64,000 bases of DNA from Streptomyces sp. NBC_00341 (lineage in GTDB: Bacteria > Actinomycetota > Actinomycetes > Streptomycetales > Streptomycetaceae): NCBI RefSeq assembly GCF_041435055.1, contig NZ_CP108002.1, forward strand, positions 4,898,001-4,962,000. Direction: 5' to 3'. Made by a program: the position numbers and the translations under genes. This document shows, piece after piece, positions 1 to 64,000 of this stretch. Below the pieces are notes generated by a model, which saw only the letters and a program-made list of their open reading frames with translations, was not told the origin of the DNA and did not search any database. Each line of letters starts with the position of its first letter. Positions within the stretch are counted from its first letter, which is position 1.

Positions 1-183
1 GGGCCCCCGCCCGTGGGCCCGGCCCCGACTCCGCGCCTCAGGCCCGGCCGAGGAGTTCCGCGATGTAGCTCTCGCTATTCGCTGACCCCGTTCGGGCGGG
101 AACTCTCCGAGGCGCTGGCGCCGCTGTCCGACTGGGGACACCGCCGCCTGGACCGGCTGGCCGAATCCGCCCCGGCGTCCTGA
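1..183 (+). pseudogene. HxlR-family regulator, 3' fragment
   Basis: The frame beginning at base 1 is open to the TGA at 181-183. From about base 73 the translation reads RYSLTPFGRELSEALAPLSD followed by WGHRRLDRL, which is the typical C-terminal end of an HxlR winged-helix regulator (Y-LT-x-G-x-L then a helix with W). The residues before it (Pro/Gly/Arg-rich) do not look like the rest of that domain. On the opposite strand, bases 38-72 can be read as a gene tail ending YIAELLGRA-stop, so the join near base 70 may be a breakpoint between two truncated genes. The window edge prevents a firm decision between a cut gene and a real fusion. Confidence 0.5.
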
Positions 184-282
184 CCGGGCTCACCTCCTCC
201 TTTCCCGAACCGCGCTTCCTGCCGAGCGGGTTGCCCTGCCGTCTCCCGTATCCAGGTTCGCCCCGGCGGGTTCGGCTGCCAA

Positions 283-304
283 GTACCCACAAAAAGGTGG
301 GTAC
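283..304. promoter_or_regulatory. Perfect dyad GTACCCAC-N6-GTGGGTAC
   Basis: Two perfect 8-base arms flank AAAAAG, ending 17 bases before the start codon of the nitronate monooxygenase-like gene. GTAC-centred dyads of this kind are typical of HxlR operators, and an HxlR C-terminal fragment lies immediately upstream. I infer that this is the operator once used by that regulator, possibly controlling the downstream oxidoreductase. Confidence 0.5.
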
Positions 305-320
305 GGGCGATGCTGGCGGG

Positions 321-1298
321 ATGGAACTGTCGACTGTGTTCACGGAGTTGCTCGGTGTACGGCACCCGATCGTGCTGGCGCCGATGGGCGGATCGGCCGG
401 GGGCGCGCTGGCGGCGGCCGTCTCACGCGGCGGCGGGCTCGGCATGCTGGGCGCCGGAATGGGCGACCCGGACTGGCTGGCCCGCGAACTGCCGCTCATG
501 GCGGACGTGGCGGAGCCGTGGGGCGTCGGCTTCCTGAGCTGGGCGGCGGATATCGGCGCGGTCGAGCGGGTGCTGGAGCACGGGCCCCGGGCGGTGATGC
601 TGTCGTTCGGTGATCCGGGTCCGTTCGCGGGACGCGTCCGTGCGGCGGGTGCGACGCTGATCATCCAGGTCACCGATGTCCAGGAGGCCCGGCAGGCCGT
701 GGACCTGGGCGCCGACGTCATCGTGGCGCAGGGCACCGAGAGCGGTGGGCACGGTGCCCGGCACGGGAGGTCCACCCTGCCGTTCGTGCCGGTCGTGGTG
801 GACCTGGCGGGGCCGGTACCCGTCCTGGCGGCCGGCGGGATCGCGGACGGCCGGGGCGTGGCCGCCGCCCTGGCCCTGGGCGCCGCGGGGGCGCTCATCG
901 GCACCCGGTTCCAGGCCACGGCGGAGGCCCTTGCCGACCCCTCGGCCACCGAGGCGATCGTGCGGGGGAGCGGGCAGGACACGGAGCGCAGCCGCGTTCT
1001 CGACATCGCCCGGGGATCGCGGTGGCCGGCGCAGTACACGGCTCGCACCCTCGGCCACCCCTACCTCGACCGGTGGCGGGACCGGGAGGCGGAGCTCGCG
1101 GCGGACCCCGGGGCCAGGCAGCGCTATCGGGACGACGTGGCCGACGGCGTCGTGCCGCCCGTGCCGGTATGGGCGGGTGAGGGCGCCGACCTCATCACCG
1201 ACGTGCCGCCCGCGGCCGGTCTCGTCGCCGCACTGGCGGCCCAGGCGGCCGACGCCCTGGAGCGGGCGGGGAGGCACCGCGCGCACGAGGGGCGGTGA
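321..1298 (+). CDS. Nitronate monooxygenase-like flavoprotein
   Basis: This encodes 325 residues of a TIM-barrel FMN enzyme of the nitronate monooxygenase (2-nitropropane dioxygenase) family, which oxidises alkyl nitronates; some relatives are enoyl reductases. Visible signs are the N-terminal HPIVLAPMGG phosphate-binding strand, the GTESGGHGARHG loop with the probable catalytic His144, and the AAGGIADGRGVAAALALGA FMN-phosphate motif followed by GTRFQATAEA. The start at 321 is chosen because MELSTVFTELLG is the normal family N-terminus; an in-frame ATG at 231 would add 30 unrelated residues running through the dyad at 283-304. It sits alone, downstream of an HxlR relic, so regulation by such a repressor is likely. 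The native substrate cannot be read from the sequence. Confidence 0.88.
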   Translation: MELSTVFTELLGVRHPIVLAPMGGSAGGALAAAVSRGGGLGMLGAGMGDPDWLARELPLMADVAEPWGVGFLSWAADIGAVERVLEHGPRAVMLSFGDPGPFAGRVRAAGATLIIQVTDVQEARQAVDLGADVIVAQGTESGGHGARHGRSTLPFVPVVVDLAGPVPVLAAGGIADGRGVAAALALGAAGALIGTRFQATAEALADPSATEAIVRGSGQDTERSRVLDIARGSRWPAQYTARTLGHPYLDRWRDREAELAADPGARQRYRDDVADGVVPPVPVWAGEGADLITDVPPAAGLVAALAAQAADALERAGRHRAHEGR

Positions 1299-1319
1299 GC
1301 GGTGAGCGGCCGGGCGGTG

Positions 1320-1949
1320 TCACTCACCGGCCTTCCGCACATGCGGTGTCCCGACCTTCCGCACCCGTGACGTCGCCGCGGTGACGGGCCGGCCGCTCCG
1401 GTCCAGAACGCGGAAGCGGGGCACGTCCCGCCCGCCGTCGTCGACCAGGACGGAGTGGTCCTCGCCGGGAGCGAAGGCGTGCCGCTCACCCCACTGCCTG
1501 AGCGCGACGACGACGGTGAACAGCTCCTGGCCGGACTCGGTCAGCCGGTAGGTGTGGCGCTTGGCCCCGGGCGGGGTGCTCGTGGCCAGGATGCCGTGCG
1601 CGGTGAGCTTCCGGAGCCGGTCGCTGAGGATGTTGCGGGCGACGCCGAGGCGGTTGCGGAAGTCGGTGAACGACGCCGCGCCGTCCATCGCGTCCCGGAC
1701 GATGAGCAGGCTCCAGCGGTCGCCCACGAGATCGACCGTGCGCGCGACCGGGCACGCGGGATCGGTCCAGTCCTGCTCGGCCCAGCTCCGCTCGGTCCGT
1801 TCCTGCTCGGTCCAGCTCCGCTCGGTCCGTTCCTGCTCGGTCCAGCTCCGCTCCGTCCGTTCCTGCTCGGTCCAGCTCCGCTCCGTCCGTTCCTGCTCGG
1901 TCCGGTTCTGCTCCGTCCACTCCTGCTCGGTCGGTACCGCGTCCGTCAT
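1320..1949 (-). CDS. HxlR-family regulator with repeat N-terminus
   Basis: This encodes a 209-residue winged-helix regulator of the HxlR type. The core reads CPVARTVDLVGDRWSLLIVR, then FTDFRNRLGVARNILSDRL (recognition helix) and the wing GAKRHTYRLTESG. Its Cys is the conserved position used for electrophile sensing in some relatives. The first 65 or so residues are unusual: five near-identical decapeptides of the type TEQERTERSW, encoded by a 30-bp tandem repeat. The start is set at MTDAVPTEQEW (1949); longer in-frame starts would run through the operator region. It is divergent from the MFS exporter at 2050 and probably represses both from the two dyads between them. Confidence 0.88.
   Translation of the reverse strand: MTDAVPTEQEWTEQNRTEQERTERSWTEQERTERSWTEQERTERSWTEQERTERSWAEQDWTDPACPVARTVDLVGDRWSLLIVRDAMDGAASFTDFRNRLGVARNILSDRLRKLTAHGILATSTPPGAKRHTYRLTESGQELFTVVVALRQWGERHAFAPGEDHSVLVDDGGRDVPRFRVLDRSGRPVTAATSRVRKVGTPHVRKAGE
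1771..1920. repeat. Five 30-bp tandem repeats inside the HxlR gene
   Basis: Five consecutive units (1771-1800, 1801-1830, 1831-1860, 1861-1890, 1891-1920) each begin TCCTGCTCGG, with partial units on both sides. The period is a multiple of three, so each unit adds ten residues to the regulator without breaking the frame. Units differ at only a few bases, which suggests recent expansion by slippage or unequal crossing-over. Confidence 0.95.
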
Positions 1950-1963
1950 CGGGCCCCCTATGA

Positions 1964-1978
1964 GTTTCAGATTGAAAC
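1964..1978. promoter_or_regulatory. Candidate HxlR operator O1 (GTTTCA-GAT-TGAAAC)
   Basis: A perfect 6-base dyad around GAT lies 15 bases upstream of the HxlR start codon. A second, nearly identical site lies 50 bases on, toward the MFS gene. The pair sits in the 100-bp divergent promoter region, as expected for an autoregulated repressor that also controls the exporter. Confidence 0.55.
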
Positions 1979-2014
1979 CATTGTGCCTCGCGCGGCGGTG
2001 TCCTACTCTCAAAC

Positions 2015-2032
2015 GGTTGCAGATTGAAACCA
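2015..2032. promoter_or_regulatory. Candidate HxlR operator O2 (GGTTGCAGATTGAAACC)
   Basis: This second copy shares CAGATTGAAACCA with O1. Its outer GGTT/AACC arms pair, but the inner left arm has changed (GCA for TCA). It ends 17 bases before the MFS start, so a bound repressor would block that promoter. Confidence 0.5.
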
Positions 2033-2049
2033 ATCGAGGGGTGGCGGGA

Positions 2050-3267
2050 ATGCCGTCGACAATCACACGCGGTCAACGGTTCGTCCTGGCGGCGGTGTGC
2101 GCGGTGGCGGTGTCCACGATCTACGCCATCCAGCCGGTGCTGGAGTCCGCTGGCGGCGAACTCGGCCTGGCCGGACCGGAGCTGGGACGGCTGGTCGCGG
2201 CCGGCCAGCTCGGCTACTTCGCCGGGCTCGTCCTGCTGGTGCCCCTCGGGGACGTACTCGACCGGCGCACGCTGATCGTCGGGCATCTGATCCTCACCGG
2301 AACGGGAGCGGCGATCACGTCCCTCGCCCCCGGCGGGATGGCGGCCGGGGCAGGCCTGGCGCTCGCGGGCCTGTTCGCGGTGGTCGTGCAGATCACGGTC
2401 GCCTACGTCGCGGCCACCTCGCCCCCGGGGGAGCGCGGCCGCAACATCGGCACGGTCACCTCGGGGGTGGTGCTCGGGATCCTCGGCGTCCGGCTGCTGG
2501 CGGGCGTACTGGGGGACAGCCTCGGATGGCGTTCCGTCTACGCCGTACTCGCGGTGCTCTGCCTCGCTCTCGCGCTGTTCGCGCACCTGACCCTGCACCC
2601 CGACGTCCGGCCCGCGCGGGCCCGTTACCGGGATGTCCTGGCCACCGCGGGACGCCTCGTCGCCACCGACCGGCTCCTCCTCGGCCGCGGGCTGATCGCG
2701 TTCTTCCTGTTCGCGTCCTTCGGCACCCTGTGGAGCGGGCTGGCCCTGCCGCTGGGGGCCGCGCCGTGGCACTTCGGTACGACGGTCATCGGGCTGTTCG
2801 GCCTGGCCGGCCTCATCGGCGCGGTGGCCGCCGCACGCGCGGGCAGCTGGGCCGACGCGGGGCACGCCCACGCCGTCACCGGCTGGTCGCTGGCGCTGCT
2901 GGCGGTGTCCTGGACGCTCACCGCCTGGACGTCCCCGGGCCTGTGGCCGCTCATCACGGGCGTCGTACTCCTCGACTTCGCCGTCCAGGCGGTGCACGTG
3001 AGCAACCAGCACCTCCTCACGGCCGCGCACCCGGAACGCTCCAGCAGCGTCATCGGCGCCTACATGGCCTTCTACTCGCTCGGCTCCGCCCTCGGCGCCA
3101 CCACCACGACATGGGCGTACGCCGCCGCCGGCTGGCGGGCCTCCTGCCTGCTGGGCGCCGCCTACGCCGTCGCCGCACTGGCCGTATGGGCGCTCGCCCG
3201 CCGCACGAGCGCGTCCCCCCGCCCTTCCGCTTCGGTAGGGCGCTTCGGTAAAGGGGTGGCTCGGTAA
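2050..3267 (+). CDS. MFS exporter (DHA-type)
   Basis: This encodes a 405-residue major facilitator protein with twelve predicted hydrophobic segments in two halves. The loop-2 signature GDVLDRRTLIV (variant of G-x-x-x-D-R-x-G-R/K) is near residue 75, and motif C-like glycine-rich segments (GVVLGILGVRLLAGVLGD) are in TM5. It most resembles drug/metabolite:proton antiporters of the YnfM/AraJ kind. The ATG at 2050 follows a GAGGGG-type ribosome site. The gene is divergent from the HxlR regulator, a common arrangement for an inducible exporter. Its 3' end carries a 24/25-bp tandem duplication around the stop codon. The substrate is unknown. Confidence 0.88.
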   Translation: MPSTITRGQRFVLAAVCAVAVSTIYAIQPVLESAGGELGLAGPELGRLVAAGQLGYFAGLVLLVPLGDVLDRRTLIVGHLILTGTGAAITSLAPGGMAAGAGLALAGLFAVVVQITVAYVAATSPPGERGRNIGTVTSGVVLGILGVRLLAGVLGDSLGWRSVYAVLAVLCLALALFAHLTLHPDVRPARARYRDVLATAGRLVATDRLLLGRGLIAFFLFASFGTLWSGLALPLGAAPWHFGTTVIGLFGLAGLIGAVAAARAGSWADAGHAHAVTGWSLALLAVSWTLTAWTSPGLWPLITGVVLLDFAVQAVHVSNQHLLTAAHPERSSSVIGAYMAFYSLGSALGATTTTWAYAAAGWRASCLLGAAYAVAALAVWALARRTSASPRPSASVGRFGKGVAR

Positions 3268-3291
3268 GGCGCTTCGTAAAGGGGTGGCTCG
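3239..3291. repeat. Tandem duplication across the MFS stop codon
   Basis: Copy 1 is 3239-3263 and copy 2 is 3268-3291, separated by the gene's TAA. They are identical except for one missing G in copy 2. Both begin GGCGCTTCG and end GGGGTGGCTCG. This is one of seven such gene-end duplications in the window. Confidence 0.85.
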
Positions 3292-3296
3292 ATCGC

Positions 3297-3932
3297 GTGT
3301 CGGAGAGCCAGAATCCTGTGATGCGACAGGCTCACGAGGACACCGAACTGCGGGCCCTGGTCCGCCGCTACGTCACGCCGGAGCGCCGCTACCTGAAGCT
3401 CGGCGGCGGTGTGCTGACCATGCCGGATCCCGCGTACGGCCGCTTCGCGCGAGCTCTCGGGGAGGACGCGGGACTCGTCACCCCACATGAGATCGGCACG
3501 CTCCTGGAAGGAGGATGGCGTGAGCGCAGGACCGCTGCCTGGCTCATCGCGGTCTCCCGCCGTACCGAGTTCCGTGAACGCCTCGGAGAACTCCTGCTGG
3601 AGAGCGAGGTCTGCTGCGTGGGGCCGGCGTACTGCGTGGCCCTCGCCCGCTTCGGCACACCGCGCGACGCCGAACTACTGGCCGCCTACCTCGACCGCTA
3701 CCTTCGCCGCCCGGACCTCGGCTACGACCAGATCGTGGTCATGGGCGCCCTCGTGTTCATCGGCCTGGACCTCGGGGAGGACCACGCCGCCCGGTTCCTG
3801 GTCCCGGACGGCCTGTGGCACCAGTGGCTCCGCGACGCAACCCACGTGCAGCCCACCACGGACCCCGCCACCTGCCTGAGCCTGATCCGCAGGCTCTGCG
3901 CCTTCGCCGACGAATGCGCCGGACTGCGATGA
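3297..3932 (+). CDS. DUF6000-like protein
   Basis: This encodes 211 residues and is soluble, with no signal peptide. The centre reads WRERRTAAWLIAVSRRTEF followed by LGELLLESEVCCVGPAYC and ARFGTPRDAELLAAYLDRYL, a pattern I associate with the Streptomyces DUF6000 family (from memory). The repeating helices suggest a small alpha-helical fold. The start is GTG 3297 or ATG 3321; the former is taken because it follows directly on the duplicated MFS tail, but the latter is equally possible. Function is unknown. Confidence 0.7.
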   Translation: MSESQNPVMRQAHEDTELRALVRRYVTPERRYLKLGGGVLTMPDPAYGRFARALGEDAGLVTPHEIGTLLEGGWRERRTAAWLIAVSRRTEFRERLGELLLESEVCCVGPAYCVALARFGTPRDAELLAAYLDRYLRRPDLGYDQIVVMGALVFIGLDLGEDHAARFLVPDGLWHQWLRDATHVQPTTDPATCLSLIRRLCAFADECAGLR

Positions 3933-3953
3933 CTGCGGCCCCCACGGTCGCGC

Positions 3954-3996
3954 CGGAAGGCGGTGTCACCGGTCGAGCCGGTGGCACCGCCTTCCG
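3954..3996. terminator. Bidirectional hairpin terminator
   Basis: Arms 3954-3972 and 3978-3996 pair over 19 bases with one mismatch around the loop TCGAG. The hairpin lies between the 3' end of the DUF6000-like gene and the convergent LAxTG-protein gene, so it can serve both strands. Confidence 0.8.
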
Positions 3997-4035
3997 CCTG
4001 CACTCCGCGCGGCGACCGTTGCGCCGTGGGAGCGT

Positions 4036-4078
<43 letters not shown>

Positions 4079-4118
4079 AAGCAAAAGCAACAGCCCCAGC
4101 CGCGACCGCGGGTTGGTG

Positions 4119-6515
4119 TCAGCCGGTGGTGGTGTCCGCCTTGCGCCGGCGCATCCACCACGCCAGTGCTCCGCCTGCCACGACGGCGGCAGCTGCGATG
4201 GCGCTGATCAGGCCGACCGGGACATCCGACCCGGTGTGGGCGAGGTCGCCGTCAGGGTCCTTCGCCGGGGGCTGGGTCGGCTTGCCGGTGTCACCGGAGC
4301 CCGGGGTGGTGGGGTCCGGCGACGGCGTCGACGGGGCGTCCGTCGGCGTCGGCTTCCCTGTGTCCGTGGGGGACGGGGTGGGGTCGGGCTTGGCGCCGTC
4401 GGTCTTCGCGGACCCGCTCCCGCCGAGCAACGTCACGTCGGCGTCCCGCTCGGAGGTCTGCGCCCGCACACTGTCCTTGGTCGTCTGAGGAAGACGCCGG
4501 TGCTGGAGCTGGAACTCCGCGTGGGTGACGTTGCGCTTGGGGGCCTTGGAGAAGTCGACGCCGCCGACGAAGAAGGTGTAGACACGTCCGTCGCCGAGGG
4601 GCCACTCGTAGGTGAAGTCGCCCTCGGTGAAGGACTTCACCATCTCCTTCCATACGGTGCGGCTGTCCCAGTCGGCGTTCTCACCCCGCAGCGGCCACCG
4701 CTTGAGGTTGTTGCTGTTGATGATGGGCCGGAAGTCGGTGGGCTTCTTGGCGTCCTGCTGCCGGATCCACTCGGCGGCCACCCGGGACTTGTAGACGCGG
4801 CGCAGGTCGGCGTACTTCTTCTCGGTGTTGACCTGCTTCTCGACGTGCGGAACGAGGTACTGGCTGATCAGCTGGTGGCTGCGCTCCTTCTCCGCCTTGC
4901 TGAGCTTCTTCGAGCAGTCCTCGCCCTGCACGGGGGTGTCGAAGTCCATCGCCGCGTGGTTGAGCTTGAGCGGGGCGTCGAGGATGTAGATGCCGCCGTC
5001 CTGCTCACGGACCTTCGCCCGGCCGGGAACGATCCAGTTGCGGCCGGATCCCCAGCACGGCACCCCGTCGACCTTGGGGGCGGCGTTCATGAACTCCTTG
5101 CCGGGGGACTTCTTGGGGTCCATGGCGCGGGAGAAGTCCCGCTTCATCTCCATGTCGGCCTCAAGAAGGACGCGTCCGGCGTCGGTCCCCCCGAACCCCT
5201 TGTCCATGATCTTGTCCGGCTGATCCGGATTCAGGTTCACCCACTGCCGGTCGGGGGTGAGGGCCAGCCAGGTGAACAGGGCGTCCGAGGCCAGTTCGAG
5301 CTTGGCCTCCCCGCCCCAGCCGGGGTTGTTGTCCTCGTCGGGCATGAAGTCGGCCTTCATGCTGTAGTCCAGCCCTTTGCCCTTGACGGGGCTGCCGACG
5401 TACTGGAGCTCCAAGGTGGAGAAGTCGACGCCGCCGGGACCGCGTCCGAGGGCGCCGCGAGTGTTCATCTGGTTGTACTGGTTCTGGATCTGCCGCGCCT
5501 GCGCCGGGTTCCTCCCGGATTCGTAGGCCGTGGAGTTGATCGGGCCCTGGGTGCCGGTATTCGGTCGAGGATTGAACACCGGATAGGTCTTGGTGTACTT
5601 CGTCTGCGGCCACAGGCCCTTGGCCGTCGCCCGCCGCTCCGCGATCCGGATCGGGTTGTTGCCCGAGCCCCGTTCGGCGCGCAGCTTGGCGTTCTCCGCC
5701 GCGTACTCCCTGGTGGTCGCCCTGTTGGGCTTCTCCCCGGCGAACATGGTGAACTTCGACTTCGTGAAGTCGTACTTCGCGTCCCTGTGGCGAAGAATGA
5801 TCTTGTCGTTCTTGAACTGGGTGGTCTTCCGCTTGCCGTCGGCCTTGAACTCGCCCAGATCGCCGGTGCGCTGGTTGTAGGCGTCGTAACGCCTGGACGC
5901 GATCTTGTTGCCGTTCTTGTCGAAGATCTCGACCTTCACTTCACACTGCCAGTCGGGGCCGACGAGGTTGAAGTCCTGGACGGCCTTCCGCTCGAAGACA
6001 CCTCCCTTCTCCCGGGAGTGCTGGGCGCCGATCAGGTTCTGCGGCACCCACGACTTGAACGCCTTCGGAGACGGCTTGCCCTGGATGTAGCGGGCATAGC
6101 GGGACCAGATGGCGCGCTTCATGTCCTCGGGGTTCCGCGACGCGCGATAGGCGGAATCCCACTTCTTGACGTCCGCGTCGGTGTTCCCGACGCTGTTCAG
6201 GTCGGCGCGGGTCGGTGCGGGGACGTTCTCGAAGCCCTTGAACTCGAGGTTGAAGTAGTACTCCTCGTCCGCACCGCCCTTGACCCAGTGCTGCTGGCCC
6301 GTGGGGGCTCCGGAGTTGTCCGGGGTGCGGGGGAGCGTCTTGCCGAGGTGCATCTTGTCGCAGCGTCCGCCGGACGTGACCTTGGCGTAGTCGCCGGGCG
6401 CCGCGTTTGCGGTGCCGGTGACGCCGACGAGCATCATCCCGACCGCCGAGGTGACCGCGAGGCAGGAAGCCAGGCGTCGCCGGAGCCGGGTACGGATGGA
6501 TAACTGTGGTCGCAT
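4119..6515 (-). CDS. Large secreted protein with LAxTG sorting signal
   Basis: This encodes 798 residues. An N-terminal signal peptide (RRRLASCLAVTSAVGMMLVG, cleavage near TANA-AP) is followed by a long hydrophilic ectodomain, a Pro/Thr/Asp-rich wall-spanning stretch, and LAHTG at 758-762. After that come a hydrophobic helix and the MRRRK tail. This is the architecture of a class E sortase substrate, the sortase class that in Streptomyces uses LAxTG, so the protein should be covalently wall-anchored. The ectodomain contains an ADMEMKR segment and GVDFSTLELQYVG, which recall conserved stretches of uncharacterised bacterial surface proteins, but I assign no domain. No sortase gene is in the window. 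It is transcribed alone, convergent to the DUF6000-like gene. Confidence 0.82.
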   Translation of the reverse strand: MRPQLSIRTRLRRRLASCLAVTSAVGMMLVGVTGTANAAPGDYAKVTSGGRCDKMHLGKTLPRTPDNSGAPTGQQHWVKGGADEEYYFNLEFKGFENVPAPTRADLNSVGNTDADVKKWDSAYRASRNPEDMKRAIWSRYARYIQGKPSPKAFKSWVPQNLIGAQHSREKGGVFERKAVQDFNLVGPDWQCEVKVEIFDKNGNKIASRRYDAYNQRTGDLGEFKADGKRKTTQFKNDKIILRHRDAKYDFTKSKFTMFAGEKPNRATTREYAAENAKLRAERGSGNNPIRIAERRATAKGLWPQTKYTKTYPVFNPRPNTGTQGPINSTAYESGRNPAQARQIQNQYNQMNTRGALGRGPGGVDFSTLELQYVGSPVKGKGLDYSMKADFMPDEDNNPGWGGEAKLELASDALFTWLALTPDRQWVNLNPDQPDKIMDKGFGGTDAGRVLLEADMEMKRDFSRAMDPKKSPGKEFMNAAPKVDGVPCWGSGRNWIVPGRAKVREQDGGIYILDAPLKLNHAAMDFDTPVQGEDCSKKLSKAEKERSHQLISQYLVPHVEKQVNTEKKYADLRRVYKSRVAAEWIRQQDAKKPTDFRPIINSNNLKRWPLRGENADWDSRTVWKEMVKSFTEGDFTYEWPLGDGRVYTFFVGGVDFSKAPKRNVTHAEFQLQHRRLPQTTKDSVRAQTSERDADVTLLGGSGSAKTDGAKPDPTPSPTDTGKPTPTDAPSTPSPDPTTPGSGDTGKPTQPPAKDPDGDLAHTGSDVPVGLISAIAAAAVVAGGALAWWMRRRKADTTTG

Positions 6516-6709
6516 ACGTGTCCCTGGTCGTGGGGGCCATGGGACCTGGATGGTTCGGGCGGGCGGCTGGTCGGGCCCCCGTGTCAGCTTTCACCGACCG
6601 CCGTTCAACACACTAGGGGTTCCCAACGCCTGTGTTTCAAGGGGTTGTTGGGCGTTTCGGGCGCCAGTTCAACAGCCCGGCGACACTGGTTGGCACTACC
6701 GTCGACGGC

Positions 6710-7279
6710 ATGACCGAACCTGACGAGACGTACGACCCGACTCGGCACCCGGACCTGCTCAGGTGGATAGAAGAGCGCCGGGACGCACACGAAGAGTGGG
6801 CCGAACAGACCCCCTTCGCAGACGCGTTGGACTTCGCCCCGTCCTCCTTGGAGGCCCTGGACGAGTTGGTCCGGCAGACCGCGAACAGCATGGAGGAGGT
6901 CACCGACCAGCGTATGGCGCCCTTCTTCCAGGGCGCGATCTGGTACGTGGGAGAGGTGTTCTGCCGTCACCGGAAGATGGTGTGGAAGTACATCCCCGAC
7001 ATCGTCAGCGGGGATCTGGAGCCGTTCTTCGGCGCGGCCGGGGAGACCTCCACGCTCGATCACCCCTGCGTCGGTGCCCCCGCCGACCCGGAGAGCTATC
7101 TGTACCCGCTGAACATGCTGCGCCGGATCCTCCTCACCGAGGACGAAGTCGGCAACCCGGTCGAGGAGACGCTGTCGTCGATCTTCGCCAACCCCTTCGA
7201 CGAGGACGAGGACGAGGACGATGAGGACGACGACGAGGATGACGGCGAGAGGCTGGACGCAACCGGTAGTTGGGTATGA
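6710..7279 (+). CDS. Hypothetical protein with acidic tail
   Basis: This encodes 189 residues with no signal peptide and no recognised domain. The body is mixed alpha/beta with several Trp/Tyr (AIWYVGEVFCRHRKMVWKYI). The end is a run of Asp and Glu encoded by GAC/GAG/GAT codons at about 7199-7246, then GERLDATGSWV. The start MTEPDETYDP (6710) is preferred over an in-frame codon at 6632 because the upstream residues are atypical. Such acidic-tailed proteins often act as interaction or SMI1/KNR4-like immunity partners, but that is only a suggestion. It has no operon partner. Confidence 0.7.
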   Translation: MTEPDETYDPTRHPDLLRWIEERRDAHEEWAEQTPFADALDFAPSSLEALDELVRQTANSMEEVTDQRMAPFFQGAIWYVGEVFCRHRKMVWKYIPDIVSGDLEPFFGAAGETSTLDHPCVGAPADPESYLYPLNMLRRILLTEDEVGNPVEETLSSIFANPFDEDEDEDDEDDDEDDGERLDATGSWV

Positions 7280-7491
7280 CACCGGCCCCCTTGCCCGGCC
7301 GTCCAAGCAGACCGTCGGGTGCCCAGAAGGGCAGTTCGTCGGCTTCCGACGGCTCTGAGTACCCACGTACCCAGCGGCCGAGGAGGGTGACGCGGAGCGA
7401 CTCCAGGCTTGCTGGAAGGGCTGGGCCGCACGGCCGTCGGTACCTGCAAAATCCTTCGTCCGTGCCGCCGCCCGGATGATGAGGTGGCACG

Positions 7492-8454
7492 GTGATGAAC
7501 CACGAGGGGACCGCGACCGTCCGGCCGTCGACGCTGGCTTGGGTGGGTCGGCACCTGGAAGCCGGCGAACGGGTCGTCGGAGCCGAGGCGCTGCACGGCG
7601 GCATCACCGCCGAGATGCGGAGGCTGGTCATCGGCGCACGGGACGGACGCACCCGTGACCTGGCGCTGCGGAGCTACGTCGACCCGTTCTACCTGGAGAA
7701 CGCCGAGGACGGGCTGATCGGGGAGGCCGGCGCTCTGACCTTGCTCGCGGGGACCGGTGTGCCGGCTCCTTCGCTGGTCGCGGTTGATCCGACCGCCGCG
7801 CAGTGCGCGTATCCGTCGCTCCTGATGACCCATCTGGCGGGCCGGACGGTCCTGGACGACAGGGGAGTGGAGGCGCGCGTGCGCCTGCTGGCCCGTCAAC
7901 TCGTCGCGATCCACGCGGTGCGCCCCGCTGAGCGGCCCCGGGAATATACGACGTTGACGACCGCCGACACCGTCGTGGTTCCCAGGGGCGGCGACGCGGA
8001 CGTATGGGCCGCGGCGATCGAAGTGATCCGCAGGCCCGCGCCACCCTATGAAGGGCGCTACCTGCACCGGGACTTCCAACCCGGCAACGTGCTGTTCGAC
8101 GTGTCGCCTTCGAACCCGGAAGGCGCTCGGATCACCGGCGTCATCGACTGGGCAGGACCCTGCTGGGGCCCGGCCGATCTCGATGTGGCGCACTGCTCCG
8201 TCAATCTCGCGCTGCTGCACGGCCCGGCTTGGGGGCTGCGGTTCGCCGAGGCGTACGAGGAAGCCGGCGGCGTGCTGGCTGCGAGCGGGAGCGAGCGGCT
8301 GTACTGGCGGGTGCGGGACGCGCTGGCCGCCTCGGAGGAAGTGCGGTCGGTGTCGCAGCCGTGGCGGGAGGCCGGGAGAACAGAGCTGACGACGCGAGCG
8401 GTGGAAGACCGGCTGGATGCCTATGTCACGGCCCTGATGGACGCGCCGGGCTGA
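7492..8454 (+). CDS. APH-fold phosphotransferase
   Basis: This encodes 320 residues of the aminoglycoside phosphotransferase/choline kinase superfamily. The catalytic loop HRDFQPGNVLF has Asp194, and the metal-binding VIDWAG has Asp219, followed by PADLDVAHC, which is standard for the family. The N-lobe has a weak nucleotide loop (GGITAEM) and the ALRSY strand with few lysines. The start is GTG 7492 or ATG 7495, both behind GAGGTGG. The substrate cannot be told; most such chromosomal Streptomyces kinases are not resistance enzymes. It is the last gene before the left end of the transposon-like element at 8508. Confidence 0.85.
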   Translation: MMNHEGTATVRPSTLAWVGRHLEAGERVVGAEALHGGITAEMRRLVIGARDGRTRDLALRSYVDPFYLENAEDGLIGEAGALTLLAGTGVPAPSLVAVDPTAAQCAYPSLLMTHLAGRTVLDDRGVEARVRLLARQLVAIHAVRPAERPREYTTLTTADTVVVPRGGDADVWAAAIEVIRRPAPPYEGRYLHRDFQPGNVLFDVSPSNPEGARITGVIDWAGPCWGPADLDVAHCSVNLALLHGPAWGLRFAEAYEEAGGVLAASGSERLYWRVRDALAASEEVRSVSQPWREAGRTELTTRAVEDRLDAYVTALMDAPG

Positions 8455-8507
8455 CACGCGGGACAACGGGACAAAGGGGCAGTTGCCCGAGACCGAGCGA
8501 GACGTAC

Positions 8508-8533
8508 TGTCCGTTCCCAGTAGAAGTGAGCAG
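8508..8533 (+). repeat. Left terminal inverted repeat
   Basis: It starts TGTCCGTTCCCAG and ends GTGAGCAG. A second GAGCAG lies at 8547-8552 just after GATCTGA (8542-8548), giving a pattern of repeated TGAGCAG-like motifs that may be TniA binding sites. Confidence 0.8.
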
Positions 8534-8841
8534 ACGGACTTGATCTGAGCAGGGGCCTGTCATTTTCGCTGAGACGGTCTAGGGCGAAGGAGTCCCGGCG
8601 AAGTTGCGGGCACGTCTCTGATCTTCTGCTTCTCTCTCAGGCGTCCCGTGCGTTCTGACAGGCGACGGCAATCGTGACCTGGCCATATTCAGTTTTTCTG
8701 GGAAGGCGGCGTCCTTCCCGCGCCCCATCGAAAAGACGGACGGGGGACGTGGCGCATCCTGCTCGCTAACTTGAGCACCACGCCCGACTGCTCGAAGGCC
8801 GTGCGTGCCAGCTGGCGACGGACTGGAGTGTTGGGAACCTC
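8534..8841. other. Left-end region of the element, no gene seen
   Basis: Together with 8455-8507 outside the element, this makes a 387-base gap. I see the terminal repeat and the GATCTGAGCAG block, then no convincing open frame with a ribosome site. It probably contains further transposase sites and the promoter of the gene at 8842. Confidence 0.6.
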
Positions 8842-9861
8842 ATGCCGAGTTCCGTTCGTCTTCTCTACCTGAGCGGCCGCGGCTTCCAAGCCGGGCCCGA
8901 GTTGCGACGGAGGCACGCGTTGCGCCAACCCGTAGGCCGGTACGTCTACTGGTCCCAGCGACTTGTCAGAGAAGTGATCGACGACAACGGGGTCCGGCTG
9001 GACCCTCGCATCAAGCCTGCCCTCAATCTGGGCCTGCCGGGCAACGGCGTCAACCTCGCCGGCCGGGACCGGGAGAACACCACCTTCGACATCGCCGAGA
9101 AGCTCAAGAGGAGGCTCCGTAAGTCCATCATCACGGACTTCAGTGCTTCGACGTCCGGACGGCTCATCCAGGGAGCGGGCCAGGCAGAGGTGGCGGAGTT
9201 CCAGCGGTGGGGGTACCCACAGCACCGTCTCCAGCATCGGACAGCCGTGATCCACACGCAGACTGTCACGCAGGAGGGGCATCGCGTTGATCTCTGCTTG
9301 TTCGGGAGCCTGAAAAACCTGCGAGGCTTCAACGTTCCGGAGGACGACTCTATCGGTGGATGGACCTCGTCAGCCGCTCCGATGATCGAGGAGTTCATCG
9401 CGCTCCGGGGTGCAGAGGTGAGTGCCCGGACGGGACGCGCGTATCCACTGGATGGCGAGGCGCTTGCTGTGGAGATCCTCAAGGTCGCGCTGGCACAGGG
9501 AATTTATGCCAACCCGGTAGATCATGCGGGGCGTCCCGAGAGTCGCGCGTACACCTTGTTGGGGTTCGACGCGACGGAGTACGTCGCCCTCATCTACAAG
9601 GACGTAACACTCACACCGAGGCGGTGGAACTTCCAAGTTGAGCCGGAGATGGCCGGAGTCCGCCGCATCCTCATCGGGGCCCCGCTCTGGATGCGCACGA
9701 CACGCCAGGACACCATCCGGACCTACTACGGCGAGAACCGAGTGGTGATCCCACGCGTCTCGGGCACATCGAGCGCACCCGCGATTGCTCCCGCATCGAG
9801 AACGCCGGCGGGCCATGTCCTCCTTCAGCCCTCGCAGGACGAAGATCGTACGCAGGACTGA
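8842..9861 (+). CDS. Hypothetical protein, cargo gene 1
   Basis: This encodes 339 residues and is soluble. It begins MPSSVRLLYLSGRGF; the SVRLLYLS opening faintly recalls the SAVMC3_10250-type family of Streptomyces proteins, but this is from memory and weak. The middle region has several aromatic-rich strands (RTAVIHTQTVTQEGHRVDLC). The C-terminal 30 residues are Ser/Pro/Ala-rich and probably disordered. No catalytic motif is recognised. It is the first gene inside the left end of the element, alone on its strand before a convergent small gene. Confidence 0.6.
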   Translation: MPSSVRLLYLSGRGFQAGPELRRRHALRQPVGRYVYWSQRLVREVIDDNGVRLDPRIKPALNLGLPGNGVNLAGRDRENTTFDIAEKLKRRLRKSIITDFSASTSGRLIQGAGQAEVAEFQRWGYPQHRLQHRTAVIHTQTVTQEGHRVDLCLFGSLKNLRGFNVPEDDSIGGWTSSAAPMIEEFIALRGAEVSARTGRAYPLDGEALAVEILKVALAQGIYANPVDHAGRPESRAYTLLGFDATEYVALIYKDVTLTPRRWNFQVEPEMAGVRRILIGAPLWMRTTRQDTIRTYYGENRVVIPRVSGTSSAPAIAPASRTPAGHVLLQPSQDEDRTQD

Positions 9862-9934
9862 ATCGTCTCTCGTTCCCATCCCCACCATGACGACGGCCAC
9901 ACTCATTCAAAGTGATTCGTCCTACTCGGAGTTC

Positions 9935-10117
9935 TCAGTGGTAGGCACCGACGGCGGTTAGGTACAGGCTGGCTGCCGCGCCCACGGTGCTCCCGCCGAT
10001 CAGGAGAGCGGTGCCGGGGGTGGTGCCCTCGCGCCACGCGACGAACGCGGCCGCGCACCCGAGGTGGAGAGCGGCAGACAAGGCCAGGAGCAGGGCCAAG
10101 AGCTGCTGTTGAGTCAT
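9935..10117 (-). CDS. Small two-helix membrane protein
   Basis: This encodes 60 residues, nearly all within two hydrophobic helices (LLALLLALSAALHLGCAAAF and ALLIGGSTVGAAASLYLTAV) joined by AWREGTTPGT. The layout is typical of small inner-membrane proteins of Streptomyces. The ribosome site is weak, so confidence is moderate. It is divergent from the HTH-STAND gene at 10334 and could be a partner or simply a passenger. Confidence 0.55.
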   Translation of the reverse strand: MTQQQLLALLLALSAALHLGCAAAFVAWREGTTPGTALLIGGSTVGAAASLYLTAVGAYH

Positions 10118-10261
10118 CGAAAGGATCCAGTTCTCGGACGGTGGCCTCGCCGGGCCGCGGGCTTGGCTGAGACCTTGCCCGTCCGACAGCGTGTCCGGCG
10201 AGGTTCTGCGACGGATCGATCACTTCGCGCCCAGTGCGCCTTTACCGGTTGTTACGCTCCC

Positions 10262-10291
10262 GGGTGTCCGATGTCAGCCGATCGGACACCC
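10262..10291. promoter_or_regulatory. Perfect 11-bp dyad upstream of the HTH-STAND gene
   Basis: GGGTGTCCGAT and ATCGGACACCC flank eight bases, ending 42 bases before the start at 10334. It may be an operator for the N-terminal helix-turn-helix of the encoded protein or a leader hairpin. A TTGTTACGCT promoter-like stretch is immediately upstream. Confidence 0.45.
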
Positions 10292-10333
10292 AGGACGCCG
10301 GTCGGACCCAGGTGTTCGGTGAGGAGCGGATGC

Positions 10334-12682
10334 ATGGGTGACGTGTTAGCGGATCTCCGGCAGGTGGGGGAGTTCAAGCGCCGTGCGCTTCGCGACCGTC
10401 CGTCGAACCGAGAACTGGCGAGGCTGGCGGAAGTCGCCCCTGGTACGCCGGGCGCCTGGCTCGACGGTGCGAACCTGCCGCAGGACCTCGGGAAGCTGAT
10501 TGTCGTCCTCGAGGCGATCTGTGCGGAAGCCGCCCGCATAGGCGTCTTGGGCAGCCGCGTCGACGACTCCGGGAAGACCGCTGCTGAGCTGCTGGATCCC
10601 GGGCGTTGGCGCGCCGCCTTTGCCGAGGAGCGCGAGCGTCGGGCTGAGGACACCCGGTCGGCGGTCGAGCGTCAGCAGGCGCGAGCGGCCTTGGTGGAGG
10701 ACGAGCGCCGTGCCCGGCAGGCCGCGCTCGTGGACCGCCCGCGACCGGTCGGAGAGTGGACTGCTCAGCGGCTCGGTGTGCACCCTGCTATCCCAGGGCG
10801 CCCTGTCGGCGACGGCCTCCGCGACGGTGTCGACGGATCGGACTTCATCCTGCCTCGCTATGTGCTCCGCCCGCACGATGAGCGGCTGCGCGGCCTGCTG
10901 CGGGAGGCAGTGGCGACAGGGGCCCGGCCGAGCCTGATCGTGGTGGAGGGGGGCTCGTGCACAGGCAAGACTAGAACGGCCTTCGAGGGGTTGCGGGCGT
11001 CGGTACCGCCGAACGTCCTGCTGCTCTTCCCAGCGGACCCCGCCGGTCTGCTGGACGTTCTGGCCGCGGAGGCCCTCGAGCCGGGAAGCGTGCTGTGGCT
11101 CAACGAGGCCCAGGACTATCTCACCGGCCCGACAGGTGAGGCAGTTGCTGCGGCGCTTCTACGGCGGCTCGACGGCAAGGGACCTCTCGTGGTGGTCGCC
11201 ACGTTGTGGCCGGAACATCTCAAGACCCTGCGGGACGCTGGCCACGGTCACAGCACCGGCGGCGGATTCCGTGACAGCGGTCCCGATCAGAACCGGCTAT
11301 CTCGCGCGCTCCTCGCCCAGGCCACTTACGTCCATGTGCCCCGCACCTTTGCAGACGCCCTAGAGCTGGTCACGGAACTCGCCTGCCAGGACGGCTCGTT
11401 GGCGGCGGCCCTAGAGTCCGGCCACGCCGATCTGACCCAGACCCTAGCCGCCGCTCCGGATTTGGTCGACTTCTACGAGGTCCCCGTCGGCGAGGCGGGG
11501 ACCCACTGCAGGGCCATCCTCAGCGCCGCGATGGATGCCCACCGTCTCGGCGTCAGCGGACCGTTGCCGCTCGCCTTCCTAGAGGCCGCAGTTCCCGGCT
11601 ACCTAAATGACGACGAGAGGGCCGTCCATCCGGGGTGGTTCACCTGGGCGCTCGCCCACGCCCGTACCGTCGTCAAGCAGACCACTAGCCCGCTACAGGA
11701 TGTCGCCCGCCCTGGCCGGATGGGCGTTGTGCCCGGCGTGGTGCGCCTCGCCGACTACCTGCAGCAGCACGGTGATCGGACCCGCCGAACCGTCTGCCCG
11801 CCAGCCTCTTTCTGGGATGCAGCGGCCAAGCACCTCGCGGATGCCACAGACCTCCACCGCCTCGCCTACGCTGCCCAAGAGCGGGCGAGGCTGCGCCACG
11901 CCGGCGTCCTGTTCGCAGCCAGTGCGGACGCCGGAGACCCGTCCGCCCTTTTCGCACTCGCAGTTCGGATGGACCGGGCCGAAGACAACGAGATGGCGCA
12001 GAGGCTCCTTGAAGCCGCCGCAGCCGCGGGCGACGGACAGGCGGCGGGCGACCTGGCTTGGCGGGCAACAGAGATGGGGGAGCCCGCGAAAGCGGACCGG
12101 ATCCTGAGGGCCACCACTGATGCTGCGCGCCCGGACGCCTTGGCGAGGCTGGCACTCAGGCACGAGCTGTCCGGAGACCGAGTCCAAGCCAGGCGGCTTT
12201 ATCTGGCCGCAGCTGAGCTGGGAAGCGAGTCCGCGCGAAGGTACTTGGACTGGGAGAGAAAAAGGGAAACGGAACGGAACGCGGAGCGGCAGGAGGTTTT
12301 GGATTCCTCGCCTTCCAAAGCCGAGGACAGAGTCCCGCTCGTCCTGGAGGAAGTCGACTCCTATGTGCTAAGCCACAACAGGCCGGATTCCGCTCCGGTG
12401 ACCCGCTGGTTCCTGGAATATGGCAATCTGCACGAGCTGTTCGGGGATATGCACGAACGCCAAGGCAACCACGAGGAGGCTGAACGCCTGTATCGGGCAG
12501 CCGCCGGGTTGGGTAACTCCAGGGCTTTACGAAAACTGGCTGAGCAGGCGGCGGTTTTGGGGCACCGTGAGAAGACGGAGCGGCTGTACCTGGCGGCTAC
12601 TGAACTTGAATGGGTGATGTCGGGAACGGTGAGTGTGGTGGTGCCCGGGGGCGCTCCGTGGACGGCTGCTGAGTCAAGATGA
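10334..12682 (+). CDS. HTH-STAND NTPase with TPR/Sel1-like repeats
   Basis: This encodes 782 residues. Residues 24-60 (SNRELARLAEVAPGTPGAWL) look like an XRE-type helix-turn-helix, followed by a charged coiled-coil (about 90-135). The P-loop GGSCTGKT is at 206-213 and the Walker B-like VLWLNEAQ is near 253-260, where Asn replaces the usual Asp before the catalytic Glu. The C-terminal 250 residues hold helical repeats (AERLYRAAAGLGNSRAL type) of the TPR/Sel1 class. This is the plan of a signal-transducing STAND ATPase; relatives occur in phage-defence and regulatory loci. ATG 10334 is chosen as the start of the HTH. Two TTA codons (residues 5 and 732) predict dependence on the bldA tRNA. It is followed after four bases by the gene at 12687. 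Confidence 0.72.
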   Translation: MGDVLADLRQVGEFKRRALRDRPSNRELARLAEVAPGTPGAWLDGANLPQDLGKLIVVLEAICAEAARIGVLGSRVDDSGKTAAELLDPGRWRAAFAEERERRAEDTRSAVERQQARAALVEDERRARQAALVDRPRPVGEWTAQRLGVHPAIPGRPVGDGLRDGVDGSDFILPRYVLRPHDERLRGLLREAVATGARPSLIVVEGGSCTGKTRTAFEGLRASVPPNVLLLFPADPAGLLDVLAAEALEPGSVLWLNEAQDYLTGPTGEAVAAALLRRLDGKGPLVVVATLWPEHLKTLRDAGHGHSTGGGFRDSGPDQNRLSRALLAQATYVHVPRTFADALELVTELACQDGSLAAALESGHADLTQTLAAAPDLVDFYEVPVGEAGTHCRAILSAAMDAHRLGVSGPLPLAFLEAAVPGYLNDDERAVHPGWFTWALAHARTVVKQTTSPLQDVARPGRMGVVPGVVRLADYLQQHGDRTRRTVCPPASFWDAAAKHLADATDLHRLAYAAQERARLRHAGVLFAASADAGDPSALFALAVRMDRAEDNEMAQRLLEAAAAAGDGQAAGDLAWRATEMGEPAKADRILRATTDAARPDALARLALRHELSGDRVQARRLYLAAAELGSESARRYLDWERKRETERNAERQEVLDSSPSKAEDRVPLVLEEVDSYVLSHNRPDSAPVTRWFLEYGNLHELFGDMHERQGNHEEAERLYRAAAGLGNSRALRKLAEQAAVLGHREKTERLYLAATELEWVMSGTVSVVVPGGAPWTAAESR

Positions 12683-12686
12683 GCAC

Positions 12687-13181
12687 ATGAGCGAGGATGA
12701 AGCGGATCTGCTGGTGCTGCTGCGCGAGCTCGATGATCCGGAGTGGCTGGAGTGGCCGCAGCACTACGACCGCGGCGAGGCCGCAGCGCACTTCCGTGTC
12801 CTGGTAGCCCGGCTCGAGAGTGACTTCGCAGCTCGCTGCACGGCCGAGCGGGACACCCAGGACTCCAGCGAGTACGGACGCGTCGTCGTGCCCGGGGATG
12901 CAACCGTATGCGGTACTCGGATCGTCGTCTGTGTGAGCAAGTTCGGCTCGCTGGCTCTGGTCTGCGCCGACAACCCGGGCGCCTTCTTTGGAACGGCTGA
13001 CGCCCAGGCCGAGGGCGAGCTGGATGCCGCGGACCTTGCCAAGGTCAACCGGGCGCTTGTCGAGCTTGGCTATGTCGTGGTTGCTGAGGAACTACTGGAG
13101 AGCGACTATGACGGGCCGAGCCGACTGCCCTGGCACGTTCAGCGGCCCAGTTGGTCGGATCGCTTCTTCGGTATCTTCTGA
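12687..13181 (+). CDS. Hypothetical acidic protein, probable partner of the STAND gene
   Basis: This encodes 164 residues, acidic, with no signal or membrane segment. It starts MSEDEADLLVLLRELDDP, with a central beta-rich part (GTRIVVCVSKFGSLALVC) and ends WSDRFFGIF. It begins four bases after the STAND gene stop, so the two are probably cotranscribed. No domain is recognised; the size and acidity would suit an inhibitor or sensor, which is inference only. An IS630-type insertion begins within a few bases of its stop codon. Confidence 0.65.
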   Translation: MSEDEADLLVLLRELDDPEWLEWPQHYDRGEAAAHFRVLVARLESDFAARCTAERDTQDSSEYGRVVVPGDATVCGTRIVVCVSKFGSLALVCADNPGAFFGTADAQAEGELDAADLAKVNRALVELGYVVVAEELLESDYDGPSRLPWHVQRPSWSDRFFGIF

Positions 13182-13184
13182 TGA

Positions 13185-13799
13185 TCACGCCGACAGGGTC
13201 AGGCCGGCGCCGGCCAGGCATCCGTCGATCACCTCCGGCCTGTACTGCAGCATCTTGAGCTTGCGCTTCACAGCGCGGGTGACCTGGCCAAGGTCGGCGG
13301 CGGCCAGGTTGCCGATGTCGCGTTTGACCAGGGACCAGATGCCCTCCTGCGGGTTGAGGTCCGGGGCGTAAGTCGGCAGCTGAAATACGGTGAGCCATGA
13401 GGCGTTGGCCTCGAAGAACTCCCTCAGTGGCGCAACCAGGTGCATGCGTAGGTTGTCCCACACCAGCACAATCGGGCCGCCGAGCTGTGTATGGGCGCGG
13501 ATTACCAGGTCGCGGTAGTCCTTCCAGCCGAAGCCCTTGGGTTCGTTCTTGCGGCCCCGGTACTCACGGATCGCGTAGAACAAACGGGACCGCTCACCCG
13601 GCTTGTAGCAGGTCATCCCCGCCATGGATACTCGGCCCGAGCCCCGCCCGCGCACGCGGACGACCGGCGTGCTGCCCCTGCGGCCCCACGTCCTGGCACG
13701 CGGCGGTGTCATCGACTGGCCGGCCTCGTCCTCGAAGACCACCCAACCGCTGTTCGCCGCCGCGGTGCTCTTACCCGCGGCCACACCTCTCCTTTCCAC
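13185..13799 (-). CDS. IS630 transposase, catalytic part (orfB)
   Basis: This encodes 204 residues with the DDE core: Asp in VFEDEAGQS, Asp in VLVWDNLRMH, and Glu in LNPQEGIWSLVKRD. It overlaps orfA by 91 bases and is probably made by a -1 frameshift somewhere before the VFEDEAG strand, near the AAAGGAGAGG to CGGGTAAG stretch. The codons for WPRV and for KSTAAANSGW lie in different frames, consistent with that. All catalytic residues are present, so the element may be functional. Confidence 0.85.
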   Translation of the reverse strand: MERRGVAAGKSTAAANSGWVVFEDEAGQSMTPPRARTWGRRGSTPVVRVRGRGSGRVSMAGMTCYKPGERSRLFYAIREYRGRKNEPKGFGWKDYRDLVIRAHTQLGGPIVLVWDNLRMHLVAPLREFFEANASWLTVFQLPTYAPDLNPQEGIWSLVKRDIGNLAAADLGQVTRAVKRKLKMLQYRPEVIDGCLAGAGLTLSA

Positions 13800-14248
13800 A
13801 ACTCCACCGCGTCGTCGTCACGCTCGATAGCGCGCCGGGTCGGCTGCTGCCAGGACCAGCCATAGCGCCGCAGCAGTCGCCACGTGCCCTCCACGGTGTA
13901 CGAGACGTGGAACAGCCGGCCGATCACCGTCTTCACGCGGGCCAGCGTCCACCGCTGGTCGGCCCACCCGTGTGCCAGCGGACCGCAGTCCAACTCCCGC
14001 TCCAACCTGGCCATCTGCGCGTCAGATAGTCGGGGTCGGCCAGGTGATCCCTTGGAGGCCACTCCGGCGTGGCCGCCCTCGCGCCACTGGCGTCGCCAAC
14101 GCTCCACCGACCGTTCCGAGACCCGCAGCATGGCAGCGATCTCCCGGTTCTTCCGGTCAGCCTCGAAGCACGTCACGGCCTGGCGCCGGACCCGCTCTCG
14201 CGCGTCTCTCTCGACGTCGGTCAAGCCGCCGCCCTGCGGATATCTCAC
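13709..14248 (-). CDS. IS630 transposase, DNA-binding part (orfA)
   Basis: This encodes 179 residues. It starts MRYPQGGGLTDVERDAR, typical for the family. Two helix-turn-helix units follow: REIAAMLRVSERSVERWRRQ, then a winged segment with SPGRPRLSD and WTLARVKTVIGRLFHVSYT. The tail beyond the overlap (RRRTAVGWSSRTRPASR) is the out-of-frame read-through. Confidence 0.85.
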   Translation of the reverse strand: MRYPQGGGLTDVERDARERVRRQAVTCFEADRKNREIAAMLRVSERSVERWRRQWREGGHAGVASKGSPGRPRLSDAQMARLERELDCGPLAHGWADQRWTLARVKTVIGRLFHVSYTVEGTWRLLRRYGWSWQQPTRRAIERDDDAVELWKGEVWPRVRAPRRRTAVGWSSRTRPASR

Positions 14249-14288
14249 CGAACGAGGACTACCGAGGCCACTTTCACGCTGTCTGGCG

Positions 14289-14502
14289 AACAGCCCGACA
14301 TCACCCGATCAAGTTCAGTATCAACACCGGAGACGACCGGTGGCTCGACGTCCGTGACCTGGCCTCTTCCCGCAGGGAGCTGGTGGAGAGCTACGAGCGT
14401 TATGGCATTGAGGCCGACGGAACGCTGTCCGAGCCGTGGCCATGGCCCGTCCCGAGAGCAGTCGGTCCCACGGTCTCGATTGAACCCGAGGCTGAGACAT
14501 GA
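14289..14502 (+). pseudogene. 3' remnant of a gene cut by the IS630 insertion
   Basis: The plus frame ending at 14502 gives a natural-looking protein end (IKFSINTGDDRWLDVRDLA, then RRELVESYERYGIEADGTL). No start codon with a ribosome site precedes it, because the IS630 element occupies the upstream DNA. The similarity of style may extend back to about 14257. Its 5' part is not visible in the window, so the parent gene is unidentified. Confidence 0.55.
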
Positions 14503-14612
14503 GGTCGGTCTGGGTGACAGCAAGGACACGGGTGCCCTCCTGGCGGTGGTCGCGCCGGATCGCGTCGATCAGTCAAGTTTGAGAACCACCTCCAAACTCT
14601 CGGCGCGGTCAT

Positions 14613-15968
14613 GTGTTGCATCGCTACCGTGGCTGTGTGGCCACGAAGAACATGCCCGCAGCAGGCCAACCACTCGCGCCGATCTATCCGTACAACGAAC
14701 CGAGCCAGGCCGTCCTTCTGTACGACGGCCTGATCGGCGGGCTAGGAGCAACCGACGTTCCTGGCCGCGTCGAGTTGATCTGTTCAACCGGGTTCAACTT
14801 CGAGTGGAAGGTGGGAGATGGGGCATCTCCAGGCTTCGCGAACCGCGACGAGGTTGACCTGATTCTCCATCGTCCGATGGGCGACATGATCATGCCTGGG
14901 GTGCCGCGGAACATCGACGGAGGATGGTCGAACGGGGCCTCGTTCGGGAACCCCGGGGCCTCATTGAATCGACTCGTCGTTCATTGGTTCAACCTGCCCA
15001 ACTGGCATGGTCCGATGGGGCTGGTGGCGAGGACGGCCGACGGAGAGCCGGAGTGGTCAGGCCGTTGGGAGCATCAAACGAGCGGCTGGAAGATCACGCT
15101 AGATGTACGCCCCGACCATCAGAGGGTTTGGCGCGATCTCCACCAGGCTGATGTGTACGTGATGACGCACGTAATGGAGGTGCGTCGTACCGATGGCTCG
15201 CTCTTTACGCCCGACGAGGTAGATCCCGTGCTGACAGCGATGCACGTTGGGATCTCGTTCGCGCTCGGCCGATGGGCTGCTCCCATGCTGTCAGTTGGCG
15301 AGGACAGCGGCGGTCGCGGGGCGTGGGAGCAGTGGGGTGCCTCCCACTGTGACCCGGCGCGCAGGAGTAGTGATGGTTGGTGGTACGACCAAGATCACCA
15401 ATCGCTTGGCGACTTCTTGAGCCTTGTGATCGACGCCTTTGCGGACCCTGACCGACTCGTTACGCTGCGCTTTCAGATGATGTATGCCATCTCCGCCATG
15501 CGGAGCCGGGACTTTGTCGAGCCTCGAATCATCATGGGTACAGCTGGCCTGGAACACATCATGTGGGAACGTCTCGTCCTCAACGGCGTTTTGACCAAAC
15601 AGCAATACAAGCAACGCCCGGCACATCAGTTGCTGCGCGAAGTGCTGCTGAGTGCCCAGATCCCCGTTGACATCAACCCTCAGCTCCTGCCGGCGGCCGC
15701 ACAGTACGCTGCTGATGTAAAGATGATCGAGAACAAGGACATTGACGGTGCTGACGTCGTAACCTGGGTCAGGAATCGACTGGTGCATCCGCAAGAGGCG
15801 CAGGAGTCGGTTTACCGATTGGATGGCTTGACGAGAGATTCTTGGCTTCTCGCTCGCCATTACCTAGTGTTGTTGATCCTGAACTCACTAGGATACAACG
15901 GCAATTATAGAGACCTCACACGAATTCGGGGCTGGGTGGGCGACGTGGCTAACGTTCCCTGGGCATGA
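14613..15968 (+). CDS. Two-domain protein with C-terminal HEPN motif
   Basis: This encodes 451 residues. The N-terminal 250 residues are beta-rich with many aromatics (STGFNFEWKVGDG, WEHQTSGWKITLDV). The C-terminal 150 are helical and contain VTWVRNRLVHPQE, an Arg387-x4-His392 signature with Asn at the next position, as in HEPN ribonucleases. This layout recalls single-gene defence proteins of the ApeA type (domain plus HEPN), but no sequence identity is claimed. GTG 14613 is the longest start; GTG 14637 or ATG 14652 are alternatives. Base composition is lower in GC than the core genes (for example the stretch around 15840-15930), which supports acquisition. It stands alone in the cargo between IS630 and the tni operon. 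Confidence 0.62.
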   Translation: MLHRYRGCVATKNMPAAGQPLAPIYPYNEPSQAVLLYDGLIGGLGATDVPGRVELICSTGFNFEWKVGDGASPGFANRDEVDLILHRPMGDMIMPGVPRNIDGGWSNGASFGNPGASLNRLVVHWFNLPNWHGPMGLVARTADGEPEWSGRWEHQTSGWKITLDVRPDHQRVWRDLHQADVYVMTHVMEVRRTDGSLFTPDEVDPVLTAMHVGISFALGRWAAPMLSVGEDSGGRGAWEQWGASHCDPARRSSDGWWYDQDHQSLGDFLSLVIDAFADPDRLVTLRFQMMYAISAMRSRDFVEPRIIMGTAGLEHIMWERLVLNGVLTKQQYKQRPAHQLLREVLLSAQIPVDINPQLLPAAAQYAADVKMIENKDIDGADVVTWVRNRLVHPQEAQESVYRLDGLTRDSWLLARHYLVLLILNSLGYNGNYRDLTRIRGWVGDVANVPWA

Positions 15969-16101
15969 TCGGCGGATCTGGGGGTTCTGCGTCAGGTCTC
16001 CCGTGCGGCGCAATCCACGGCGGGTGTTGGGCGCTCGGCGTCATTTGTGCAGGTCGTCTCGGACGCTCCCTCGGGATTCGCCCGATGTATACGGGAGTTT
16101 A

Positions 16102-17082
16102 CTATTTCTGCTGGAGCTCATCCCGAAGGGCGTCGTGGTCGTCCGGCGTCATCACCAGCATCAGTGATCTTCCCAAAGGGTCGGTCCAGCGGAAGAGGGC
16201 GTCGTTGGAGAAGACGTGGGAGTGGAGCTTCTCGCGAAGGGTGGGGACGTTCAGCCGGTGCTCGGCCTCTGTGTAGACGGCGTTGATGGTGCGCCGGTGC
16301 TGGCTGAGGTTCGCCCATCGGCGAGGCGCCCGCAGTGTCCGCCAAGCAGGATCGGCCAGCATGCCCAGCAGCGTGACGAACTCTGGATAGGTCGCGATGT
16401 AGTCCCGCTCGTCGACGCGTCGCCTGATGATGTTCCCGTAGATGGCTTCCTTGGGAGGGAGCTGGGCGAGGCGGTCATTCCAGCGTGAGAGCAGATGAGG
16501 TTGGTTCTTGTTATGGAGCCAGGAGCGGACCAAGTGCTGCGCTTCTTTCGTCGCTGCTTCCAGGGTGTCGGGGAAACGGCGGGCGATCCGTCGGTGTCGG
16601 TGCTCAGCGGTAACGAGCTCTGGGAGGTGGCCGACGCGGTAGTGGCGGTTGCCGTCTACCCAGATGCCGTGTCGGCGGCAGAGCTGGAGATCGGGCGGGC
16701 GATGGGCGAGGACGGGGCTGGTGATCCCTCGGCGGTGCATGCAGTGTGAGCAGGCGACGTAGAGACGCCGACGGTAGCGGACTACCTCACCTGTGGTGCG
16801 CGCCTCAACCCGGGCGATCGCTGGTAGCAGCATCCGGAGGGTCTCGGGCGTAAGGCCCGTCAGGATGGCCAGCCGTGGCAGAACCATCGGAGTCCAGCGC
16901 CAAAGTGTGTCTGTTCGCTTGCCGACCTGCGCGTTTTTGAACGGTGTCAGAGTTTTCGCCAGTTGGCCCGCCGTTACTTGGTTGGCGGTGGCGAGGCGGT
17001 GCAGATACCAGCCGAAGACCTCGCCGTGGACCGGTGGCAGAGGAAGCGGAAGGAGCCGGACAGGGGCTTCCCAGGGCTCCAT
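16102..17082 (-). CDS. tniQ: TniQ-family target-selection protein
   Basis: This encodes 326 residues. It opens LPLPLPPVHGEVFGWYLHRL, the standard TniQ N-terminus (loop then GE-x-x-x-S/G-WL), and has a zinc finger with Cys111, Cys114, Cys135 and His138 (CSHC then CRRH). In Tn7 and Tn5053 relatives TniQ/TnsD picks the target and recruits the AAA protein TniB/TnsC. Here it is the last gene of the five-gene operon, three bases after tniB. Its length is between short TniQ and full TnsD, so a sequence-specific DNA-binding tail is possible. It is the closest tni gene to the left cargo. Confidence 0.88.
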   Translation of the reverse strand: MEPWEAPVRLLPLPLPPVHGEVFGWYLHRLATANQVTAGQLAKTLTPFKNAQVGKRTDTLWRWTPMVLPRLAILTGLTPETLRMLLPAIARVEARTTGEVVRYRRRLYVACSHCMHRRGITSPVLAHRPPDLQLCRRHGIWVDGNRHYRVGHLPELVTAEHRHRRIARRFPDTLEAATKEAQHLVRSWLHNKNQPHLLSRWNDRLAQLPPKEAIYGNIIRRRVDERDYIATYPEFVTLLGMLADPAWRTLRAPRRWANLSQHRRTINAVYTEAEHRLNVPTLREKLHSHVFSNDALFRWTDPLGRSLMLVMTPDDHDALRDELQQK

Positions 17083-17085
17083 CGC

Positions 17086-18138
17086 TCAGGCAGCCCTCGG
17101 TGTGCGGGTGCGCTTGGCACGGCAGTGATCCGGCTGGGACTGCTGGACAGCGTGGTCGAGCTCGATCTCGTCGAGCATGCGCTTGGTGATCTTTTCTGCG
17201 CCGGTATCGATGGCGTCGACTGCGCCTTCTCGGACGAGCTGGGAAAGACTGCCGATCAGCCCGCCGGTGCGTTCGTGCAGGTAATCGGTCATGGCGACCA
17301 AGGTGCCGGGACGATGGGCGTGTAGCCGCAGGGAGTCTTCCATGGTCGCCACCAGGGCCTGCCAGTGTTCCTTGTCCGCGCGGTTCTTGTGGCCGAAGGG
17401 CCGGGAGGGGATGACCGTGTAGCGGCCGGCGATCTGCTGCCCGCGGGTGCCCTGGAACAGGCTGCTGGTCTCGACGTCGAGACCAGCAAGCACGAAGGTG
17501 GCCGCGATCCGTTCCGATAGGTACTTCAGTTGGTCGGATGCCTCGGCTCCGTTGCGGGTGGTCAGGTCGAGGTTGTGGATCTCGTCGACCAGGACGAGCG
17601 TGGTGCCGAGCTTGCCGAGCAGGTCACAGACGGCGTTGGTGATCTGGACCTGGCTCATGCGGTGCTCCAGCGGGACGCCGAGGAATCGGGCGAACTCGCC
17701 TGCGAGCATCTTCGGGGTTGCGGCCGGGGGAACGGTGACGAAGACGACCGGAAGTCCGCCGACAGCAGCGGGGTTGCGGCGCCGGGTGATCTGTTCGACG
17801 TTCTTTCCCAACTGGGTGATCGCCGTGGTCTTGCCGGTGCCGGCGGAACCGGACACGATTAGGCCGCGCCGGGCGGAGACCTGGTGCCGGTTGAGCACGA
17901 TGCGCTTGCGGCCGGTGGTGACGACGCCGCGGATCGTGGGGGTGTTCACGATGACGGATCGTGTGTGGTAGTCGATTCGTGCTTCCTTGTATGACTCCAG
18001 TTCGTCCTCGTCCAGGACGGTGGCGGGCGGGAGCGACGGCGGGGGCTCCGGGTTCTCGTCGACGAACGCCCGCCAACCTTCCTTCGTGGTCAGCGACGCC
18101 TGCGGATTTGCGATGTCCTGTGGCGGGGCCTGGTTCAC
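17086..18138 (-). CDS. tniB: TniB-family AAA ATPase
   Basis: This encodes 350 residues. Walker A GSAGTGKT is at 97-104 and Walker B TLVLVDEIHNL has Asp185/Glu186. An Arg/His-rich N-terminal arm (KEARIDYHTRSVIVNTP) before the ATPase core is typical of TniB/TnsC, which forms the regulator filament on target DNA and activates the transposase. Its GTG start overlaps the stop of the preceding small orf by four bases (GTGA). The C-terminal ARTG-like segment HERTGGLIGSLSQLVREGAV matches AAA lid helices. All motifs are intact. Confidence 0.88.
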   Translation of the reverse strand: MNQAPPQDIANPQASLTTKEGWRAFVDENPEPPPSLPPATVLDEDELESYKEARIDYHTRSVIVNTPTIRGVVTTGRKRIVLNRHQVSARRGLIVSGSAGTGKTTAITQLGKNVEQITRRRNPAAVGGLPVVFVTVPPAATPKMLAGEFARFLGVPLEHRMSQVQITNAVCDLLGKLGTTLVLVDEIHNLDLTTRNGAEASDQLKYLSERIAATFVLAGLDVETSSLFQGTRGQQIAGRYTVIPSRPFGHKNRADKEHWQALVATMEDSLRLHAHRPGTLVAMTDYLHERTGGLIGSLSQLVREGAVDAIDTGAEKITKRMLDEIELDHAVQQSQPDHCRAKRTRTPRAA

Positions 18139-18479
18139 AGACGGCTCCCGTCAGTGAAGGCGTCGAAGACACCGAAGGGGATGACGTTCGACGGCTGCTC
18201 CAGGACGGTGGTCTCGTCCTCGGCGTTGTCCGGAGCAGGTGCCTGCGGCAGCGCGGCGAAGGGACGAGAGGGCTCCAGGGCAACGCGTGTGCGGGCGGCG
18301 ATCCGGCGGTCCGGGCCGCTTTCCGCCCGGGTCAGCAACTGGTCTACCGCGGCCGCAACGGCGGCCTGATCGGTGTCGTCCCGGCCCCGCAGCGCGAGCA
18401 GGTCGCGGGCTCGGCGCCAGGTGAAGTCCGCGAACGGTGCGGAGACTAGGTGCGGTGTGTCCACGGGACAGTGATCCAC
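18135..18479 (-). CDS. Small protein between tniA and tniB
   Basis: This encodes 114 residues (or 109 from an in-frame GTG at 18464). It overlaps the 3' end of tniA by 34 bases and the tniB start by four. The first half is helical (WRRARDLLALRGRDDTDQAA, AVDQLLTRAESGPD); the second half is Pro/Ala-rich and ends IPFGVFDAFTDGSRL. Tn7 and Tn5053 have nothing at this position that I recognise. The tight overlaps argue that it is translated with the transposition proteins, perhaps as an adaptor linking TniA and TniB. Function is unknown. Confidence 0.65.
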   Translation of the reverse strand: MDHCPVDTPHLVSAPFADFTWRRARDLLALRGRDDTDQAAVAAAVDQLLTRAESGPDRRIAARTRVALEPSRPFAALPQAPAPDNAEDETTVLEQPSNVIPFGVFDAFTDGSRL

Positions 18480-20185
18480 TCACCGGTGCGTGCGTCGCGT
18501 ACCCAGACCTGGGACAGGTCGTAGGGGTCGTAGTGGACTTCCCAGAGCCCACCTTTGGCGGTCACTCCCGAGGAGCGGCGTCGTAGCGGGTTCAGCCCGG
18601 GGCAGTTGTAGGTGCGGTGGTCGACGCGGATGCCGTAGTCGTTGACCGAACGCCAGAGTGCCGGCAGCAGCTCCAGGTAGTCGGTGCCGCTCAGCGGCAT
18701 CGGCAGGTAGCCGGTGCGAGAGACCAGCAGGGCATATGCGTCGTTGGGAGACATGGGCTGGCCCGGTAGGAACGGGCTGCGCAGTCCTTCGTGTGGCCGT
18801 TGCTGCCAGCAGGCCACGATCCACTCCTGCAGCAGGTCGTCCAGTTCTGCGAGCGTCCAGACGGCCTCGACCTCAGCGCCCCGGCGGGTCGTGTTCGAAC
18901 CGGTGTAACCAGGAATGTGCTGGCAGAACAGCGTGTTGATCGAGGAAAATGTCCGCTCGACGATTCCCTTGTCGGTCGGGGTCGCCGGGCGGGACGGCTG
19001 GACGGAAACGCCCAGCGACCGGCAGGCGGCAAGGAAGGTGTTGGAGACGAACACCTTCCCGTGATCGATGCCGATAGTCTCTGGCACGATCACCGGCTTC
19101 GCGGCTGCCTGCTCCAGGCGCGCGTCGATCTCCAAGAGCCTCCGGTAAGGGATCACTGTCGTCGACATCGCCAGCGCGTCCGACCAGCCGGGCCGTAGAG
19201 GCTCCGGGACCAGCATCTTGGCCAGCAGCAAGGCGGCGTCCACGGACTTGGTGCCTGCCGGTCGCAGCACCGCAGCGCAGATCGTCCTCGTTGCTACGTC
19301 GACGGCGATCGTGAGTTCCGGGCGTCCACTCACCCCGTCCTCCAGGACCACCAGCACGTCCAGCGGTGTCGTATCGATCTGCACCATCTCGCCGGGGCGG
19401 CAGGCCGAGGAAGGGGTAAACGCTCCCTGCGGGCGGCGAGCCGCTGACCTGCGGGACGTAGCCTCGCCGAAGGCATGCGTGCCCTCGCTCATCGCCTCGA
19501 CGAGCCGGTAAAACGCCGACTTCGACGGCATCGCCACCGTTCCCCGGCCGTGGCGCTCAGCCAGCAGCGCCTCCACTCGCCGACGCAGTCGGCCGCGGGT
19601 GCCGGTGGACTCGTTCGTCGTCGCGGCCAAGATCTCCACGATGGCGGATACAACCCGGTCGTCGGCCCGCCCCGTCGGCGAGGACAACCGAGTCTTTCGG
19701 TGATCGACCAGCCCCCACAGCCCCTGCTCGCGGTAGCGCCTGCGCATCCGCTGAACGGTTCCCGTACTCGCCTGCCAGCCGATAGCACGCAGTTCCGCCA
19801 CTTTGGCCGCCACCCGCTCCTCCAGCGTGTGGCTGGCCGGGTCGTATTCAGGACGTGGCGGGATTGCGGGATCCGCGTCCAGAGGCTTGCCGAACTCCAC
19901 CTCGGTCACATGCCGTTCCCAGGCCACCGCCTTCTCCGCTTCCCGTGCCGGCACGATGTCCAACAGCGCGAACGGCGGCATACGCCCCTGATCGGCACCT
20001 TGGCCGATGAGTTCAAAGCCTTCCGAGGTCAGTAGATGCGACAACAACACCAGGCTCGCCGAACCGGCTTCGTCGAGGAGCCGCACCGTCGTCCCGGACA
20101 GGCCGATGACCGTCTGCAGCCGGTCATCCAGGTGCACCCGATCGCCGACCCTCAACGCCGCCCGTGGCCCTGGGCGCCCGTTCAC
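18446..20185 (-). CDS. tniA: TniA/TnsB-family DDE transposase
   Basis: This encodes 579 residues. After an N-terminal beta/HTH region and a second HTH (WQASTGTVQRMRRRYREQG), the integrase core carries Asp271 (MVQIDTTPLD), Asp374 (IGIDHGKVF) and Glu410 (DKGIVERTF), giving the proper D-D-35-E spacing. The Mu-type C-terminal beta-barrel follows (ITVPWTHRT end). It should bind the terminal repeats and carry out 3'-end joining. Its GTG start overlaps the tnsA-like stop by four bases. All catalytic residues are present, so the element could be active. Confidence 0.9.
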   Translation of the reverse strand: MNGRPGPRAALRVGDRVHLDDRLQTVIGLSGTTVRLLDEAGSASLVLLSHLLTSEGFELIGQGADQGRMPPFALLDIVPAREAEKAVAWERHVTEVEFGKPLDADPAIPPRPEYDPASHTLEERVAAKVAELRAIGWQASTGTVQRMRRRYREQGLWGLVDHRKTRLSSPTGRADDRVVSAIVEILAATTNESTGTRGRLRRRVEALLAERHGRGTVAMPSKSAFYRLVEAMSEGTHAFGEATSRRSAARRPQGAFTPSSACRPGEMVQIDTTPLDVLVVLEDGVSGRPELTIAVDVATRTICAAVLRPAGTKSVDAALLLAKMLVPEPLRPGWSDALAMSTTVIPYRRLLEIDARLEQAAAKPVIVPETIGIDHGKVFVSNTFLAACRSLGVSVQPSRPATPTDKGIVERTFSSINTLFCQHIPGYTGSNTTRRGAEVEAVWTLAELDDLLQEWIVACWQQRPHEGLRSPFLPGQPMSPNDAYALLVSRTGYLPMPLSGTDYLELLPALWRSVNDYGIRVDHRTYNCPGLNPLRRRSSGVTAKGGLWEVHYDPYDLSQVWVRDARTGEWITVPWTHRT

Positions 20186-20943
20186 AGGGCCTCCGGCCGA
20201 GACACCAGCGTGGCATCCGAAAGAGGCCGCGACAGGTCCGCTGTCAGCCGTCCCAGCCAGAGCAGATGGAACACCGTCGGCAACACCGCGATCGGATCAC
20301 CGAGCAATGCAGCCTGTAACACCAGCGGCGACGGCACCGAAAACAGCGCCAACAACCGGGTCACGACTCCCTCATCCGCTCCGTGCCGTGGATGCCGATA
20401 TCCCGCCAGCCAGCGGACGTTCGCCATCCGCACCGGATCCACCTCTCCGACAACCCGGTAGCCCCAACCCACTGCCTCGCACGCTGTCCGCGCCGCAGCG
20501 AACTTGGCTGCCGACCGTGCGTCGATCCGGTCCAGCGGTCGGCAGCCGACTACCAGCCCCCGTCCGTCCTCGAACCGAGCGAAGTAGTCCGGAGCGTGCG
20601 AGACCCGCTTGCCCCGCTCGTTCTCCCAGAACAGCCAGAACGGCTGCGATAGCAGCCCCATCACCTGCGGCGTGAAGTCGAGCAGCATCGCGTGATCCCG
20701 CTCCAGCCAGGACTCGAACCCCACGTGCCCACCGGTCGTCGCGGACCAGTACAAGCCCGGGAAGTGGCGCTGCCCGCGATACGACGGAAACCCCCGCACT
20801 GGCCGTCCCGCCTCGAACTCCACCGAGACTGCATCCGCCAACGGCCGCCGATGCTCACCCTCGTCATCCCGCCACCCGACCTCGAATCCGTCCAGTCTCG
20901 ACGGCGTTGCGCCTTCCAGCACACACAGCCCCACGGCGGCCAC
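20182..20943 (-). CDS. TnsA-like endonuclease subunit
   Basis: This encodes 253 residues. The central part HVGFESWLERDHAMLLDF, the SQPFWLFW strand and HAPDYFARFEDGRGLVVGCR follow the TnsA N-terminal nuclease pattern. That is a restriction-like fold in which an acidic residue, a second Asp and a Lys make the active site. Glu78 (or Glu81) and Asp119 are present. The lysine strand, usually V-K or V-R, reads VVGCRP here, so Arg135 would replace Lys. TnsA cuts the 5' ends so that the element moves by cut-and-paste. Its presence makes this a heteromeric Tn7-type rather than a Tn5053-type machine. GTG 20943 is the first usable start. Confidence 0.78.
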   Translation of the reverse strand: MAAVGLCVLEGATPSRLDGFEVGWRDDEGEHRRPLADAVSVEFEAGRPVRGFPSYRGQRHFPGLYWSATTGGHVGFESWLERDHAMLLDFTPQVMGLLSQPFWLFWENERGKRVSHAPDYFARFEDGRGLVVGCRPLDRIDARSAAKFAAARTACEAVGWGYRVVGEVDPVRMANVRWLAGYRHPRHGADEGVVTRLLALFSVPSPLVLQAALLGDPIAVLPTVFHLLWLGRLTADLSRPLSDATLVSRPEAL

Positions 20944-21070
20944 TGTGCAGTTCCATAGGAACTGAGGGGACCGAACGGGATCAAACCCATCATCCGAGTG
21001 AACATCTGCAGCACGGCGGCCAGCTCAGCGCTGTGGCAGTGAGGCCGCCCGGCCTCGGGGGGATGAAACG

Positions 21071-21691
21071 TCAGCCGGTGACCTGGTCCCGATGAAGCTG
21101 GGAGGGTAGAGCCGCGACGACCCAATGCAAGATTCCATCTCCGCGTTCACGGAGGTCCTTGATCGTCTTCTCAACCTCGGCCTTGGTGATGGTGAGAAGC
21201 GCCTCAGGCTTACGCCTCTTGCTGACCAAAGCCATGGTCTCGATCACGGGTTCGGGGGCCGCCTCGGCAGTACGGGCGTCGCCATCCCCGGCAATCGCGA
21301 TGAGGCCATGCACGAGGTTGTTCCGCGTGTTAAGCAGATCCTTCAGCCCTGACAGCAGCGCCAACCCTTCGGTTCGCTGGTCGCCGTTGATCTCCTTGTT
21401 CACCTTGAGCAGGACTGTGCAGGTGTCTATGAGATCGCCTGCGCTGAGGCCGGCTGCGACCAACTTCGCGTATCTGGAGTCCAGCAGCGCGACCATGAGC
21501 TGACGGAGGTGAAGTTCCACCAGAGCGCTGGCCTGTGCCGCCTGCCCGACAAGCGTGATCATGCCGTCGTATGCAGCGGCGCGGATCTTCTGCTGACGCT
21601 CGAACTCGTCGTGTCTCGCCTGTTCTTCTGCGTTCATGGCGGGAGCGTAACCAGGGCTCAAGGAACCGTGGGTGTTGGTCTTATCGCTCAC
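21071..21691 (-). CDS. HEPN-motif protein, third gene of the cargo operon
   Basis: This encodes 206 residues and is mostly helical. LLNTRNNLVHGLIAI holds Arg123-x4-His128 with Asn at the next position, the HEPN ribonuclease signature. The preceding long helices (ASALVELHLRQLMVALLDSR) fit the four-helix HEPN bundle. The start is GTG 21691, behind GGTGAGG and seven bases after the STAND gene stop; an ATG at 21709 would overlap that gene. The tight spacing shows cotranscription with the STAND NTPase and the membrane protein. I infer an RNase effector or toxin controlled by the NTPase. The gene ends 128 bases before the tnsA-like start. Confidence 0.68.
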   Translation of the reverse strand: MSDKTNTHGSLSPGYAPAMNAEEQARHDEFERQQKIRAAAYDGMITLVGQAAQASALVELHLRQLMVALLDSRYAKLVAAGLSAGDLIDTCTVLLKVNKEINGDQRTEGLALLSGLKDLLNTRNNLVHGLIAIAGDGDARTAEAAPEPVIETMALVSKRRKPEALLTITKAEVEKTIKDLRERGDGILHWVVAALPSQLHRDQVTG

Positions 21692-21698
21692 TCGGCCC

Positions 21699-24600
21699 TC
21701 ACCAATCACGGCCGTCCGGAGGGAGCTCGTCTGTCACGTCCTGTATGCGGTCCAGGGCAGATTCTGCGAGGTCGCGGTAGAACTCTTCCTCGACGCTTCC
21801 CTTGGCACATCCGTCGGCCAGATCAGTGGCCTTAGCGTGTTCCTCGACATCCTCAGGGTAGGGCTGGCCGGGCGTCCCGGAGCGCATTCCGCTGTTGCTG
21901 GCGTTATACAGAGCGACCCTCATTGTGTTCAGGCTGGTGTCTCCGTGGCGGTCCGCGGCGCGCAGGCAGCGGCGTACGAACCCGACGTCCCAGACGAGTG
22001 TCCGGGGGGCCTTGGAGAGCAGCGCCGCGGCGACCCTGATCTTCACGGGGTCGCTGTCGTCGAGATACTCGTCGATCACGTCAGTGACTTGACCGTTGTA
22101 GGGCCCAGCTACGAGCTCGAAGATGTTGACTCCCAGGTAGCGCCTGCGGGTGGACTCCGGGTCGGCGGCGATCCAGTCGCGAATCTGTCGCAGCAGGTGT
22201 GGGAAGTCATCGTGATTGCGGAACGGCGGGGTCACGTTCCAGCGGAAGGGCAGGGGGGAGTGCATGCCTGTCACTTGATGTAGTGGGCTTTCCACCCTGG
22301 CTTCGAGTAGTTCGATGACGGCGAGGGGCTCGGTGCGGGCGAGTTCTGCGAGGAACTGGCCGATCTCGTAGCCGTCGATGGACGGTGCCGCGACCAGGGC
22401 GGCGAGGAAGGCCCTCTGCTGGTCTTTGGGGAGATCCGACCAGGACAACTGACTGTACGGGGGACCAGCTACAGCCAGGGCGAACGCGTCGAAGTCCCCT
22501 CTCTCCACGGCGAGCGATGTGGTGAGCAGTTCGACAGCCAAGTCCTTGTGCTGCGCGGCGATGGCGTACACAGCCCCGAGAGCGGCCCTTCGTACGACGT
22601 TGTCCCCGTGAGCGACGAGTTCCCGGAGCAGGTCCCCCTCGCCATCCAGCAAGTCGCCGCGACCGCGCTGGTTACCAAAGGCGTGCGCCACTCCCTGGGT
22701 GAGTTCGGTGTTCCCCGAGCTCATGAGAACCCGGCCCCAGTGGACCGCGCGGTCGCCGGCGGCGTGCCCCAACGCAGTGAGAGCGACCGACGTCAGCGAC
22801 GTCAGAGAACTCCCGGGCGAGGCCATGGCCTGTTTGCAGATGGCTTCGCCGACGGGCGGGCGGTGGGTGACCAGCGTCAAGATAAATGGCCGGGCCCGTC
22901 CGATGTCCGTGCCGAAGACTCTGTCGTTCTCACTGAGCAAGGCATCGACACGCGAGGCGATCGCATTATCTGCCCAGTCGGCGAGAGTGGCCACCACGTC
23001 TCTGAACAGCGAGTCTTGCGCAGCACGCCAATCCAAGGGGCGGGAGTGGGGCGCGGGGTCGGCCGGTCCACCGTGCAGTGCGCGGGCGAGTTCATTGTCG
23101 GGTGCGGTAGGGATCGCGCTCAGGAGGTTCTCGGCGGGGCGGCGAAGGCTGCCGGGGCCGTGCTGTGCGAGCCAGCGCAGCTCGGTGCGGACGGAGACCA
23201 AGATCGCAGGTGGCAGGGTGTGCTGAACGATGTACCTGTGCAATCGGTCGATGGTGCTCGCGAGGTGCGGTAGCCAGGGCTGGCGCATGGCGTCCGTCAT
23301 GGTCAGCCCAAATCCGCCAAGTGGCAGGCTTAGGGCGTTGCCGATCAGGGAGCGGGCGGCCGAGGCGCGTTCGAGTTGCGGGTGTCCCAGCTCCTCGAAC
23401 GCCAGGTCCAGCACGGCGTCGCGCACCTTCAGAACCTCCCTGGCGGGGGGAATCACGTAAGAGCGGAAGGTCAGGGTCCACGAGGCGGGTGTCCAAACCT
23501 CGTCGTGACCCTCTGTGGCCAGCAAGGGGGCGAGCACGCTCAGTGGCTGGTGGACGGAAGGAGTGGCAGGTGCGCGTGTCAGCCAGCGTTCGACCTGGCT
23601 GATGAGTACCTCCTGGTACTTGGTGGGGCCCCAGCGGGTGTAGTCGGCCCGTTCCGCGAGAATCCGCAGAGGGTGCGAGGGATGTTGAGGCACGCCGCGT
23701 TGGTCGTCGCGCCCCAGGGTCCAAAGAAGGGTGGCTGCCTGCGGCAGGAAGTCCAGATGATGGGCGATGCCTTGGAGGACAGGGGCCAGGGCATAGCGCA
23801 CTTCTGTGTCAGTCCACGTGCGGCTGAATCCGAGCCCGACTTCTGCCGTGACGGGATTGCAGGGGTTGTCCACGGCCCACGAGACTAGGTCGAGGGCGCG
23901 TCGCGGTTGGAAGAAGGCGAGCTTCGCCACGACCTCCAGCAGGCTCACGCGCCCCCGTGCGTCCGCGCTGCGGAAGGCTCCCGTGATCTGCTCCCACAGG
24001 GGCTCGATCAGTCCGTCGGCGCCGGTGCCCTGTTGATGCTGTTGCCAATCCACACGGCCGGCGTTCACCACTAGGTTGGCCAGCGCGCTGCCCCGGCTGG
24101 CTTCCATGGCTCTGGCGAGGTAGCCCGTGGAGAGGCCTGTGCCTGAGTGCCGCGCTGCTTTCACGAGCAGGGCATCGCCCAACAGGTCCGGCACCAAGCG
24201 CACTGCGGTGCCGTGGCTCAGCGCCACCCCGGCATTCTCAAGGGTCGCCAAGTGCTGCGCGCAGAGATCGAAGGGCAAGCTGGTCAGGGCTTCAAGCGAT
24301 GTGCGGACCTCCGGGTCCGTGAGGCGCACAGGCTGGAACGCAGCGAGAGCGGAAAGCAGTTCCTGGGGTACCTGGCCTGAGGCCGGATCGGCGGTCAGAG
24401 CATCGGCGAGCCGGTCCGTGAGCTCCAAGTGGAGTTGCTCGTCGCCTTCGAATCTCTGCGGATCCAGGGCGCCGTTATTGATTAGCGCCGCACCAGTGAC
24501 GATCAGCAGCGGGCAATCCCGTGCCGCTGCGGCGAGCCTCGGTGCGTGGAGCTGTACCGTTTCGTCCAGAATCTCGCTGGCCAGGGAGATCGCGTCCTCG

Positions 24601-25352
24601 AACTCTAGGTCCCCAATCTCGACGACGGTGGTCTCGCTCACGTGCAGCCCCGCCCTGGCAAGCGCGCGGCGGGCATGAGCCATGCCGTAGGGGCGCATGG
24701 AGAGCAGCACGTTGGCAGAGGCGTTTACGCTAAGAACCCCGGAGACGACCTTTTCCAGAGGGAGAGTGTCGTCGTGTGCGTCGTCGACGATCACCAGCAG
24801 CTTGCCCGTGCTTGGCAGTTCCCTGAACGCGCCCGGACCGATGGTGGAATCAGGTCCGAGCACTCTTACTTCGACGGCAGGCTCTGCGTCACGCAGCGCT
24901 TCGCACAGGGCCGTCGCGATCTTCGTTTTCCCGACTCCGCCCCGGCCGACGAGGAGTGTGACGTGTCCTTGCTCGCTCCTGGCGAACGGTACAAGGCTGT
25001 CCATTGTCTGCGTGCGTCCGACGAGTTGCCAACGGTGCGTGTAGACGGAGCCCCTGTTTACCTGACGGAGGTAGTCGTCGGGTTTCATCCAGGGGTCCGG
25101 CTCCACGGTCCCGTGTACCAGCGTGTCGATGTACATGTAACCGGTATTGGCGATTCCGCCCTCGGCGGCAGTCGCTGGCCCTGTGTGCGACAGCTGTACA
25201 GGGGCCTGAGGAGTGTGGGCGGCTCCCGGAGCCGGTCCGCGATAGCCGGTTACGGCCGTGCCCTCGCTCGCGGCTTGGGCGTTGCCGGTGTCCGACACGG
25301 ATACTGATGGCTCGGTCGCCTCGTCCCGAGCTTTGCCTGATGCTTTCGCCAT
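21699..25352 (-). CDS. Giant STAND NTPase, central gene of the cargo operon
   Basis: This encodes 1217 residues. Residues 1-90 are Ala/Thr/Gly-rich and include IANTGYMYIDTLVHGTVEP, a linker style seen before NTPase modules. The VGR-type box LVGRTQTMDSL (110-120) precedes Walker A GRGGVGKT (136-143) and Walker B LLVIVDD (185-191), with a sensor-like SMRPYG further on. The remaining 850 residues are helical repeats without a named domain, as in sensor arms of Avs-type and other STAND proteins. Start ATG 25352 is chosen over a longer frame to 25595, which would run through the membrane-protein gene. No nuclease, TIR or protease domain is visible, so the effector is probably the HEPN partner. Confidence 0.75.
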   Translation of the reverse strand: MAKASGKARDEATEPSVSVSDTGNAQAASEGTAVTGYRGPAPGAAHTPQAPVQLSHTGPATAAEGGIANTGYMYIDTLVHGTVEPDPWMKPDDYLRQVNRGSVYTHRWQLVGRTQTMDSLVPFARSEQGHVTLLVGRGGVGKTKIATALCEALRDAEPAVEVRVLGPDSTIGPGAFRELPSTGKLLVIVDDAHDDTLPLEKVVSGVLSVNASANVLLSMRPYGMAHARRALARAGLHVSETTVVEIGDLEFEDAISLASEILDETVQLHAPRLAAAARDCPLLIVTGAALINNGALDPQRFEGDEQLHLELTDRLADALTADPASGQVPQELLSALAAFQPVRLTDPEVRTSLEALTSLPFDLCAQHLATLENAGVALSHGTAVRLVPDLLGDALLVKAARHSGTGLSTGYLARAMEASRGSALANLVVNAGRVDWQQHQQGTGADGLIEPLWEQITGAFRSADARGRVSLLEVVAKLAFFQPRRALDLVSWAVDNPCNPVTAEVGLGFSRTWTDTEVRYALAPVLQGIAHHLDFLPQAATLLWTLGRDDQRGVPQHPSHPLRILAERADYTRWGPTKYQEVLISQVERWLTRAPATPSVHQPLSVLAPLLATEGHDEVWTPASWTLTFRSYVIPPAREVLKVRDAVLDLAFEELGHPQLERASAARSLIGNALSLPLGGFGLTMTDAMRQPWLPHLASTIDRLHRYIVQHTLPPAILVSVRTELRWLAQHGPGSLRRPAENLLSAIPTAPDNELARALHGGPADPAPHSRPLDWRAAQDSLFRDVVATLADWADNAIASRVDALLSENDRVFGTDIGRARPFILTLVTHRPPVGEAICKQAMASPGSSLTSLTSVALTALGHAAGDRAVHWGRVLMSSGNTELTQGVAHAFGNQRGRGDLLDGEGDLLRELVAHGDNVVRRAALGAVYAIAAQHKDLAVELLTTSLAVERGDFDAFALAVAGPPYSQLSWSDLPKDQQRAFLAALVAAPSIDGYEIGQFLAELARTEPLAVIELLEARVESPLHQVTGMHSPLPFRWNVTPPFRNHDDFPHLLRQIRDWIAADPESTRRRYLGVNIFELVAGPYNGQVTDVIDEYLDDSDPVKIRVAAALLSKAPRTLVWDVGFVRRCLRAADRHGDTSLNTMRVALYNASNSGMRSGTPGQPYPEDVEEHAKATDLADGCAKGSVEEEFYRDLAESALDRIQDVTDELPPDGRDW

Positions 25353-25365
25353 CGGTGCGCGGGTC

Positions 25366-25701
25366 CTAGTTCGAGTAGTCGATGCCAGAGACGGAGTTCT
25401 CGCCGCTGGCTTCGCCAGTGCGCTCAGCTGTGGCCGCGCCACGCCCCCGGCCGCCCGGTCGTCTGATGCCGGTGACGCCGCCGCTAGTCGCCTTCCCAGT
25501 CCGGCTGGCCCTGTCCGTGGGGCCGGCCGGGGACGGGTGCTGGAACAGAGCCCAAACCAGGGCCACGATGCCGATGGCGGCTTGGATGGAGGCACCCACC
25601 AGCGCTCCCGTGTCGGGGCTGTTCAGCAGCCAGAACAGTGGAGTGGAAACGATCCCCACCACTGCTAGCACGATGACTGTGATCTTTCGGCCCAGCGTCA
25701 T
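25366..25701 (-). CDS. Two-helix membrane protein, first gene of the cargo operon
   Basis: This encodes 111 residues. Two hydrophobic helices (ITVIVLAVVGIVSTPLFWLL and LVGASIQAAIGIVALVWALF) are separated by NSPDTGA. A cytosolic Arg/Gly-rich tail ending NSVSGIDYSN follows. ATG 25701 has a strong ribosome site (GGGAGGA, six bases upstream). Its stop is 13 bases before the STAND start, so the two are one operon. A small membrane protein leading a STAND gene could anchor the complex or act as a membrane effector; this is inference. Confidence 0.75.
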   Translation of the reverse strand: MTLGRKITVIVLAVVGIVSTPLFWLLNSPDTGALVGASIQAAIGIVALVWALFQHPSPAGPTDRASRTGKATSGGVTGIRRPGGRGRGAATAERTGEASGENSVSGIDYSN

Positions 25702-26003
25702 GCGGGTCCTCCCAGTGTGCTGCCAGGACGGCGACCCGCCCATTTGCATGATCTCGCCACGTGTTCGTCTGCCATAAGGAACGCGCTCTGTAGCCCCTGT
25801 GGTTCCTGGGCTCCTCGCACGGCGTCAGCATTGCTGACGCCGCACAGTGATGCGTGAACCTCCTTGAGTGCCAAGCCGTACCAGCCCAACCTTCCTGCAC
25901 TTGCGACAGGTGGGCTGACCCGTGCAAGCGGGATCCGTTGCTAGATGAGCAGCACTGCAGTTTTGGTGGGACTTGATCACACTGTTGATCAGATCCAGAG
26001 GGA
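25702..26003. other. Promoter and right-end region of the element
   Basis: This 300-base stretch has no convincing gene. It must contain the promoter of the cargo operon. A copy of AGATGAGCAG at 25943-25952 is the inverted partner of 26004-26013 in the right terminal repeat, and GATCTGA (minus strand) sits at 25989-25995. These repeats look like additional TniA sites. Confidence 0.55.
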
Positions 26004-26029
26004 CTGCTCATCTTTGCTGGGAACGGACA
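26004..26029 (-). repeat. Right terminal inverted repeat
   Basis: On the minus strand it reads TGTCCGTTCCCAG and ends ATGAGCAG, matching the left end at 22 of 26 positions. It marks the outer limit of the element. Confidence 0.8.
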
Positions 26030-26074
26030 CCTATCGTGCTCAGGCTCACACACCCGTACGAGTGGTTCGGAACA

Positions 26075-26100
26075 CTTTTGCAAGCGGGTGCTTGCAAAAG
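26075..26100. promoter_or_regulatory. Perfect dyad CTTTTGCAAG-N6-CTTGCAAAAG
   Basis: Two perfect 10-base arms flank CGGGTG, 27 bases before the XRE gene start. This is a strong candidate autoregulatory operator of that regulator. The element's right end is only 45 bases away, so the insertion has replaced everything upstream of this site. Confidence 0.6.
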
Positions 26101-26127
26101 TTAGCGCCGAGGGTCCACCATCGAGGC

Positions 26128-26583
26128 ATGGCATCACTCAACGTCGGCAGTCTCGGCGAGTACCTGCGTGAGCAGCGGCGCACCGCGCAGCTGTCGCTGC
26201 GGCAGCTCGCGGATGCCGCCGGGGTGTCCAATCCCTATCTCAGCCAGATCGAGCGCGGGCTGCGCAAGCCCAGTGCCGAGGTGCTGCAGCAGGTCGCCAA
26301 GGCGCTGCGGATCTCCGCCGAGACGCTCTACGTCCGGGCGGGGATCCTGGACGAGCGGGAGCGGGACGAGCTGGAGACGCGGGCGGTGATTCTGGCCGAT
26401 CCGTCGATCAACGAGCGGCAGAAGAGCGTGCTGCTGCAGATCTACGCCTCCTTCCGCAAGGAGAACGGGTTCGAGGACGAGCCCGGGGGTGAGGAGGGGA
26501 GTGCGTCCGGTGCGGATGCGCCCTTCAATGCCGACGGCAGTGCTGCCGATACAGCTTCAAAGCCTTCAAAACCCTCACACTGA
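26128..26583 (+). CDS. XRE-family regulator
   Basis: This encodes 151 residues. Residues 6-60 form a classical helix-turn-helix (SLGEYLREQRRTAQLSLRQL then VSNPYLSQIERGLRKPS). A helical middle region and an acidic, Ser/Ala-rich tail follow. The start MASLNVGSLGEYL at 26128 is preferred; an in-frame codon at 25945 would run through the transposon end and the operator. It lies 27 bases from the HBHA-like gene, so the two may be cotranscribed. The pair XRE plus HBHA-like protein is conserved in Streptomyces, as far as I recall. Confidence 0.85.
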   Translation: MASLNVGSLGEYLREQRRTAQLSLRQLADAAGVSNPYLSQIERGLRKPSAEVLQQVAKALRISAETLYVRAGILDERERDELETRAVILADPSINERQKSVLLQIYASFRKENGFEDEPGGEEGSASGADAPFNADGSAADTASKPSKPSH

Positions 26584-26610
26584 GTCTGATGATCCGGGAG
26601 GACCACAGTC

Positions 26611-27273
26611 ATGGCCATCACCGATGACCTGCGCAAGACCCTCACCGACCCGACCCCCCTCTACTTCGCCGCCGGTACGGCCGATCTCGCCGTGCAGCAG
26701 GCGCGCAAGGTTCCGGCGCTGATCGAGCAGCTGCGGGCCGAGGCGCCGGAGCGCATCGAGGCCGTGCGCAACACCGACCCCAAGGTCGTGCAGGAGAAGG
26801 TGACCGGGCAGGCCAAGGAGGCGCAGGCCAGCTTCCAGGCCAGGGTCACCGAGGTGATCGGGGCGTTCGACACCGATCTGAAGAAGCTGGGCGAGAGCGC
26901 CCAGGACCTGGCGCTGCGCAGCGTGGGTGTGGCCGCCGAGTACGCGGTCCGGGCCCGCGAGACGTACGAGAAGGTCGCCGAGCGCGGCGAGCAGACCGTG
27001 CGCACCTGGCGCGGTGAGACGGCCGAGGAGATCGTCGAGATCGCCGTTGTCGTCGAGCCGCGCAAGGAGTCCAAGCCGGTCGGCGAGCCGGTCGCCAAGC
27101 CCGCGCCCGCCGCCCCGGCGGCCAAGGACGGGACCAAGGCGGCGTCGAAGCCGGCCGCCAAGCCCGCGCCCGCCACCAGGGCCGTCAAGGCGGAGGCCAA
27201 GCCCGCGCCCGCCAAGAAGGCGCCCGCGCGCAAGCCCGCCGCCAAGAAGACCACACCGCCCACCGCCAAGTAG
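26611..27273 (+). CDS. Heparin-binding hemagglutinin-like protein
   Basis: This encodes 220 residues. It has a long amphipathic coiled coil (residues about 20-140, for example QARKVPALIEQLRAEAPERI) followed by a Lys/Ala/Pro-rich tail (AKKAPARKPAAKKTT). This is the layout of mycobacterial HBHA and of histone-like tails. It has no signal peptide. The tail could bind nucleic acid, polyphosphate or wall polymers. It starts with a good site (GGAGG, then ATG 26611). Confidence 0.8.
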   Translation: MAITDDLRKTLTDPTPLYFAAGTADLAVQQARKVPALIEQLRAEAPERIEAVRNTDPKVVQEKVTGQAKEAQASFQARVTEVIGAFDTDLKKLGESAQDLALRSVGVAAEYAVRARETYEKVAERGEQTVRTWRGETAEEIVEIAVVVEPRKESKPVGEPVAKPAPAAPAAKDGTKAASKPAAKPAPATRAVKAEAKPAPAKKAPARKPAAKKTTPPTAK

Positions 27274-27388
27274 CGCGACCGGCGCGACGGCCGGCCGGAG
27301 TGCCGGAGGGGCGGCCGGGCACCTTTCGGGGTGTCCCGGCCGTTGTCCCGGTACCTTGGCCGCGAGGCGCTCATCCACGTATTAGGCG

Positions 27389-27733
27389 GTGCACATCATG
27401 TTGCTCGAAGGCTTCAACTCAATCCTCGGGCTGATCTACACGGCGATGCTCGTGCTCGCCGTCGTGGCCCTGATCATGGCCGCGGTGGTCCGCGAGGACG
27501 CCTACCGGGCGGCCGGGAAGCAGACCAAGCCCTTCTGGCTGATCATTCTCGGTGTCACGGTGGTGGTGAACCTCTGGGTGCCCATGCTCTTCGTGCAGCT
27601 CGCCGGGCTGGTCGCGACCATCGTGTACTTCGTGGACGTGCGGCCGGCGCTCAAGGCCGTCATGGGCGGCGGCAACCGCCGCGGCGGTTCGAGCAGCGAC
27701 GGCCCGTACGGGCCCTACAACGGCGGGCGCTGA
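27389..27733 (+). CDS. DUF2516 membrane protein
   Basis: This encodes 114 residues with three hydrophobic segments (LGLIYTAMLVLAVVALIMAA; KPFWLIILGVTVVVNLWVPM; FVQLAGLVATIVYFVD) and the VRPALK motif typical of DUF2516. A glycine-rich tail follows. The start is GTG 27389 (or ATG 27398). Its last 19 bases overlap the 3' end of the convergent PP2C gene. Function is unknown. Confidence 0.85.
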   Translation: MHIMLLEGFNSILGLIYTAMLVLAVVALIMAAVVREDAYRAAGKQTKPFWLIILGVTVVVNLWVPMLFVQLAGLVATIVYFVDVRPALKAVMGGGNRRGGSSSDGPYGPYNGGR

Positions 27734-29058
27734 GCGCCTGCGGGTGACACCTGTCCGGGGCGGGGGCGCGGAATGCTCCCGCCCCGGCCGCCGTGGTACG
27801 GCTTGCGGCGCTCGGCGTCCTCGTGGCGGTCGAGCAGCAGGACCGCGACGTCGTCGGTCAGTTCGCCGCCGTTCAGCTCGCGGACGCGGGCGACCGCGGC
27901 CTCCAGCAGGGCATCGCCGGTGAGGCCCTCCGCCAGCTGACGGTTGATCATCGCGACCATCCCGTCCTGCCCGAGGCGCTGGGTGCCGGTGCCGATCCGG
28001 CCCTCGATCAGCCCGTCCGTGTACATCATCAGGCTCCAGGAGCCGCCCAGTTCCACCTGCCGGCGCGGCCACCGGGCGCGTGGCAGCAGGCCGAGTGCCG
28101 GGCCGCCGTCCTGGTACGGAAGCAGATGCGCCGCCCGGCCCTGGCGGGCGATCAGCGGTGCGGGGTGGCCCGCCAGGCAGAGGCCCGCCCGGCGGCCGTC
28201 GGGGGCGATGTCCACCGTGCAGAGCGTCGCGAAGATCTCCTCGCTCTCCCGTTCGTGCTCCAGGACCTGCTGGAGCGTGGAGAGCAGCTCGTCGCCGCAG
28301 AGACCGGCCAGGGTCAGTGCCCGCCAGGCGATGCGCAGCTCCACGCCGAGCGCCGCCTCGTCCGGGCCGTGCCCGCAGACGTCGCCGATCATCACGTGGA
28401 CCGTGCCGTCGGGCGTGCGGACCGTGTCGTAGAAGTCCCCGCCGAGCAGCGCACGGCTGCGGCCGGGGCGGTAGCGGGCGGCGAAGTGCAGATCGGAGCC
28501 GTCGAGCAGCGGGGTGGGGAGCAGGCCGCGCTCCAGGCGGGCGTTCTCCTGGGCCCGCAGCCGGGACTCGGTGAGCTGGTGCTGCGCGACGTCGGCGCGT
28601 TTGCGCTCGACGGCGTAGCGGATGGCGCGGCTGAGCAGCCTGCCGTCGAGCTCGTCGCGGAAGAGGTAGTCCTGCGCCCCCACCCGTACCGCCTCCGCGG
28701 CCAGCTCGGCGTCCTCCTGGGCGGTGAGCGCGATGACGGCGTGCCGGGGCGCGATCCGCAGCACGTGCTTGAGGGTGGCCAGGTTGTCCGCGTCCTCGCC
28801 CTGCGCGGTGCGCGCCTCGCTGCCGGTCGACAGGGCCAGGTCCAGCAGGATGCAGTCCACGTCGTCGGTGAGGAGCCGGCCCGCCTCTGTCAGGTTGCGG
28901 GCGCTGCGGATACGGACCCGGGTGCCGGCCGTGGCGGGCAGTTCCGGGACGGTGAGCGTGCCCGCCGGGTCGTCCTCGATCACCAGGAGGGTGAGGTCGG
29001 CGCCATAGCTGGTCTCCGCAGCGGGAACGGAACGCTGCTGCGGTACGGGTACGGGCAT
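27715..29058 (-). CDS. Receiver-domain PP2C/SpoIIE phosphatase
   Basis: This encodes 447 residues. The N-terminal receiver domain (LTLLVIEDDPAGT; acceptor region VDCILLDLAL; ALTAQEDAEL; VRVGAQDYLF) is followed by a linker helix and a SpoIIE-type PP2C domain with metal-binding LLGGDFYDTV, IGDVCGHGPDEA and TDDVAVLLL. Such RsbU-like proteins dephosphorylate anti-anti-sigma factors in stress or development pathways and are switched by receiver phosphorylation. No partner kinase or anti-sigma gene is adjacent. The Pro-rich C-terminal tail overlaps the DUF2516 gene end. Confidence 0.88.
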   Translation of the reverse strand: MPVPVPQQRSVPAAETSYGADLTLLVIEDDPAGTLTVPELPATAGTRVRIRSARNLTEAGRLLTDDVDCILLDLALSTGSEARTAQGEDADNLATLKHVLRIAPRHAVIALTAQEDAELAAEAVRVGAQDYLFRDELDGRLLSRAIRYAVERKRADVAQHQLTESRLRAQENARLERGLLPTPLLDGSDLHFAARYRPGRSRALLGGDFYDTVRTPDGTVHVMIGDVCGHGPDEAALGVELRIAWRALTLAGLCGDELLSTLQQVLEHERESEEIFATLCTVDIAPDGRRAGLCLAGHPAPLIARQGRAAHLLPYQDGGPALGLLPRARWPRRQVELGGSWSLMMYTDGLIEGRIGTGTQRLGQDGMVAMINRQLAEGLTGDALLEAAVARVRELNGGELTDDVAVLLLDRHEDAERRKPYHGGRGGSIPRPRPGQVSPAGAQRPPL

Positions 29059-29503
29059 CGAATCGGGTTTCCTTCCCTCCCCCCGAGGGCGCGGCGGAGC
29101 GACGATCGACGACCCGCCAGACGGGGACGATAGCGGTACGGGATGTGGGAACGGAATGGCGCCCGATGCGTGTCGGCCGTTCCGGGAACGGCCTTAAGCC
29201 GCGGAAGGCCGCAGATCCGGCGGGATGCGGCGGGGACACGGCGGTTTCCGGCGCATGACAAAGGTCACGTGGAGCGGCGGGCTCCGGGTGGCGCGGGTCA
29301 CGGCTGCGGGGCGGGAGGCTGATTCCGGCCCGGCGGCGGCGACGGAATCCGTTCCGTTTCGGGGTTCCGGGGGCTTCCGGGGGGCTTCGGGAGGGCCTTA
29401 AGAGTGCCTTGAGGCTCTCTTAAGGTTGCCGGCGCGCGTACGGGCCGGGAACCGGTACGTACCCAGGTCAGGCTGCGGGGAGCCCGACCGGTGCCGTTCC
29501 CGG
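29059..29503. other. Intergenic region with two perfect dyads
   Basis: No gene is seen in this stretch. It holds a palindrome GGCCGTTCC-G-GGAACGGCC at 29175-29193, upstream of the phosphatase gene, and a dyad CCTTAAGAG-N12-CTCTTAAGG at 29396-29425. The first could be an operator of the phosphatase promoter. The second lies downstream of the NlpC gene and may be a terminator or processing site. Confidence 0.55.
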
Positions 29504-29572
29504 TCTGCGGCTGATACTTGTCCCGTCCTGCGGCTGTTACTTGTTCCGGCCCGCGGCTGTTACTTGTCCGGG
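29504..29572. repeat. Three tandem copies of the NlpC gene end
   Basis: Units 29504-29525, 29526-29549 and 29550-29572 each contain GCGGCTG(A/T)TACTTGT, which in the gene encodes the last codons and stop. So the stop region has been triplicated, with one to three differences per copy. Confidence 0.85.
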
Positions 29573-30666
29573 CGTACGACTCCGAGGATCTCCATCGATC
29601 CCGCCCCCGTGATCGTGACGTCGCGGCCGGGGCGCGGGGCGTGCACGATCGCGCCGTCGCCGATGTACATCCCGACGTGCGTGGCGTCGCCGAAGTAGAT
29701 GACCAGGTCGCCGGGGCGCATGTCCTTGACGGCGACGTGCGGCAGCTGACGCCACTGCTCCTGCGAGGTGCGCGGGATCGGGTGACCGGCCGCCGCCCAC
29801 GCCTGCGACGTCAGCCCCGAGCAGTCGTACGACGCGGGGCCCACGGCGCCCCACTTGTACGGCTTGCCGATCTGTGAGGTCGCGAAGGCCACCGCCTTCT
29901 TGCCGCTCGCGCTCGCTCCCCGGTTGATCTCCTTGAGCGCGCCGGAACTCAGCCAGGCCGTCTGCGACTTGTACTCCGCCTGCTGTTCGAGCTGGAGGAG
30001 CCGGGCCCGCTCCTTCTTCTCCAGCTGGGACTCCAGCTTCTTCGCCGCCGCGATCTGTTCGTTGATCTTCTTCTTGGCCTTGGCCTGCTTGACGCGACTG
30101 GCTTCGAGCTTGGTCCAGTTGGTGCTCGCGTCCTGGGTGTACGTCTCCAGGTCCTCCTGGGTCCTGTTCAGTTCACCGAGAACGCCCTTGGCGGCCTGCT
30201 GGCCCTGGTGGGCCCGGCTGATCCCGTCCAGGAAGAGCTGCGGGTCGCCGCTGAGCATCAACTGGGCGCCGGGCGGCAGTCCGGCGTTGCGGTACTGCTC
30301 ACGGGCCTGGGCGCCCGCCCTGCTCTTGAGCTCGGCGATCTTCGCCTGGCCCTCGACTATGGCCTGCGCCAGCTTGACGATCTCGCCCGACTGCTTCTTG
30401 GACCGCTCCTCCGCGAGGTTGTACGCGTCCGTCGCCGCCCCCGCCTTGCGGTAGAGGTCGTCGATTTTCGCGCGCACCTCTTCGAGGCTCTTCTTCCCGG
30501 AGGTCCCGGAGGTCCCGGAGGCCCCGGATGCCTCGGCGTCCCCGGACTTCGGCGGCTGCTCCGGCGCGGGGGGCGCGGGCGTGGCGAAGGCCTGGACCGG
30601 TGCGGCCAGTACGGCCAGCGCGCAGACCAGTGTGATCGCCGCGGCGGCACTGTGGCGTCGGTTCAC
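29560..30666 (-). CDS. NlpC/P60 cell-wall endopeptidase
   Basis: This encodes 368 residues. A signal peptide (SAAAAITLVCALAVLAAPVQ) and a linker rich in Gly/Ser/Thr lead into a long coiled coil (about 60-230). The C-terminal NlpC/P60 domain has Cys282 (SYDCSGLTS), His330 (DATHVGMYIG) and His342 (AIVHAPR). Enzymes of this RipA/SwlA kind cut peptidoglycan stem peptides during growth or spore germination; the coiled coil regulates access. GTG 30666 has a GGAGGGGG site. I looked for a c-di-AMP riboswitch upstream and saw none. The 3' end is triplicated. Confidence 0.9.
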   Translation of the reverse strand: MNRRHSAAAAITLVCALAVLAAPVQAFATPAPPAPEQPPKSGDAEASGASGTSGTSGKKSLEEVRAKIDDLYRKAGAATDAYNLAEERSKKQSGEIVKLAQAIVEGQAKIAELKSRAGAQAREQYRNAGLPPGAQLMLSGDPQLFLDGISRAHQGQQAAKGVLGELNRTQEDLETYTQDASTNWTKLEASRVKQAKAKKKINEQIAAAKKLESQLEKKERARLLQLEQQAEYKSQTAWLSSGALKEINRGASASGKKAVAFATSQIGKPYKWGAVGPASYDCSGLTSQAWAAAGHPIPRTSQEQWRQLPHVAVKDMRPGDLVIYFGDATHVGMYIGDGAIVHAPRPGRDVTITGAGSMEILGVVRPDK

Positions 30667-30917
30667 GAGCTCCCCCTCCGGACAGATCCACCCGGATCTG
30701 ATTTACCGTCAGTAACTTATGGCACCGACGAGATCGTGCCATGCCGTACCGAAAAGCAACAGAGGCTCACGCATCTCCGGTCCATTCCGGTCAAGTCCCC
30801 GGCGCCGCAGCCGTGCTCCCCCCACCGCTCCCCGTATCTGGGACGAACGGTGCCCGGCCGACGTTCCCGGCGGACGGGGAGTTCCCCCGATCCGGGCGGG
30901 ACCCGCTACCGCCGCGC

Positions 30918-31694
30918 CTACTGTTCGGGCTTCAGCGCCGCCCAGTTCACCGTGACTTCGCCCTGCCGCCACCGCCGTACCCCGTCCGCCAGCGGCCAGT
31001 CCCCGGACAGTGCCCGTACCGCCGTGATCCAGCGCTGCCGGGCGCCCAGCGAGGCGTACGGCGCCGCAGCGGCCCAGGCCCGGTCGAAGTCGCGCAGGAA
31101 CGCGTGGACGGGCTCGCCCGGCACATTGCGGTGGATGAGTGCCTTGGGCAGCCGTTCCGCGAGGTCGGAGGGCCGGTCGAGGGAGCCGAGCCGGGTCGCG
31201 AACGTCACCGTGCGCGGGCCCTCCGGACCGAGCGCCACCCACACGTGCCGGCGCCCGATCTCGTCGCAGGTGCCCTCCACCAGCAGCCCGCCCGGGGCGA
31301 GCCGGGCGCACAGGCGCTGCCAGACCGCGGCGACCTCGCCCTCGTCGTACTGGCGCAGCACGTTCGCCGCCCGGATCAGCACGGGCCGCTCGGGCAGCGG
31401 GATCTCGAAGCCGCCGTGCCTGAAGGTGAGCCCCTCGCGCTCGTACGGCTTCGCCGCGGCCACCCGCTCCGGGGAGATCTCGATGCCGACCACCGCGGTG
31501 CGCGGTTCTGCGCCGCGCAGCCGCTCCAGCAGCTCGACGGCGGTCCAGGGCGCGGCGCCGTACCCCAGGTCGACCGCGACGGGGGTCTCGGCGCGGCGCA
31601 GGGCGGGGCCGTGGGTGGCGGCGATCCAGCGGTCCATGCGGCGCAGCCGGTTCGGGTTGGTGGTCCCGCGGGTCGCGGTGCCGATGGGGCGCAT
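30918..31694 (-). CDS. SAM-dependent methyltransferase
   Basis: This encodes 258 residues of a class I Rossmann methyltransferase. VAVDLGYGAAPWTAVEL is motif I, VVGIEISPERVAAA is the acidic motif II, and the proline-containing VLIRAANVLRQY with LAPGGLLVEGTCDE follow. The substrate is unknown. It is divergent from mshA, about 216 bases away, an arrangement I recall as conserved in Streptomyces. The start MRPIGTATRG at 31694 is the first codon matching the body; longer frames run into the mshA promoter. Confidence 0.85.
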   Translation of the reverse strand: MRPIGTATRGTTNPNRLRRMDRWIAATHGPALRRAETPVAVDLGYGAAPWTAVELLERLRGAEPRTAVVGIEISPERVAAAKPYEREGLTFRHGGFEIPLPERPVLIRAANVLRQYDEGEVAAVWQRLCARLAPGGLLVEGTCDEIGRRHVWVALGPEGPRTVTFATRLGSLDRPSDLAERLPKALIHRNVPGEPVHAFLRDFDRAWAAAAPYASLGARQRWITAVRALSGDWPLADGVRRWRQGEVTVNWAALKPEQ

Positions 31695-31910
31695 GGCACA
31701 GAGCGTAACGAGCGGCGTGGAGCGGATGGCGCAGTGGAGTCGCGGCGACGCGCCGGACACGTACCGTAATGATTTGGCAAAGCGGAAATGAAAGGAGGGA
31801 TTCCACTGTTCCAGCCCATCGAAGGGACCGTGTGCCCCTTCGGTGCCATGCCTTGTGCCATGCCTTGAACGAGTCGGTACAAGTGCCCTGAACGAGGAGG
31901 ACCGGACGAC

Positions 31911-33275
31911 GTGAGCCAGTACGTCTCTCGGCTCGGCAGCAGCCGCGTCGCACCGCGTCTCAGGTTCCCCGCCGGTTTCTCCGGCTCCTTCCCGGGCGGC
32001 CACCGCAAGCCCCGCCGGATCGCGATGCTCTCCGTGCACACCTCCCCGCTGCACCAGCCGGGGACGGGCGACGCGGGCGGCATGAACGTCTACATCGTGG
32101 AGCTGGCGAAGCGGCTCGCCGCGATCAACATCGAGGTCGAGATCTTCACCCGCTCCACCACCGGCGCGCTGCCGCCCGCGGTCGAGCTGTCGCCCGGTGT
32201 GCTGGTGCGCCATGTCGACGCGGGGCCGTACGAGGGGCTGGCCAAGGAGGAGCTGCCCGCCCAGCTCTGCGCCTTCACCCACGGCGTGATGCAGGCGTGG
32301 GCCGGTCAGCGCCCCGGCTACTACGACCTGGTGCACTCCCACTACTGGCTCTCCGGCCATGTCGGCTGGCTCGCCGCCCAGCGCTGGGGCGTCCCGCTCG
32401 TCCACGCCATGCACACCATGGCGAAGGTCAAGAACGCGTCGCTCGCCGAGGGCGACACCCCCGAGCCCGCCGCCCGGGTCATCGGTGAGACGCAGATCGT
32501 CAGCGCGGCCGACCGGCTGGTCGCGAACACCGCGGAGGAGGCGGACCAGCTCGTCCGCTTCTACGAGGCCGCCCCGGAGGCGGTCGCCGTCGTGCACCCC
32601 GGCGTGAACCTGGACCGCTTCCGCCCCGCCGACGGGCGCGCCGCGGCGCGGGCCCGGCTGGGGCTGCCGCAGGACGCCCTGGTCCCGCTCTTCGCGGGCC
32701 GCATCCAGCCGCTGAAGGCCCCTGACGTGCTGCTGCGCGCGATCGCGGTGCTGCTGGACCGCGACCCCTCGCTGCGCTCGCGCATCGTCGTACCGGTCGT
32801 CGGCGGCCCCAGCGGCAGCGGGCTCGCCAAGCCGGAGGGGCTCCAGAAGCTCGCGGCCCGGCTCGGCATCGCGGACGTCGTACGGTTCCAGCCGCCGGTT
32901 GGGCAGGATCAGCTCGCCGACTGGTTCCGGGCCGCGTCCGTGCTGGTCATGCCCTCGTACAGCGAGTCCTTCGGCCTGGTCGCCATCGAGGCCCAGGCGG
33001 CCGGCACCCCGGTGGTCGCGGCGGCCGTGGGCGGGCTGCCGGTGGCGGTGCGGGACGGGGTGAGCGGCTTCCTGATCCCGGGCCACGACCCGGCGGCGTA
33101 CGCGGAGGCGCTGGCGCGCTTCGCGGACGCGCCGGAGCTGGTCACCCGGATGGGCGACGCGGCCGCGGAGCACGCCCAGCGGTTCGGCTGGGACACGGCT
33201 GCGGCGGCGACGGCGGACGTGTACACGGAGGCGATGCAGGACCACCGCCGACAGGTGCGCTCGCGCCAGGTGTGA
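31911..33275 (+). CDS. mshA: D-inositol-3-phosphate glycosyltransferase MshA
   Basis: This encodes 454 residues, a GT4 retaining glycosyltransferase that makes the first committed step of mycothiol synthesis (GlcNAc transfer to inositol phosphate). Signs are [20 protein letters not shown], the [14 protein letters not shown] loop, VNLDRFRP, the [15 protein letters not shown] strand, and [20 protein letters not shown] with the E-x7-E motif. The start GTG 31911 gives a 30-residue basic leader common in actinobacterial MshA. Its stop codon region is repeated four times downstream. Confidence 0.95.
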
Positions 33276-33376
33276 GGCGTACGCGGCACTCGCGCCAGGT
33301 GTGTGGCGCCCAAGAGGGACCCCCGCTACGTGTGAGGCGCCCAAGCGGTACTCGCGCTACGTGTGAGGCGTACGCG
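33259..33376. repeat. Four degenerate ~30-bp repeats of the mshA 3' end
   Basis: Units start near 33259, 33289, 33321 and 33351. Each contains CGC(C/T)A(G/C)GTGTG followed by a GCG-rich tail. The first holds the real mshA stop at 33273-33275. The units have diverged more than the other gene-end duplications in the window, so this one is older. Confidence 0.8.
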
Positions 33377-33413
33377 TTCGAACCGCTCGGCTGATCCGAC
33401 GTACGCTCGGACC

Positions 33414-33944
33414 ATGGCTGATGCACCCGAGGAAGCGGCGGCGACGAACCAGGCCGGGCAGGTGGCGCAGGTCATCGAGGCGACGCTCGACGACGCCGGG
33501 CTCGACTGGGAGAGCCCCGCGCCCGGCAGCTACGTCGTACCGCTGCCCGGCACCCGCAAGCTGTCCACCACCTGCTCGCTGCTGGTCGGCACGCACTCCC
33601 TCTCCCTCAACGCCTTCGTCATCCGGCACCCCGACGAGAACGAGCCGGCCGTGCACCGGTGGCTGCTGGAGCACAACCTCCGCCTGTTCGGCGTGAGTTA
33701 CGCCGTCGACTCCCTCGGGGACATCTACCTCGTCGGCAAGCTGCCGCTCTCGGTGGTCACCGCCGAGGAGCTGGACCGGCTGCTGGGCGTGGTCCTGGAG
33801 GCCGCCGACGGGGCCTTCAACTCCCTCCTGGAGCTGGGGTTCGCGAGCGCGATCCGCAAGGAGTACGAGTGGCGGGTGTCGCGCGGCGAATCCACCCGGA
33901 ACCTGGACGCGTTCACGCATCTGACTCAGCGCCCGACCGGCTGA
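33414..33944 (+). CDS. YbjN-domain protein
   Basis: This encodes 176 residues with the YbjN fold (type III secretion chaperone-like): LDWESPAPGSYVVPLPGTRK, LNAFVIRHPDENEPAV, then LYLVGKLPL and LDRLLGVVLEAADG. Such proteins have no known catalytic role and sit between mshA and gpm in Streptomyces, as far as I recall. The start is ATG 33414. Immediately after its stop a 21-bp unit is repeated twice. Confidence 0.85.
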   Translation: MADAPEEAAATNQAGQVAQVIEATLDDAGLDWESPAPGSYVVPLPGTRKLSTTCSLLVGTHSLSLNAFVIRHPDENEPAVHRWLLEHNLRLFGVSYAVDSLGDIYLVGKLPLSVVTAEELDRLLGVVLEAADGAFNSLLELGFASAIRKEYEWRVSRGESTRNLDAFTHLTQRPTG

Positions 33945-33945
33945 C

Positions 33946-33987
33946 GCGCGTCAACTGAGCCAAGCCGCGCGTCAACTGACCCAAGCC
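33946..33987. repeat. 21-bp tandem duplication after the YbjN stop
   Basis: Units 33946-33966 and 33967-33987 differ at one base (GAG versus GAC). Each starts GCGCGTCAACTGA. They begin two bases after the TGA at 33942-33944, and a further decayed copy may follow. Confidence 0.85.
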
Positions 33988-34060
33988 ACACCTCAATTCC
34001 CCGACGCGGGCCCCTTTCGTCGCGCCGGGGCACGTGGCATGCTCACCGCCGACGCAGACA

Positions 34061-34073
34061 TGAACGTCGTTCA
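34061..34073. promoter_or_regulatory. Dyad TGAACGTCGTTCA
   Basis: A perfect 5-base dyad around GTC lies 25 bases before the start of the secreted beta-helix protein. It is followed by CATTCATGAAAGG. It may be an operator of a carbohydrate-responsive repressor; the regulator is not identified. Confidence 0.35.
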
Positions 34074-34098
34074 CATTCATGAAAGGCGGATCGGGCTC

Positions 34099-35904
34099 AT
34101 GGCGACCAGGGCGAACATGGGGAACATCAGCAGGCGTGGACTGCTCGGCAGCGCGGTGGCCGTCGCCGCGGCAGCGGCAACCGGAGCAGCCGGCAGCGGG
34201 ACGGCGTTCGCGGCACCGGGCGACGGCGCCCCAGCCGGCACAGCAACCGCCGGCACAGCAACCGCCGGCACAGCAACCGCCGGCACCGCGAACGTCGGTA
34301 CCGCGACCCGTGCGGGCGGCGGCAGACCGCAGAACACCCCGCTCTGGCGGGAGTTCGCCGCGGCGCCCCTCACCCACCCGCAGATCCCGTTCATCGGCCG
34401 GTCCGGCTACCGCGGCGGCTCAGACCTGCCGCGCCACCGCCCGTACACCGGCCACGCCTTCACCGCCAACGTCCTGCACTACGGCGCCAGGCCCGACAAC
34501 TCCGCCGACGCCGCCCCCGCGATCAACCGCGCCATCGCCGCAGCCGGAGAGCACGGCGGTGGCACGGTGCTCATCCCCGAAGGCACGTACCGCATCGACG
34601 ACATCATCCGCATCGGCCACAGCAACGTCGTCGTGCGCGGCGCGGGCAGCGGCCGTACCAAGCTGTACGCGACCCGCAGCCTCACCGAGCTGATCGGCGT
34701 CTACGGCAGCCGGTACGGCGGCGACAAGTCCAGCTGGTCCTGGGCGGGCGGCCTCATCTGGCTCTGCCCCCAGGACCGTTGGGCCTCCCTCACCGACGCG
34801 ATCAAGGCGAAGGACTGGCCCTTCGAGGGCTGGACCGGCAACAAGCGCGACGAGTGGCGCACCCTGACCACCGTCGCCCCCGCCCGCCTCGGCGATCGTA
34901 CGATCACCGTCGACGACACCCGGAAGCTGAAGCGCGGCGCACTGGTCCTGCTCCGTCTTGCCGACGACTCCGCGCACACCCTCCTGGAGCACATGGCGGG
35001 CGGCGGGCCCGGACCGGAGGCGTACTACTGGGACGACAAGACCAAGCTGACCTCGTACGTTCCCTACGAATGGCCCGTCCGCATCACCGCCGTGCACGGC
35101 CGCCGCGTCACCCTGGAACGTCCCCTCCCGCTCGACATCCGTCCCGAGTGGGACCCGCGCCTGACCACCCTGGCCACCCCGCTCACCGGCTCCGGCGTCG
35201 AGGGGCTGACGCTCGAAGCGGTCGAGACCCCGCAGTCGCAGCACCTGCTCGACAAGGGGTACAACGGCGTCGCGTTCCAGTGCGCGTACGACTGCTGGGC
35301 CGACGACATCACCGTCCGCCACGTCGACAACGGCTTCGGCCTCATCGGCGCCTCCGCCTGCACCCTGCGCCGCACGAGGGTCGCGGGGCGCGGTTCGCAC
35401 CACCCGTACTACTGCCGCGAGGGCAGCCACGACAACCTGATCGAGGACTTCACCATCGAGCAGCGCACCGTCCCGGCACCCGCCGGGACCCAGCTGCACG
35501 GCATCAACGTCGAGGGGCTGTCCAGCTACAACGTCTGGTCGCGCGGCGTGATGGAGATGGGCACGTTCGACTCGCACCGGGGGATGCCGTTCGCGAACGT
35601 CCGCACCGACATCACCGTGAACAACAACGGGCAGCACGGCGGCGACGCGAGCGCCGGCCCCCTGTTCGGCGCCCGCTTCACCCACTGGAACATCAGGGTG
35701 ACCAACGGCCGGGCCGGCCTGATGCGCATCGACGGCCTCGCCCCGTACAGCGCGAGCGTCGGGATCAGCGAGGTGACGGAGTTCGGCCAGATCGACGTCC
35801 CCGACTTCACCGGCGACCTGCACACCCGCCTGGAGGCGTACGGCACGCCGGAGGCCGTCCGCCCGCAGAACCTGCACGACGCCCAACGAGCCCTGGGCCG
35901 CTGA
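34099..35904 (+). CDS. Tat-exported pectate-lyase-like beta-helix protein
   Basis: This encodes 601 residues. The N-terminus GNISRRGLLGSAVAVAAAAA has the twin-arginine motif and a hydrophobic stretch. A short repetitive Ala/Gly/Thr linker is encoded by a 15-bp repeat near 34240-34300. The rest is a parallel beta-helix starting VLHYGARPDNSADAAPAINR, the signature of pectate-lyase-3/GH55-type enzymes, with later turns such as VEGLSSYNVWSRGVMEMG. The substrate is likely a polysaccharide but cannot be named. ATG 34099 with a GAAAGG site is chosen because it places the RR motif near the N-terminus. A hairpin at 35914-35956 ends it. Confidence 0.82.
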   Translation: MATRANMGNISRRGLLGSAVAVAAAAATGAAGSGTAFAAPGDGAPAGTATAGTATAGTATAGTANVGTATRAGGGRPQNTPLWREFAAAPLTHPQIPFIGRSGYRGGSDLPRHRPYTGHAFTANVLHYGARPDNSADAAPAINRAIAAAGEHGGGTVLIPEGTYRIDDIIRIGHSNVVVRGAGSGRTKLYATRSLTELIGVYGSRYGGDKSSWSWAGGLIWLCPQDRWASLTDAIKAKDWPFEGWTGNKRDEWRTLTTVAPARLGDRTITVDDTRKLKRGALVLLRLADDSAHTLLEHMAGGGPGPEAYYWDDKTKLTSYVPYEWPVRITAVHGRRVTLERPLPLDIRPEWDPRLTTLATPLTGSGVEGLTLEAVETPQSQHLLDKGYNGVAFQCAYDCWADDITVRHVDNGFGLIGASACTLRRTRVAGRGSHHPYYCREGSHDNLIEDFTIEQRTVPAPAGTQLHGINVEGLSSYNVWSRGVMEMGTFDSHRGMPFANVRTDITVNNNGQHGGDASAGPLFGARFTHWNIRVTNGRAGLMRIDGLAPYSASVGISEVTEFGQIDVPDFTGDLHTRLEAYGTPEAVRPQNLHDAQRALGR

Positions 35905-35913
35905 CGGACGGAG

Positions 35914-35956
35914 GTCGGCGCTGCGGCGGCCTCTCGGTCAGGCCCGCAGCGCCGAC
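35914..35956. terminator. Bidirectional hairpin terminator
   Basis: Arms GTCGGCGCTGCGG (35914-35926) and CCGCAGCGCCGAC (35944-35956) pair perfectly. The hairpin lies between the beta-helix protein gene and the convergent kinase-fold gene. Its right arm is part of the 38-bp duplicated unit. Confidence 0.75.
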
Positions 35957-36001
35957 TCCACCTGCGGCCTCTCGGTCAGGCCCGCAGCGCCGACTCCACC
36001 T
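35926..36001. repeat. Perfect 38-bp tandem duplication across a stop codon
   Basis: Units 35926-35963 and 35964-36001 are identical over 38 bases. The kinase-fold gene's stop (minus strand, 35976-35978) lies in the second unit, so the first is a non-coding copy of the gene's last codons and stop. Perfect identity suggests a recent event. Confidence 0.95.
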
Positions 36002-36989
36002 CACCAAGGGCCGTTTCGAGCCGGGGTGCCACTTCCTTCCACGCCCAGGCCAACTGCTCCGCGTCCGCCTTCCGGGGCACCGTCTCCACCAGCATGATCA
36101 GGTAGAGGTACGAGCGGTAGAGCGCGAGGCGCAGCCGCAGCGAACCGTCGAACTCCACCGGCCCGCCCGGCGCCGACTCCCCGTATCCGTCCAGGAGATC
36201 CTTGTCCTCCTCGATGTCCGCGAAGAGGGCGAGCGAGACGAAGTCGGCGGCCGGGTCGCCCCAGAACATCCGCTCCCCGTCGATGATCCCGCCGACCCGC
36301 CGCGCCCCCGGCTCCCCGGACACCAGGATGTTGCCCTGCCACAGGTCGAAGTGGACCAGGGCGGGGCGCGTCACGTCGTCCAGTACGTACGAGGCGGCGG
36401 CGAGCAGCCCACGTATGCCGGGGACGGTACGCGGCAGCCTCGCCGCGTAGGTCAGCGCGTCGTCCAGCACGGCATCGGTCATCGTGGTGAACGCCTGCCG
36501 CCAGGTCGGCGCCAACGGGGCGAGCGCCGCGGAGGGGTAGCCGAATCCGCCGGGCGCCGGGGCGGTGTGCAGCCGGCCGACGAAGCGCCCGAGCTCCGCG
36601 CGCAACCGCTGCTCCTCGCCGTCGGCCATCGTGCCGGTCACCTCGTGCCAGGGCTGCCCGGGGCACGCGTTCATGATCACGTACGCGCCCCCGGGGGCGG
36701 TGGCGTCGAGCCCGCTGTGGACGAGGCGGGGGACCGGGGTGTCCTCGGTGAGGGCGGCTGCCGCGTTGTAGAAGGCGACCTCGTTGACCAGCAGGTCGCG
36801 TTCGTACTCCAGGTGCGCCCCGGCCTTCACGGGCGGCGGTGTCTTCACCACCCACTCCCGGCCGTCGGTGAGCCGGACCCGGGTGACGGCGTTGTACGTG
36901 CCGCCGGTGAGCGGTTCGCACGAGGCGATCAGCTCCGGCGGCACACCCACGGAACCGAGCACGGCGGACAGGGCGGAATCGATCGGCAT
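35976..36989 (-). CDS. APH/fructosamine-kinase-fold phosphotransferase
   Basis: This encodes 337 residues. The nucleotide loop LTGGTYNAVTRVRL, the lysine strand WVVKTPP, the catalytic LVHFDLWQGNILV and the metal-binding GIIDGERMFWGDPAADF place it in the aminoglycoside phosphotransferase superfamily, closest in style to HSK2/fructosamine kinases. The substrate is unknown. The start ATG 36989 follows GAAGGGGG. It is divergent from the lipoprotein gene at 37237. Confidence 0.85.
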   Translation of the reverse strand: MPIDSALSAVLGSVGVPPELIASCEPLTGGTYNAVTRVRLTDGREWVVKTPPPVKAGAHLEYERDLLVNEVAFYNAAAALTEDTPVPRLVHSGLDATAPGGAYVIMNACPGQPWHEVTGTMADGEEQRLRAELGRFVGRLHTAPAPGGFGYPSAALAPLAPTWRQAFTTMTDAVLDDALTYAARLPRTVPGIRGLLAAASYVLDDVTRPALVHFDLWQGNILVSGEPGARRVGGIIDGERMFWGDPAADFVSLALFADIEEDKDLLDGYGESAPGGPVEFDGSLRLRLALYRSYLYLIMLVETVPRKADAEQLAWAWKEVAPRLETALGEVESALRA

Positions 36990-37236
36990 CAGCGGACCCC
37001 CTTCGGGTGGTCACCCGGGTACGTGTCGCGGCCGGCCGGGGCGAAGACCCAGCTCAGAGCGTGCCCGGGGTGATCACGACGTAGTCACGATCAGGGGCAA
37101 TGCCCGGTCTGACGGATTGCCAAACCACAGCGGGCTCATAGAGTTGGCGCACCCCCACGATCTCTTCCCGGCCGCGCCGAACCCGGCGGCGGCTGCCTTC
37201 GTGCGGGCGAAACGACTTGATACAGAAGGATGGGCC

Positions 37237-38019
37237 ATGCGACCCACTGCCATACGCCGTACCGCTGTTGCCGCCACCGTGATGTCCCTGGCCCTGCTCA
37301 CCGCGGCCTGCGGTTCGGACGCGGCGGACAAGGACGGCGGCGACAAGGGCAAGGCGGACGGGGCCTCCCCGGCCAAGCCCGCCGCCGCCAAGGCGCTGAC
37401 CGCCGCCGAGCTGGAGAAGGTCTCGCTGGCCCAGGGTGACGTCAAGGGCCACAAGGTCTCCAAGGCCGGTCCCCAGGACGCCGTTTCCGCCGATGACGTC
37501 AGAGTGGACAAGGCCGCCTGCGAGGTCTTCGGCGACGCCCTGATGGGCGCCAAGTCCGGTTCCCCCGCCGCGTCCACCCAGCGCAAGGTGATCAGCGAGC
37601 CGAAGAAGGGCGCCGGCGAGGACAGTGCCGACCTCGACGAGGCGTTCAAGGCGGCCTTCGACATCACGACGACGCTCACCACGCTCTCCACCTACGAGGG
37701 CAAGGGCGCGGAGGAGTCCCTGGCCGGCCTGCGGACGGCGGCGACCGGGTGCGCGTCCGGCTTCACGCTGACGGCGGGCGGGACCAAGCAGAAGATCGTC
37801 AAGATCGAGGAGGAGCAGGTCAAGGGCGGCGACGACGCCGTCGGCTGGACGGTGACCATCTCGTCGGAGGGCGACAGCACGACGATGAAGCTGGTGCAGG
37901 TCCGCCAGGGCGCCACGGTGGCCTCGTTCGCCGCGCTCAACCTGGGCGCGGCCGCCTCCGGCGAAGGCTTCGAGATGCCGACCGCCGTGATCGACGCGCA
38001 GGCCGCCAAGCTGGCCTGA
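37237..38019 (+). CDS. Lipoprotein of unknown function
   Basis: This encodes 260 residues. The lipobox LLTAAC-G follows a basic hydrophobic leader (RRTAVAATVMSLALLTAACG). A Lys/Asp/Ala linker follows, then a compact domain with two further Cys (KAACEVFG and TGCASGF) that may form a disulfide. It ends FEMPTAVIDAQAAKLA. It lacks transporter or enzyme motifs; similar lipoproteins are common in Streptomyces. The site AGAAGG precedes ATG 37237. Confidence 0.82.
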   Translation: MRPTAIRRTAVAATVMSLALLTAACGSDAADKDGGDKGKADGASPAKPAAAKALTAAELEKVSLAQGDVKGHKVSKAGPQDAVSADDVRVDKAACEVFGDALMGAKSGSPAASTQRKVISEPKKGAGEDSADLDEAFKAAFDITTTLTTLSTYEGKGAEESLAGLRTAATGCASGFTLTAGGTKQKIVKIEEEQVKGGDDAVGWTVTISSEGDSTTMKLVQVRQGATVASFAALNLGAAASGEGFEMPTAVIDAQAAKLA

Positions 38020-38059
38020 CCGCCGGTCAGAGCCCCTTCCGGCCCCCGACCGTACTCGG

Positions 38060-38302
38060 TCAGGGCAGCGGGACGAGCCGCACCACGGTGACGGTCAGCA
38101 CCGAACCGGAGACGTAATAGAGCACGATCGCCCCGGCGACGGTGGCCTCACGGCGATCGTGCTCCTCCTTGACGGCGGACGACCCGTGCCCGTACGGCTC
38201 ACGCCCCAGGGAACGTGCCATCTGGTCCCGGAAGGTCTCGCCGTCCCGCATCTTGGCCAGGGTGTCATCGGCAGGTGGCGCATAGGAGATCCGGAAGCTC
38301 AA
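38060..38302 (-). CDS. RelE/ParE-type toxin
   Basis: This encodes 80 residues. It opens FRISYAPPADDTLAKM and ends VLYYVSGSVLTVTVVRLVPL, the short alpha-beta-beta pattern of RelE/ParE toxins. Its ATG overlaps the stop of the DUF6247-like gene by four bases (ATGA), the usual tight coupling of a type II toxin-antitoxin pair. Catalytic residues are not obvious, so activity on RNA or gyrase cannot be stated. Confidence 0.65.
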   Translation of the reverse strand: MSFRISYAPPADDTLAKMRDGETFRDQMARSLGREPYGHGSSAVKEEHDRREATVAGAIVLYYVSGSVLTVTVVRLVPLP

Positions 38303-38547
38303 GCGACGTTCCGCCTCTCGGCCTCGTCCCGCGCCAGCCGGTCCAGAATCCGCTCGGCCTCCGGATCGGGCACGGCCTCCAGCATCCAGTGCCGCATCAC
38401 GGCCTGGATCTCATGCACCCCGGCCCCGTTGATGGCACCGTCGAACTCCTCGCGTCTCGCCTCGGGCAGGGCGGCGCGGATGGCCGGGATGCTGTTGGGC
38501 ACCTCGACCTCGGCACCCCCGACAAAGGTCTTCAGGGGCTCACCCAT
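38299..38547 (-). CDS. DUF6247-like antitoxin
   Basis: This encodes 82 residues. IPAIRAALPEARREEFDGAI and VMRHWMLEAVPDPEAERILD match my memory of DUF6247 proteins, which lie next to RelE-type toxins in actinobacteria. The start ATG 38547 is preferred over a codon at 38598 because the body fits the family. It precedes and overlaps the toxin gene. Confidence 0.65.
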   Translation of the reverse strand: MGEPLKTFVGGAEVEVPNSIPAIRAALPEARREEFDGAINGAGVHEIQAVMRHWMLEAVPDPEAERILDRLARDEAERRNVA

Positions 38548-38730
38548 AGCCGCTCTCCCGATCTCCCCGCATGCGCCACAGGGTACGACGAGGGGCACGG
38601 GGCGTCACCTCCGCCCGCTGCACCAGCGCGACTTGGGGACGGGTAGCCCTCACGGTGCCCGTCGCGGCGGTCCGGCGTCCCGGCGGCCCGGAGTCTCACC
38701 CGGTGGCCCGGCGGCCCGGCGCACGAAAAA

Positions 38731-38764
38731 GCTCCCACCACGCGGACGAGCCGCGGATGGGAGC
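38731..38764 (-). terminator. Rho-independent terminator of gpm
   Basis: The arms at 38731-38745 and 38751-38764 pair around ACGAG. On the minus strand the hairpin is followed by TTTTT (38726-38730). It lies directly downstream of the phosphoglycerate mutase gene. Confidence 0.85.
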
Positions 38765-38798
38765 TTCTTCGGTACGGGAGCCGCTTCGGCTCCGCTGG

Positions 38799-39560
38799 TT
38801 ACTTCTTCTTGCCCTGGTTCTTCACGGCCTCGATGGCGGCCTTCGCCGCGTCCGGGTCGAGGTAGGTGCCGCCCGGCTTCAACGGGCGGAAGTCCGCGTC
38901 CAGTTCGTAGGCGAGCGGGATGCCGGTCGGGATGTTCAGGCCCGCGATGTCGGCGTCGGAGACGCCGTCGAGGTGCTTGACCAGGGCGCGGAGGCTGTTG
39001 CCGTGGGCGGCGACCAGGACCGTGCGGCCGGCCAGCAGGTCCGGGACGATGCCGTCGTACCAGTACGGGAGCATGCGGACGACGACGTCCTTGAGGCACT
39101 CGGTGCGCGGGCGCAGCTCCGGCGGGATCGTCGCGTAGCGCGGGTCGCCGCTCTGCGAGTACTCGGCGCCGTCCACGAGCTCCGGGGGCGGGGTGTCGTA
39201 GGAGCGGCGCCAGAGCATGAACTGCTCCTCGCCGAACTCGGCGAGGGTCTGGGCCTTGTCCTTGCCCTGGAGGGCTCCGTAGTGGCGCTCATTCAGCCGC
39301 CAGGAGCGGTGCACGGGGATCCAGTGGCGGTCCGCGGCCTCCAGCGAGAGCTGGGCGGTGCGGATCGCGCGCTTCTGGAGCGAGGTGTGCACGACGTCGG
39401 GAAGCAGGCCGGCCTCCGTCAGCAGCTCACCGCCGCGGACCGCCTCCTTCTCGCCCTTCGGGGTCAGGTTGACGTCCACCCAACCGGTGAACTGATTTGT
39501 CGCGTTCCATTCACTCTCGCCGTGGCGGAGGAGGATCAGCTTGTACGGTGCGTCGGCCAT
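38799..39560 (-). CDS. gpmA: Phosphoglycerate mutase, 2,3-BPG-dependent
   Basis: This encodes 253 residues. [12 protein letters not shown] carries the phospho-acceptor His13 with Arg12, and the second His lies in [33 protein letters not shown] and the long loop [13 protein letters not shown] are diagnostic of dPGM. It interconverts 3- and 2-phosphoglycerate in glycolysis. ATG 39560; its own strong terminator follows. Confidence 0.95.
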
Positions 39561-39764
39561 GCGTCCGAGCCTAATCGAACCCGTGAGGGCCGCGCGCGCC
39601 CGGCCACAGGGCGGACAGCGGGACGGACGGGGGAGCCGGGGCGGCTTCGATTGACGGGAGGCGTCAATTGGGTGGCAGGGCGCAATCCGTGGTTCGTAAT
39701 GTTCGGATCGTCGGCGGGCCTCTTACCGCCTCATCCGTTCACGTACGTCCCTGGGGGAACCCGC

Positions 39765-41081
39765 ATGTCTGTCGCCGCGCTCAGGCGGGCCACCCGCGAC
39801 ACCGTCTCCGGGCTCCCCAGGGAGTTCTGGTGGCTGTGGACCAGCACCCTGGTCAACCGGCTCGGGGCGTTCGTCGCCACGTTCATGGCCCTGTACCTGA
39901 CCCTGGACCGGGGCTACTCGGCCTCGTACGCCGGGCTGGTCGCCGCCCTGCACGGGCTCGGCGGGGTCGTCTCCTCGCTCGGGGCAGGGGTGATGGCCGA
40001 CCGGTTCGGGCGGCGGCCCACGATGCTGGTCGCGCAGGTCTCCACGGCCGTCTCGGTGGCCGTGCTCGGCTTCATGGTCCATCCGGTGGCCATCGCCGGT
40101 GTCGCCTTCTTCGTCGGCATGTCGAGCAACGCCTCGCGGCCCGCCGTGCAGGCGATGATCGCCGACATCGTCCCGGCGAAGGACCGGGTCCGGGCCTTCT
40201 CGCTCAACTACTGGGCGATCAATCTTGGCTTCGCGGTCTCCTCCGCCGGTGCCGGGTTCATCGCGGAGTACAGCTATCTCGCCGGCTTCGTCGGCGAGGC
40301 CCTGATGACCCTGTTCTGCGCCGTCGTCGTCTTCATGAAGGTGCCGGAGTCCCGACCGGAGAAGGCCGCCGCGCGCACCGGGGCCGACGGCGCACCGGGC
40401 GGCCCGGAGAACGACGACGTACGGCTCGGCACCGTGCTGCGCGACGGGCGGTTCATGGGGGTCGTCGGGCTGTCCTTCGTCATCGCCCTGATCTTCCAGC
40501 AGGGGTACGTGGGACTGCCGGTGGCCATGGGGACGGACGGGTTCAGCAGCTCCGACTTCGGTACCGCCATCGCCGTCAACGGCGTGCTGATCGTGGTGCT
40601 CCAGATCCCGGTCACCCGCTTCATCCAGCACCGCGACCCGCGCAGGCTGCTCATCGTGTCGTCGCTGCTGGCGGGGTACGGATTCGGGCTGACCGCGTTC
40701 GCCGGTTCGGTCGCCGTGTACGCGCTGACGATCTGCGTGTGGACCGTCGCCGAGATCGTCAACGCGCCCGTGCAGAACGGCCTGGTCGTCCAGCTCTCCC
40801 CGGCCCACGGGCGGGGCCGCTACCAGGGCATGTACACGCTCTCCTGGGCCGCCGCCGCGCTGGTCGCCCCGCTGCTGTCCGGGGTGGTCATCGACCATTT
40901 CGGGGCCGGGTGGCTCTGGGGGATGTGCGCGGTACTGGGCACCGTCGCGGCCCTCGGGTACCGGCTGCTGATGCGGAACCTGCCGCAGGCAGACGTGATG
41001 GCCGGGTTCACGCTGCCCGGTCCGGACGCCGTGTCCGAGCCCGGCACCGGTCATGCGCCCACTGTGGAGCGGACCGCCTGA
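39765..41081 (+). CDS. MFS transporter
   Basis: This encodes 438 residues with twelve hydrophobic segments. Motif A is GVMADRFGRRPTMLVA (after TM2), and a related sequence follows TM8 (HRDPRRLLIVSS). It belongs to the drug-type 12-TM MFS. The start is ATG 39765 after CTGGGGGAACCC. The substrate is unknown. A 19-bp perfect hairpin (41094-41134) ends it. Confidence 0.85.
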   Translation: MSVAALRRATRDTVSGLPREFWWLWTSTLVNRLGAFVATFMALYLTLDRGYSASYAGLVAALHGLGGVVSSLGAGVMADRFGRRPTMLVAQVSTAVSVAVLGFMVHPVAIAGVAFFVGMSSNASRPAVQAMIADIVPAKDRVRAFSLNYWAINLGFAVSSAGAGFIAEYSYLAGFVGEALMTLFCAVVVFMKVPESRPEKAAARTGADGAPGGPENDDVRLGTVLRDGRFMGVVGLSFVIALIFQQGYVGLPVAMGTDGFSSSDFGTAIAVNGVLIVVLQIPVTRFIQHRDPRRLLIVSSLLAGYGFGLTAFAGSVAVYALTICVWTVAEIVNAPVQNGLVVQLSPAHGRGRYQGMYTLSWAAAALVAPLLSGVVIDHFGAGWLWGMCAVLGTVAALGYRLLMRNLPQADVMAGFTLPGPDAVSEPGTGHAPTVERTA

Positions 41082-41093
41082 CCCGGACGGCCG

Positions 41094-41134
41094 AACAGCG
41101 GTGGGCGCCCCGCTCCGGGGCGCCCACCGCTGTT
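41094..41134. terminator. Strong bidirectional hairpin terminator
   Basis: Perfect 19-bp arms (41094-41112 and 41116-41134) around CTC. It lies between the MFS gene and the convergent small cysteine-rich gene. Confidence 0.85.
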
Positions 41135-41143
41135 CCGCGTCCG

Positions 41144-41293
41144 TCAGCCCGAGCAGCCGCCGCACTGGCACGGCGCTCCGGACTGGCATCCGCACCCGCA
41201 GCCCGAGCCGCATCCGCAGGCACCGAGGACGGCTCCCTGCGCGAGGTCGGCGGACGTCTCCTGCTGGGGTTCGGTCGTGGGGGAATCGGCCAT
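41144..41293 (-). CDS. 49-residue cysteine-rich peptide
   Basis: This is a short gene that is easily missed. ATG 41293 has a perfect ribosome site (GAGGAGG, four bases upstream). The first half is acidic and plain (ADSPTTEPQQETSADLAQGA). The second half contains eight cysteines in 22 residues, at 26, 28, 32, 34, 36, 42, 44 and 47, in CxC and CGxxC patterns with Gly and Ser between. No histidine and no signal peptide are present. Clustered CxC pairs are typical of metal-thiolate peptides (metallothionein style), but no database family is claimed. It lies between the MFS carrier and phoU on the same strand as phoU. Confidence 0.75.
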   Translation of the reverse strand: MADSPTTEPQQETSADLAQGAVLGACGCGSGCGCGCQSGAPCQCGGCSG

Positions 41294-41508
41294 GGTTCCT
41301 CCTCAAGGCGTACGACAGGGCCGTACGCCCGCACGGGGCCCACGACCGGGGCGTACGGACAAGTCGTGCCGCCCCACCCCATTGCATGCCCACCCGGGCA
41401 GGCGCATCAACGGCGCACACATGCAGGAACCCATGTGCGAGAAAACGCGCCGTCGTACGCCTGGCGCCCCTCCCGCGCGTGCACGAGAGAAGGCGCCGTC
41501 GTAGGCCC

Positions 41509-41544
41509 GTCCCGTTCCGCTTCCCGTTCCGCTTCCCGTTCCGC
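41509..41544. repeat. Three 12-bp repeats abutting the phoU stop
   Basis: Three units ending CCCGTTCCGC (41509-41520, 41521-41532, 41533-41544) run directly into the phoU stop codon (minus strand, 41544-41546). The last two are identical. Confidence 0.85.
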
Positions 41545-42221
41545 TACGCGCCGTCCACCGGCGCCGCCTGCTGGATCTCGTCCGCGTGCTCGCCCGTCAC
41601 CAGGTAGACCACGCGCTTGGCGACCGAGACCGCGTGGTCGGCGAACCGTTCGTAGTAGCGGCCCAGCAGCGTCACGTCGACGGCCGTCTCGATGCCGTGC
41701 TTCCAGCGGTCGTCCATCAGGTGCTGGAACAGCGTGCGGTGCAGCAGGTCCATCTCGTCGTCGTCCTGCTCCAGCTGGAGCGCCAGGTCGACGTCCTTGG
41801 TGATGATCACCTCGGCGGCCTTGGCCATCAGGCGCTGCGCCAGCTGCCCCATCTCCAGGATGGTGGCGTGCAGGTCGTGCGGCACCGCCGTCTGCGGGAA
41901 GCGCAGCCGGGCCAGCTTGGCGACGTGCTGGGCGAGGTCGCCCGAGCGCTCCAGGTCGGCGCTCATCCGGAGCGAGGTGACCACGATCCGCAGGTCCGTG
42001 GCCACCGGCTGCTGGCGGGCCAGCAGCGCGATGGCCCTGGCCTCCAGGTCGTGCTGGAGGTCGTCGACCTTCTGGTCCGCGGCGATCACCGTCTCCGCGA
42101 GCTTGAGATCGGCATCGAGCATGGACGTCGTCGCCCGGCCGATCGCCGACCCGACGAGCCTGGCCATCTCGACCAGCCCCTCGCCGATCGAGTCGAGTTC
42201 CTCGTGGTACGCGTCACGCAT
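41544..42221 (-). CDS. phoU: Phosphate regulator PhoU
   Basis: This encodes 225 residues, two three-helix bundles with the PhoU metal-binding signatures (LEARAIALLARQQPVATDLR; ERFADHAVSVAKRVVYL). It dampens the PhoR kinase when phosphate is ample. It is divergent from phoR-phoP, with a PHO-box-like site in between. ATG 42221. The C-terminal GEHADEIQQAAPVDGA is normal for Streptomyces. Confidence 0.93.
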   Translation of the reverse strand: MRDAYHEELDSIGEGLVEMARLVGSAIGRATTSMLDADLKLAETVIAADQKVDDLQHDLEARAIALLARQQPVATDLRIVVTSLRMSADLERSGDLAQHVAKLARLRFPQTAVPHDLHATILEMGQLAQRLMAKAAEVIITKDVDLALQLEQDDDEMDLLHRTLFQHLMDDRWKHGIETAVDVTLLGRYYERFADHAVSVAKRVVYLVTGEHADEIQQAAPVDGA

Positions 42222-42313
42222 GGGAAGTCCCTCTCCAGTCCTGAACCGAGGTCGGGGCCGGCTCTGAACCCCACGTTGCCACCGTGACGGCCGTACGCGT
42301 CGGGATCCGACCG

Positions 42314-42346
42314 GCCAAGTGAACCGGTGCTTGCTCCTCGGTGAAC
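42314..42346 (-). promoter_or_regulatory. PHO-box-like direct repeats
   Basis: On the minus strand three 11-base units follow each other: GTTCACCGAGG, AGCAAGCACCG and GTTCACTTGGC. The outer two match the GTTCACC-type direct-repeat unit known for Streptomyces PhoP; the middle one is degenerate. The site sits between phoU and phoR, where PhoP autoregulation is expected. Confidence 0.6.
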
Positions 42347-42419
42347 TCTGGGCGACGAGTGTTCGAGTAGGCACTCGGATGGCTGGGAGAGTGTCCGCCG
42401 GGCCGCATAACCTGGAGCC

Positions 42420-43694
42420 ATGGACGTGAACGCGGCGGTCGCCGCAGCTGCAGCGATCGCCGGGCTGTGTACCGGTGTGATCGCGATGCTGGCGTTCCGC
42501 TGGAGCGAGCGCGACCAGAAGAAGCCGACGCGTACCTCCCTGCGGCCCGACAGCAATACCCCCCTGCCCCCCGGGGTCGACACGGTCCTGTCCGTGCTCA
42601 GCTCCTCCGCCGTCGTGCTCGACGAGAGCGACAGCGTCGTCAAGGCCAGCTCCGCCGCGTACGCGCTCGGGCTGGTCAGGGGCGGACGGCTCGCCGTAGA
42701 ACCGATGCTGAACATGGCCAGGGACACCCGGCGCGACGGCGAGATACGCCAGGTCGAACTGGACCTCCCGCGGCGCGGCACCGGTCGGGGCGAGGCCCTC
42801 GCGGTCTCCGCCCGGGTCGCCCCGCTCGGCTCCCGGCTGGTGCTGCTGCTGGTCGAGGACCTCACGGAGGCCCGCCGCATCGAGGCGGTCCGGCGCGACT
42901 TCGTCGCCAACGTCAGCCACGAGCTCAAGACCCCGACCGGAGCGCTCTCCCTGCTCTCCGAGGCCGTCATGGACGCCTCCGACGACCCGGAGGCGGTGGA
43001 ACGGTTCGCGGGCCGGATGCAGATCGAGGCGACCCGGCTCACCAACCTGGTCCAGGAGCTCATCGACCTCTCCCGGGTGCAGAACGACGACCCGCTGGAG
43101 GACGCCGAACCGGTCCGGGTGGACGAACTGGTGGCGGAGGCCATCGACCGCTGCCGGCAGCAGGCCGGCTCCAAGCAGATCACCATGGCCGCCGGCGGCA
43201 CCGCCGAGCTCCGCATCTGGGGCAACCGGGGCCAGCTCGCCGCCGCTCTCGGCAACCTCGTCGAGAACGCCGTCAACTACAGTCCCGCCCGCACCCGCGT
43301 CGGCATCGCCGTCCGCCGGGTGGCCATGTCCGGCGGGGACGAGATCGAGATAGCCGTGACCGACCAGGGCTTCGGCATCTCGGAGAAGGACCGCGAGCGG
43401 GTCTTCGAACGCTTCTACCGCGTCGACCCGGCCCGCTCACGGGCCACCGGTGGCACCGGCCTCGGCCTCGCCATCGTCAAGCACGTGGCCGCCTCGCACG
43501 GCGGGGAGGTCACCGTCTGGAGCTCGGAGGGACAGGGCTCCACCTTCACCCTGCGGCTGCCCGAAGCGGGCGCCGTCAGGGAACGGGACCGCACATCAGG
43601 CGGACCGCTCATCGTCAACGGCGACGAGGGGCCCCACCCGGCCGCCGCCCCCGACACTCTTGATTCATTTCCTGCCCCGGAGGCTCTTCCGTGA
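42420..43694 (+). CDS. phoR: Phosphate sensor kinase PhoR
   Basis: This encodes 424 residues. A short N-terminal membrane helix (AVAAAAAIAGLCTGVIAMLA) and a PAS-like region precede the dimerisation domain with His167 (FVANVSHELKTPTGAL). The ATPase domain has LVENAVNYSP (N box), TDQGFGISEKDRERVFERFY (G1) and GTGLGLAIVKH (G2). It senses phosphate status through PhoU and the Pst system and phosphorylates PhoP. Its last codons overlap the phoP start by four bases. Confidence 0.93.
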   Translation: MDVNAAVAAAAAIAGLCTGVIAMLAFRWSERDQKKPTRTSLRPDSNTPLPPGVDTVLSVLSSSAVVLDESDSVVKASSAAYALGLVRGGRLAVEPMLNMARDTRRDGEIRQVELDLPRRGTGRGEALAVSARVAPLGSRLVLLLVEDLTEARRIEAVRRDFVANVSHELKTPTGALSLLSEAVMDASDDPEAVERFAGRMQIEATRLTNLVQELIDLSRVQNDDPLEDAEPVRVDELVAEAIDRCRQQAGSKQITMAAGGTAELRIWGNRGQLAAALGNLVENAVNYSPARTRVGIAVRRVAMSGGDEIEIAVTDQGFGISEKDRERVFERFYRVDPARSRATGGTGLGLAIVKHVAASHGGEVTVWSSEGQGSTFTLRLPEAGAVRERDRTSGGPLIVNGDEGPHPAAAPDTLDSFPAPEALP

Positions 43695-44371
43695 CCCGAG
43701 TGCTTGTCGTCGAGGATGAGGAATCCTTCAGCGACGTCCTGTCCTACATGCTCCGCAAGGAAGGCTTCGAGGTCGCCATCGCGGCCACGGGTCCCGACGG
43801 CCTGGACGAGTTCGAGCGCAACGGCGCCGACCTCGTACTGCTCGACCTGATGCTGCCCGGACTGCCCGGCACCGAGGTCTGCCGGCAGCTGCGCAGCAAG
43901 TCCAACGTCCCCGTGATCATGGTCACGGCCAAGGACAGCGAGATCGACAAGGTCGTCGGCCTGGAAATAGGAGCCGACGACTATGTGACCAAGCCCTTCT
44001 CCTCGCGTGAGCTCGTCGCCCGTATCCGCGCGGTGCTGCGCCGCCGCGGGGAGCCGGAGGAGGTCACTCCGGCCGCGCTTGAGGCCGGCCCGGTCCGGAT
44101 GGACGTGGACCGCCACGTCGTCACCGTCTCCGGCGGCAAGGTCGACCTCCCGCTCAAGGAGTTCGACCTGCTGGAGATGCTGCTGCGCAACGCCGGGCGG
44201 GTGCTGACCCGGATGCAGCTGATCGACCGGGTCTGGGGCGCCGACTACGTGGGCGACACCAAGACGCTCGACGTCCACGTCAAGCGGCTGCGCGCCAAGA
44301 TCGAGCCCGACCCGGGCGCGCCGAGGTTCCTGGTGACGGTGCGGGGCCTCGGGTACAAGTTCGAGCCGTAA
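43691..44371 (+). CDS. phoP: Phosphate response regulator PhoP
   Basis: This encodes 226 residues. The receiver domain has Asp9-Glu10, the phospho-acceptor Asp52 (LVLLDLMLPG), the Thr/Lys pair (VTAKDSE; YVTKPFSS), and an OmpR-type winged helix (LKEFDLLEMLLRNAGRVLTR, DVHVKRLRAKIE). It controls the phosphate regulon and represses secondary metabolism in Streptomyces. GTG 43691; a perfect 18-bp hairpin (44407-44447) ends the operon. Confidence 0.95.
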   Translation: MTRVLVVEDEESFSDVLSYMLRKEGFEVAIAATGPDGLDEFERNGADLVLLDLMLPGLPGTEVCRQLRSKSNVPVIMVTAKDSEIDKVVGLEIGADDYVTKPFSSRELVARIRAVLRRRGEPEEVTPAALEAGPVRMDVDRHVVTVSGGKVDLPLKEFDLLEMLLRNAGRVLTRMQLIDRVWGADYVGDTKTLDVHVKRLRAKIEPDPGAPRFLVTVRGLGYKFEP

Positions 44372-44406
44372 ACCGGCCCGCTGCCCGCTGAGGGCGATGG
44401 ATACAT

Positions 44407-44447
44407 ACGGCTGAGGCGCCTCCCGGAGCGGGAGGCGCCTCAGCCGT
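44407..44447. terminator. Terminator between phoP and the DUF461-like gene
   Basis: Arms 44407-44424 and 44430-44447 are perfect over 18 bases with loop GGAGC. It serves the convergent transcripts. Confidence 0.9.
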
Positions 44448-44490
44448 TGTGCGCGCTTGCGTGCGCTTGGGTGTGCGGTGTGCTCGCGTG

Positions 44491-45183
44491 TCAGGTGTTC
44501 GGCTGGGCCGAGTCGGACGCCGCGTCGGTCGGGGTGGTCGTGTCGCCCGAGGAGGCTGCCCCTGAGGGGGTGCCGGACGTGGAGCCCGGGGTCTCCGCCG
44601 TGGCGGAGCCGGAGGGCGTCACGTCGCCCGAGGGGGACGCCGTGGCGTTCGCGTTCGGCAGTTCCGGCAGCGCGCTCGGGCCGAAGCCCTCGAAGTAGCT
44701 GGTGGCCGGGACGACGGTGGCGCCCAGCGGGATGTCGCCGGACTCGCTGAACTTGAAGACCAGGTTCTGCACGTTGCCGTTCTGCGTGGCCTCGCTGCCG
44801 TTCTCGATCACGGCGGCCGCGTTGTCCTTGCCGCCGATCACCACCCGGCCGCCGGCCGGTACGACGACCGGACCCGTGCCCTTGGCGGCGTGCAGCTGCA
44901 CGGAGGCGCTGGTGCCGGTCAGCGCGATGGCGTTGAGCGTCTCCGGCTTGGTGCCGTTGTTGAACAGCGTGGCGATCACGACGGCCGGGCCCTTGGCGCC
45001 GCGTTCCGGCTGGGTGACGACATTGACGTTCTGGATCTTGATGGTGCCGACCGAGGTGGCGGCGTTGTCAGGCCTGACTTCGAGCGTCTGCGCGTCCTTG
45101 CCCGCACCACATGCGGAGAGCGCGGCGATCGAGAACGCGATGGCGGTGGCGGCGAGAGCGCCGTGTCGAAGGCTACGGCTCAC
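44491..45183 (-). CDS. DUF461-like (PCuAC-type) lipoprotein
   Basis: This encodes 230 residues. The lipobox is LSAC-G after a short signal. The body (IKIQNVNVVTQPERGAKGPA, FNNGTKPETLNAIAL, PAGGRVVIGG) is the cupredoxin-like beta-sandwich of DUF461. The His/Met copper ligands of true PCuAC are not obvious, so copper binding is not established. A 50-residue Ser/Thr/Pro/Gly tail is unusual for the family and may span the wall. It lies beside phoP in Streptomyces, as far as I recall. Confidence 0.8.
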   Translation of the reverse strand: MSRSLRHGALAATAIAFSIAALSACGAGKDAQTLEVRPDNAATSVGTIKIQNVNVVTQPERGAKGPAVVIATLFNNGTKPETLNAIALTGTSASVQLHAAKGTGPVVVPAGGRVVIGGKDNAAAVIENGSEATQNGNVQNLVFKFSESGDIPLGATVVPATSYFEGFGPSALPELPNANATASPSGDVTPSGSATAETPGSTSGTPSGAASSGDTTTPTDAASDSAQPNT

Positions 45184-45817
45184 GGCGGGGGCAACTCCTT
45201 GAACGAGCGGACTTACGGACGGGGTCGGGCGAGTCGTGTCGAAGTCGCCCCGAGCGGTGTGACAGCGGTCAGGTTACCGAGCCGTCGTCCCCGCCCCGCA
45301 CCCGACCCGCCCCCCGAAGGCCCCGGGGATCGCGGGCCGGTCCGGGGGCGATGATTCGCAAGCCGTTCACATAACGCGCTTGATCAATTCCGCCGGACGT
45401 TCGTCCGGCGCTTCCCGCGCGAGTTCCACCTGCCTTGACGTGCCCCGGCGCATTCATTGCGGATAATCCGCGCGACATCCACCCGGCGGCCGAACGTTGA
45501 TCAATTTCATTGGGCATCGGCACTTACCGCCGTACGGGTGATCGATCCTCGAACGGAGTACGGAAAGTTCACCATCCTGAACCCGGCAAACCGGGACGTT
45601 AGGTCCCTTCCGAGCAAGTTCCGACGGGTGTAACGTCCGCGTTTCTCCTCCCCCGTACAGCGCCTCCGACCTGCGAATACCCTCCCCGATGTGTCTTCCG
45701 CAGCACGTACGTGTTGCAGTTGTCAAGCCCCGAGATATGCCCTGACCTGCGAAAACGCCATTCAGGAGAAGCAGTTCTCGTGTTACTCTTGATAGCCACG
45801 GAAGGGGTACCTGTCAC
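45184..45817. other. Divergent promoter region with palindromes
   Basis: This 634-base gap has no convincing gene. It contains a perfect hairpin CGCCGGACG-TT-CGTCCGGCG at 45391-45410, and two copies of the palindrome TTGATCAA in the wider match TTGATCAATTYC (45380-45391 and 45498-45509). A small hairpin CCCGG-CAAA-CCGGG lies at 45582-45595. The carD promoter may be TTCAGG-N17-TACTCT (45761-45789), 29 bases before the start codon. A long leader is possible. Confidence 0.5.
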
Positions 45818-46300
45818 ATGACGTTCAAGGTTGGCGACACCGTGGTCTATCCCCATCACGGGGCCGCGCTGATCGAGGCTATCGAAACTCGCCAGATCAA
45901 AGGCGTGGACAAGACCTACTTGGTGCTCAAGGTCGCTCAGGGCGACTTGACGGTGCGTGTACCGGCGGACAATGCGGAGTTCGTGGGTGTGCGTGACGTA
46001 GTCGGTCAGGAAGGGCTGGACCGGGTCTTCGAGGTGCTGCGCGCGCCGTATGCCGAAGAGCCGACGAACTGGTCCCGACGCTACAAGGCAAATCTCGAAA
46101 AGCTCGCCTCCGGCGATGTCATCAAGGTCGCGGAAGTGGTCCGTGACCTGTGGCGTCGTGAGCGTGAGCGCGGACTCTCCGCAGGTGAGAAGCGCATGCT
46201 CGCCAAGGCTCGCCAGATCCTGGTGAGTGAGCTCGCTCTCGCGGAGAACACCAACGAGGACAAGGCCGAGGCTCTGCTCGACGAGGTCCTCGCGTCCTGA
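45818..46300 (+). CDS. carD: CarD-family RNA polymerase regulator
   Basis: This encodes 160 residues. The N-terminal Tudor-like RNA-polymerase-interacting domain ([20 protein letters not shown]) is followed by the helical DNA-binding part with the conserved Trp region ([20 protein letters not shown]). It stabilises open complexes at many promoters and is essential in mycobacteria. ATG 45818 follows GGAAGGGG. It precedes ispD but is separated from it by a hairpin. Confidence 0.93.
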
Positions 46301-46767
46301 AGTGCTCGTGTCTGATGCCCGAACCGGATCGCACCGGGCCGGGACGTCCGAGACGTAAATAATGTGCCGCGGTGCCCGCTGACCAGCCGTTCGAACGGCC
46401 TGTCGTCGGGCACTGCGGCATGTCCGGGCATGGCTTCCCTACGCGTCCGACTGCGGATTTCGGACGCGCGGATTCCGGCCACATTCCGGATTCCGGGCAC
46501 AGGGACGCCGAAGGGCTGGGCCCAGGTGTCCCGGATGTTGTTCTCGATGCGCCGACGCGTTGGCCTCGAAGGCGATCCCCCGGTACTTTGCTCGCGATCT
46601 TGTGAAGTCGACGTGTCAGGCCGATCCCGAGCGGCCGGTGCGGTCCTCGTCTCGCCCGGGGTCACGGAAAGGGTCCCGGTCGAGTCATGGCGTAGCACCT
46701 GGCTCGATTGAGCCCATACCCACGTCGGCCGTGGAGACAAACATGCCGATGCTTCGGAGTGCAACCG
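46301..46767. terminator. carD-ispD intergenic region with nested hairpin
   Basis: This 467-base gap has no gene I can support. Arms TGCCGCGGTGCCCG (46365-46378) and CGGGCACTGCGGCA (46407-46420) enclose a perfect inner palindrome GCCGTTCGAACGGC (46386-46399). The nested structure is well placed to terminate carD. The rest must hold the ispD promoter. Confidence 0.65.
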
Positions 46768-47514
46768 ATGTCTGATCAATCACTTCCCCGCCGCACCGCC
46801 GCCGTGATTCCCGCGGCCGGCCGCGGTGTACGGCTCGGCCCCGGCGCCCCCAAGGCGCTCCGCGCGCTGGGCGGAACGCCCATGCTCGTCCACGCGGTAC
46901 GGGCCATGGCGGCCTCCCGTCAGGTCTCCCTGGTCGTGGTCGTCGCACCGCCGGACGGCGCCCCCGAGGTCCGGATCCTGCTCGACGAGCACGCGCTGCC
47001 CGAGCGCACCGAATTCCTCGTCGTGCCCGGTGGCGAGACCCGGCAGGAGTCGGTGAGGCTGGGCCTGGACGCGCTGCCCGCCGATGTCTCCGCCGTCCTC
47101 GTGCACGACGCGGCCCGCCCGCTGGTGCCCGTCGACACGGTCGACGCGGTGGTCGAGGCGGTACGGGCCGGGGCGCTCGCCGTCGTCCCGGCGCTGCCGC
47201 TGGCGGACACCGTCAAGGAGGTCGAGCCGGGCGCGCCGGGGGAGCCGGAACCGGTGCTCTCCACCCCGGTGCGGTCCAGGCTGCGCGCGGTGCAGACCCC
47301 GCAGGGCTTCGACCGCGACACACTGGTGCGGGCCCATGAGCGGGTCGCCGTCAGCGGCGAGGGCGCGACCGACGACGCGGGACTGGTCGAGCAGCTCGGG
47401 GCGCCCGTCGTGGTCGTACCCGGACACGAGGAGGCGTTCAAGGTGACCCGTCCGCTGGATCTGGTCCTGGCCGAAGCGGTTCTCGCACGCAGGAGGGCGA
47501 ACGATGGCTTCTGA
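46768..47514 (+). CDS. ispD: 2-C-methyl-D-erythritol 4-phosphate cytidylyltransferase
   Basis: This encodes 248 residues of the MEP isoprenoid pathway enzyme that attaches CMP to MEP. The N-terminal nucleotide loop is [20 protein letters not shown] (Arg and Lys ligands), then [37 protein letters not shown] and [14 protein letters not shown]. The start [10 protein letters not shown] at 46768 is the natural one. The end overlaps ispF by 11 bases. Confidence 0.95.
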
Positions 47515-48034
47515 GGAGCAGCGGGCTTCTGAGGTCTCAGGGGCGCGCAACGCGCCCGTGATCCCGCTCGTCGGGATCGGGACGGACATCCACGCCTTCG
47601 AGGAGGGCCGCGAGCTGTGGTGCGCGGGTCTCCTGTGGGAGGGCGAGGGCCCCGGGCTCGCCGGGCACTCCGACGCGGACGTCGTCGCGCACGCCGCGTG
47701 CAACGCGCTGTTCTCGGCCGCCGGTCTCGGCGACCTCGGGCAGCACTTCGGCACCGGGCGCCCCGAGTGGTCCGGTGCTGCGGGGGTCACGCTGCTGACC
47801 GAGGCGGCCCGGATCGTGCGGTCCGAGGGGTTCGAGATCGGCAACGTCGCCGTCCAGGTCGTCGGCGTACGGCCGAAGATCGGCAAGCGGCGCGACGAGG
47901 CGCAGCGCGTGCTGTCCGCCGCCGTGGGCGCGCCGGTCTCGCTCTCCGCCGCCACCTCCGACGGGCTCGGCTTCACCGGACGCGCGGAGGGCATCGCCGG
48001 AATCGCCACCGCGCTGGTCTACCGGCCGGTCTGA
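47504..48034 (+). CDS. ispF: 2-C-methyl-D-erythritol 2,4-cyclodiphosphate synthase
   Basis: This encodes 176 residues. The metal-binding GIGTDIHAF and [11 protein letters not shown], and the CDP site [15 protein letters not shown], are intact. It follows IspD in the pathway (after IspE) and is translationally coupled to it. A basic 20-residue leader is longer than in E. coli. Its stop codon region is duplicated as a 25-bp unit. Confidence 0.95.
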
Positions 48035-48075
48035 CCTGCCCGGGAGCCGACCGGTCTGACCTGCCCGGGAGCCGG
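48026..48075. repeat. 25-bp tandem duplication across the ispF stop
   Basis: Units 48026-48050 and 48051-48075 match at 24 of 25 bases, each starting CCGGTCTGACC. The TGA of ispF (48032-48034) lies in the first unit. Confidence 0.9.
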
Positions 48076-48180
48076 CCGGGCGGGCCCGGCGGACCGTCGG
48101 GCCCGTGGCCTTGTTGCACATCAGTCGCACGTACTCTGGTACGGCAATGAGGTGACGCGAGGGACGGGAGAGGCTCCGGG

Positions 48181-48753
48181 ATGAGTACGACGACAGTGGC
48201 TGCGGTACGGGCCGATGCCGACGGATACGTCCTGCGCACCGCCACCCCCGGGGACGTCGACGGTGCGCGGGCCGTGATGCTCGACACCGTCTACCGCGAC
48301 CTGAGGTCCGGCTACGTACCCCGCTGGCACGCCGACATCATCGACCCCGAGTCCAGCTATCTGCGGCCCGAGCGCTGCACCCTGCTGGTGGCCGAGCGCG
48401 ACGGCGAGATCGTCGCGACGGGCGCCGTGCGCGACCGGGGACCGCAGGCGCCGCCCAATCCGCAGTGGGTCGCGGACCGCTTCCCGTCCGGCACCACCGC
48501 CCAGCTGTGCCGGATCTACGTGACGCCGGAGCACCGCAGGCACGGGCTGGCGGGGCGGCTGGTGCGCGAGCTCTGCGACTTCGTCGCGCGGGCCGGCGGG
48601 TACGAGGCGGTCTACCTGCACACCGACCCGTCCGTGCCGGGCGCCGAGCCTTTCTGGCGGTCGCTGGCGCGGGAGGTGTGCGACGAGCGCACGCTGCCCG
48701 GCCGGGGCCAGAGCGTCGTCCACTTCGAGCTGCCGGTGCCCGCCGCAGGCTGA
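48181..48753 (+). CDS. GNAT-family N-acetyltransferase
   Basis: This encodes 190 residues. The GNAT core is visible: LLVAERDGEIVATGAVRD (strand b4), then CRIYVTPEHRRHGLAGRLVR (acetyl-CoA loop R-x-x-G-x-A) and YLHTDPSVPGAEPFW. The substrate is unknown. ATG 48181 follows GGGAGAGG. It is the last gene before the metal-type operon. Confidence 0.88.
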   Translation: MSTTTVAAVRADADGYVLRTATPGDVDGARAVMLDTVYRDLRSGYVPRWHADIIDPESSYLRPERCTLLVAERDGEIVATGAVRDRGPQAPPNPQWVADRFPSGTTAQLCRIYVTPEHRRHGLAGRLVRELCDFVARAGGYEAVYLHTDPSVPGAEPFWRSLAREVCDERTLPGRGQSVVHFELPVPAAG

Positions 48754-48782
48754 GCCGCGGCTGTCTCCATCTGCACTATTTC

Positions 48783-48804
48783 AAATGACAATCGTTTTTA
48801 TATA
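48783..48804. promoter_or_regulatory. Zur/Fur-like box before the ABC operon
   Basis: The AT-rich stretch AAATGACAATCGTTTTTATA stands out in GC-rich DNA and resembles the actinobacterial Zur/Fur consensus (TGA-x-AAT-x-x-TTTTCA) in one orientation. It ends 12 bases before the start codon. It suggests control by zinc or iron status. Confidence 0.55.
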
Positions 48805-48815
48805 AGGTCGTTGCC

Positions 48816-50336
48816 ATGCCCCCGTCCCGACTCCGTCGCACCGCGCTGCCGCTGACCGCGGCCGCCCTTCTCGTCCCGCTCGCCGCCGCCTGCTCCGGCG
48901 GCGCGAACGACACCGGGAGCGCGTCGGGCGGCGGGCAACGCCTCCGGGTCGTCATGGCCTTCCCGCCCGCCCAGGCGATGTCCCCCTACGGCGACGACGC
49001 CGTCACCCTCAGCCGCCTCGCGGTCGTCGAAGGCCTCACCGCCCTCGACCGGGAAGGCGCCGCGAAGCCCGCGCTCGCCGCCTCCTGGAAGCGCGAGAGC
49101 CCGAAGGCGTGGACGTTCACGCTGCGCGAGGCGACCTTCCAGGACGGCGCGAAGGTCGACGCGGCCGCCGTCGCCCACTCCCTGAACGCCGCTCAGAAGG
49201 CCTCGCCCAAGCCCCGCGTCCTGTCGGACACCGGCATCACCGCGACGGCCGAGGGTGCCGGCACCGTACGGGTCGTCACCACAGCGGCCGACCCGCTGCT
49301 GCCCCAGCGCCTCGCCAACCCCTCCCTCACCGTCCTGTCCGCCGCCGCCTACCGCGACGGCAAGGTGAACCCGGCCGGGCACGCCACCGGGCCCTTCACC
49401 CTCGCCTCGGTCAAGGGCGCCGTCAGCGCCACCCTGGAGCGCAACGAGCACTACTGGGGCGCCAAGGCCGAGGCCCCCGGTGCCGACGTGACCTTCGTGG
49501 CCGACGGCACCGCCCGCGCCAACGCCCTGCGCACCAAGGCCGTCGACGTCGCCGAGTACGTACCGATCTCGCAGGCCTCCCTCCTCGGCGACGGGCTCGT
49601 CCACGAGTTCCCCTCCGCCCGCACCAACGGCCTCTCCCTCAACACCGAACACGGCGTCTTCAGCGATCCCGCGATGCGCGCCGCCGCCCGCGAGGCGATC
49701 GACTCCGAAGCCCTCGTCAAGGCCGTCTACGAAGGCCGCGCCGACAGTGCTCAGGGCCTCCTCGGACCCGGCGTGCCGTGGGCCGCCGCCGCCCGCCAGG
49801 ACCCGGCCGGCCGGGCGAAGGCCGCAGGCAAGGCACAGGTCGCGAAGGCGCCGCAGATCGTCCTCGCCACGTACACCAACCGGCCCGAACTCCCCGAGGT
49901 CGCCACCGTCGTCCAGCAGCAGCTCCAGAAGCGCGGCTTCTCCGTCAAGCAGGTCGTCCGCGACTACGCCCAGCTGGAGGCCGACGCCCTCGCCGGCAAG
50001 TACGACGCCTTCATCCAGGCCCGCAACACCCTCCTGGACACCGCCGACCCTGTCTCCTACCTCGCCTCCGACTTCACCTGCGACGGCAGTTTCAACATCT
50101 CGCAGCTCTGCGACAAGCGCGTCGACACCGACGTGGACAAGGCTGCCGCACTCGCCGGAACCGACGCCCGCCACCGCGCCGCGATGACCGCGGAGGCCGA
50201 CGTCCTCTCCACCGACGCACTCGTCCCGCTGCTCCACGAACGCTTCGTGCAGGGGTACGACGACAGCCGCGTCCACGGGGTCGCGCTCGACCCAATGGAG
50301 CGCACCCTCATCACCGCGGACACCCGCGTCGGATGA
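48816..50336 (+). CDS. Solute-binding lipoprotein (peptide/metallophore class)
   Basis: This encodes 506 residues. The lipobox is LAAAC-S. The body has the SBP_bac_5 features (ALAASWKRESPKAWTFTLRE, NEHYWGAKAEAP, AREAIDSEALVKAVYEGRA, DYAQLEADALAGKYDAFIQA). This class carries peptides, nickel or metal-chelate complexes such as staphylopine. The upstream Zur-like box and the downstream exporter favour a metallophore role, which is inference. It is followed after four bases by the fused permease. Confidence 0.85.
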   Translation: MPPSRLRRTALPLTAAALLVPLAAACSGGANDTGSASGGGQRLRVVMAFPPAQAMSPYGDDAVTLSRLAVVEGLTALDREGAAKPALAASWKRESPKAWTFTLREATFQDGAKVDAAAVAHSLNAAQKASPKPRVLSDTGITATAEGAGTVRVVTTAADPLLPQRLANPSLTVLSAAAYRDGKVNPAGHATGPFTLASVKGAVSATLERNEHYWGAKAEAPGADVTFVADGTARANALRTKAVDVAEYVPISQASLLGDGLVHEFPSARTNGLSLNTEHGVFSDPAMRAAAREAIDSEALVKAVYEGRADSAQGLLGPGVPWAAAARQDPAGRAKAAGKAQVAKAPQIVLATYTNRPELPEVATVVQQQLQKRGFSVKQVVRDYAQLEADALAGKYDAFIQARNTLLDTADPVSYLASDFTCDGSFNISQLCDKRVDTDVDKAAALAGTDARHRAAMTAEADVLSTDALVPLLHERFVQGYDDSRVHGVALDPMERTLITADTRVG

Positions 50337-50340
50337 CCGG

Positions 50341-52065
50341 ATGAAGTACCTCGCCGGACGGCTCACCGCACTCCTCGCGGTCCTCGCCGTCATCGGCCTG
50401 CTGCCCCGGCTGACCCGCGCGGACCCGGCCCTGACGATCCTGCGCGCCCGCTACGCCGACCGGCCGCCGACCCCGGAGACCCTCGACGCCATCCGGGCCG
50501 AGACCGGCCTCGACGGCGGCCCCCTCCACATTCTCGGCGGCTGGCTCGGCGGACTCCTCCGCGGCGACCTCGGCACCTCCTGGGTCTCCGGGCAGCCCGT
50601 CGCCCCCGACGCGATGTCCGCCCTGGGCGTCTCGCTCACCCTGATGGGCGGCGCCCTCGCCGTCGCCCTGGTCCTCGCCGCGGCCCTCGCCGCCGGGACC
50701 CTGCGGCGCGGGGCGGCACGCCGCACCGTCACCACCCGCGCGGGCGTCGGCGCGGCCGTCCTCGCCGCCTTCCCCGAGTTCCTGATCGCCGCCGTGCTCG
50801 CCGCCGTCGTCGCGGTCCGGCTCGGCTGGCTCCCCGCGCTCGGCTGGGGGAGCCCCGAGCAGGCGGTGCTGCCCGCCCTCGCCATGGGCATCCCGGCGGG
50901 CGCGCTGCTCGGCCGGCTGCTGGACGACGCGCTGCCCGCCGCGTTCGCCGAACCCTGGGCGCGCGCCGCCACCGCCGGCGGACTGCCCGCGCGCCGCATC
51001 GCCCGGCACGCCCTGCGCCGCACCCTGCCCGGACTGCTGCCCCAGCTCGGCCTGATCGTCGTCGGGCTCACCGGCGGGGCCGTCGCCGTCGAGACCCTGT
51101 TCGCGATCCCCGGCCTCGGCGGCAGCGCCCTGGCCGCCGCACTCGCCCAGGACCTCCCGGTCCTCCAGGCCTGCGTCCTGATGCTGCTGCTCCTCGGCGT
51201 CGCGGCCGGACTCGCCGCCCGCCTCGCCTCCCGCACCCTGCTCGGCCCCGCCCTGCACGACGGCGCACTGCCCGCGCTCGTCCCGCCCGCCGCCCGCGCA
51301 CGCCGGTCACTGATCACCGGCGCACTCCTGCTCACCGCGCTCTTCGCCGCCGTCACCGTCGCCGGGCTGCTGCGCGACCCGCTCCACATCGACGCCGCCG
51401 CCCGCCTCGCCGGACCGTCCACCGCCCACCCCTTCGGCACCGACTCCCTCGGCCGCGACATCCTCGCCCGGCTCGGACACGGCGCCGCCCGCACCGTCCT
51501 CACCGCCGTCGCGGTGTCCGCGGCGACCCTGCTCCTCGGCCTTGTCCTCGGAGCCGTCCGCGCCGGAGCGCTCACCGAGACCGCCAACGCGCTGCCCGCG
51601 ATCCTCACCGGGCTCGTCGTCGCAGGCGTCGCCGGACCCGGCCCCTGGAGCGCCGCCGCAGCCGTCACCGCCGTCGCCTGGGCACCACTGGCCGCACACA
51701 CCAGCGCGCTGTACGCCCAGGAACGCGCCGCCCCGCACATCGGCGCCGCCCGCGCGCTCGGCGCCGGACGCGCGCACCTGCTGCGCCGCCACGTCCTGCC
51801 CGGCGTACTGCCGCCCGTCGTCCGCCACGCCGTCCTGCGCGTCCCCGCCATCGCGCTGGCCCTCGCCTCCCTCGGCTTCCTCGGCCTCGGCACCGCGCCC
51901 CCGTCGCCCGAATGGGGCCGGATGCTCTCCGAGAACCTCCCCTACGCCGAACGCGCCCCCTGGGCCGTACTCGCCCCCGCCGCCGCCCTCGCCGCCCTCG
52001 GCGCGACCGCAGTACTCGCGGCCGCCGCCGTCCGCGGCGTGCGACACCGCAAGGGCGCCGCGTGA
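50341..52065 (+). CDS. Fused ABC permease (DppB-DppC type)
   Basis: This encodes 574 residues. Two permease halves lie in one chain. The first has the EAA loop ARAATAGGLPARRIARHALR near residue 205-225; the second starts near residue 320, has HPFGTDSLGRDILARLG and the EAA loop AARALGAGRAHLLRRHVLPG. Most systems have two separate subunits, so the fusion is notable. No ATP-binding subunit is nearby, so it must borrow one. The stop overlaps the MFS start by four bases (GTGA). Confidence 0.85.
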   Translation: MKYLAGRLTALLAVLAVIGLLPRLTRADPALTILRARYADRPPTPETLDAIRAETGLDGGPLHILGGWLGGLLRGDLGTSWVSGQPVAPDAMSALGVSLTLMGGALAVALVLAAALAAGTLRRGAARRTVTTRAGVGAAVLAAFPEFLIAAVLAAVVAVRLGWLPALGWGSPEQAVLPALAMGIPAGALLGRLLDDALPAAFAEPWARAATAGGLPARRIARHALRRTLPGLLPQLGLIVVGLTGGAVAVETLFAIPGLGGSALAAALAQDLPVLQACVLMLLLLGVAAGLAARLASRTLLGPALHDGALPALVPPAARARRSLITGALLLTALFAAVTVAGLLRDPLHIDAAARLAGPSTAHPFGTDSLGRDILARLGHGAARTVLTAVAVSAATLLLGLVLGAVRAGALTETANALPAILTGLVVAGVAGPGPWSAAAAVTAVAWAPLAAHTSALYAQERAAPHIGAARALGAGRAHLLRRHVLPGVLPPVVRHAVLRVPAIALALASLGFLGLGTAPPSPEWGRMLSENLPYAERAPWAVLAPAAALAALGATAVLAAAAVRGVRHRKGAA

Positions 52066-53336
52066 GCACCACCGCCCCTGCGGCCACCGCCCCGGACCGC
52101 TACCTCCGCCTCCTCACCACCACCCAGTTCGCGTTCAACATCGGCTTCTACGCGGTCCTGCCCTACCTCGCCACCCACCTCGGCACCGGACTCGGCATGG
52201 CGGGCTGGCTGGTCGGCCTCGTCCTCGGGCTGCGCACCTTCAGCCAGCAGGGCCTCTTCGTCATCGGCGGCGCCCTCACCGACCGCTACGGACCCCGCCC
52301 CGTCGTCCTCGCCGGCTGCGCCCTGCGCATCGCCGGATTCGGCTGGCTCGCCTTCGCCGGATCCACCGCGACCGTCATCGGCGCCGTCCTGCTGACCGGG
52401 CTGGCCGCCGCGCTGTTCTCACCCGCCGTCGAGTCCGAGACCGCCCGCGAGGCCGTCCGCCACGAGCGGGCGACCGGCACCCCGCGTGCCCAGGTACTCG
52501 CCCGGTTCTCCGCCGCCGGACAGGCCGGGGCCTTCCTCGGACCGCTCCTCGGCTCGGCCCTCCTGCTCCTGGGCGGCGGGTTCCGCGAAGCCGCCCTCGC
52601 CGGGGTCGCCGTCTTCGTCGCGGTCCTCGCCGGGCACGCCCGGCTGATGCCGCGCCGCGCGCCCGTGGCCCGGACGGACCGGAACCGGGGCTCCGTGCGC
52701 GAGGTGTTCGGCAACCGGCCGTTCCTGCTGCTCTGCCTCGCGTACAGCAGCTACCTCGTCGCGTACAACCAGCTCTACCTCTCGCTCCCCGAAGAGGTGC
52801 GGCGCGCCACCGGATCGCAGGCCGCCCTCGGCGCGCTGTTCGCGCTCTCCTCGCTGCTCGTCGTCTGCGCCCAGCTGCCGGTGACCCGCTGGGCCGCCCG
52901 CCGCCTCGCACCCCGTACCGCTCTCGTCGCCGGGCTCGTCACCGTCGCCGCCGGATTCGCCGCCGTGCCGTCGGCCCCGGGCGGGCCCGCCGGACTGCTG
53001 CCCGCGGCCGCGTTCGTCGTCCTGCTCACCCTCGGGCAGATGCTCCTGGTGCCGGCCGCCCGGGGCCTCGTACCGGATCTCGTCGACGACCGGCACCTCG
53101 GACTCGCCACCGGAGCGCTGTCCTCCGTCTCCGGCGTGGCCGTACTCGCGGGCAGCGCCGCCACCGGGGCGCTGCTCGGTGCCCCCGCGCCCGTCCGGTG
53201 GGCGGTGCTCGCCGCCGTCCCGCTGGTGGGCGCCGCCCTCGCGCTGACCCTTCCGGCGGGCGCGGAGGGGGAGGGGAAGGAGGTCGGGCAGCCGGTGCCG
53301 GGCCAGGGGGCACAGCCGGTCCAACCCGGGCCGTAA
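52062..53336 (+). CDS. MFS exporter of the metal-type operon
   Basis: This encodes 424 residues, twelve-helix MFS. The motif A variant is GGALTDRYGPRPVVLAG. It shares the operon with the binding protein and the fused permease, like the exporter (CntE-like) of opine metallophore systems, which sends out the chelator that the ABC system brings back as a metal complex. No opine-type synthase is in the window, so the ligand could come from elsewhere. GTG 52062 is chosen for the overlap with the permease stop. Confidence 0.82.
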   Translation: MSTTAPAATAPDRYLRLLTTTQFAFNIGFYAVLPYLATHLGTGLGMAGWLVGLVLGLRTFSQQGLFVIGGALTDRYGPRPVVLAGCALRIAGFGWLAFAGSTATVIGAVLLTGLAAALFSPAVESETAREAVRHERATGTPRAQVLARFSAAGQAGAFLGPLLGSALLLLGGGFREAALAGVAVFVAVLAGHARLMPRRAPVARTDRNRGSVREVFGNRPFLLLCLAYSSYLVAYNQLYLSLPEEVRRATGSQAALGALFALSSLLVVCAQLPVTRWAARRLAPRTALVAGLVTVAAGFAAVPSAPGGPAGLLPAAAFVVLLTLGQMLLVPAARGLVPDLVDDRHLGLATGALSSVSGVAVLAGSAATGALLGAPAPVRWAVLAAVPLVGAALALTLPAGAEGEGKEVGQPVPGQGAQPVQPGP

Positions 53337-53400
53337 CAAGTGTCATCGCAATCCTCCGAGAGGTCGCGGGGCACTGGTGCGCGCCGACTACCCTTGAGGC

Positions 53401-54804
53401 GTGACTATTCGCCTGTATGACACCAGCGCCCGGCAGATCCGTGACTTCGTCCCGCTCACAGCGGGCTGTGTCTCGATCTACCTCTGTGGCGCCACTGTCC
53501 AGGCCGCCCCGCACATCGGGCACATCAGGTCCGGGCTGAACTTCGACATCATGCGCCGCTGGTTCGAGCACCGCGGCTACGACGTGACGTTCGTCCGGAA
53601 CGTCACCGACATCGACGACAAGATCATCACGAAGTCGGCCGAACAGGGCCGCCCGTGGTGGGCCATCGGTTACGAGAACGAGCGCGCGTTCAACGCCGGT
53701 TACGACGCGCTCGGCTGCCTGCCGCCCACCTACGAGCCGCGCGCCACCGGCCACATCCCCGAGATGATCGAGATGATGCGCGGCCTCATCGAGCGCGGTC
53801 ACGCCTACGCCGCCGACGGCAACGTCTACTTCGACGTGCGCTCGTTCCCCGGCTACCTGTCCCTCTCCAACCAGGACCTGGACGATCTGCGCCAGCCCTC
53901 CGGTGACAACGAGACCGGCAAGCGCGACAAGCGCGACTTCGCCATGTGGAAGGCGTCCAAGCCCGGCGAGCCCAGCTGGGAGACGCCCTGGGGCCGCGGC
54001 CGTCCCGGCTGGCACCTCGAATGCTCCGCCATGGCGCACAAGTACCTCGGCACCGCCTTCGACATCCACGGCGGCGGCATCGACCTGATCTTCCCGCACC
54101 ACGAGAACGAGATCGCCCAGGCCAAGGGCTTCGGCGACGCGTTCGCGAAGTACTGGGTGCACAACGGCTGGGTCACCATGTCCGGCGAGAAGATGTCGAA
54201 GTCGCTCGGCAACTCCGTACTCGTCAGCGAGATGGTCAAGACCTGGCGCCCCATCGTGCTGCGCTACTACCTCGGCACCCCGCACTACCGGTCGATGATC
54301 GAGTACAGCGAGGACGCCCTGCGCGAGGCCGAGTCCGCGTTCGCCCGCATCGAGGGCTTCGTCCAGCGCGTCACCGAGAAGGCCGGCGAGACCGTCGAGC
54401 CCGCCGCCGAGGTGCCGCCCGCCTTCGCGGAGGCGATGGACGACGACCTGGGCGTCCCGCAGGCCCTCGCGATCGTCCACACCACGGTCCGGCAGGGCAA
54501 CAGCGCGCTCGCCGCCGACGACAAGGAGGCCGCCGTCTCCCGTCTCGCGGAGGTCCGTGCGATGCTCGGGGTACTGGGCCTCGACCCGCTCGACGAGCAC
54601 TGGGGCTCAGAGAGCGACCGGGGCGACGATCTGCACGGCGTCGTCGACACCCTCGTGCGGCTCGTCCTCGACCAGCGGCAGTCGGCGCGCGAGCGCAAGG
54701 ACTGGACGTCGGCCGACGCCATCCGCGACCAGCTCAACCAGTCCGGGCTCGTCATCGAGGACAGCCCGGCCGGACCACGGTGGACACTCGGCCCGCGCCA
54801 GTAG
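53401..54804 (+). CDS. cysS: Cysteinyl-tRNA synthetase
   Basis: This encodes 467 residues, class I synthetase. The HIGH motif is APHIGHIRS and the KMSKS loop is EKMSKSLGN. Zinc ligands are in YLCGATV, LECSAMAHK and FPHHENEIAQ. It charges tRNA-Cys. GTG 53401. A hairpin at 54813-54838 ends it. Confidence 0.95.
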   Translation: MTIRLYDTSARQIRDFVPLTAGCVSIYLCGATVQAAPHIGHIRSGLNFDIMRRWFEHRGYDVTFVRNVTDIDDKIITKSAEQGRPWWAIGYENERAFNAGYDALGCLPPTYEPRATGHIPEMIEMMRGLIERGHAYAADGNVYFDVRSFPGYLSLSNQDLDDLRQPSGDNETGKRDKRDFAMWKASKPGEPSWETPWGRGRPGWHLECSAMAHKYLGTAFDIHGGGIDLIFPHHENEIAQAKGFGDAFAKYWVHNGWVTMSGEKMSKSLGNSVLVSEMVKTWRPIVLRYYLGTPHYRSMIEYSEDALREAESAFARIEGFVQRVTEKAGETVEPAAEVPPAFAEAMDDDLGVPQALAIVHTTVRQGNSALAADDKEAAVSRLAEVRAMLGVLGLDPLDEHWGSESDRGDDLHGVVDTLVRLVLDQRQSARERKDWTSADAIRDQLNQSGLVIEDSPAGPRWTLGPRQ

Positions 54805-54812
54805 TCCTCCCG

Positions 54813-54838
54813 GTGCCGCCCGGCCCGCCGGGCGGCAC
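54813..54838. terminator. Hairpin after cysS
   Basis: GTGCCGCCCGG and CCGGGCGGCAC pair perfectly around CCCG. It lies between cysS and rlmB, 49 bases before the next start. Confidence 0.65.
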
Positions 54839-54886
54839 ACTCTCACTTATACGCACGCACGTCTGAAGCAACGAAACAGGTAGGTC

Positions 54887-55843
54887 ATGGCCGGGAACAG
54901 CCAGCGCAGGAACCGCCGCACGTCCAACAAGAAGGGCATGCAGGTCGGCAGCGGCGGTAACCGACGCCGTGCTCTCGAAGGCCGGGGCCCGACGCCGCCC
55001 GCGGAGGACCGCAAGAAGCACAAGAAGAACCGCATCGCGACCGCCAAGGCCAAGCAGGCCGCCAACCGCCGCCCCGCCCCCCGGCGCGGCGGCGTCAAGG
55101 GCACCTCCGAGATGGTCGTCGGCCGCAACCCGGTCTTCGAGGCGCTGCGCGACGGCGTCCCCGCCACCACCCTGTACGTCCAGCAGTACATCGACAACGA
55201 CGAGCGGGTCCGCGAGGCCCTCCAGCTCGCCGGCGAGCGCGGCAACATCAACCTGATGGAGGCCCCGCGCCCCGAGCTCGACCGGATGACGAACGGCCTG
55301 AACCACCAGGGCCTCGTCCTCCAGGTCCCGCCGTACGAGTACGCGGACCCGCAGGACCTCACCGCCGCCGCGTACGACAACGGCGAGGACCCGCTGATCG
55401 TCGCCCTCGACGGCGTCACCGACCCGCGCAACCTCGGCGCGATCGTCCGCTCCGTCTCCGCGTTCGGCGGCCACGGCGTGGTCGTGCCCGAGCGCCGCGC
55501 CGCCGGAATGACCGCCGGAGCCTGGAAGTCCTCCGCCGGCACCGCCGCCCGCACCCCGGTCTCCCGCGTCACCAACCTGACCCGCGCCCTTGAGGCGTAC
55601 AAGAAGGAAGGCATCGCGATCGTCGGCCTGGCCGCCGACGGCGAGCACACCGTCGAGGACCTGGAGGCGCTCGGCGGCCCCGTGGTCGTCGTCATCGGCA
55701 GCGAGGGCAAGGGCCTCGGCCGGCTCGTCGGCGAGACCTGCGACTACCGGGTCCGCATCTCGATGCCCGGCGGCGCCGAGTCCCTGAACGCCGGCGTCGC
55801 GGCCGGCATCGTGATGTACGAGGTCGCGCGCCGCCGCGCCTGA
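54887..55843 (+). CDS. rlmB: 23S rRNA 2'-O-methyltransferase RlmB (TrmH/SpoU family)
   Basis: This encodes 318 residues. A basic N-terminal tail (RRNRRTSNKKGMQVGSG) and substrate-binding domain (MVVGRNPVFEALRDGV) are followed by the knotted SPOUT core: DPRNLGAIVRSVSAFGGHGV, VVIGSEGKGLGRLV and ISMPGGAESLNAGVAAGI. It methylates a guanosine of 23S rRNA. The long basic tail is typical of actinobacterial members. Confidence 0.92.
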   Translation: MAGNSQRRNRRTSNKKGMQVGSGGNRRRALEGRGPTPPAEDRKKHKKNRIATAKAKQAANRRPAPRRGGVKGTSEMVVGRNPVFEALRDGVPATTLYVQQYIDNDERVREALQLAGERGNINLMEAPRPELDRMTNGLNHQGLVLQVPPYEYADPQDLTAAAYDNGEDPLIVALDGVTDPRNLGAIVRSVSAFGGHGVVVPERRAAGMTAGAWKSSAGTAARTPVSRVTNLTRALEAYKKEGIAIVGLAADGEHTVEDLEALGGPVVVVIGSEGKGLGRLVGETCDYRVRISMPGGAESLNAGVAAGIVMYEVARRRA

Positions 55844-56106
55844 TCCGCGCCGGGCCCGGTCCTGCGTGGACGGGGCCCGCGCGGGTCCGTACCCGGCTCA
55901 GGGCCGCGAACCGGGCCTGCGGGACCACCCGCACGGGCGGCGGCCGACGGGGGACACGCTCCGCCGTCCGCCGTCTTCGCGCGGCCGTGCGCGGGGGCGC
56001 ACCGGAGCGCGCGTACGCCCCACCGTGCCCCGCCACCACCGGTTGACGGGCCTCGGACACTTCGACGCCGTCAAGGCAGTGTCCTAAACACACATCACTC
56101 GGTTAG

Positions 56107-57822
56107 ATGAGTGTGGACACCAGAACGCCTCGGTTCGACGAGCAACCCGCCCTGAGCATGACCAAGGTGGACTGCGACCCTGCGCAGGTCATCGTCAACC
56201 ACGCCAGCTTCCGGGTACAGCTCGCACCCGGCCAGCGCGCACGGCTGCGCGGTGTGACCCCCGCCGCCGCGCCCAGGATCCCCGCCATGAGCGGCTCCGG
56301 AGCGGGGCGCGGCCGACGCGCCCCCGTCGTGTGGAGCGGCAGGTCCGCCCCCGGCGACCCCGGCGCCACCGGACTGCTCCAGGCCGTACGGAACTCCACC
56401 GCGGGCCGGCCGGGCGGCACGGGCCGCCCCGACACCGCGTACGACCCCTACGAGCCGTACGCCTCGTACGAACCAGCCGGTACCCAGGTCATCCCGCGCC
56501 TCGAAGAGACCCAGCCCACCCCGCTGATCGGCGGCCCCCGGAGCGGCGGGCCGCTGCTGCCGCCGATGCGGCAGGCCGTCGGCGCGTTCGACCCGGTCGA
56601 GACCGGCCCGGGGTCGTACGCCGCGGACGACTACCGGACCGACGACTACCGGACCGACGTGTACGGCCCGGACGGGCCCCGCCGGGGCCGGGACGGCGAT
56701 GCCTTCGACGACCTCGACGACGTCACCGACGACCGCGACCGCGAGCGGGGCGGCGACTCCGTCCGGCACGCGTACTACCCCGGCCGCCGGATGAACCTCG
56801 GCGTCGTCCTGCTGCCGATGCGGGTCTTCCTCGGCTTCATCTCGATCTACGCCGGCATGGGCAAACTCTGCGACCCCGTCTACTTCGACGGCGGCGACCG
56901 CGGCTCCATGGTCAAGTGGCTGACCTCGCTGCACCCCTGGGCCCTCGCCGAGCCGCTCCGCGAGTTCGCGCTCTCCCACCCCGTCGGCGCCGGACTCAGC
57001 ATCGCCTTCCTCCAGGTCGTCGTCGGAGTCCTCACCGTCCTGGGCCTCTGGCAGCGCGTCGCCGCCTCGGTCGGCGCCCTGCTGTCCGCCGCCCTCCTGG
57101 TCACCGTCAGCTGGCGCACCGTCCCGGTCTACGACGCGCCGGACATCATCTACCTCGCCGCCTGGAGCCCGCTGATCATCGCGGGCGCCCCCGTCTACTC
57201 CGTCGACGGACGCCTGGCGGGAGAAGCGTGGCGCAGGCTCGGCCCCCGCTCCGAGATCTGGGACCTCCGCCGCCGCGTACTGCGCCGGGGCGCGGCCGTC
57301 GCCACGGTGGTCGTCGGCCTCACGCTGCTCATCGGCTCCATCCTCGGCGGGGCGGTCCGCTCGTCCGGGGTCGTCACCGTTCCCGGGCCCAACGGGGTCC
57401 CGACCAACCAGCTCCCCGGCTCCCCGCTCCCCGAGGAGTCCCGCAGCGGCGCCAAGGCCTCGCACACCCCGGCCGGCAGTCAGCCCGCCCCGACCCGGAG
57501 CACCGCCCCCCGGACCCCGTCAGCGAAGAGCTCCGCGCCCGCCGCGGGCACGGTGCGGGAGTCGGGCCAGGCAACAGCGGGTACGGGCCGGCCCAGCCAG
57601 ACCCAGGGCACCGGCCAGCAGCCCCCGCAGCAGACCACTCCCCAGCAGCCCCCGAGCACCAGCGCCGGCCCCAGCTCCGCCGGCCCGACCGGAGGCGCCG
57701 GCGGCACCAGCGCGGGCGGCCCGGACCAGGCCCCCGGCGCGGACGGCGCCCCGGACGCCTCGTCCGGCGGAAGCGGCAGCGGGGGAGGCGGCAAGAACCC
57801 CCTCGGCGGCCTCCTGGGCTGA
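56107..57822 (+). CDS. DoxX-family membrane protein
   Basis: This encodes 571 residues. An N-terminal 230-residue Arg/Gly/Asp-rich cytosolic region precedes the DoxX core (LLPMRVFLGFISIYAGMGKL, then three further helices). After one more helix, the C-terminal 140 residues are Pro/Ser/Gly/Gln-rich and end GGGGKNPLGGLLG. DoxX proteins are linked to thiol-redox stress in mycobacteria. The long low-complexity arms are unusual but common in Streptomyces. ATG 56107. Confidence 0.85.
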   Translation: MSVDTRTPRFDEQPALSMTKVDCDPAQVIVNHASFRVQLAPGQRARLRGVTPAAAPRIPAMSGSGAGRGRRAPVVWSGRSAPGDPGATGLLQAVRNSTAGRPGGTGRPDTAYDPYEPYASYEPAGTQVIPRLEETQPTPLIGGPRSGGPLLPPMRQAVGAFDPVETGPGSYAADDYRTDDYRTDVYGPDGPRRGRDGDAFDDLDDVTDDRDRERGGDSVRHAYYPGRRMNLGVVLLPMRVFLGFISIYAGMGKLCDPVYFDGGDRGSMVKWLTSLHPWALAEPLREFALSHPVGAGLSIAFLQVVVGVLTVLGLWQRVAASVGALLSAALLVTVSWRTVPVYDAPDIIYLAAWSPLIIAGAPVYSVDGRLAGEAWRRLGPRSEIWDLRRRVLRRGAAVATVVVGLTLLIGSILGGAVRSSGVVTVPGPNGVPTNQLPGSPLPEESRSGAKASHTPAGSQPAPTRSTAPRTPSAKSSAPAAGTVRESGQATAGTGRPSQTQGTGQQPPQQTTPQQPPSTSAGPSSAGPTGGAGGTSAGGPDQAPGADGAPDASSGGSGSGGGGKNPLGGLLG

Positions 57823-57857
57823 GCCCGAGCCCGGCCCGTACCGGGACGTACGTACGG

Positions 57858-57912
57858 GACACAGCGAGGGGCGGGCACCGGATCGTTTCCGGTGCCCGCC
57901 CCTCGCTGTGTC
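57858..57912. terminator. Very strong bidirectional hairpin terminator
   Basis: Perfect 24-bp arms (57858-57881 and 57889-57912) around ATCGTTT. It separates the DoxX gene from the convergent nucleotidyltransferase. Confidence 0.92.
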
Positions 57913-57960
57913 CTGTGTCCCGCGTCCCGCCGTGTCGCCGTGTCGCAGGCGAGGGCGCTC

Positions 57961-58671
57961 CTACTGGCCGTCCAGCTCCTTGGCCGCTTCCGTGAGGTCC
58001 TTGGCGGTGTCGATGGCCCGCCAGTACGCCCCGTGCGGCAGCGGATAGCCGGCCAGCCGGCGCTCCCGCGCGAGCCGGGGAAACGTCGTCCGCTCATGGT
58101 CACCACGGTCCGGCAGCATCGCCGTGAACGCGGGGGAGAACACGTACACCCCCGCGTTGATCAGATACGGCGACGGGGGCGACTCGATGAAGTCGGTGAT
58201 GTGCCCGAACGCGTCCGTCTCCACCGCACCCCAAGGAATCCGGGGTCGGGCCAGCGCCAGCGTCGCGGTCGCATCGCGCTCCGCGTGGAACGCGGCCATC
58301 TCACGCAGCGAGAAGCGCGTCCAGATATCACCGTTGGTCGCGTACCAGGGCTGCTCCGGATCGGGCAGCCGGGCCGCCGCGTACTTCAGCCCGCCGCCAC
58401 GGCCCAGCGGTTCGGACTCCACGACCGTCGTGACGCGCAGCGGCAGCACCGCCGCGTCCAGCCACTCCTGCAGTACCTCGGCCAGGTGCCCGCAGGACAC
58501 CACGGCATCGGTCACGCCCTCCGCGGCCAGCCAGGAAAGCTGATGGCCGATGATCGGGGTCCCGGTACCAGGGATCTCGACCATCGGCTTGGGGCGGTCA
58601 TCGGTGTACGGGCGCAGCCGTGACCCCTGGCCACCAGCCAGGATCACGGCCTGCGTCGGAAACGTATGCAT
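57961..58671 (-). CDS. Sugar-phosphate nucleotidyltransferase
   Basis: This encodes 236 residues. The N-terminal signature AVILAGGQGSRLRPYTDDRP with the lysine in PKPMVEI is that of NDP-sugar pyrophosphorylases (mannose-1-phosphate guanylyltransferase type). YATNGDIWTRF and LINAGVYVFSP follow. It is shorter than bifunctional GlmU and lacks a left-handed helix. The sugar is not certain. Start ATG 58671. Confidence 0.88.
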   Translation of the reverse strand: MHTFPTQAVILAGGQGSRLRPYTDDRPKPMVEIPGTGTPIIGHQLSWLAAEGVTDAVVSCGHLAEVLQEWLDAAVLPLRVTTVVESEPLGRGGGLKYAAARLPDPEQPWYATNGDIWTRFSLREMAAFHAERDATATLALARPRIPWGAVETDAFGHITDFIESPPSPYLINAGVYVFSPAFTAMLPDRGDHERTTFPRLARERRLAGYPLPHGAYWRAIDTAKDLTEAAKELDGQ

Positions 58672-58706
58672 GCCAGGCACGATATGCCGTGCCCGCGCGG
58701 GACCTG

Positions 58707-59120
58707 TCAGCTGAACTGCGCGACCCCCGAGGCGAAGGACGTGTCGCAGACGGGACGCGAGAAGCGGTGCGCCCGCGTCGGGCCGTACTGCTCGACCGCT
58801 GCCCTGCCCAGCGCCTTCGCGATCGACATGCAGTGCCTCGCGAGCGACGGGCGCCCCTCGACGGCACGCTGGAGATCCGTCAACGCGACGGCGGGGTCCT
58901 TCTCCTGGAGTTCCAGCAGGAGCTTGTCGCGCAGGATGTCCTGCGTGCTGCGCGGCTTGGCGCGCTTGGAGACGGTCTGCGCCGAGGCGGTGAGCATCTG
59001 GGAGTCGGAGTTGTGAGATGCCCACGGCACGGCGGTGACCGCGAGGGTCCCGGACAGGACCATGACGACAGGCAGTACGAGAGCGAGAGTTCGGCCGATG
59101 CGGCGCGCGGTGTGGGTCAC
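58707..59120 (-). CDS. Secreted protein of unknown function
   Basis: This encodes 137 residues. A signal peptide (RTLALVLPVVMVLSGTLAVT) is followed by a helical domain with two cysteines (ARHCMSIAK and SRPVCDTSF) that can pair. No catalytic motif is recognised. GTG 59120. It lies beside the nucleotidyltransferase on the same strand, 35 bases upstream of it. Confidence 0.78.
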   Translation of the reverse strand: MTHTARRIGRTLALVLPVVMVLSGTLAVTAVPWASHNSDSQMLTASAQTVSKRAKPRSTQDILRDKLLLELQEKDPAVALTDLQRAVEGRPSLARHCMSIAKALGRAAVEQYGPTRAHRFSRPVCDTSFASGVAQFS

Positions 59121-59278
59121 GCAGTGAGCGTAGCGGGCAGTGATGAATTGGCGACATTACGTCACTCTCGCGGGGGATGGTTCGAGAGTGCTTTTCGAAT
59201 TCCGTGTTGACGAACCGGAGCGAAATGCCCGTTGTGCCGGGGAATTTGAGGTGCCTCGGCCCAAACCCCGGAGACGCG

Positions 59279-59313
59279 CGTCGGCCCCGCACGGAGTCCG
59301 TGCGGGGCCGACG
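59279..59313 (-). terminator. Terminator of msiK
   Basis: Arms 59279-59295 and 59297-59313 are perfect over 17 bases; the innermost pairs must open to form the loop. It lies 23 bases after the msiK stop. Confidence 0.75.
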
Positions 59314-59335
59314 TCGTACGGCGGGCGGTGCGAAA

Positions 59336-60472
59336 TCAGTCGGTGAGGCGCTCACCGGTCGAGGTCGCGAAGACGTGCAGCTCGTCCGGGCGCGGCACGA
59401 CGTGCAGCTTGGTGCCCTTCTCCGGGACGGCGCGGCCGCCGACGCGGACGACGAGGTCCTTGTGCTCGCCGCCGACCTGGGCCGCACCGTAGACGAAGCC
59501 GTCGGCGCCGAGCTCCTCGACGACGTTGACCGAGACGGCCAGGCCGGCCGGGGCGTCGGCGGAGTCCTTGGTGAGGGACTTCGCGGCGGCGCCGCCGTGC
59601 TCGACGATGTCGAAGTGCTCGGGACGGATACCGACCGTCACGGTGGTGTCACCGCGGTCGGCGGCGGCGGTGAGCGCCTCGCGGGAGACCGGGACGACGC
59701 TGTTGCCGAACTTCACGCCACCGTCGGTGATCGGGACCTCGACCAGGTTCATGGCCGGGGAGCCGATGAAGCCGGCCACGAAGAGGTTCGACGGCTTGTC
59801 GTACATGTTGCGCGGCGAGTCGACCTGCTGGAGCAGACCGTCCTTGAGGACCGCGACACGGTCACCCATGGTGAGGGCCTCGACCTGGTCGTGGGTGACG
59901 TACACGGTCGTGATGCCCAGGCGGCGCTGGAGCGAGGCGATCTGCGTACGGGTGGAGACACGGAGCTTGGCGTCGAGGTTCGACAGCGGCTCGTCCATGA
60001 GGAAGACCTGCGGCTCACGGACGATGGCACGGCCCATCGCGACACGCTGGCGCTGACCACCGGAGAGCGCCTTCGGCTTGCGGTCGAGGTAGTCGGTGAG
60101 GTCCAGCATCTTGGCGGCCTCTTCGACCTTCGCCCGGATCTCGGTCTTGTTGATACCGGCGATCTTCAGCGCGAAGCCCATGTTGTCCGCGACGGACATG
60201 TGCGGGTACAGCGCGTAGTTCTGGAACACCATCGCGATGTCCCGGTCCTTCGGCGGCAGGTGCGTGACGTCGCGGTCACCGATGCGGATCGCGCCGCCGT
60301 TGACGTCCTCAAGACCCGCGAGCATGCGCAGGGAGGTCGACTTGCCACAACCGGAGGGACCGACGAGGACGAGGAACTCGCCGTCCTCGATGTCGATCTC
60401 GAGCTGGTCAACCGCGGGCTTCGTGGAGCCGGGGTATACGCGGGACGCCTTGTCGAACGTGACACTGGCCAT
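59336..60472 (-). CDS. msiK: Multiple-sugar ABC transporter ATPase MsiK
   Basis: This encodes 378 residues. Walker A GPSGCGKST, the signature LSGGQRQRVAMG, Walker B VFLMDEPLSNLDAKL and the switch YVTHDQVEALTMG are all intact. The C-terminal TOBE/MalK-type regulatory domain follows (GIRPEHFDIVEHGG). MsiK energises several sugar importers in Streptomyces. It is a lone ATPase gene, as in other Streptomyces. ATG 60472 has GGAGGAGAAG upstream. Confidence 0.92.
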   Translation of the reverse strand: MASVTFDKASRVYPGSTKPAVDQLEIDIEDGEFLVLVGPSGCGKSTSLRMLAGLEDVNGGAIRIGDRDVTHLPPKDRDIAMVFQNYALYPHMSVADNMGFALKIAGINKTEIRAKVEEAAKMLDLTDYLDRKPKALSGGQRQRVAMGRAIVREPQVFLMDEPLSNLDAKLRVSTRTQIASLQRRLGITTVYVTHDQVEALTMGDRVAVLKDGLLQQVDSPRNMYDKPSNLFVAGFIGSPAMNLVEVPITDGGVKFGNSVVPVSREALTAAADRGDTTVTVGIRPEHFDIVEHGGAAAKSLTKDSADAPAGLAVSVNVVEELGADGFVYGAAQVGGEHKDLVVRVGGRAVPEKGTKLHVVPRPDELHVFATSTGERLTD

Positions 60473-60780
60473 GCTGAATCTTCTCCTCCACCGGCAGGAA
60501 CGTGCCGGACGATCCGTTGTAAGGGAGTGGTCTGGTCCACTTGAGTGAACCTTCAGCGACGCTACCTGGCCATTTCGAATCTGTCAGTAGTTCTTGGGCC
60601 ACGAATATCTCCCTGCCAGAGCCCCGCACTTTTGACCGCATGCCACCAGTAGCACTTCCTGCTTCGGCACCCCCGCCGTACCGACGTACCCCTGAAGGGC
60701 ACCCCTGGCCGGTCTTACTCGGGCTCCACAGGCTTGACGACCGACGGCCCGTCGGTCCGTACCGCAGTCCTTCACCTGTC
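60473..60780 (-). other. Region between msiK and the TnpB relic, possible omega-RNA
   Basis: This 308-base gap holds the msiK promoter and, on the minus strand downstream of the tnpB-like stop, a structured GC-rich stretch (about 60780-60655) ending GAAGCAGGAAG. That resembles the scaffold end of TnpB-associated omega-RNAs in actinomycetes (recalled, unverified). The 20 or so bases after it, 60654-60635, would be the guide. Confidence 0.35.
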
Positions 60781-61545
60781 TCACGCGGCCAGCGGCACGT
60801 CTGCCGGCTCTGATGCCTTGATCACTGAAGGCGGGACCCGTCCCGGCGGGAGCGCGGAGGCCACCAGCCAGTACAGCCGCATGCCCTCAGCGCGGAGGTT
60901 CCGTGCTGCATTCACGTCCCGGTCGTGTGCCGCACCGCACTCCGTGCACGTCCACTCCCGCACGGACACGTCGAGTGACGGCCCCTTTGCGTGGCAGCCG
61001 GAACACCGGCGCGTCGACGGGAAGAATCGGTCCACGATCACCAGCGTCCGCCCGTACCAGGCGCACTTGTAGCGCAGCTGACGGAGTAGCTCGCCCCAGG
61101 CGGCGTCGATGATCGACCGGAGCTCCCTTTCGTACTTCTTCAGCAGCCGCGGATGATCCACGTGTTCCGGGTCCTCGGCCCACCGGAAGCCGGTCCTTAC
61201 GTAAGTCGCCGAATCTCGTGACCGGTGCTTCCTCTTCCGCTGCGGACGCTTGGTCAACTGCTTGAAGAATCGGGTGAACGCTCCGTCCAGGTGTCGCAAC
61301 GGCTGCTGAAGCACTGTCGATGACACTTCACGCAGCCAGGACGTCTCCGACGCCTGCCGCCACCCCGTCAGCGCCCGACACGACTCGGCGAACCCCACCG
61401 AAACGCGATGCCGTTCCCAGGCGCCCGTCCGCAGCGCCAGCCCCTCGTTGTAGATCCAGCCCCCGGCACGGGGCTGATCACGCTGGCGAAGCAGACGGTG
61501 CCGTTGAACGTGCGATGGTTCTCCTTGGCTGGGGTGGGTGGAACT
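60781..61545 (-). pseudogene. TnpB-like protein lacking RuvC I and II segments
   Basis: The reading frame contains TnpB pieces in order. The N-terminal part is GGWIYNEGLALRTGAWERHR to KQLTKRPQRKRKHRSRDSAT. A short middle piece follows (VDHPRLLKKYERELR). The C-terminal part has SIIDAAWGELLRQLRYKCAW, the zinc-finger cysteines CSGC and CTEC, and the last RuvC Asp in AHDRDVNAARNL. The stretches that should carry the first RuvC Asp (before VDHPRLL) and the catalytic Glu (between KYERELR and SIIDAAWGE) are missing. Yet the frame is intact through both gaps. It is either a decayed IS200/IS605-group relic or a trimmed RNA-guided protein. The 5' end is unclear. Confidence 0.7.
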
Positions 61546-61615
61546 TCCTGGATCGGCGGGTGGGGCGCTGTGTAGAGTGAGGACTCGCGCGCGTGCTTGT
61601 TCCATCGCGTGCGAT

Positions 61616-61689
61616 GCCGCCTTAGCTCAGTTGGCTAGAGCAATTGATTTGTAATCAATAGGTCGTCGGTTCGAATCCGACAGGCGGCT
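61616..61689 (+). tRNA. tRNA-Thr (anticodon UGU)
   Basis: The acceptor arms GCCGCCT and AGGCGGC pair, and TAGCTCAGTTGGCTAGAGCA forms the D arm. The anticodon stem ATTGA/TCAAT encloses the loop TTTGTAA, giving TGT. The T arm carries GGTTCGAATCC. CCA is not encoded. tRNA genes are common integration sites; the debris on both sides fits that. Confidence 0.95.
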
Positions 61690-61693
61690 CAAC

Positions 61694-61728
61694 TCCCAGG
61701 TTGGCAACGAGCTGACCTGGGATTTTTT
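61694..61728 (+). terminator. Rho-independent terminator of tRNA-Thr
   Basis: TCCCAGGT and ACCTGGGA pair around a 13-base loop, followed by a run of six T. Confidence 0.85.
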
Positions 61729-61759
61729 GTGTCGAACCGGTCTGGATCTTCAGCTGGAA

Positions 61760-61960
61760 GCTGGGCGTCTGTCGGAGATGCGAAGGTTCGCGACAGTGAA
61801 CCTTCGGTCATCCTTGTGGCTCGCACGGCTCGGATGTTCTCCGGTCGGTCGTCCACGAAGAGGTACCGCTCCGGTGCGACGCCCGCTCGCGCAGCCCCGA
61901 TGCCGTATATCTCCCGGGCCGGCCCGACGACCCGGCCGGTAGTTCTCCGCACCGCGCTCG
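61760..61960 (-). pseudogene. HAD-type hydrolase remnant
   Basis: One minus frame reads REIYGIGAARAGVAPERYLF followed by VDDRPENIRAVRATRM, the C-terminal motif of HAD-IA phosphatases (LFVDDRPENI). The rest of the HAD fold is absent and the frame ends in unrelated sequence near the tRNA. It is a short relic beside a tRNA gene. Confidence 0.6.
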
Positions 61961-62008
61961 TGGACTTCCTGGGGGGACACGCGGAGGCAGCCTTTCGGTC
62001 GCCCCTGC

Positions 62009-62512
62009 CTACGGGGTCAGCCTGAAGGTCCGGCACACGTCCGGGTCCCCGAGCCTGGCGAAGAGCACGGTGTGTCCGTCCTCCTTGCCTACGAGGAGTT
62101 CGGTGACGGTCGCGCGCCGGGCGCTTGGGTCGGGGCCGCTGAAGGCGAGTCCGACCTTGCCGTCCTCTCCCGGCCGGTTCAGCAGCTTCCAGACCCCGCC
62201 GCCGTCGAACGCGGGGACGACGTCCTCCGTCAGGATCTCGGGGCCGTCCTCCGTGGGCCAGCCCTTCACGGAGAACGTGACCGACGTGCCGCCGACGGCG
62301 GTGAGGTCGAGGCGTGCCCCGTGGGGGCCGGAGTAGCTCCCGTACAGATCGGCCTGGCTGACCTCCGCCGACGGCGCCGGTCCGCACCCGGCCGCGTCGC
62401 TGACGCCGGAACATCCGGCCAGCAGCGAGCCGGTCACGGCTGCGAGGACCAGAGTCAGGGTGAGGGGCGGGGCGGCCGGCCTCGTCCGGCGGGCTGTGCG
62501 CGGGGGGCTCAC
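62009..62512 (-). CDS. Lipoprotein of unknown function
   Basis: This encodes 167 residues. The leader RRTRPAAPPLTLTLVLAAVT runs to the lipobox LLAGC-S. The mature part is beta-rich (YSGPHGARLDLTAVGGTSVT) with two cysteines. The GTG start (62512) overlaps the CGNR gene stop (GTGA), so it is cotranscribed with that regulator. Confidence 0.75.
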   Translation of the reverse strand: MSPPRTARRTRPAAPPLTLTLVLAAVTGSLLAGCSGVSDAAGCGPAPSAEVSQADLYGSYSGPHGARLDLTAVGGTSVTFSVKGWPTEDGPEILTEDVVPAFDGGGVWKLLNRPGEDGKVGLAFSGPDPSARRATVTELLVGKEDGHTVLFARLGDPDVCRTFRLTP

Positions 62513-63054
62513 CGGTGTGCGGCCGGCGGTCGGGCGGCGGCCTGGTGGCGTTCGCGGTGGCGGGCCACCGCGTCGTTGTTGGCGCAGCGCACCGAGCAGT
62601 AGGTGCGGCGGCCGTTGCGGGAGGTGTCGACGAATGCCAGGCCGCAGTCGCGGCGGGCGCAGCGGCCCAGCCGGTCGGCGTCGGCCGAGCAGACGACGTA
62701 GGCGAGTCCGGCTGCGGTGATGGCCCGGATGTGGGTGGCGGCGTCTGCGCCGGTGGCGCTGTAGTGCAGGTGGGGGTGGCCGTCGTGCAGGGAGATCCTG
62801 GGGCTGCTGGAGGCGTCGGCGAGCAGGGTGTTGACCGCCTGGCACCGCTCTTCGAGATCCTGCCGCCCGAAGCACGCGGCCAGGCGCCGGCTCCACGCCC
62901 AGATCGTCTCGGCCTGCGCGGCGGTGAGCGTGCGGTGCACCACGCCGTGTGTGGCGAGGAGTGGTTCCAGGTGCTCCGGGCGTGGCGGTGCGGTCAGGTT
63001 GACCAGGTCCGCGGCCAGCCGGGCGGCCTCGCCGCCGTAATGGTCGAAGTGCAT
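62509..63054 (-). CDS. CGNR zinc-finger regulator
   Basis: This encodes 181 residues. The N-terminal ABATE-like domain (RLAADLVNLTAPPRPEHLEP) and the C-terminal zinc finger (GRCARRDCGLAFVDTS then RRTYCSVRCANNDAVARHRER) define the family; here CANN replaces the CGNR tetrad. Such proteins are probable regulators of stress or metabolic genes. It is divergent from the small gene at 63156, with repeated dyads between. Confidence 0.85.
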   Translation of the reverse strand: MHFDHYGGEAARLAADLVNLTAPPRPEHLEPLLATHGVVHRTLTAAQAETIWAWSRRLAACFGRQDLEERCQAVNTLLADASSSPRISLHDGHPHLHYSATGADAATHIRAITAAGLAYVVCSADADRLGRCARRDCGLAFVDTSRNGRRTYCSVRCANNDAVARHRERHQAAARPPAAHR

Positions 63055-63060
63055 GGGGCC

Positions 63061-63147
63061 ATTACATCACTGGGCGGGTTCGGTTCGGCAAGAATGCGGG
63101 AGCCTGTTCGATGTAATGGTTGAAGTGGTTTAGGGCATGACATCATG
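63061..63147. promoter_or_regulatory. Candidate CGNR operator region
   Basis: ATTACATC (63061-63068) and its inverted partner GATGTAAT (63110-63117) are perfect 8-base matches 41 bases apart. CATGACATCATG (63136-63147) is a further perfect dyad. All lie between the divergent CGNR and 63156 genes, so they may bind the CGNR protein. Confidence 0.45.
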
Positions 63148-63155
63148 TTGGGGGC

Positions 63156-63380
63156 ATGACTTCCGCATCCACGGTCACGCCGCCGGGCGACCGCTGTCCC
63201 GTCTGCCACGAGCCGACTCCGGCGGAGACGCGGTGGTGGACGCTGAGGTCGCGTCACCGCACGTCTGAGGGTGAGGTCGAATACTGCGTCGGTGGCTGCG
63301 GCTGTCTCGTCGTCCTGGTCGACGGCGAGATGGTCAAGCGCCTGCGACGCGCGGTCCGGCCGGAGGGCCCGGGGCTGTGA
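63156..63380 (+). CDS. Small zinc-ribbon-like protein
   Basis: This encodes 74 residues. CPVCHEPTP and CVGGCGC could form one zinc site; between them lies RWWTLRSRHRTSEGEVEY. It ends KRLRRAVRPEGPGL. I have seen similar short proteins in Streptomyces but know no function. ATG 63156. Confidence 0.65.
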   Translation: MTSASTVTPPGDRCPVCHEPTPAETRWWTLRSRHRTSEGEVEYCVGGCGCLVVLVDGEMVKRLRRAVRPEGPGL

Positions 63381-63402
63381 GCGCGCTCCGGGGCTTCGGA
63401 GC

Positions 63403-63891
63403 CTACGAATCCGAGCGCGGGCCCAGCGCGCTGTGCTTCGCCGCGGCTGCGGGGAGATCGTTCCCTCCTGGCGTCGCGGTGTGCAACTCCCGGAAGCCGG
63501 ACCAGAGTTCGGTGGCGGGCTCGCCAAGGATGATCGCGCTGATGATCAGTTCCATCATCAGGCAGTCGTACGCGTCGTCCGTCCGTCGGTACCGCGCCGG
63601 ATCCGACTCCACCACCGCGGAGACGATCCTCCTGCCCCCACCCGCCACGGGAGCGAATGACACCTCGTAGATGCCGCGACCCGTCCAACTCCGGTGCAGG
63701 AAGAGGACGTCGCCCTCGACGAAGGCGTTCCACTTCTGGTCCATGTCCCGGGCCCGGTATCCGCGCCGGATCCGTTCCCAGTCCTCTTCGGTCCAGACGC
63801 GGTCCGGCAACGTGGACACCGGTCCTGGCGTGCTGATCGGTTGGAGGCGGCGGCGGAACGACTCGCGGGTGGTCGGGGCATCGGCAGTCAT
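63403..63891 (-). CDS. Hypothetical protein
   Basis: This encodes 162 residues and is soluble. It starts MTADAPTTRESFRRRLQPIS and contains MDQKWNAFVEGDVLFLHRSW followed by a beta strand region (GRRIVSAVVESDPARYR). This style recalls proteins of the SMI1 or DUF-type sensor kind but I make no claim. ATG 63891. It is convergent with the gene at 63156. Confidence 0.65.
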   Translation of the reverse strand: MTADAPTTRESFRRRLQPISTPGPVSTLPDRVWTEEDWERIRRGYRARDMDQKWNAFVEGDVLFLHRSWTGRGIYEVSFAPVAGGGRRIVSAVVESDPARYRRTDDAYDCLMMELIISAIILGEPATELWSGFRELHTATPGGNDLPAAAAKHSALGPRSDS

Positions 63892-63935
63892 GGCGTGATC
63901 CTAGAGCTGTGCCACGCGGACGTGGCAGCGGAACG

Positions 63936-63980
63936 GGTGCCGCCGGGGCCGGATACCCGGGGCCGGATACCCGGCGCCGG
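63936..63980. repeat. 15-bp tandem repeat near the window edge
   Basis: GGGGCCGGATACCCG is present twice in a row, with a diverged third copy (GGCGCCGGGGTG). It lies upstream of the hypothetical gene ending at 63403. The window edge prevents further assignment. Confidence 0.6.
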
Positions 63981-64000
63981 GGTGCGGTCGTGGGTGTGTG

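Follow-up and report, generated by a model that had tools for sequence, protein, structure and literature searches.

A Tn7-like transposon family of Streptomyces and its probable attachment site, the palindrome that precedes a core XRE-type regulator gene

How a Tn7-like transposon selects its landing site, and what becomes of that site after repeated use, is the question raised by a 17.5-kb unit at positions 8508..26029 of a 64,000-nucleotide stretch (the window) of the Streptomyces sp. NBC_00341 chromosome. A first-pass annotation had delimited the unit and left its target and history open. The answer proposed here is that it belongs to a Tn7-like Streptomyces family whose attachment site is probably the palindrome upstream of the core gene for an XRE-type regulator; the target would be a fixed site measured from that dyad, and older elements flank the copy on both sides. 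Genomes and loci are denoted by our G and L numbers, and the features on which the argument depends are as follows.

8508..8667, forward strand: left end (LE), tip TGTCCGTTCCCAG, GATCTGA at bases 35-41
25870..26029, reverse strand: right end (RE), target-proximal, GATCTGA at bases 35-41
26075..26100, no strand: dyad CTTTTGCAAGC...GCTTGCAAAAG, the putative target, TGCAAGC from base 50 past the RE tip
26128..26583, forward strand: core XRE-type regulator gene (HTH_3, Pfam)
20182..20943, reverse strand: tnsA (NF033179 TnsA_like_Actin, 305 bits; also PF08722)
18446..20185, reverse strand: tniA, TnsB-like (rve, Mu-transpos_C; by profile), frame broken near the 3' end
18135..18479, reverse strand: severed C-terminus of TniA, about 105 aa, in another frame (from the ORFs of relatives)
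17086..18138, reverse strand: tniB, TnsC-like (AAA_22, TniB; by profile)
16102..17082, reverse strand: tniQ, 326 aa (by profile)

The boundaries are set by terminal 26-mers that agree at 22 of 26 positions on direct reading (LE tip 8508, forward strand, TGTCCGTTCCCAGTAGAAGTGAGCAG; RE tip 26029, reverse strand, TGTCCGTTCCCAGCAAAGATGAGCAG), against a best chance match to the left 26-mer of 18 of 26 in 60 first-order random 64-kb sequences. An exact 13-mer of the tips is found in the organism's own 9.06-Mb genome in just the two end copies. The tips are of the TGT...ACA type, and internal repeats within the ends were read by eye. Re-reading and re-measurement upheld the inverted ends of the first-pass annotation, its GATCTGA at bases 35-41 of both, the 45 bases between the RE tip and the dyad arm at 26075 and the absence of a 5-bp target-site duplication, the flanks being CGTAC and CCTAT. 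Profiles likewise confirmed each of tnsA, tniA, tniB and tniQ, with Mu-transpos_C over the cut-off in TniA and rve slightly under it. The annotation's full operon, in which an "orf" followed tniA, is in fact interrupted: what was taken for an "orf" encodes the C-terminus of TniA, since 13 of 13 relatives read TniA through this part without a change of frame, and its candidacy as an independent target selector was dropped. TnsA has a Gly in place of an Asp that is kept in 14 of 14 of the other sequences aligned, two residues before a conserved Arg-Pro, a position that we take to be a metal ligand of the PD-(D/E)xK fold. The element can thus be called complete in its boundaries, as had been claimed, but not in its machinery, with tniA split between frames and the TnsA Asp lost.

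Of 295 genus genomes searched with TniA, 144 had homologues (E<=1e-30), and wide regions around them were compared for a chosen subset of genomes. The nearest relatives, termed F1, have tips TGTCCGTTCCC, the genes tnsA-tniA-tniB-tniQ and a TniA that is about 80-94% identical where tniA survives; in S. antnestii and G531 the right tip is one mismatch from the F1 motif. Tip positions were first fixed by the motif, and the flanks were examined for duplications in a second step. Perfect 5-bp duplications enclose seven F1 elements at the dyad (G003, G067, G096, S. antnestii, SirexAA-E, S. laculatispora and G531), and also a second, off-site F1 copy in G096. The window, G100 and G486 have no such duplication and S. 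composti matches at four of five bases. Decay is frequent: S. laculatispora keeps tniQ alone, S. antnestii has tniB in two pieces, and tnsA/tniA are partial in G531 and G486. Searches for F1-type TniQ were positive in 6 of 392 genomes at the level of the genus and in 7 of 391 at that of the order (overlapping sets, one genus).

The XRE region was matched in 150 of 150 genus genomes, our own included, and the dyad, a palindrome TTGCAAGC-N4-GCTTGCAA, lies upstream of the XRE-type gene within three mismatches in 157 of 157. In ten of ten genomes the perfect-arm dyad is single-copy, a reversed-pattern control giving 0, and genus-wide conservation of the DNA spans the dyad and the beginning of the XRE coding sequence. 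The left-hand neighbour DNA was also tried as a genus-wide anchor and failed, matching in 35 of 150 genomes (own included) and lying megabases from the XRE gene in those compared (G124, G009 and G066). The RE faces the dyad in 11 of 11 F1 elements located there, at 45-51 bp from its tip to TGCAAGC (window 50, G003 51, G067 50, G096 50, S. antnestii 47, SirexAA-E 47, S. laculatispora 50, G100 49, a MAG 45, G486 50, G531 50); ten of these are direct reads and that of G531 was obtained by counting out a later insertion. Attachment is thus specific in both site and orientation, as in Tn7-like elements. The MAG contig (L268, Streptosporangiaceae, possibly misbinned) has the dyad but no XRE gene. 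Outside this set of 11 stand S. phyllanthi (RE off the contig), G559 (a fragment at a contig start), G204 (decayed, with no right tip found) and the off-site elements of S. composti and G096.

A census of 157 genomes, covering 400 bp in front of the XRE gene, gave 17 matches to the F1 tip core at <=2 mismatches, 16 of them at 91-98 bp from the start codon, and one match on the opposite strand of the same regions. The genomes were our own (G000), 149 sampled and seven added as carriers of TniA relatives; the added seven account for none of the 16 F1 sites and for three of the 41 genomes with any tip described below, and G148 had just about 160 bp upstream of the XRE gene to scan. An earlier census that allowed three mismatches had given 27 F1 matches, 20 at 95-99 bp, and the threshold was tightened because two of the 20 (G025 and G094) look on inspection like another family, F2. 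F1-type TniQ is present in five of the 16 genomes with an F1 tip at the site (G000, G003, G067, G096 and G100) and was not found at E<=1e-40 in the other 11, in which the end alone has been left as a scar. G204 has decayed F1 genes about 5 kb from the XRE gene and no F1 right tip (<=1 mismatch) at the site.

The same dyad is used by elements with other ends. F2 elements have tips TGTGACTGAGCACG, a TniA about 30% identical to that of F1 and a distance to the dyad of 30-31 bp; they were delimited in G082 (14,121 bp, duplication CCTCC), G124 (17,189 bp, duplication GGTGC) and G531 (between the F1 RE and the dyad, duplication TCACC on both sides), and in all three the operon is reversed relative to F1, with tnsA dyad-distal. 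F2-like tips in the census lie at 77-80 bp from the XRE start in 17 of 20 cases. The sequence CCTATCGTGCTCAGG, at one stage taken for the unoccupied site, proved to be an F2 family tip. F3 elements have tips TGACCTGTCTC, a TniA about 50% identical and the orientation of F1, at 48 (G230), 53 (G049) and 60 bp (G021) from the dyad; their ends were found with the duplication as a search criterion, and the F3 duplication is therefore not independent evidence. An F1, F2 or F3 tip occurs at the site in 41 of 157 genomes, or 38 of the 150 not chosen for TniA relatives. As judged from these sequences the dyad is a hub for elements of at least three end families, of which one has reversed polarity.

More distant relatives were seen elsewhere. 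Five loci (L095, L102, L103, L108 and L110) have tips TGTCCTGTCGC or TGTCCCGTC and a TniA about 59-65% identical; none has the dyad at F1 spacing, and several have F2-like TGACA sequences within about 70 bp of the RE, as if these elements inserted beside the ends of another transposon family. In G025, elements with the same tips lie on two contigs, C1 and C3 (L095, L110), one of them the large contig and the other 145,945 bases long. In few-contig genomes several TniA homologues also lie near chromosome ends, apparently both, as in G154, G108, G151, G066 and G228 (lengths to 0.1 Mb), examples picked by eye which suggest a sub-family living at, or targeting, sites near Streptomyces telomeres.

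Repeated use of the dyad bears directly on the history of the window copy, on either side of which an older relic is preserved.

26030..26048, forward strand: relic of an F2 end, terminal 19 bp, tip at 26048, joined directly to the RE tip
7403..8507, forward strand: relic of an older element, comprising a phosphotransferase-family (APH) gene and the inner part of an F3-type RE

The tip of the F2 relic, at 26048, is 31 bp from TGCAAGC, which is F2's own distance, and a join of the same kind is found in G110. On the left, the inner part of the F3-type right end (8485-8507) is severed exactly at the LE tip, with about 135 bp of the older end missing up to that point; in G075, G486 and G108 the left-flank sequence continues beyond the F3 tip and enters an F1 RE, and in G486 the phosphotransferase-family gene is cargo within a decayed F1 element at the dyad. 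The empty site, with 8507 joined to 26030, was sought by comparison with G075, which gave no clean empty site and itself holds relics of older elements. The position of the window copy between an F2 tip relic and an F3-type end relic explains its missing duplication. Similar layering is seen in S. laculatispora, where F1 elements stand in tandem, the LE of one lying 5 bp away from the RE of an older copy, and, with the order of F1 and F2 reversed, in G531, where F2 came later and 25 bp separate its distal tip from the F1 RE, the gap predicted by 50 - 30 + 5. Since the dyad survives each insertion and is used by F2 and F3 as well, successive elements accumulate there and interrupt one another.

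The loss on the left may have been an adjacent deletion made by the LE tip or the outcome of recombination between tandem copies. That the two ends come from separate F1 copies which homologous recombination brought together, a reading that concerns the history only, is quite possible, if somewhat short of an even chance: tandem F1 ends do exist, as in S. laculatispora, and relatives with about 91% identity to it in operon DNA have ends unlike those of the window copy. The two ends nevertheless match each other at 22 of 26 positions, and a loss that stops exactly at the LE tip is directly explained by a deletion made by that tip; the TnsA change, moreover, would fit replicative, deletion-forming events.

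In the mechanism preferred here TniQ would read the palindrome, TniB would bridge the roughly 50 bp, and TniA with TnsA would excise the element and join it with the RE toward the palindrome, making the 5-bp duplication seen in relatives and leaving the regulator gene and the dyad intact. The near-fixed distance, the fixed direction, the duplication in relatives, the intact dyad and gene and the repeated use are all read directly from the sequence. The spacing is a range rather than a single value (45-51 bp in F1, 48-60 bp in F3), and that of F1 resembles the 50-60 bp given for CAST elements in the available text of PMC8649781.

An important consideration is whether copies away from the site retain anything of the dyad. 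The second F1 copy of G096 is identical over 7,330 bp and lies, with duplication TGGGC, in an unrelated ORF that by eye we take to encode a SWIM-type zinc finger protein; no XRE gene is present there. Fifty bases from its RE lies TGCAAGCAT, a near-copy by chance, where 24 bases match the G096 dyad at 17 of 24 in exact register, other registers within 20 bases reaching at most 12. Over 80,006 positions (both strands, two G096 loci) 17 of 24 was reached at three, namely this site and the two strands of the true dyad. The S. composti tip and a unit in G108, both off-site, showed no dyad-like sequence, with 8-10 of 24 positions matching at the expected places. One of three off-site F1 copies thus adjoins a dyad-like sequence in register, and the motif reading has a single recent and exact case in its favour, set against two that are silent.

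What recognises the dyad is open to other interpretations. The transposon machinery might find the host XRE protein bound at its operator, with TniQ contacting the protein and not the DNA. The dyad, which separate transposon lineages share as a site, does resemble an XRE-gene operator, and neither Pfam nor the TniQ model (mean pLDDT 78; weak likeness to known TniQ, best 8bd5 chain Q, E 0.9) gave a DNA-binding domain or a convincing DNA-binding fold. This route is nonetheless unlikely: both the contact and dyad binding by the XRE protein would be conjectural, the off-site copy adjoins a degraded palindrome, and an XRE-type HTH is among the domains carried by TniQ proteins (PMC11406308, available text), so that direct reading by TniQ is the known route. 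The broader form of the idea, in which several Tn7-like lineages would separately home to one regulator's operator with the host's XRE protein as target selector, each lineage's bridge setting its spacing (30 or 50 bp) and polarity, is similarly doubtful.

TnsD as a rule recognises gene sequence, and the target might accordingly be the beginning of the XRE coding sequence, which TniQ would read much as TnsD reads glmS, with the dyad a bystander. The conservation of the DNA between dyad and coding start would agree with this, as would the nearly constant 91-98 bp from start codon to F1 tips, and on-site copies alone cannot separate the dyad from coding sequence because the distance between dyad and start codon is itself nearly constant. 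Attachment sites next to conserved genes are also known (PMC11406308, available text). A coding target is improbable, however, in view of the second G096 copy, which has the dyad-like sequence in register and no XRE gene, and of F2, which with reversed polarity holds 30-31 bp from the same dyad.

The window copy itself is probably no longer mobile, on the grounds of the tniA frame break and the loss of the TnsA Asp; relatives exist with these genes open, all four being so in SirexAA-E. That both changes are sequencing errors in an active element is very unlikely, for although there is a single assembly and the tniB and tniQ frames are open, the two departures are separate and depart from an Asp kept in 14 of 14 TnsA and a tniA in one frame in 13 of 13 relatives.

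Between the ends lie about 12.7 kb of DNA besides the transposition genes, arranged as follows.

8842..15968, forward strand: LE-side cargo, whole block (ORFs, Pfam)
8842-9861, forward strand: cargo ORF with a 78% relative in L111
10064-12682, forward strand: cargo ORF with a 34% relative in L096
12633-13181 and 14613-15968, forward strand: further LE-side cargo ORFs
13185-14248, reverse strand: DDE_3 transposase in two overlapping frames, inside the LE-side cargo (Pfam)
21071..25749, reverse strand: RE-side cargo (21071-21709, 21699-25595, 25366-25749)

The DDE_3 transposase is, by family traits, presumably IS630-like, and the product of 21699-25595 has a weak nSTAND_NTPase5 match under the curated cut-off. 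The relatives of 8842-9861 and 10064-12682 sit in loci with F3-like operons (L111 and L096), and cargo seems to move between end families. Against eight relatives the homology of the window element consists of the operon, over 4.8 kb in seven of them and over 1.05 kb in S. laculatispora, together with 73 bp of the LE that are 73% identical in G067. A central operon with cargo on both sides, as first described, does hold for the window, with 7.6 kb on the LE side, but not as a general layout: in the relatives measured the LE lies about 180-200 bp past tniQ, and in G067 it is about 200 bp beyond tniQ, with tnsA about 1 kb from the RE. Elsewhere in the window are an msiK cis-regulatory RNA (60477-60535, reverse strand) and a tRNA-Thr gene (61616-61690, forward strand).

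Judged by gene content the window element is a Tn7-like transposon, and judged by its TnsA it is of the actinobacterial type; profiles gave a TnsB-type DDE protein with Mu C-terminal domain, TnsA, an AAA+ TniB and TniQ. It resembles Tn7 (TnsABC with TnsD at glmS) in having TnsA, a DDE TnsB-like protein, an AAA+ protein and TniQ, and in the 5-bp duplication of its relatives. As in Tn7, the right end is the one near the fixed site and the recognised sequence is offset from the joint and kept intact. Such an offset is described for Tn7-like elements in general (PMC11406308, available text). It differs from Tn7 in that the site is a palindrome upstream of a regulator gene rather than the end of glmS, and from the TnsD of dual-locus systems in that TniQ has 326 aa as against the usual >400 aa (PMC10293859, available text). 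It shares tniA, tniB and tniQ type genes with Tn5053/Tn402 (tniABQ) and differs from them in having TnsA. No resolvase family (tniR) was found by Pfam among 19 scanned ORFs, a part of those of the element; Pfam gave no Cas families in the scanned ORFs and PADLOC gave TniQ alone, which does not make a CRISPR-associated transposon.

Through its NF033179 TnsA the element probably belongs to the Actinobacteria-dominated Tn7-like clade of Benler et al. (2021), no member of which had been characterised experimentally according to the available text (PMC8649781), and the main text of that study, as available, mentions neither XRE nor Streptomyces and gives no XRE attachment site. An XRE gene is likewise unnamed as a Tn7-like attachment site in the available parts of Faure (2023), Benler (2021) and a 2024 review, the last of which treats Xre proteins as regulators of I-F3 elements and as a TniQ-carried domain and nothing more (PMC11406308). 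No description of a landing site at an XRE-gene palindrome was found in the open-licence literature, so far as its available text extends. This is a known kind of transposon with an unusual target logic, namely a palindrome before a regulator gene, used by several families in two polarities. The actinobacterial Tn7-like branch thereby gains a concrete, testable attachment site that is a single-copy palindrome as opposed to the end of a housekeeping gene, and one site shared by three or more end families, one of them reversed, offers a natural comparison for how spacing and direction are set. The finding explains an accretion island in Streptomyces and provides a candidate fixed landing site for this antibiotic-producing genus.
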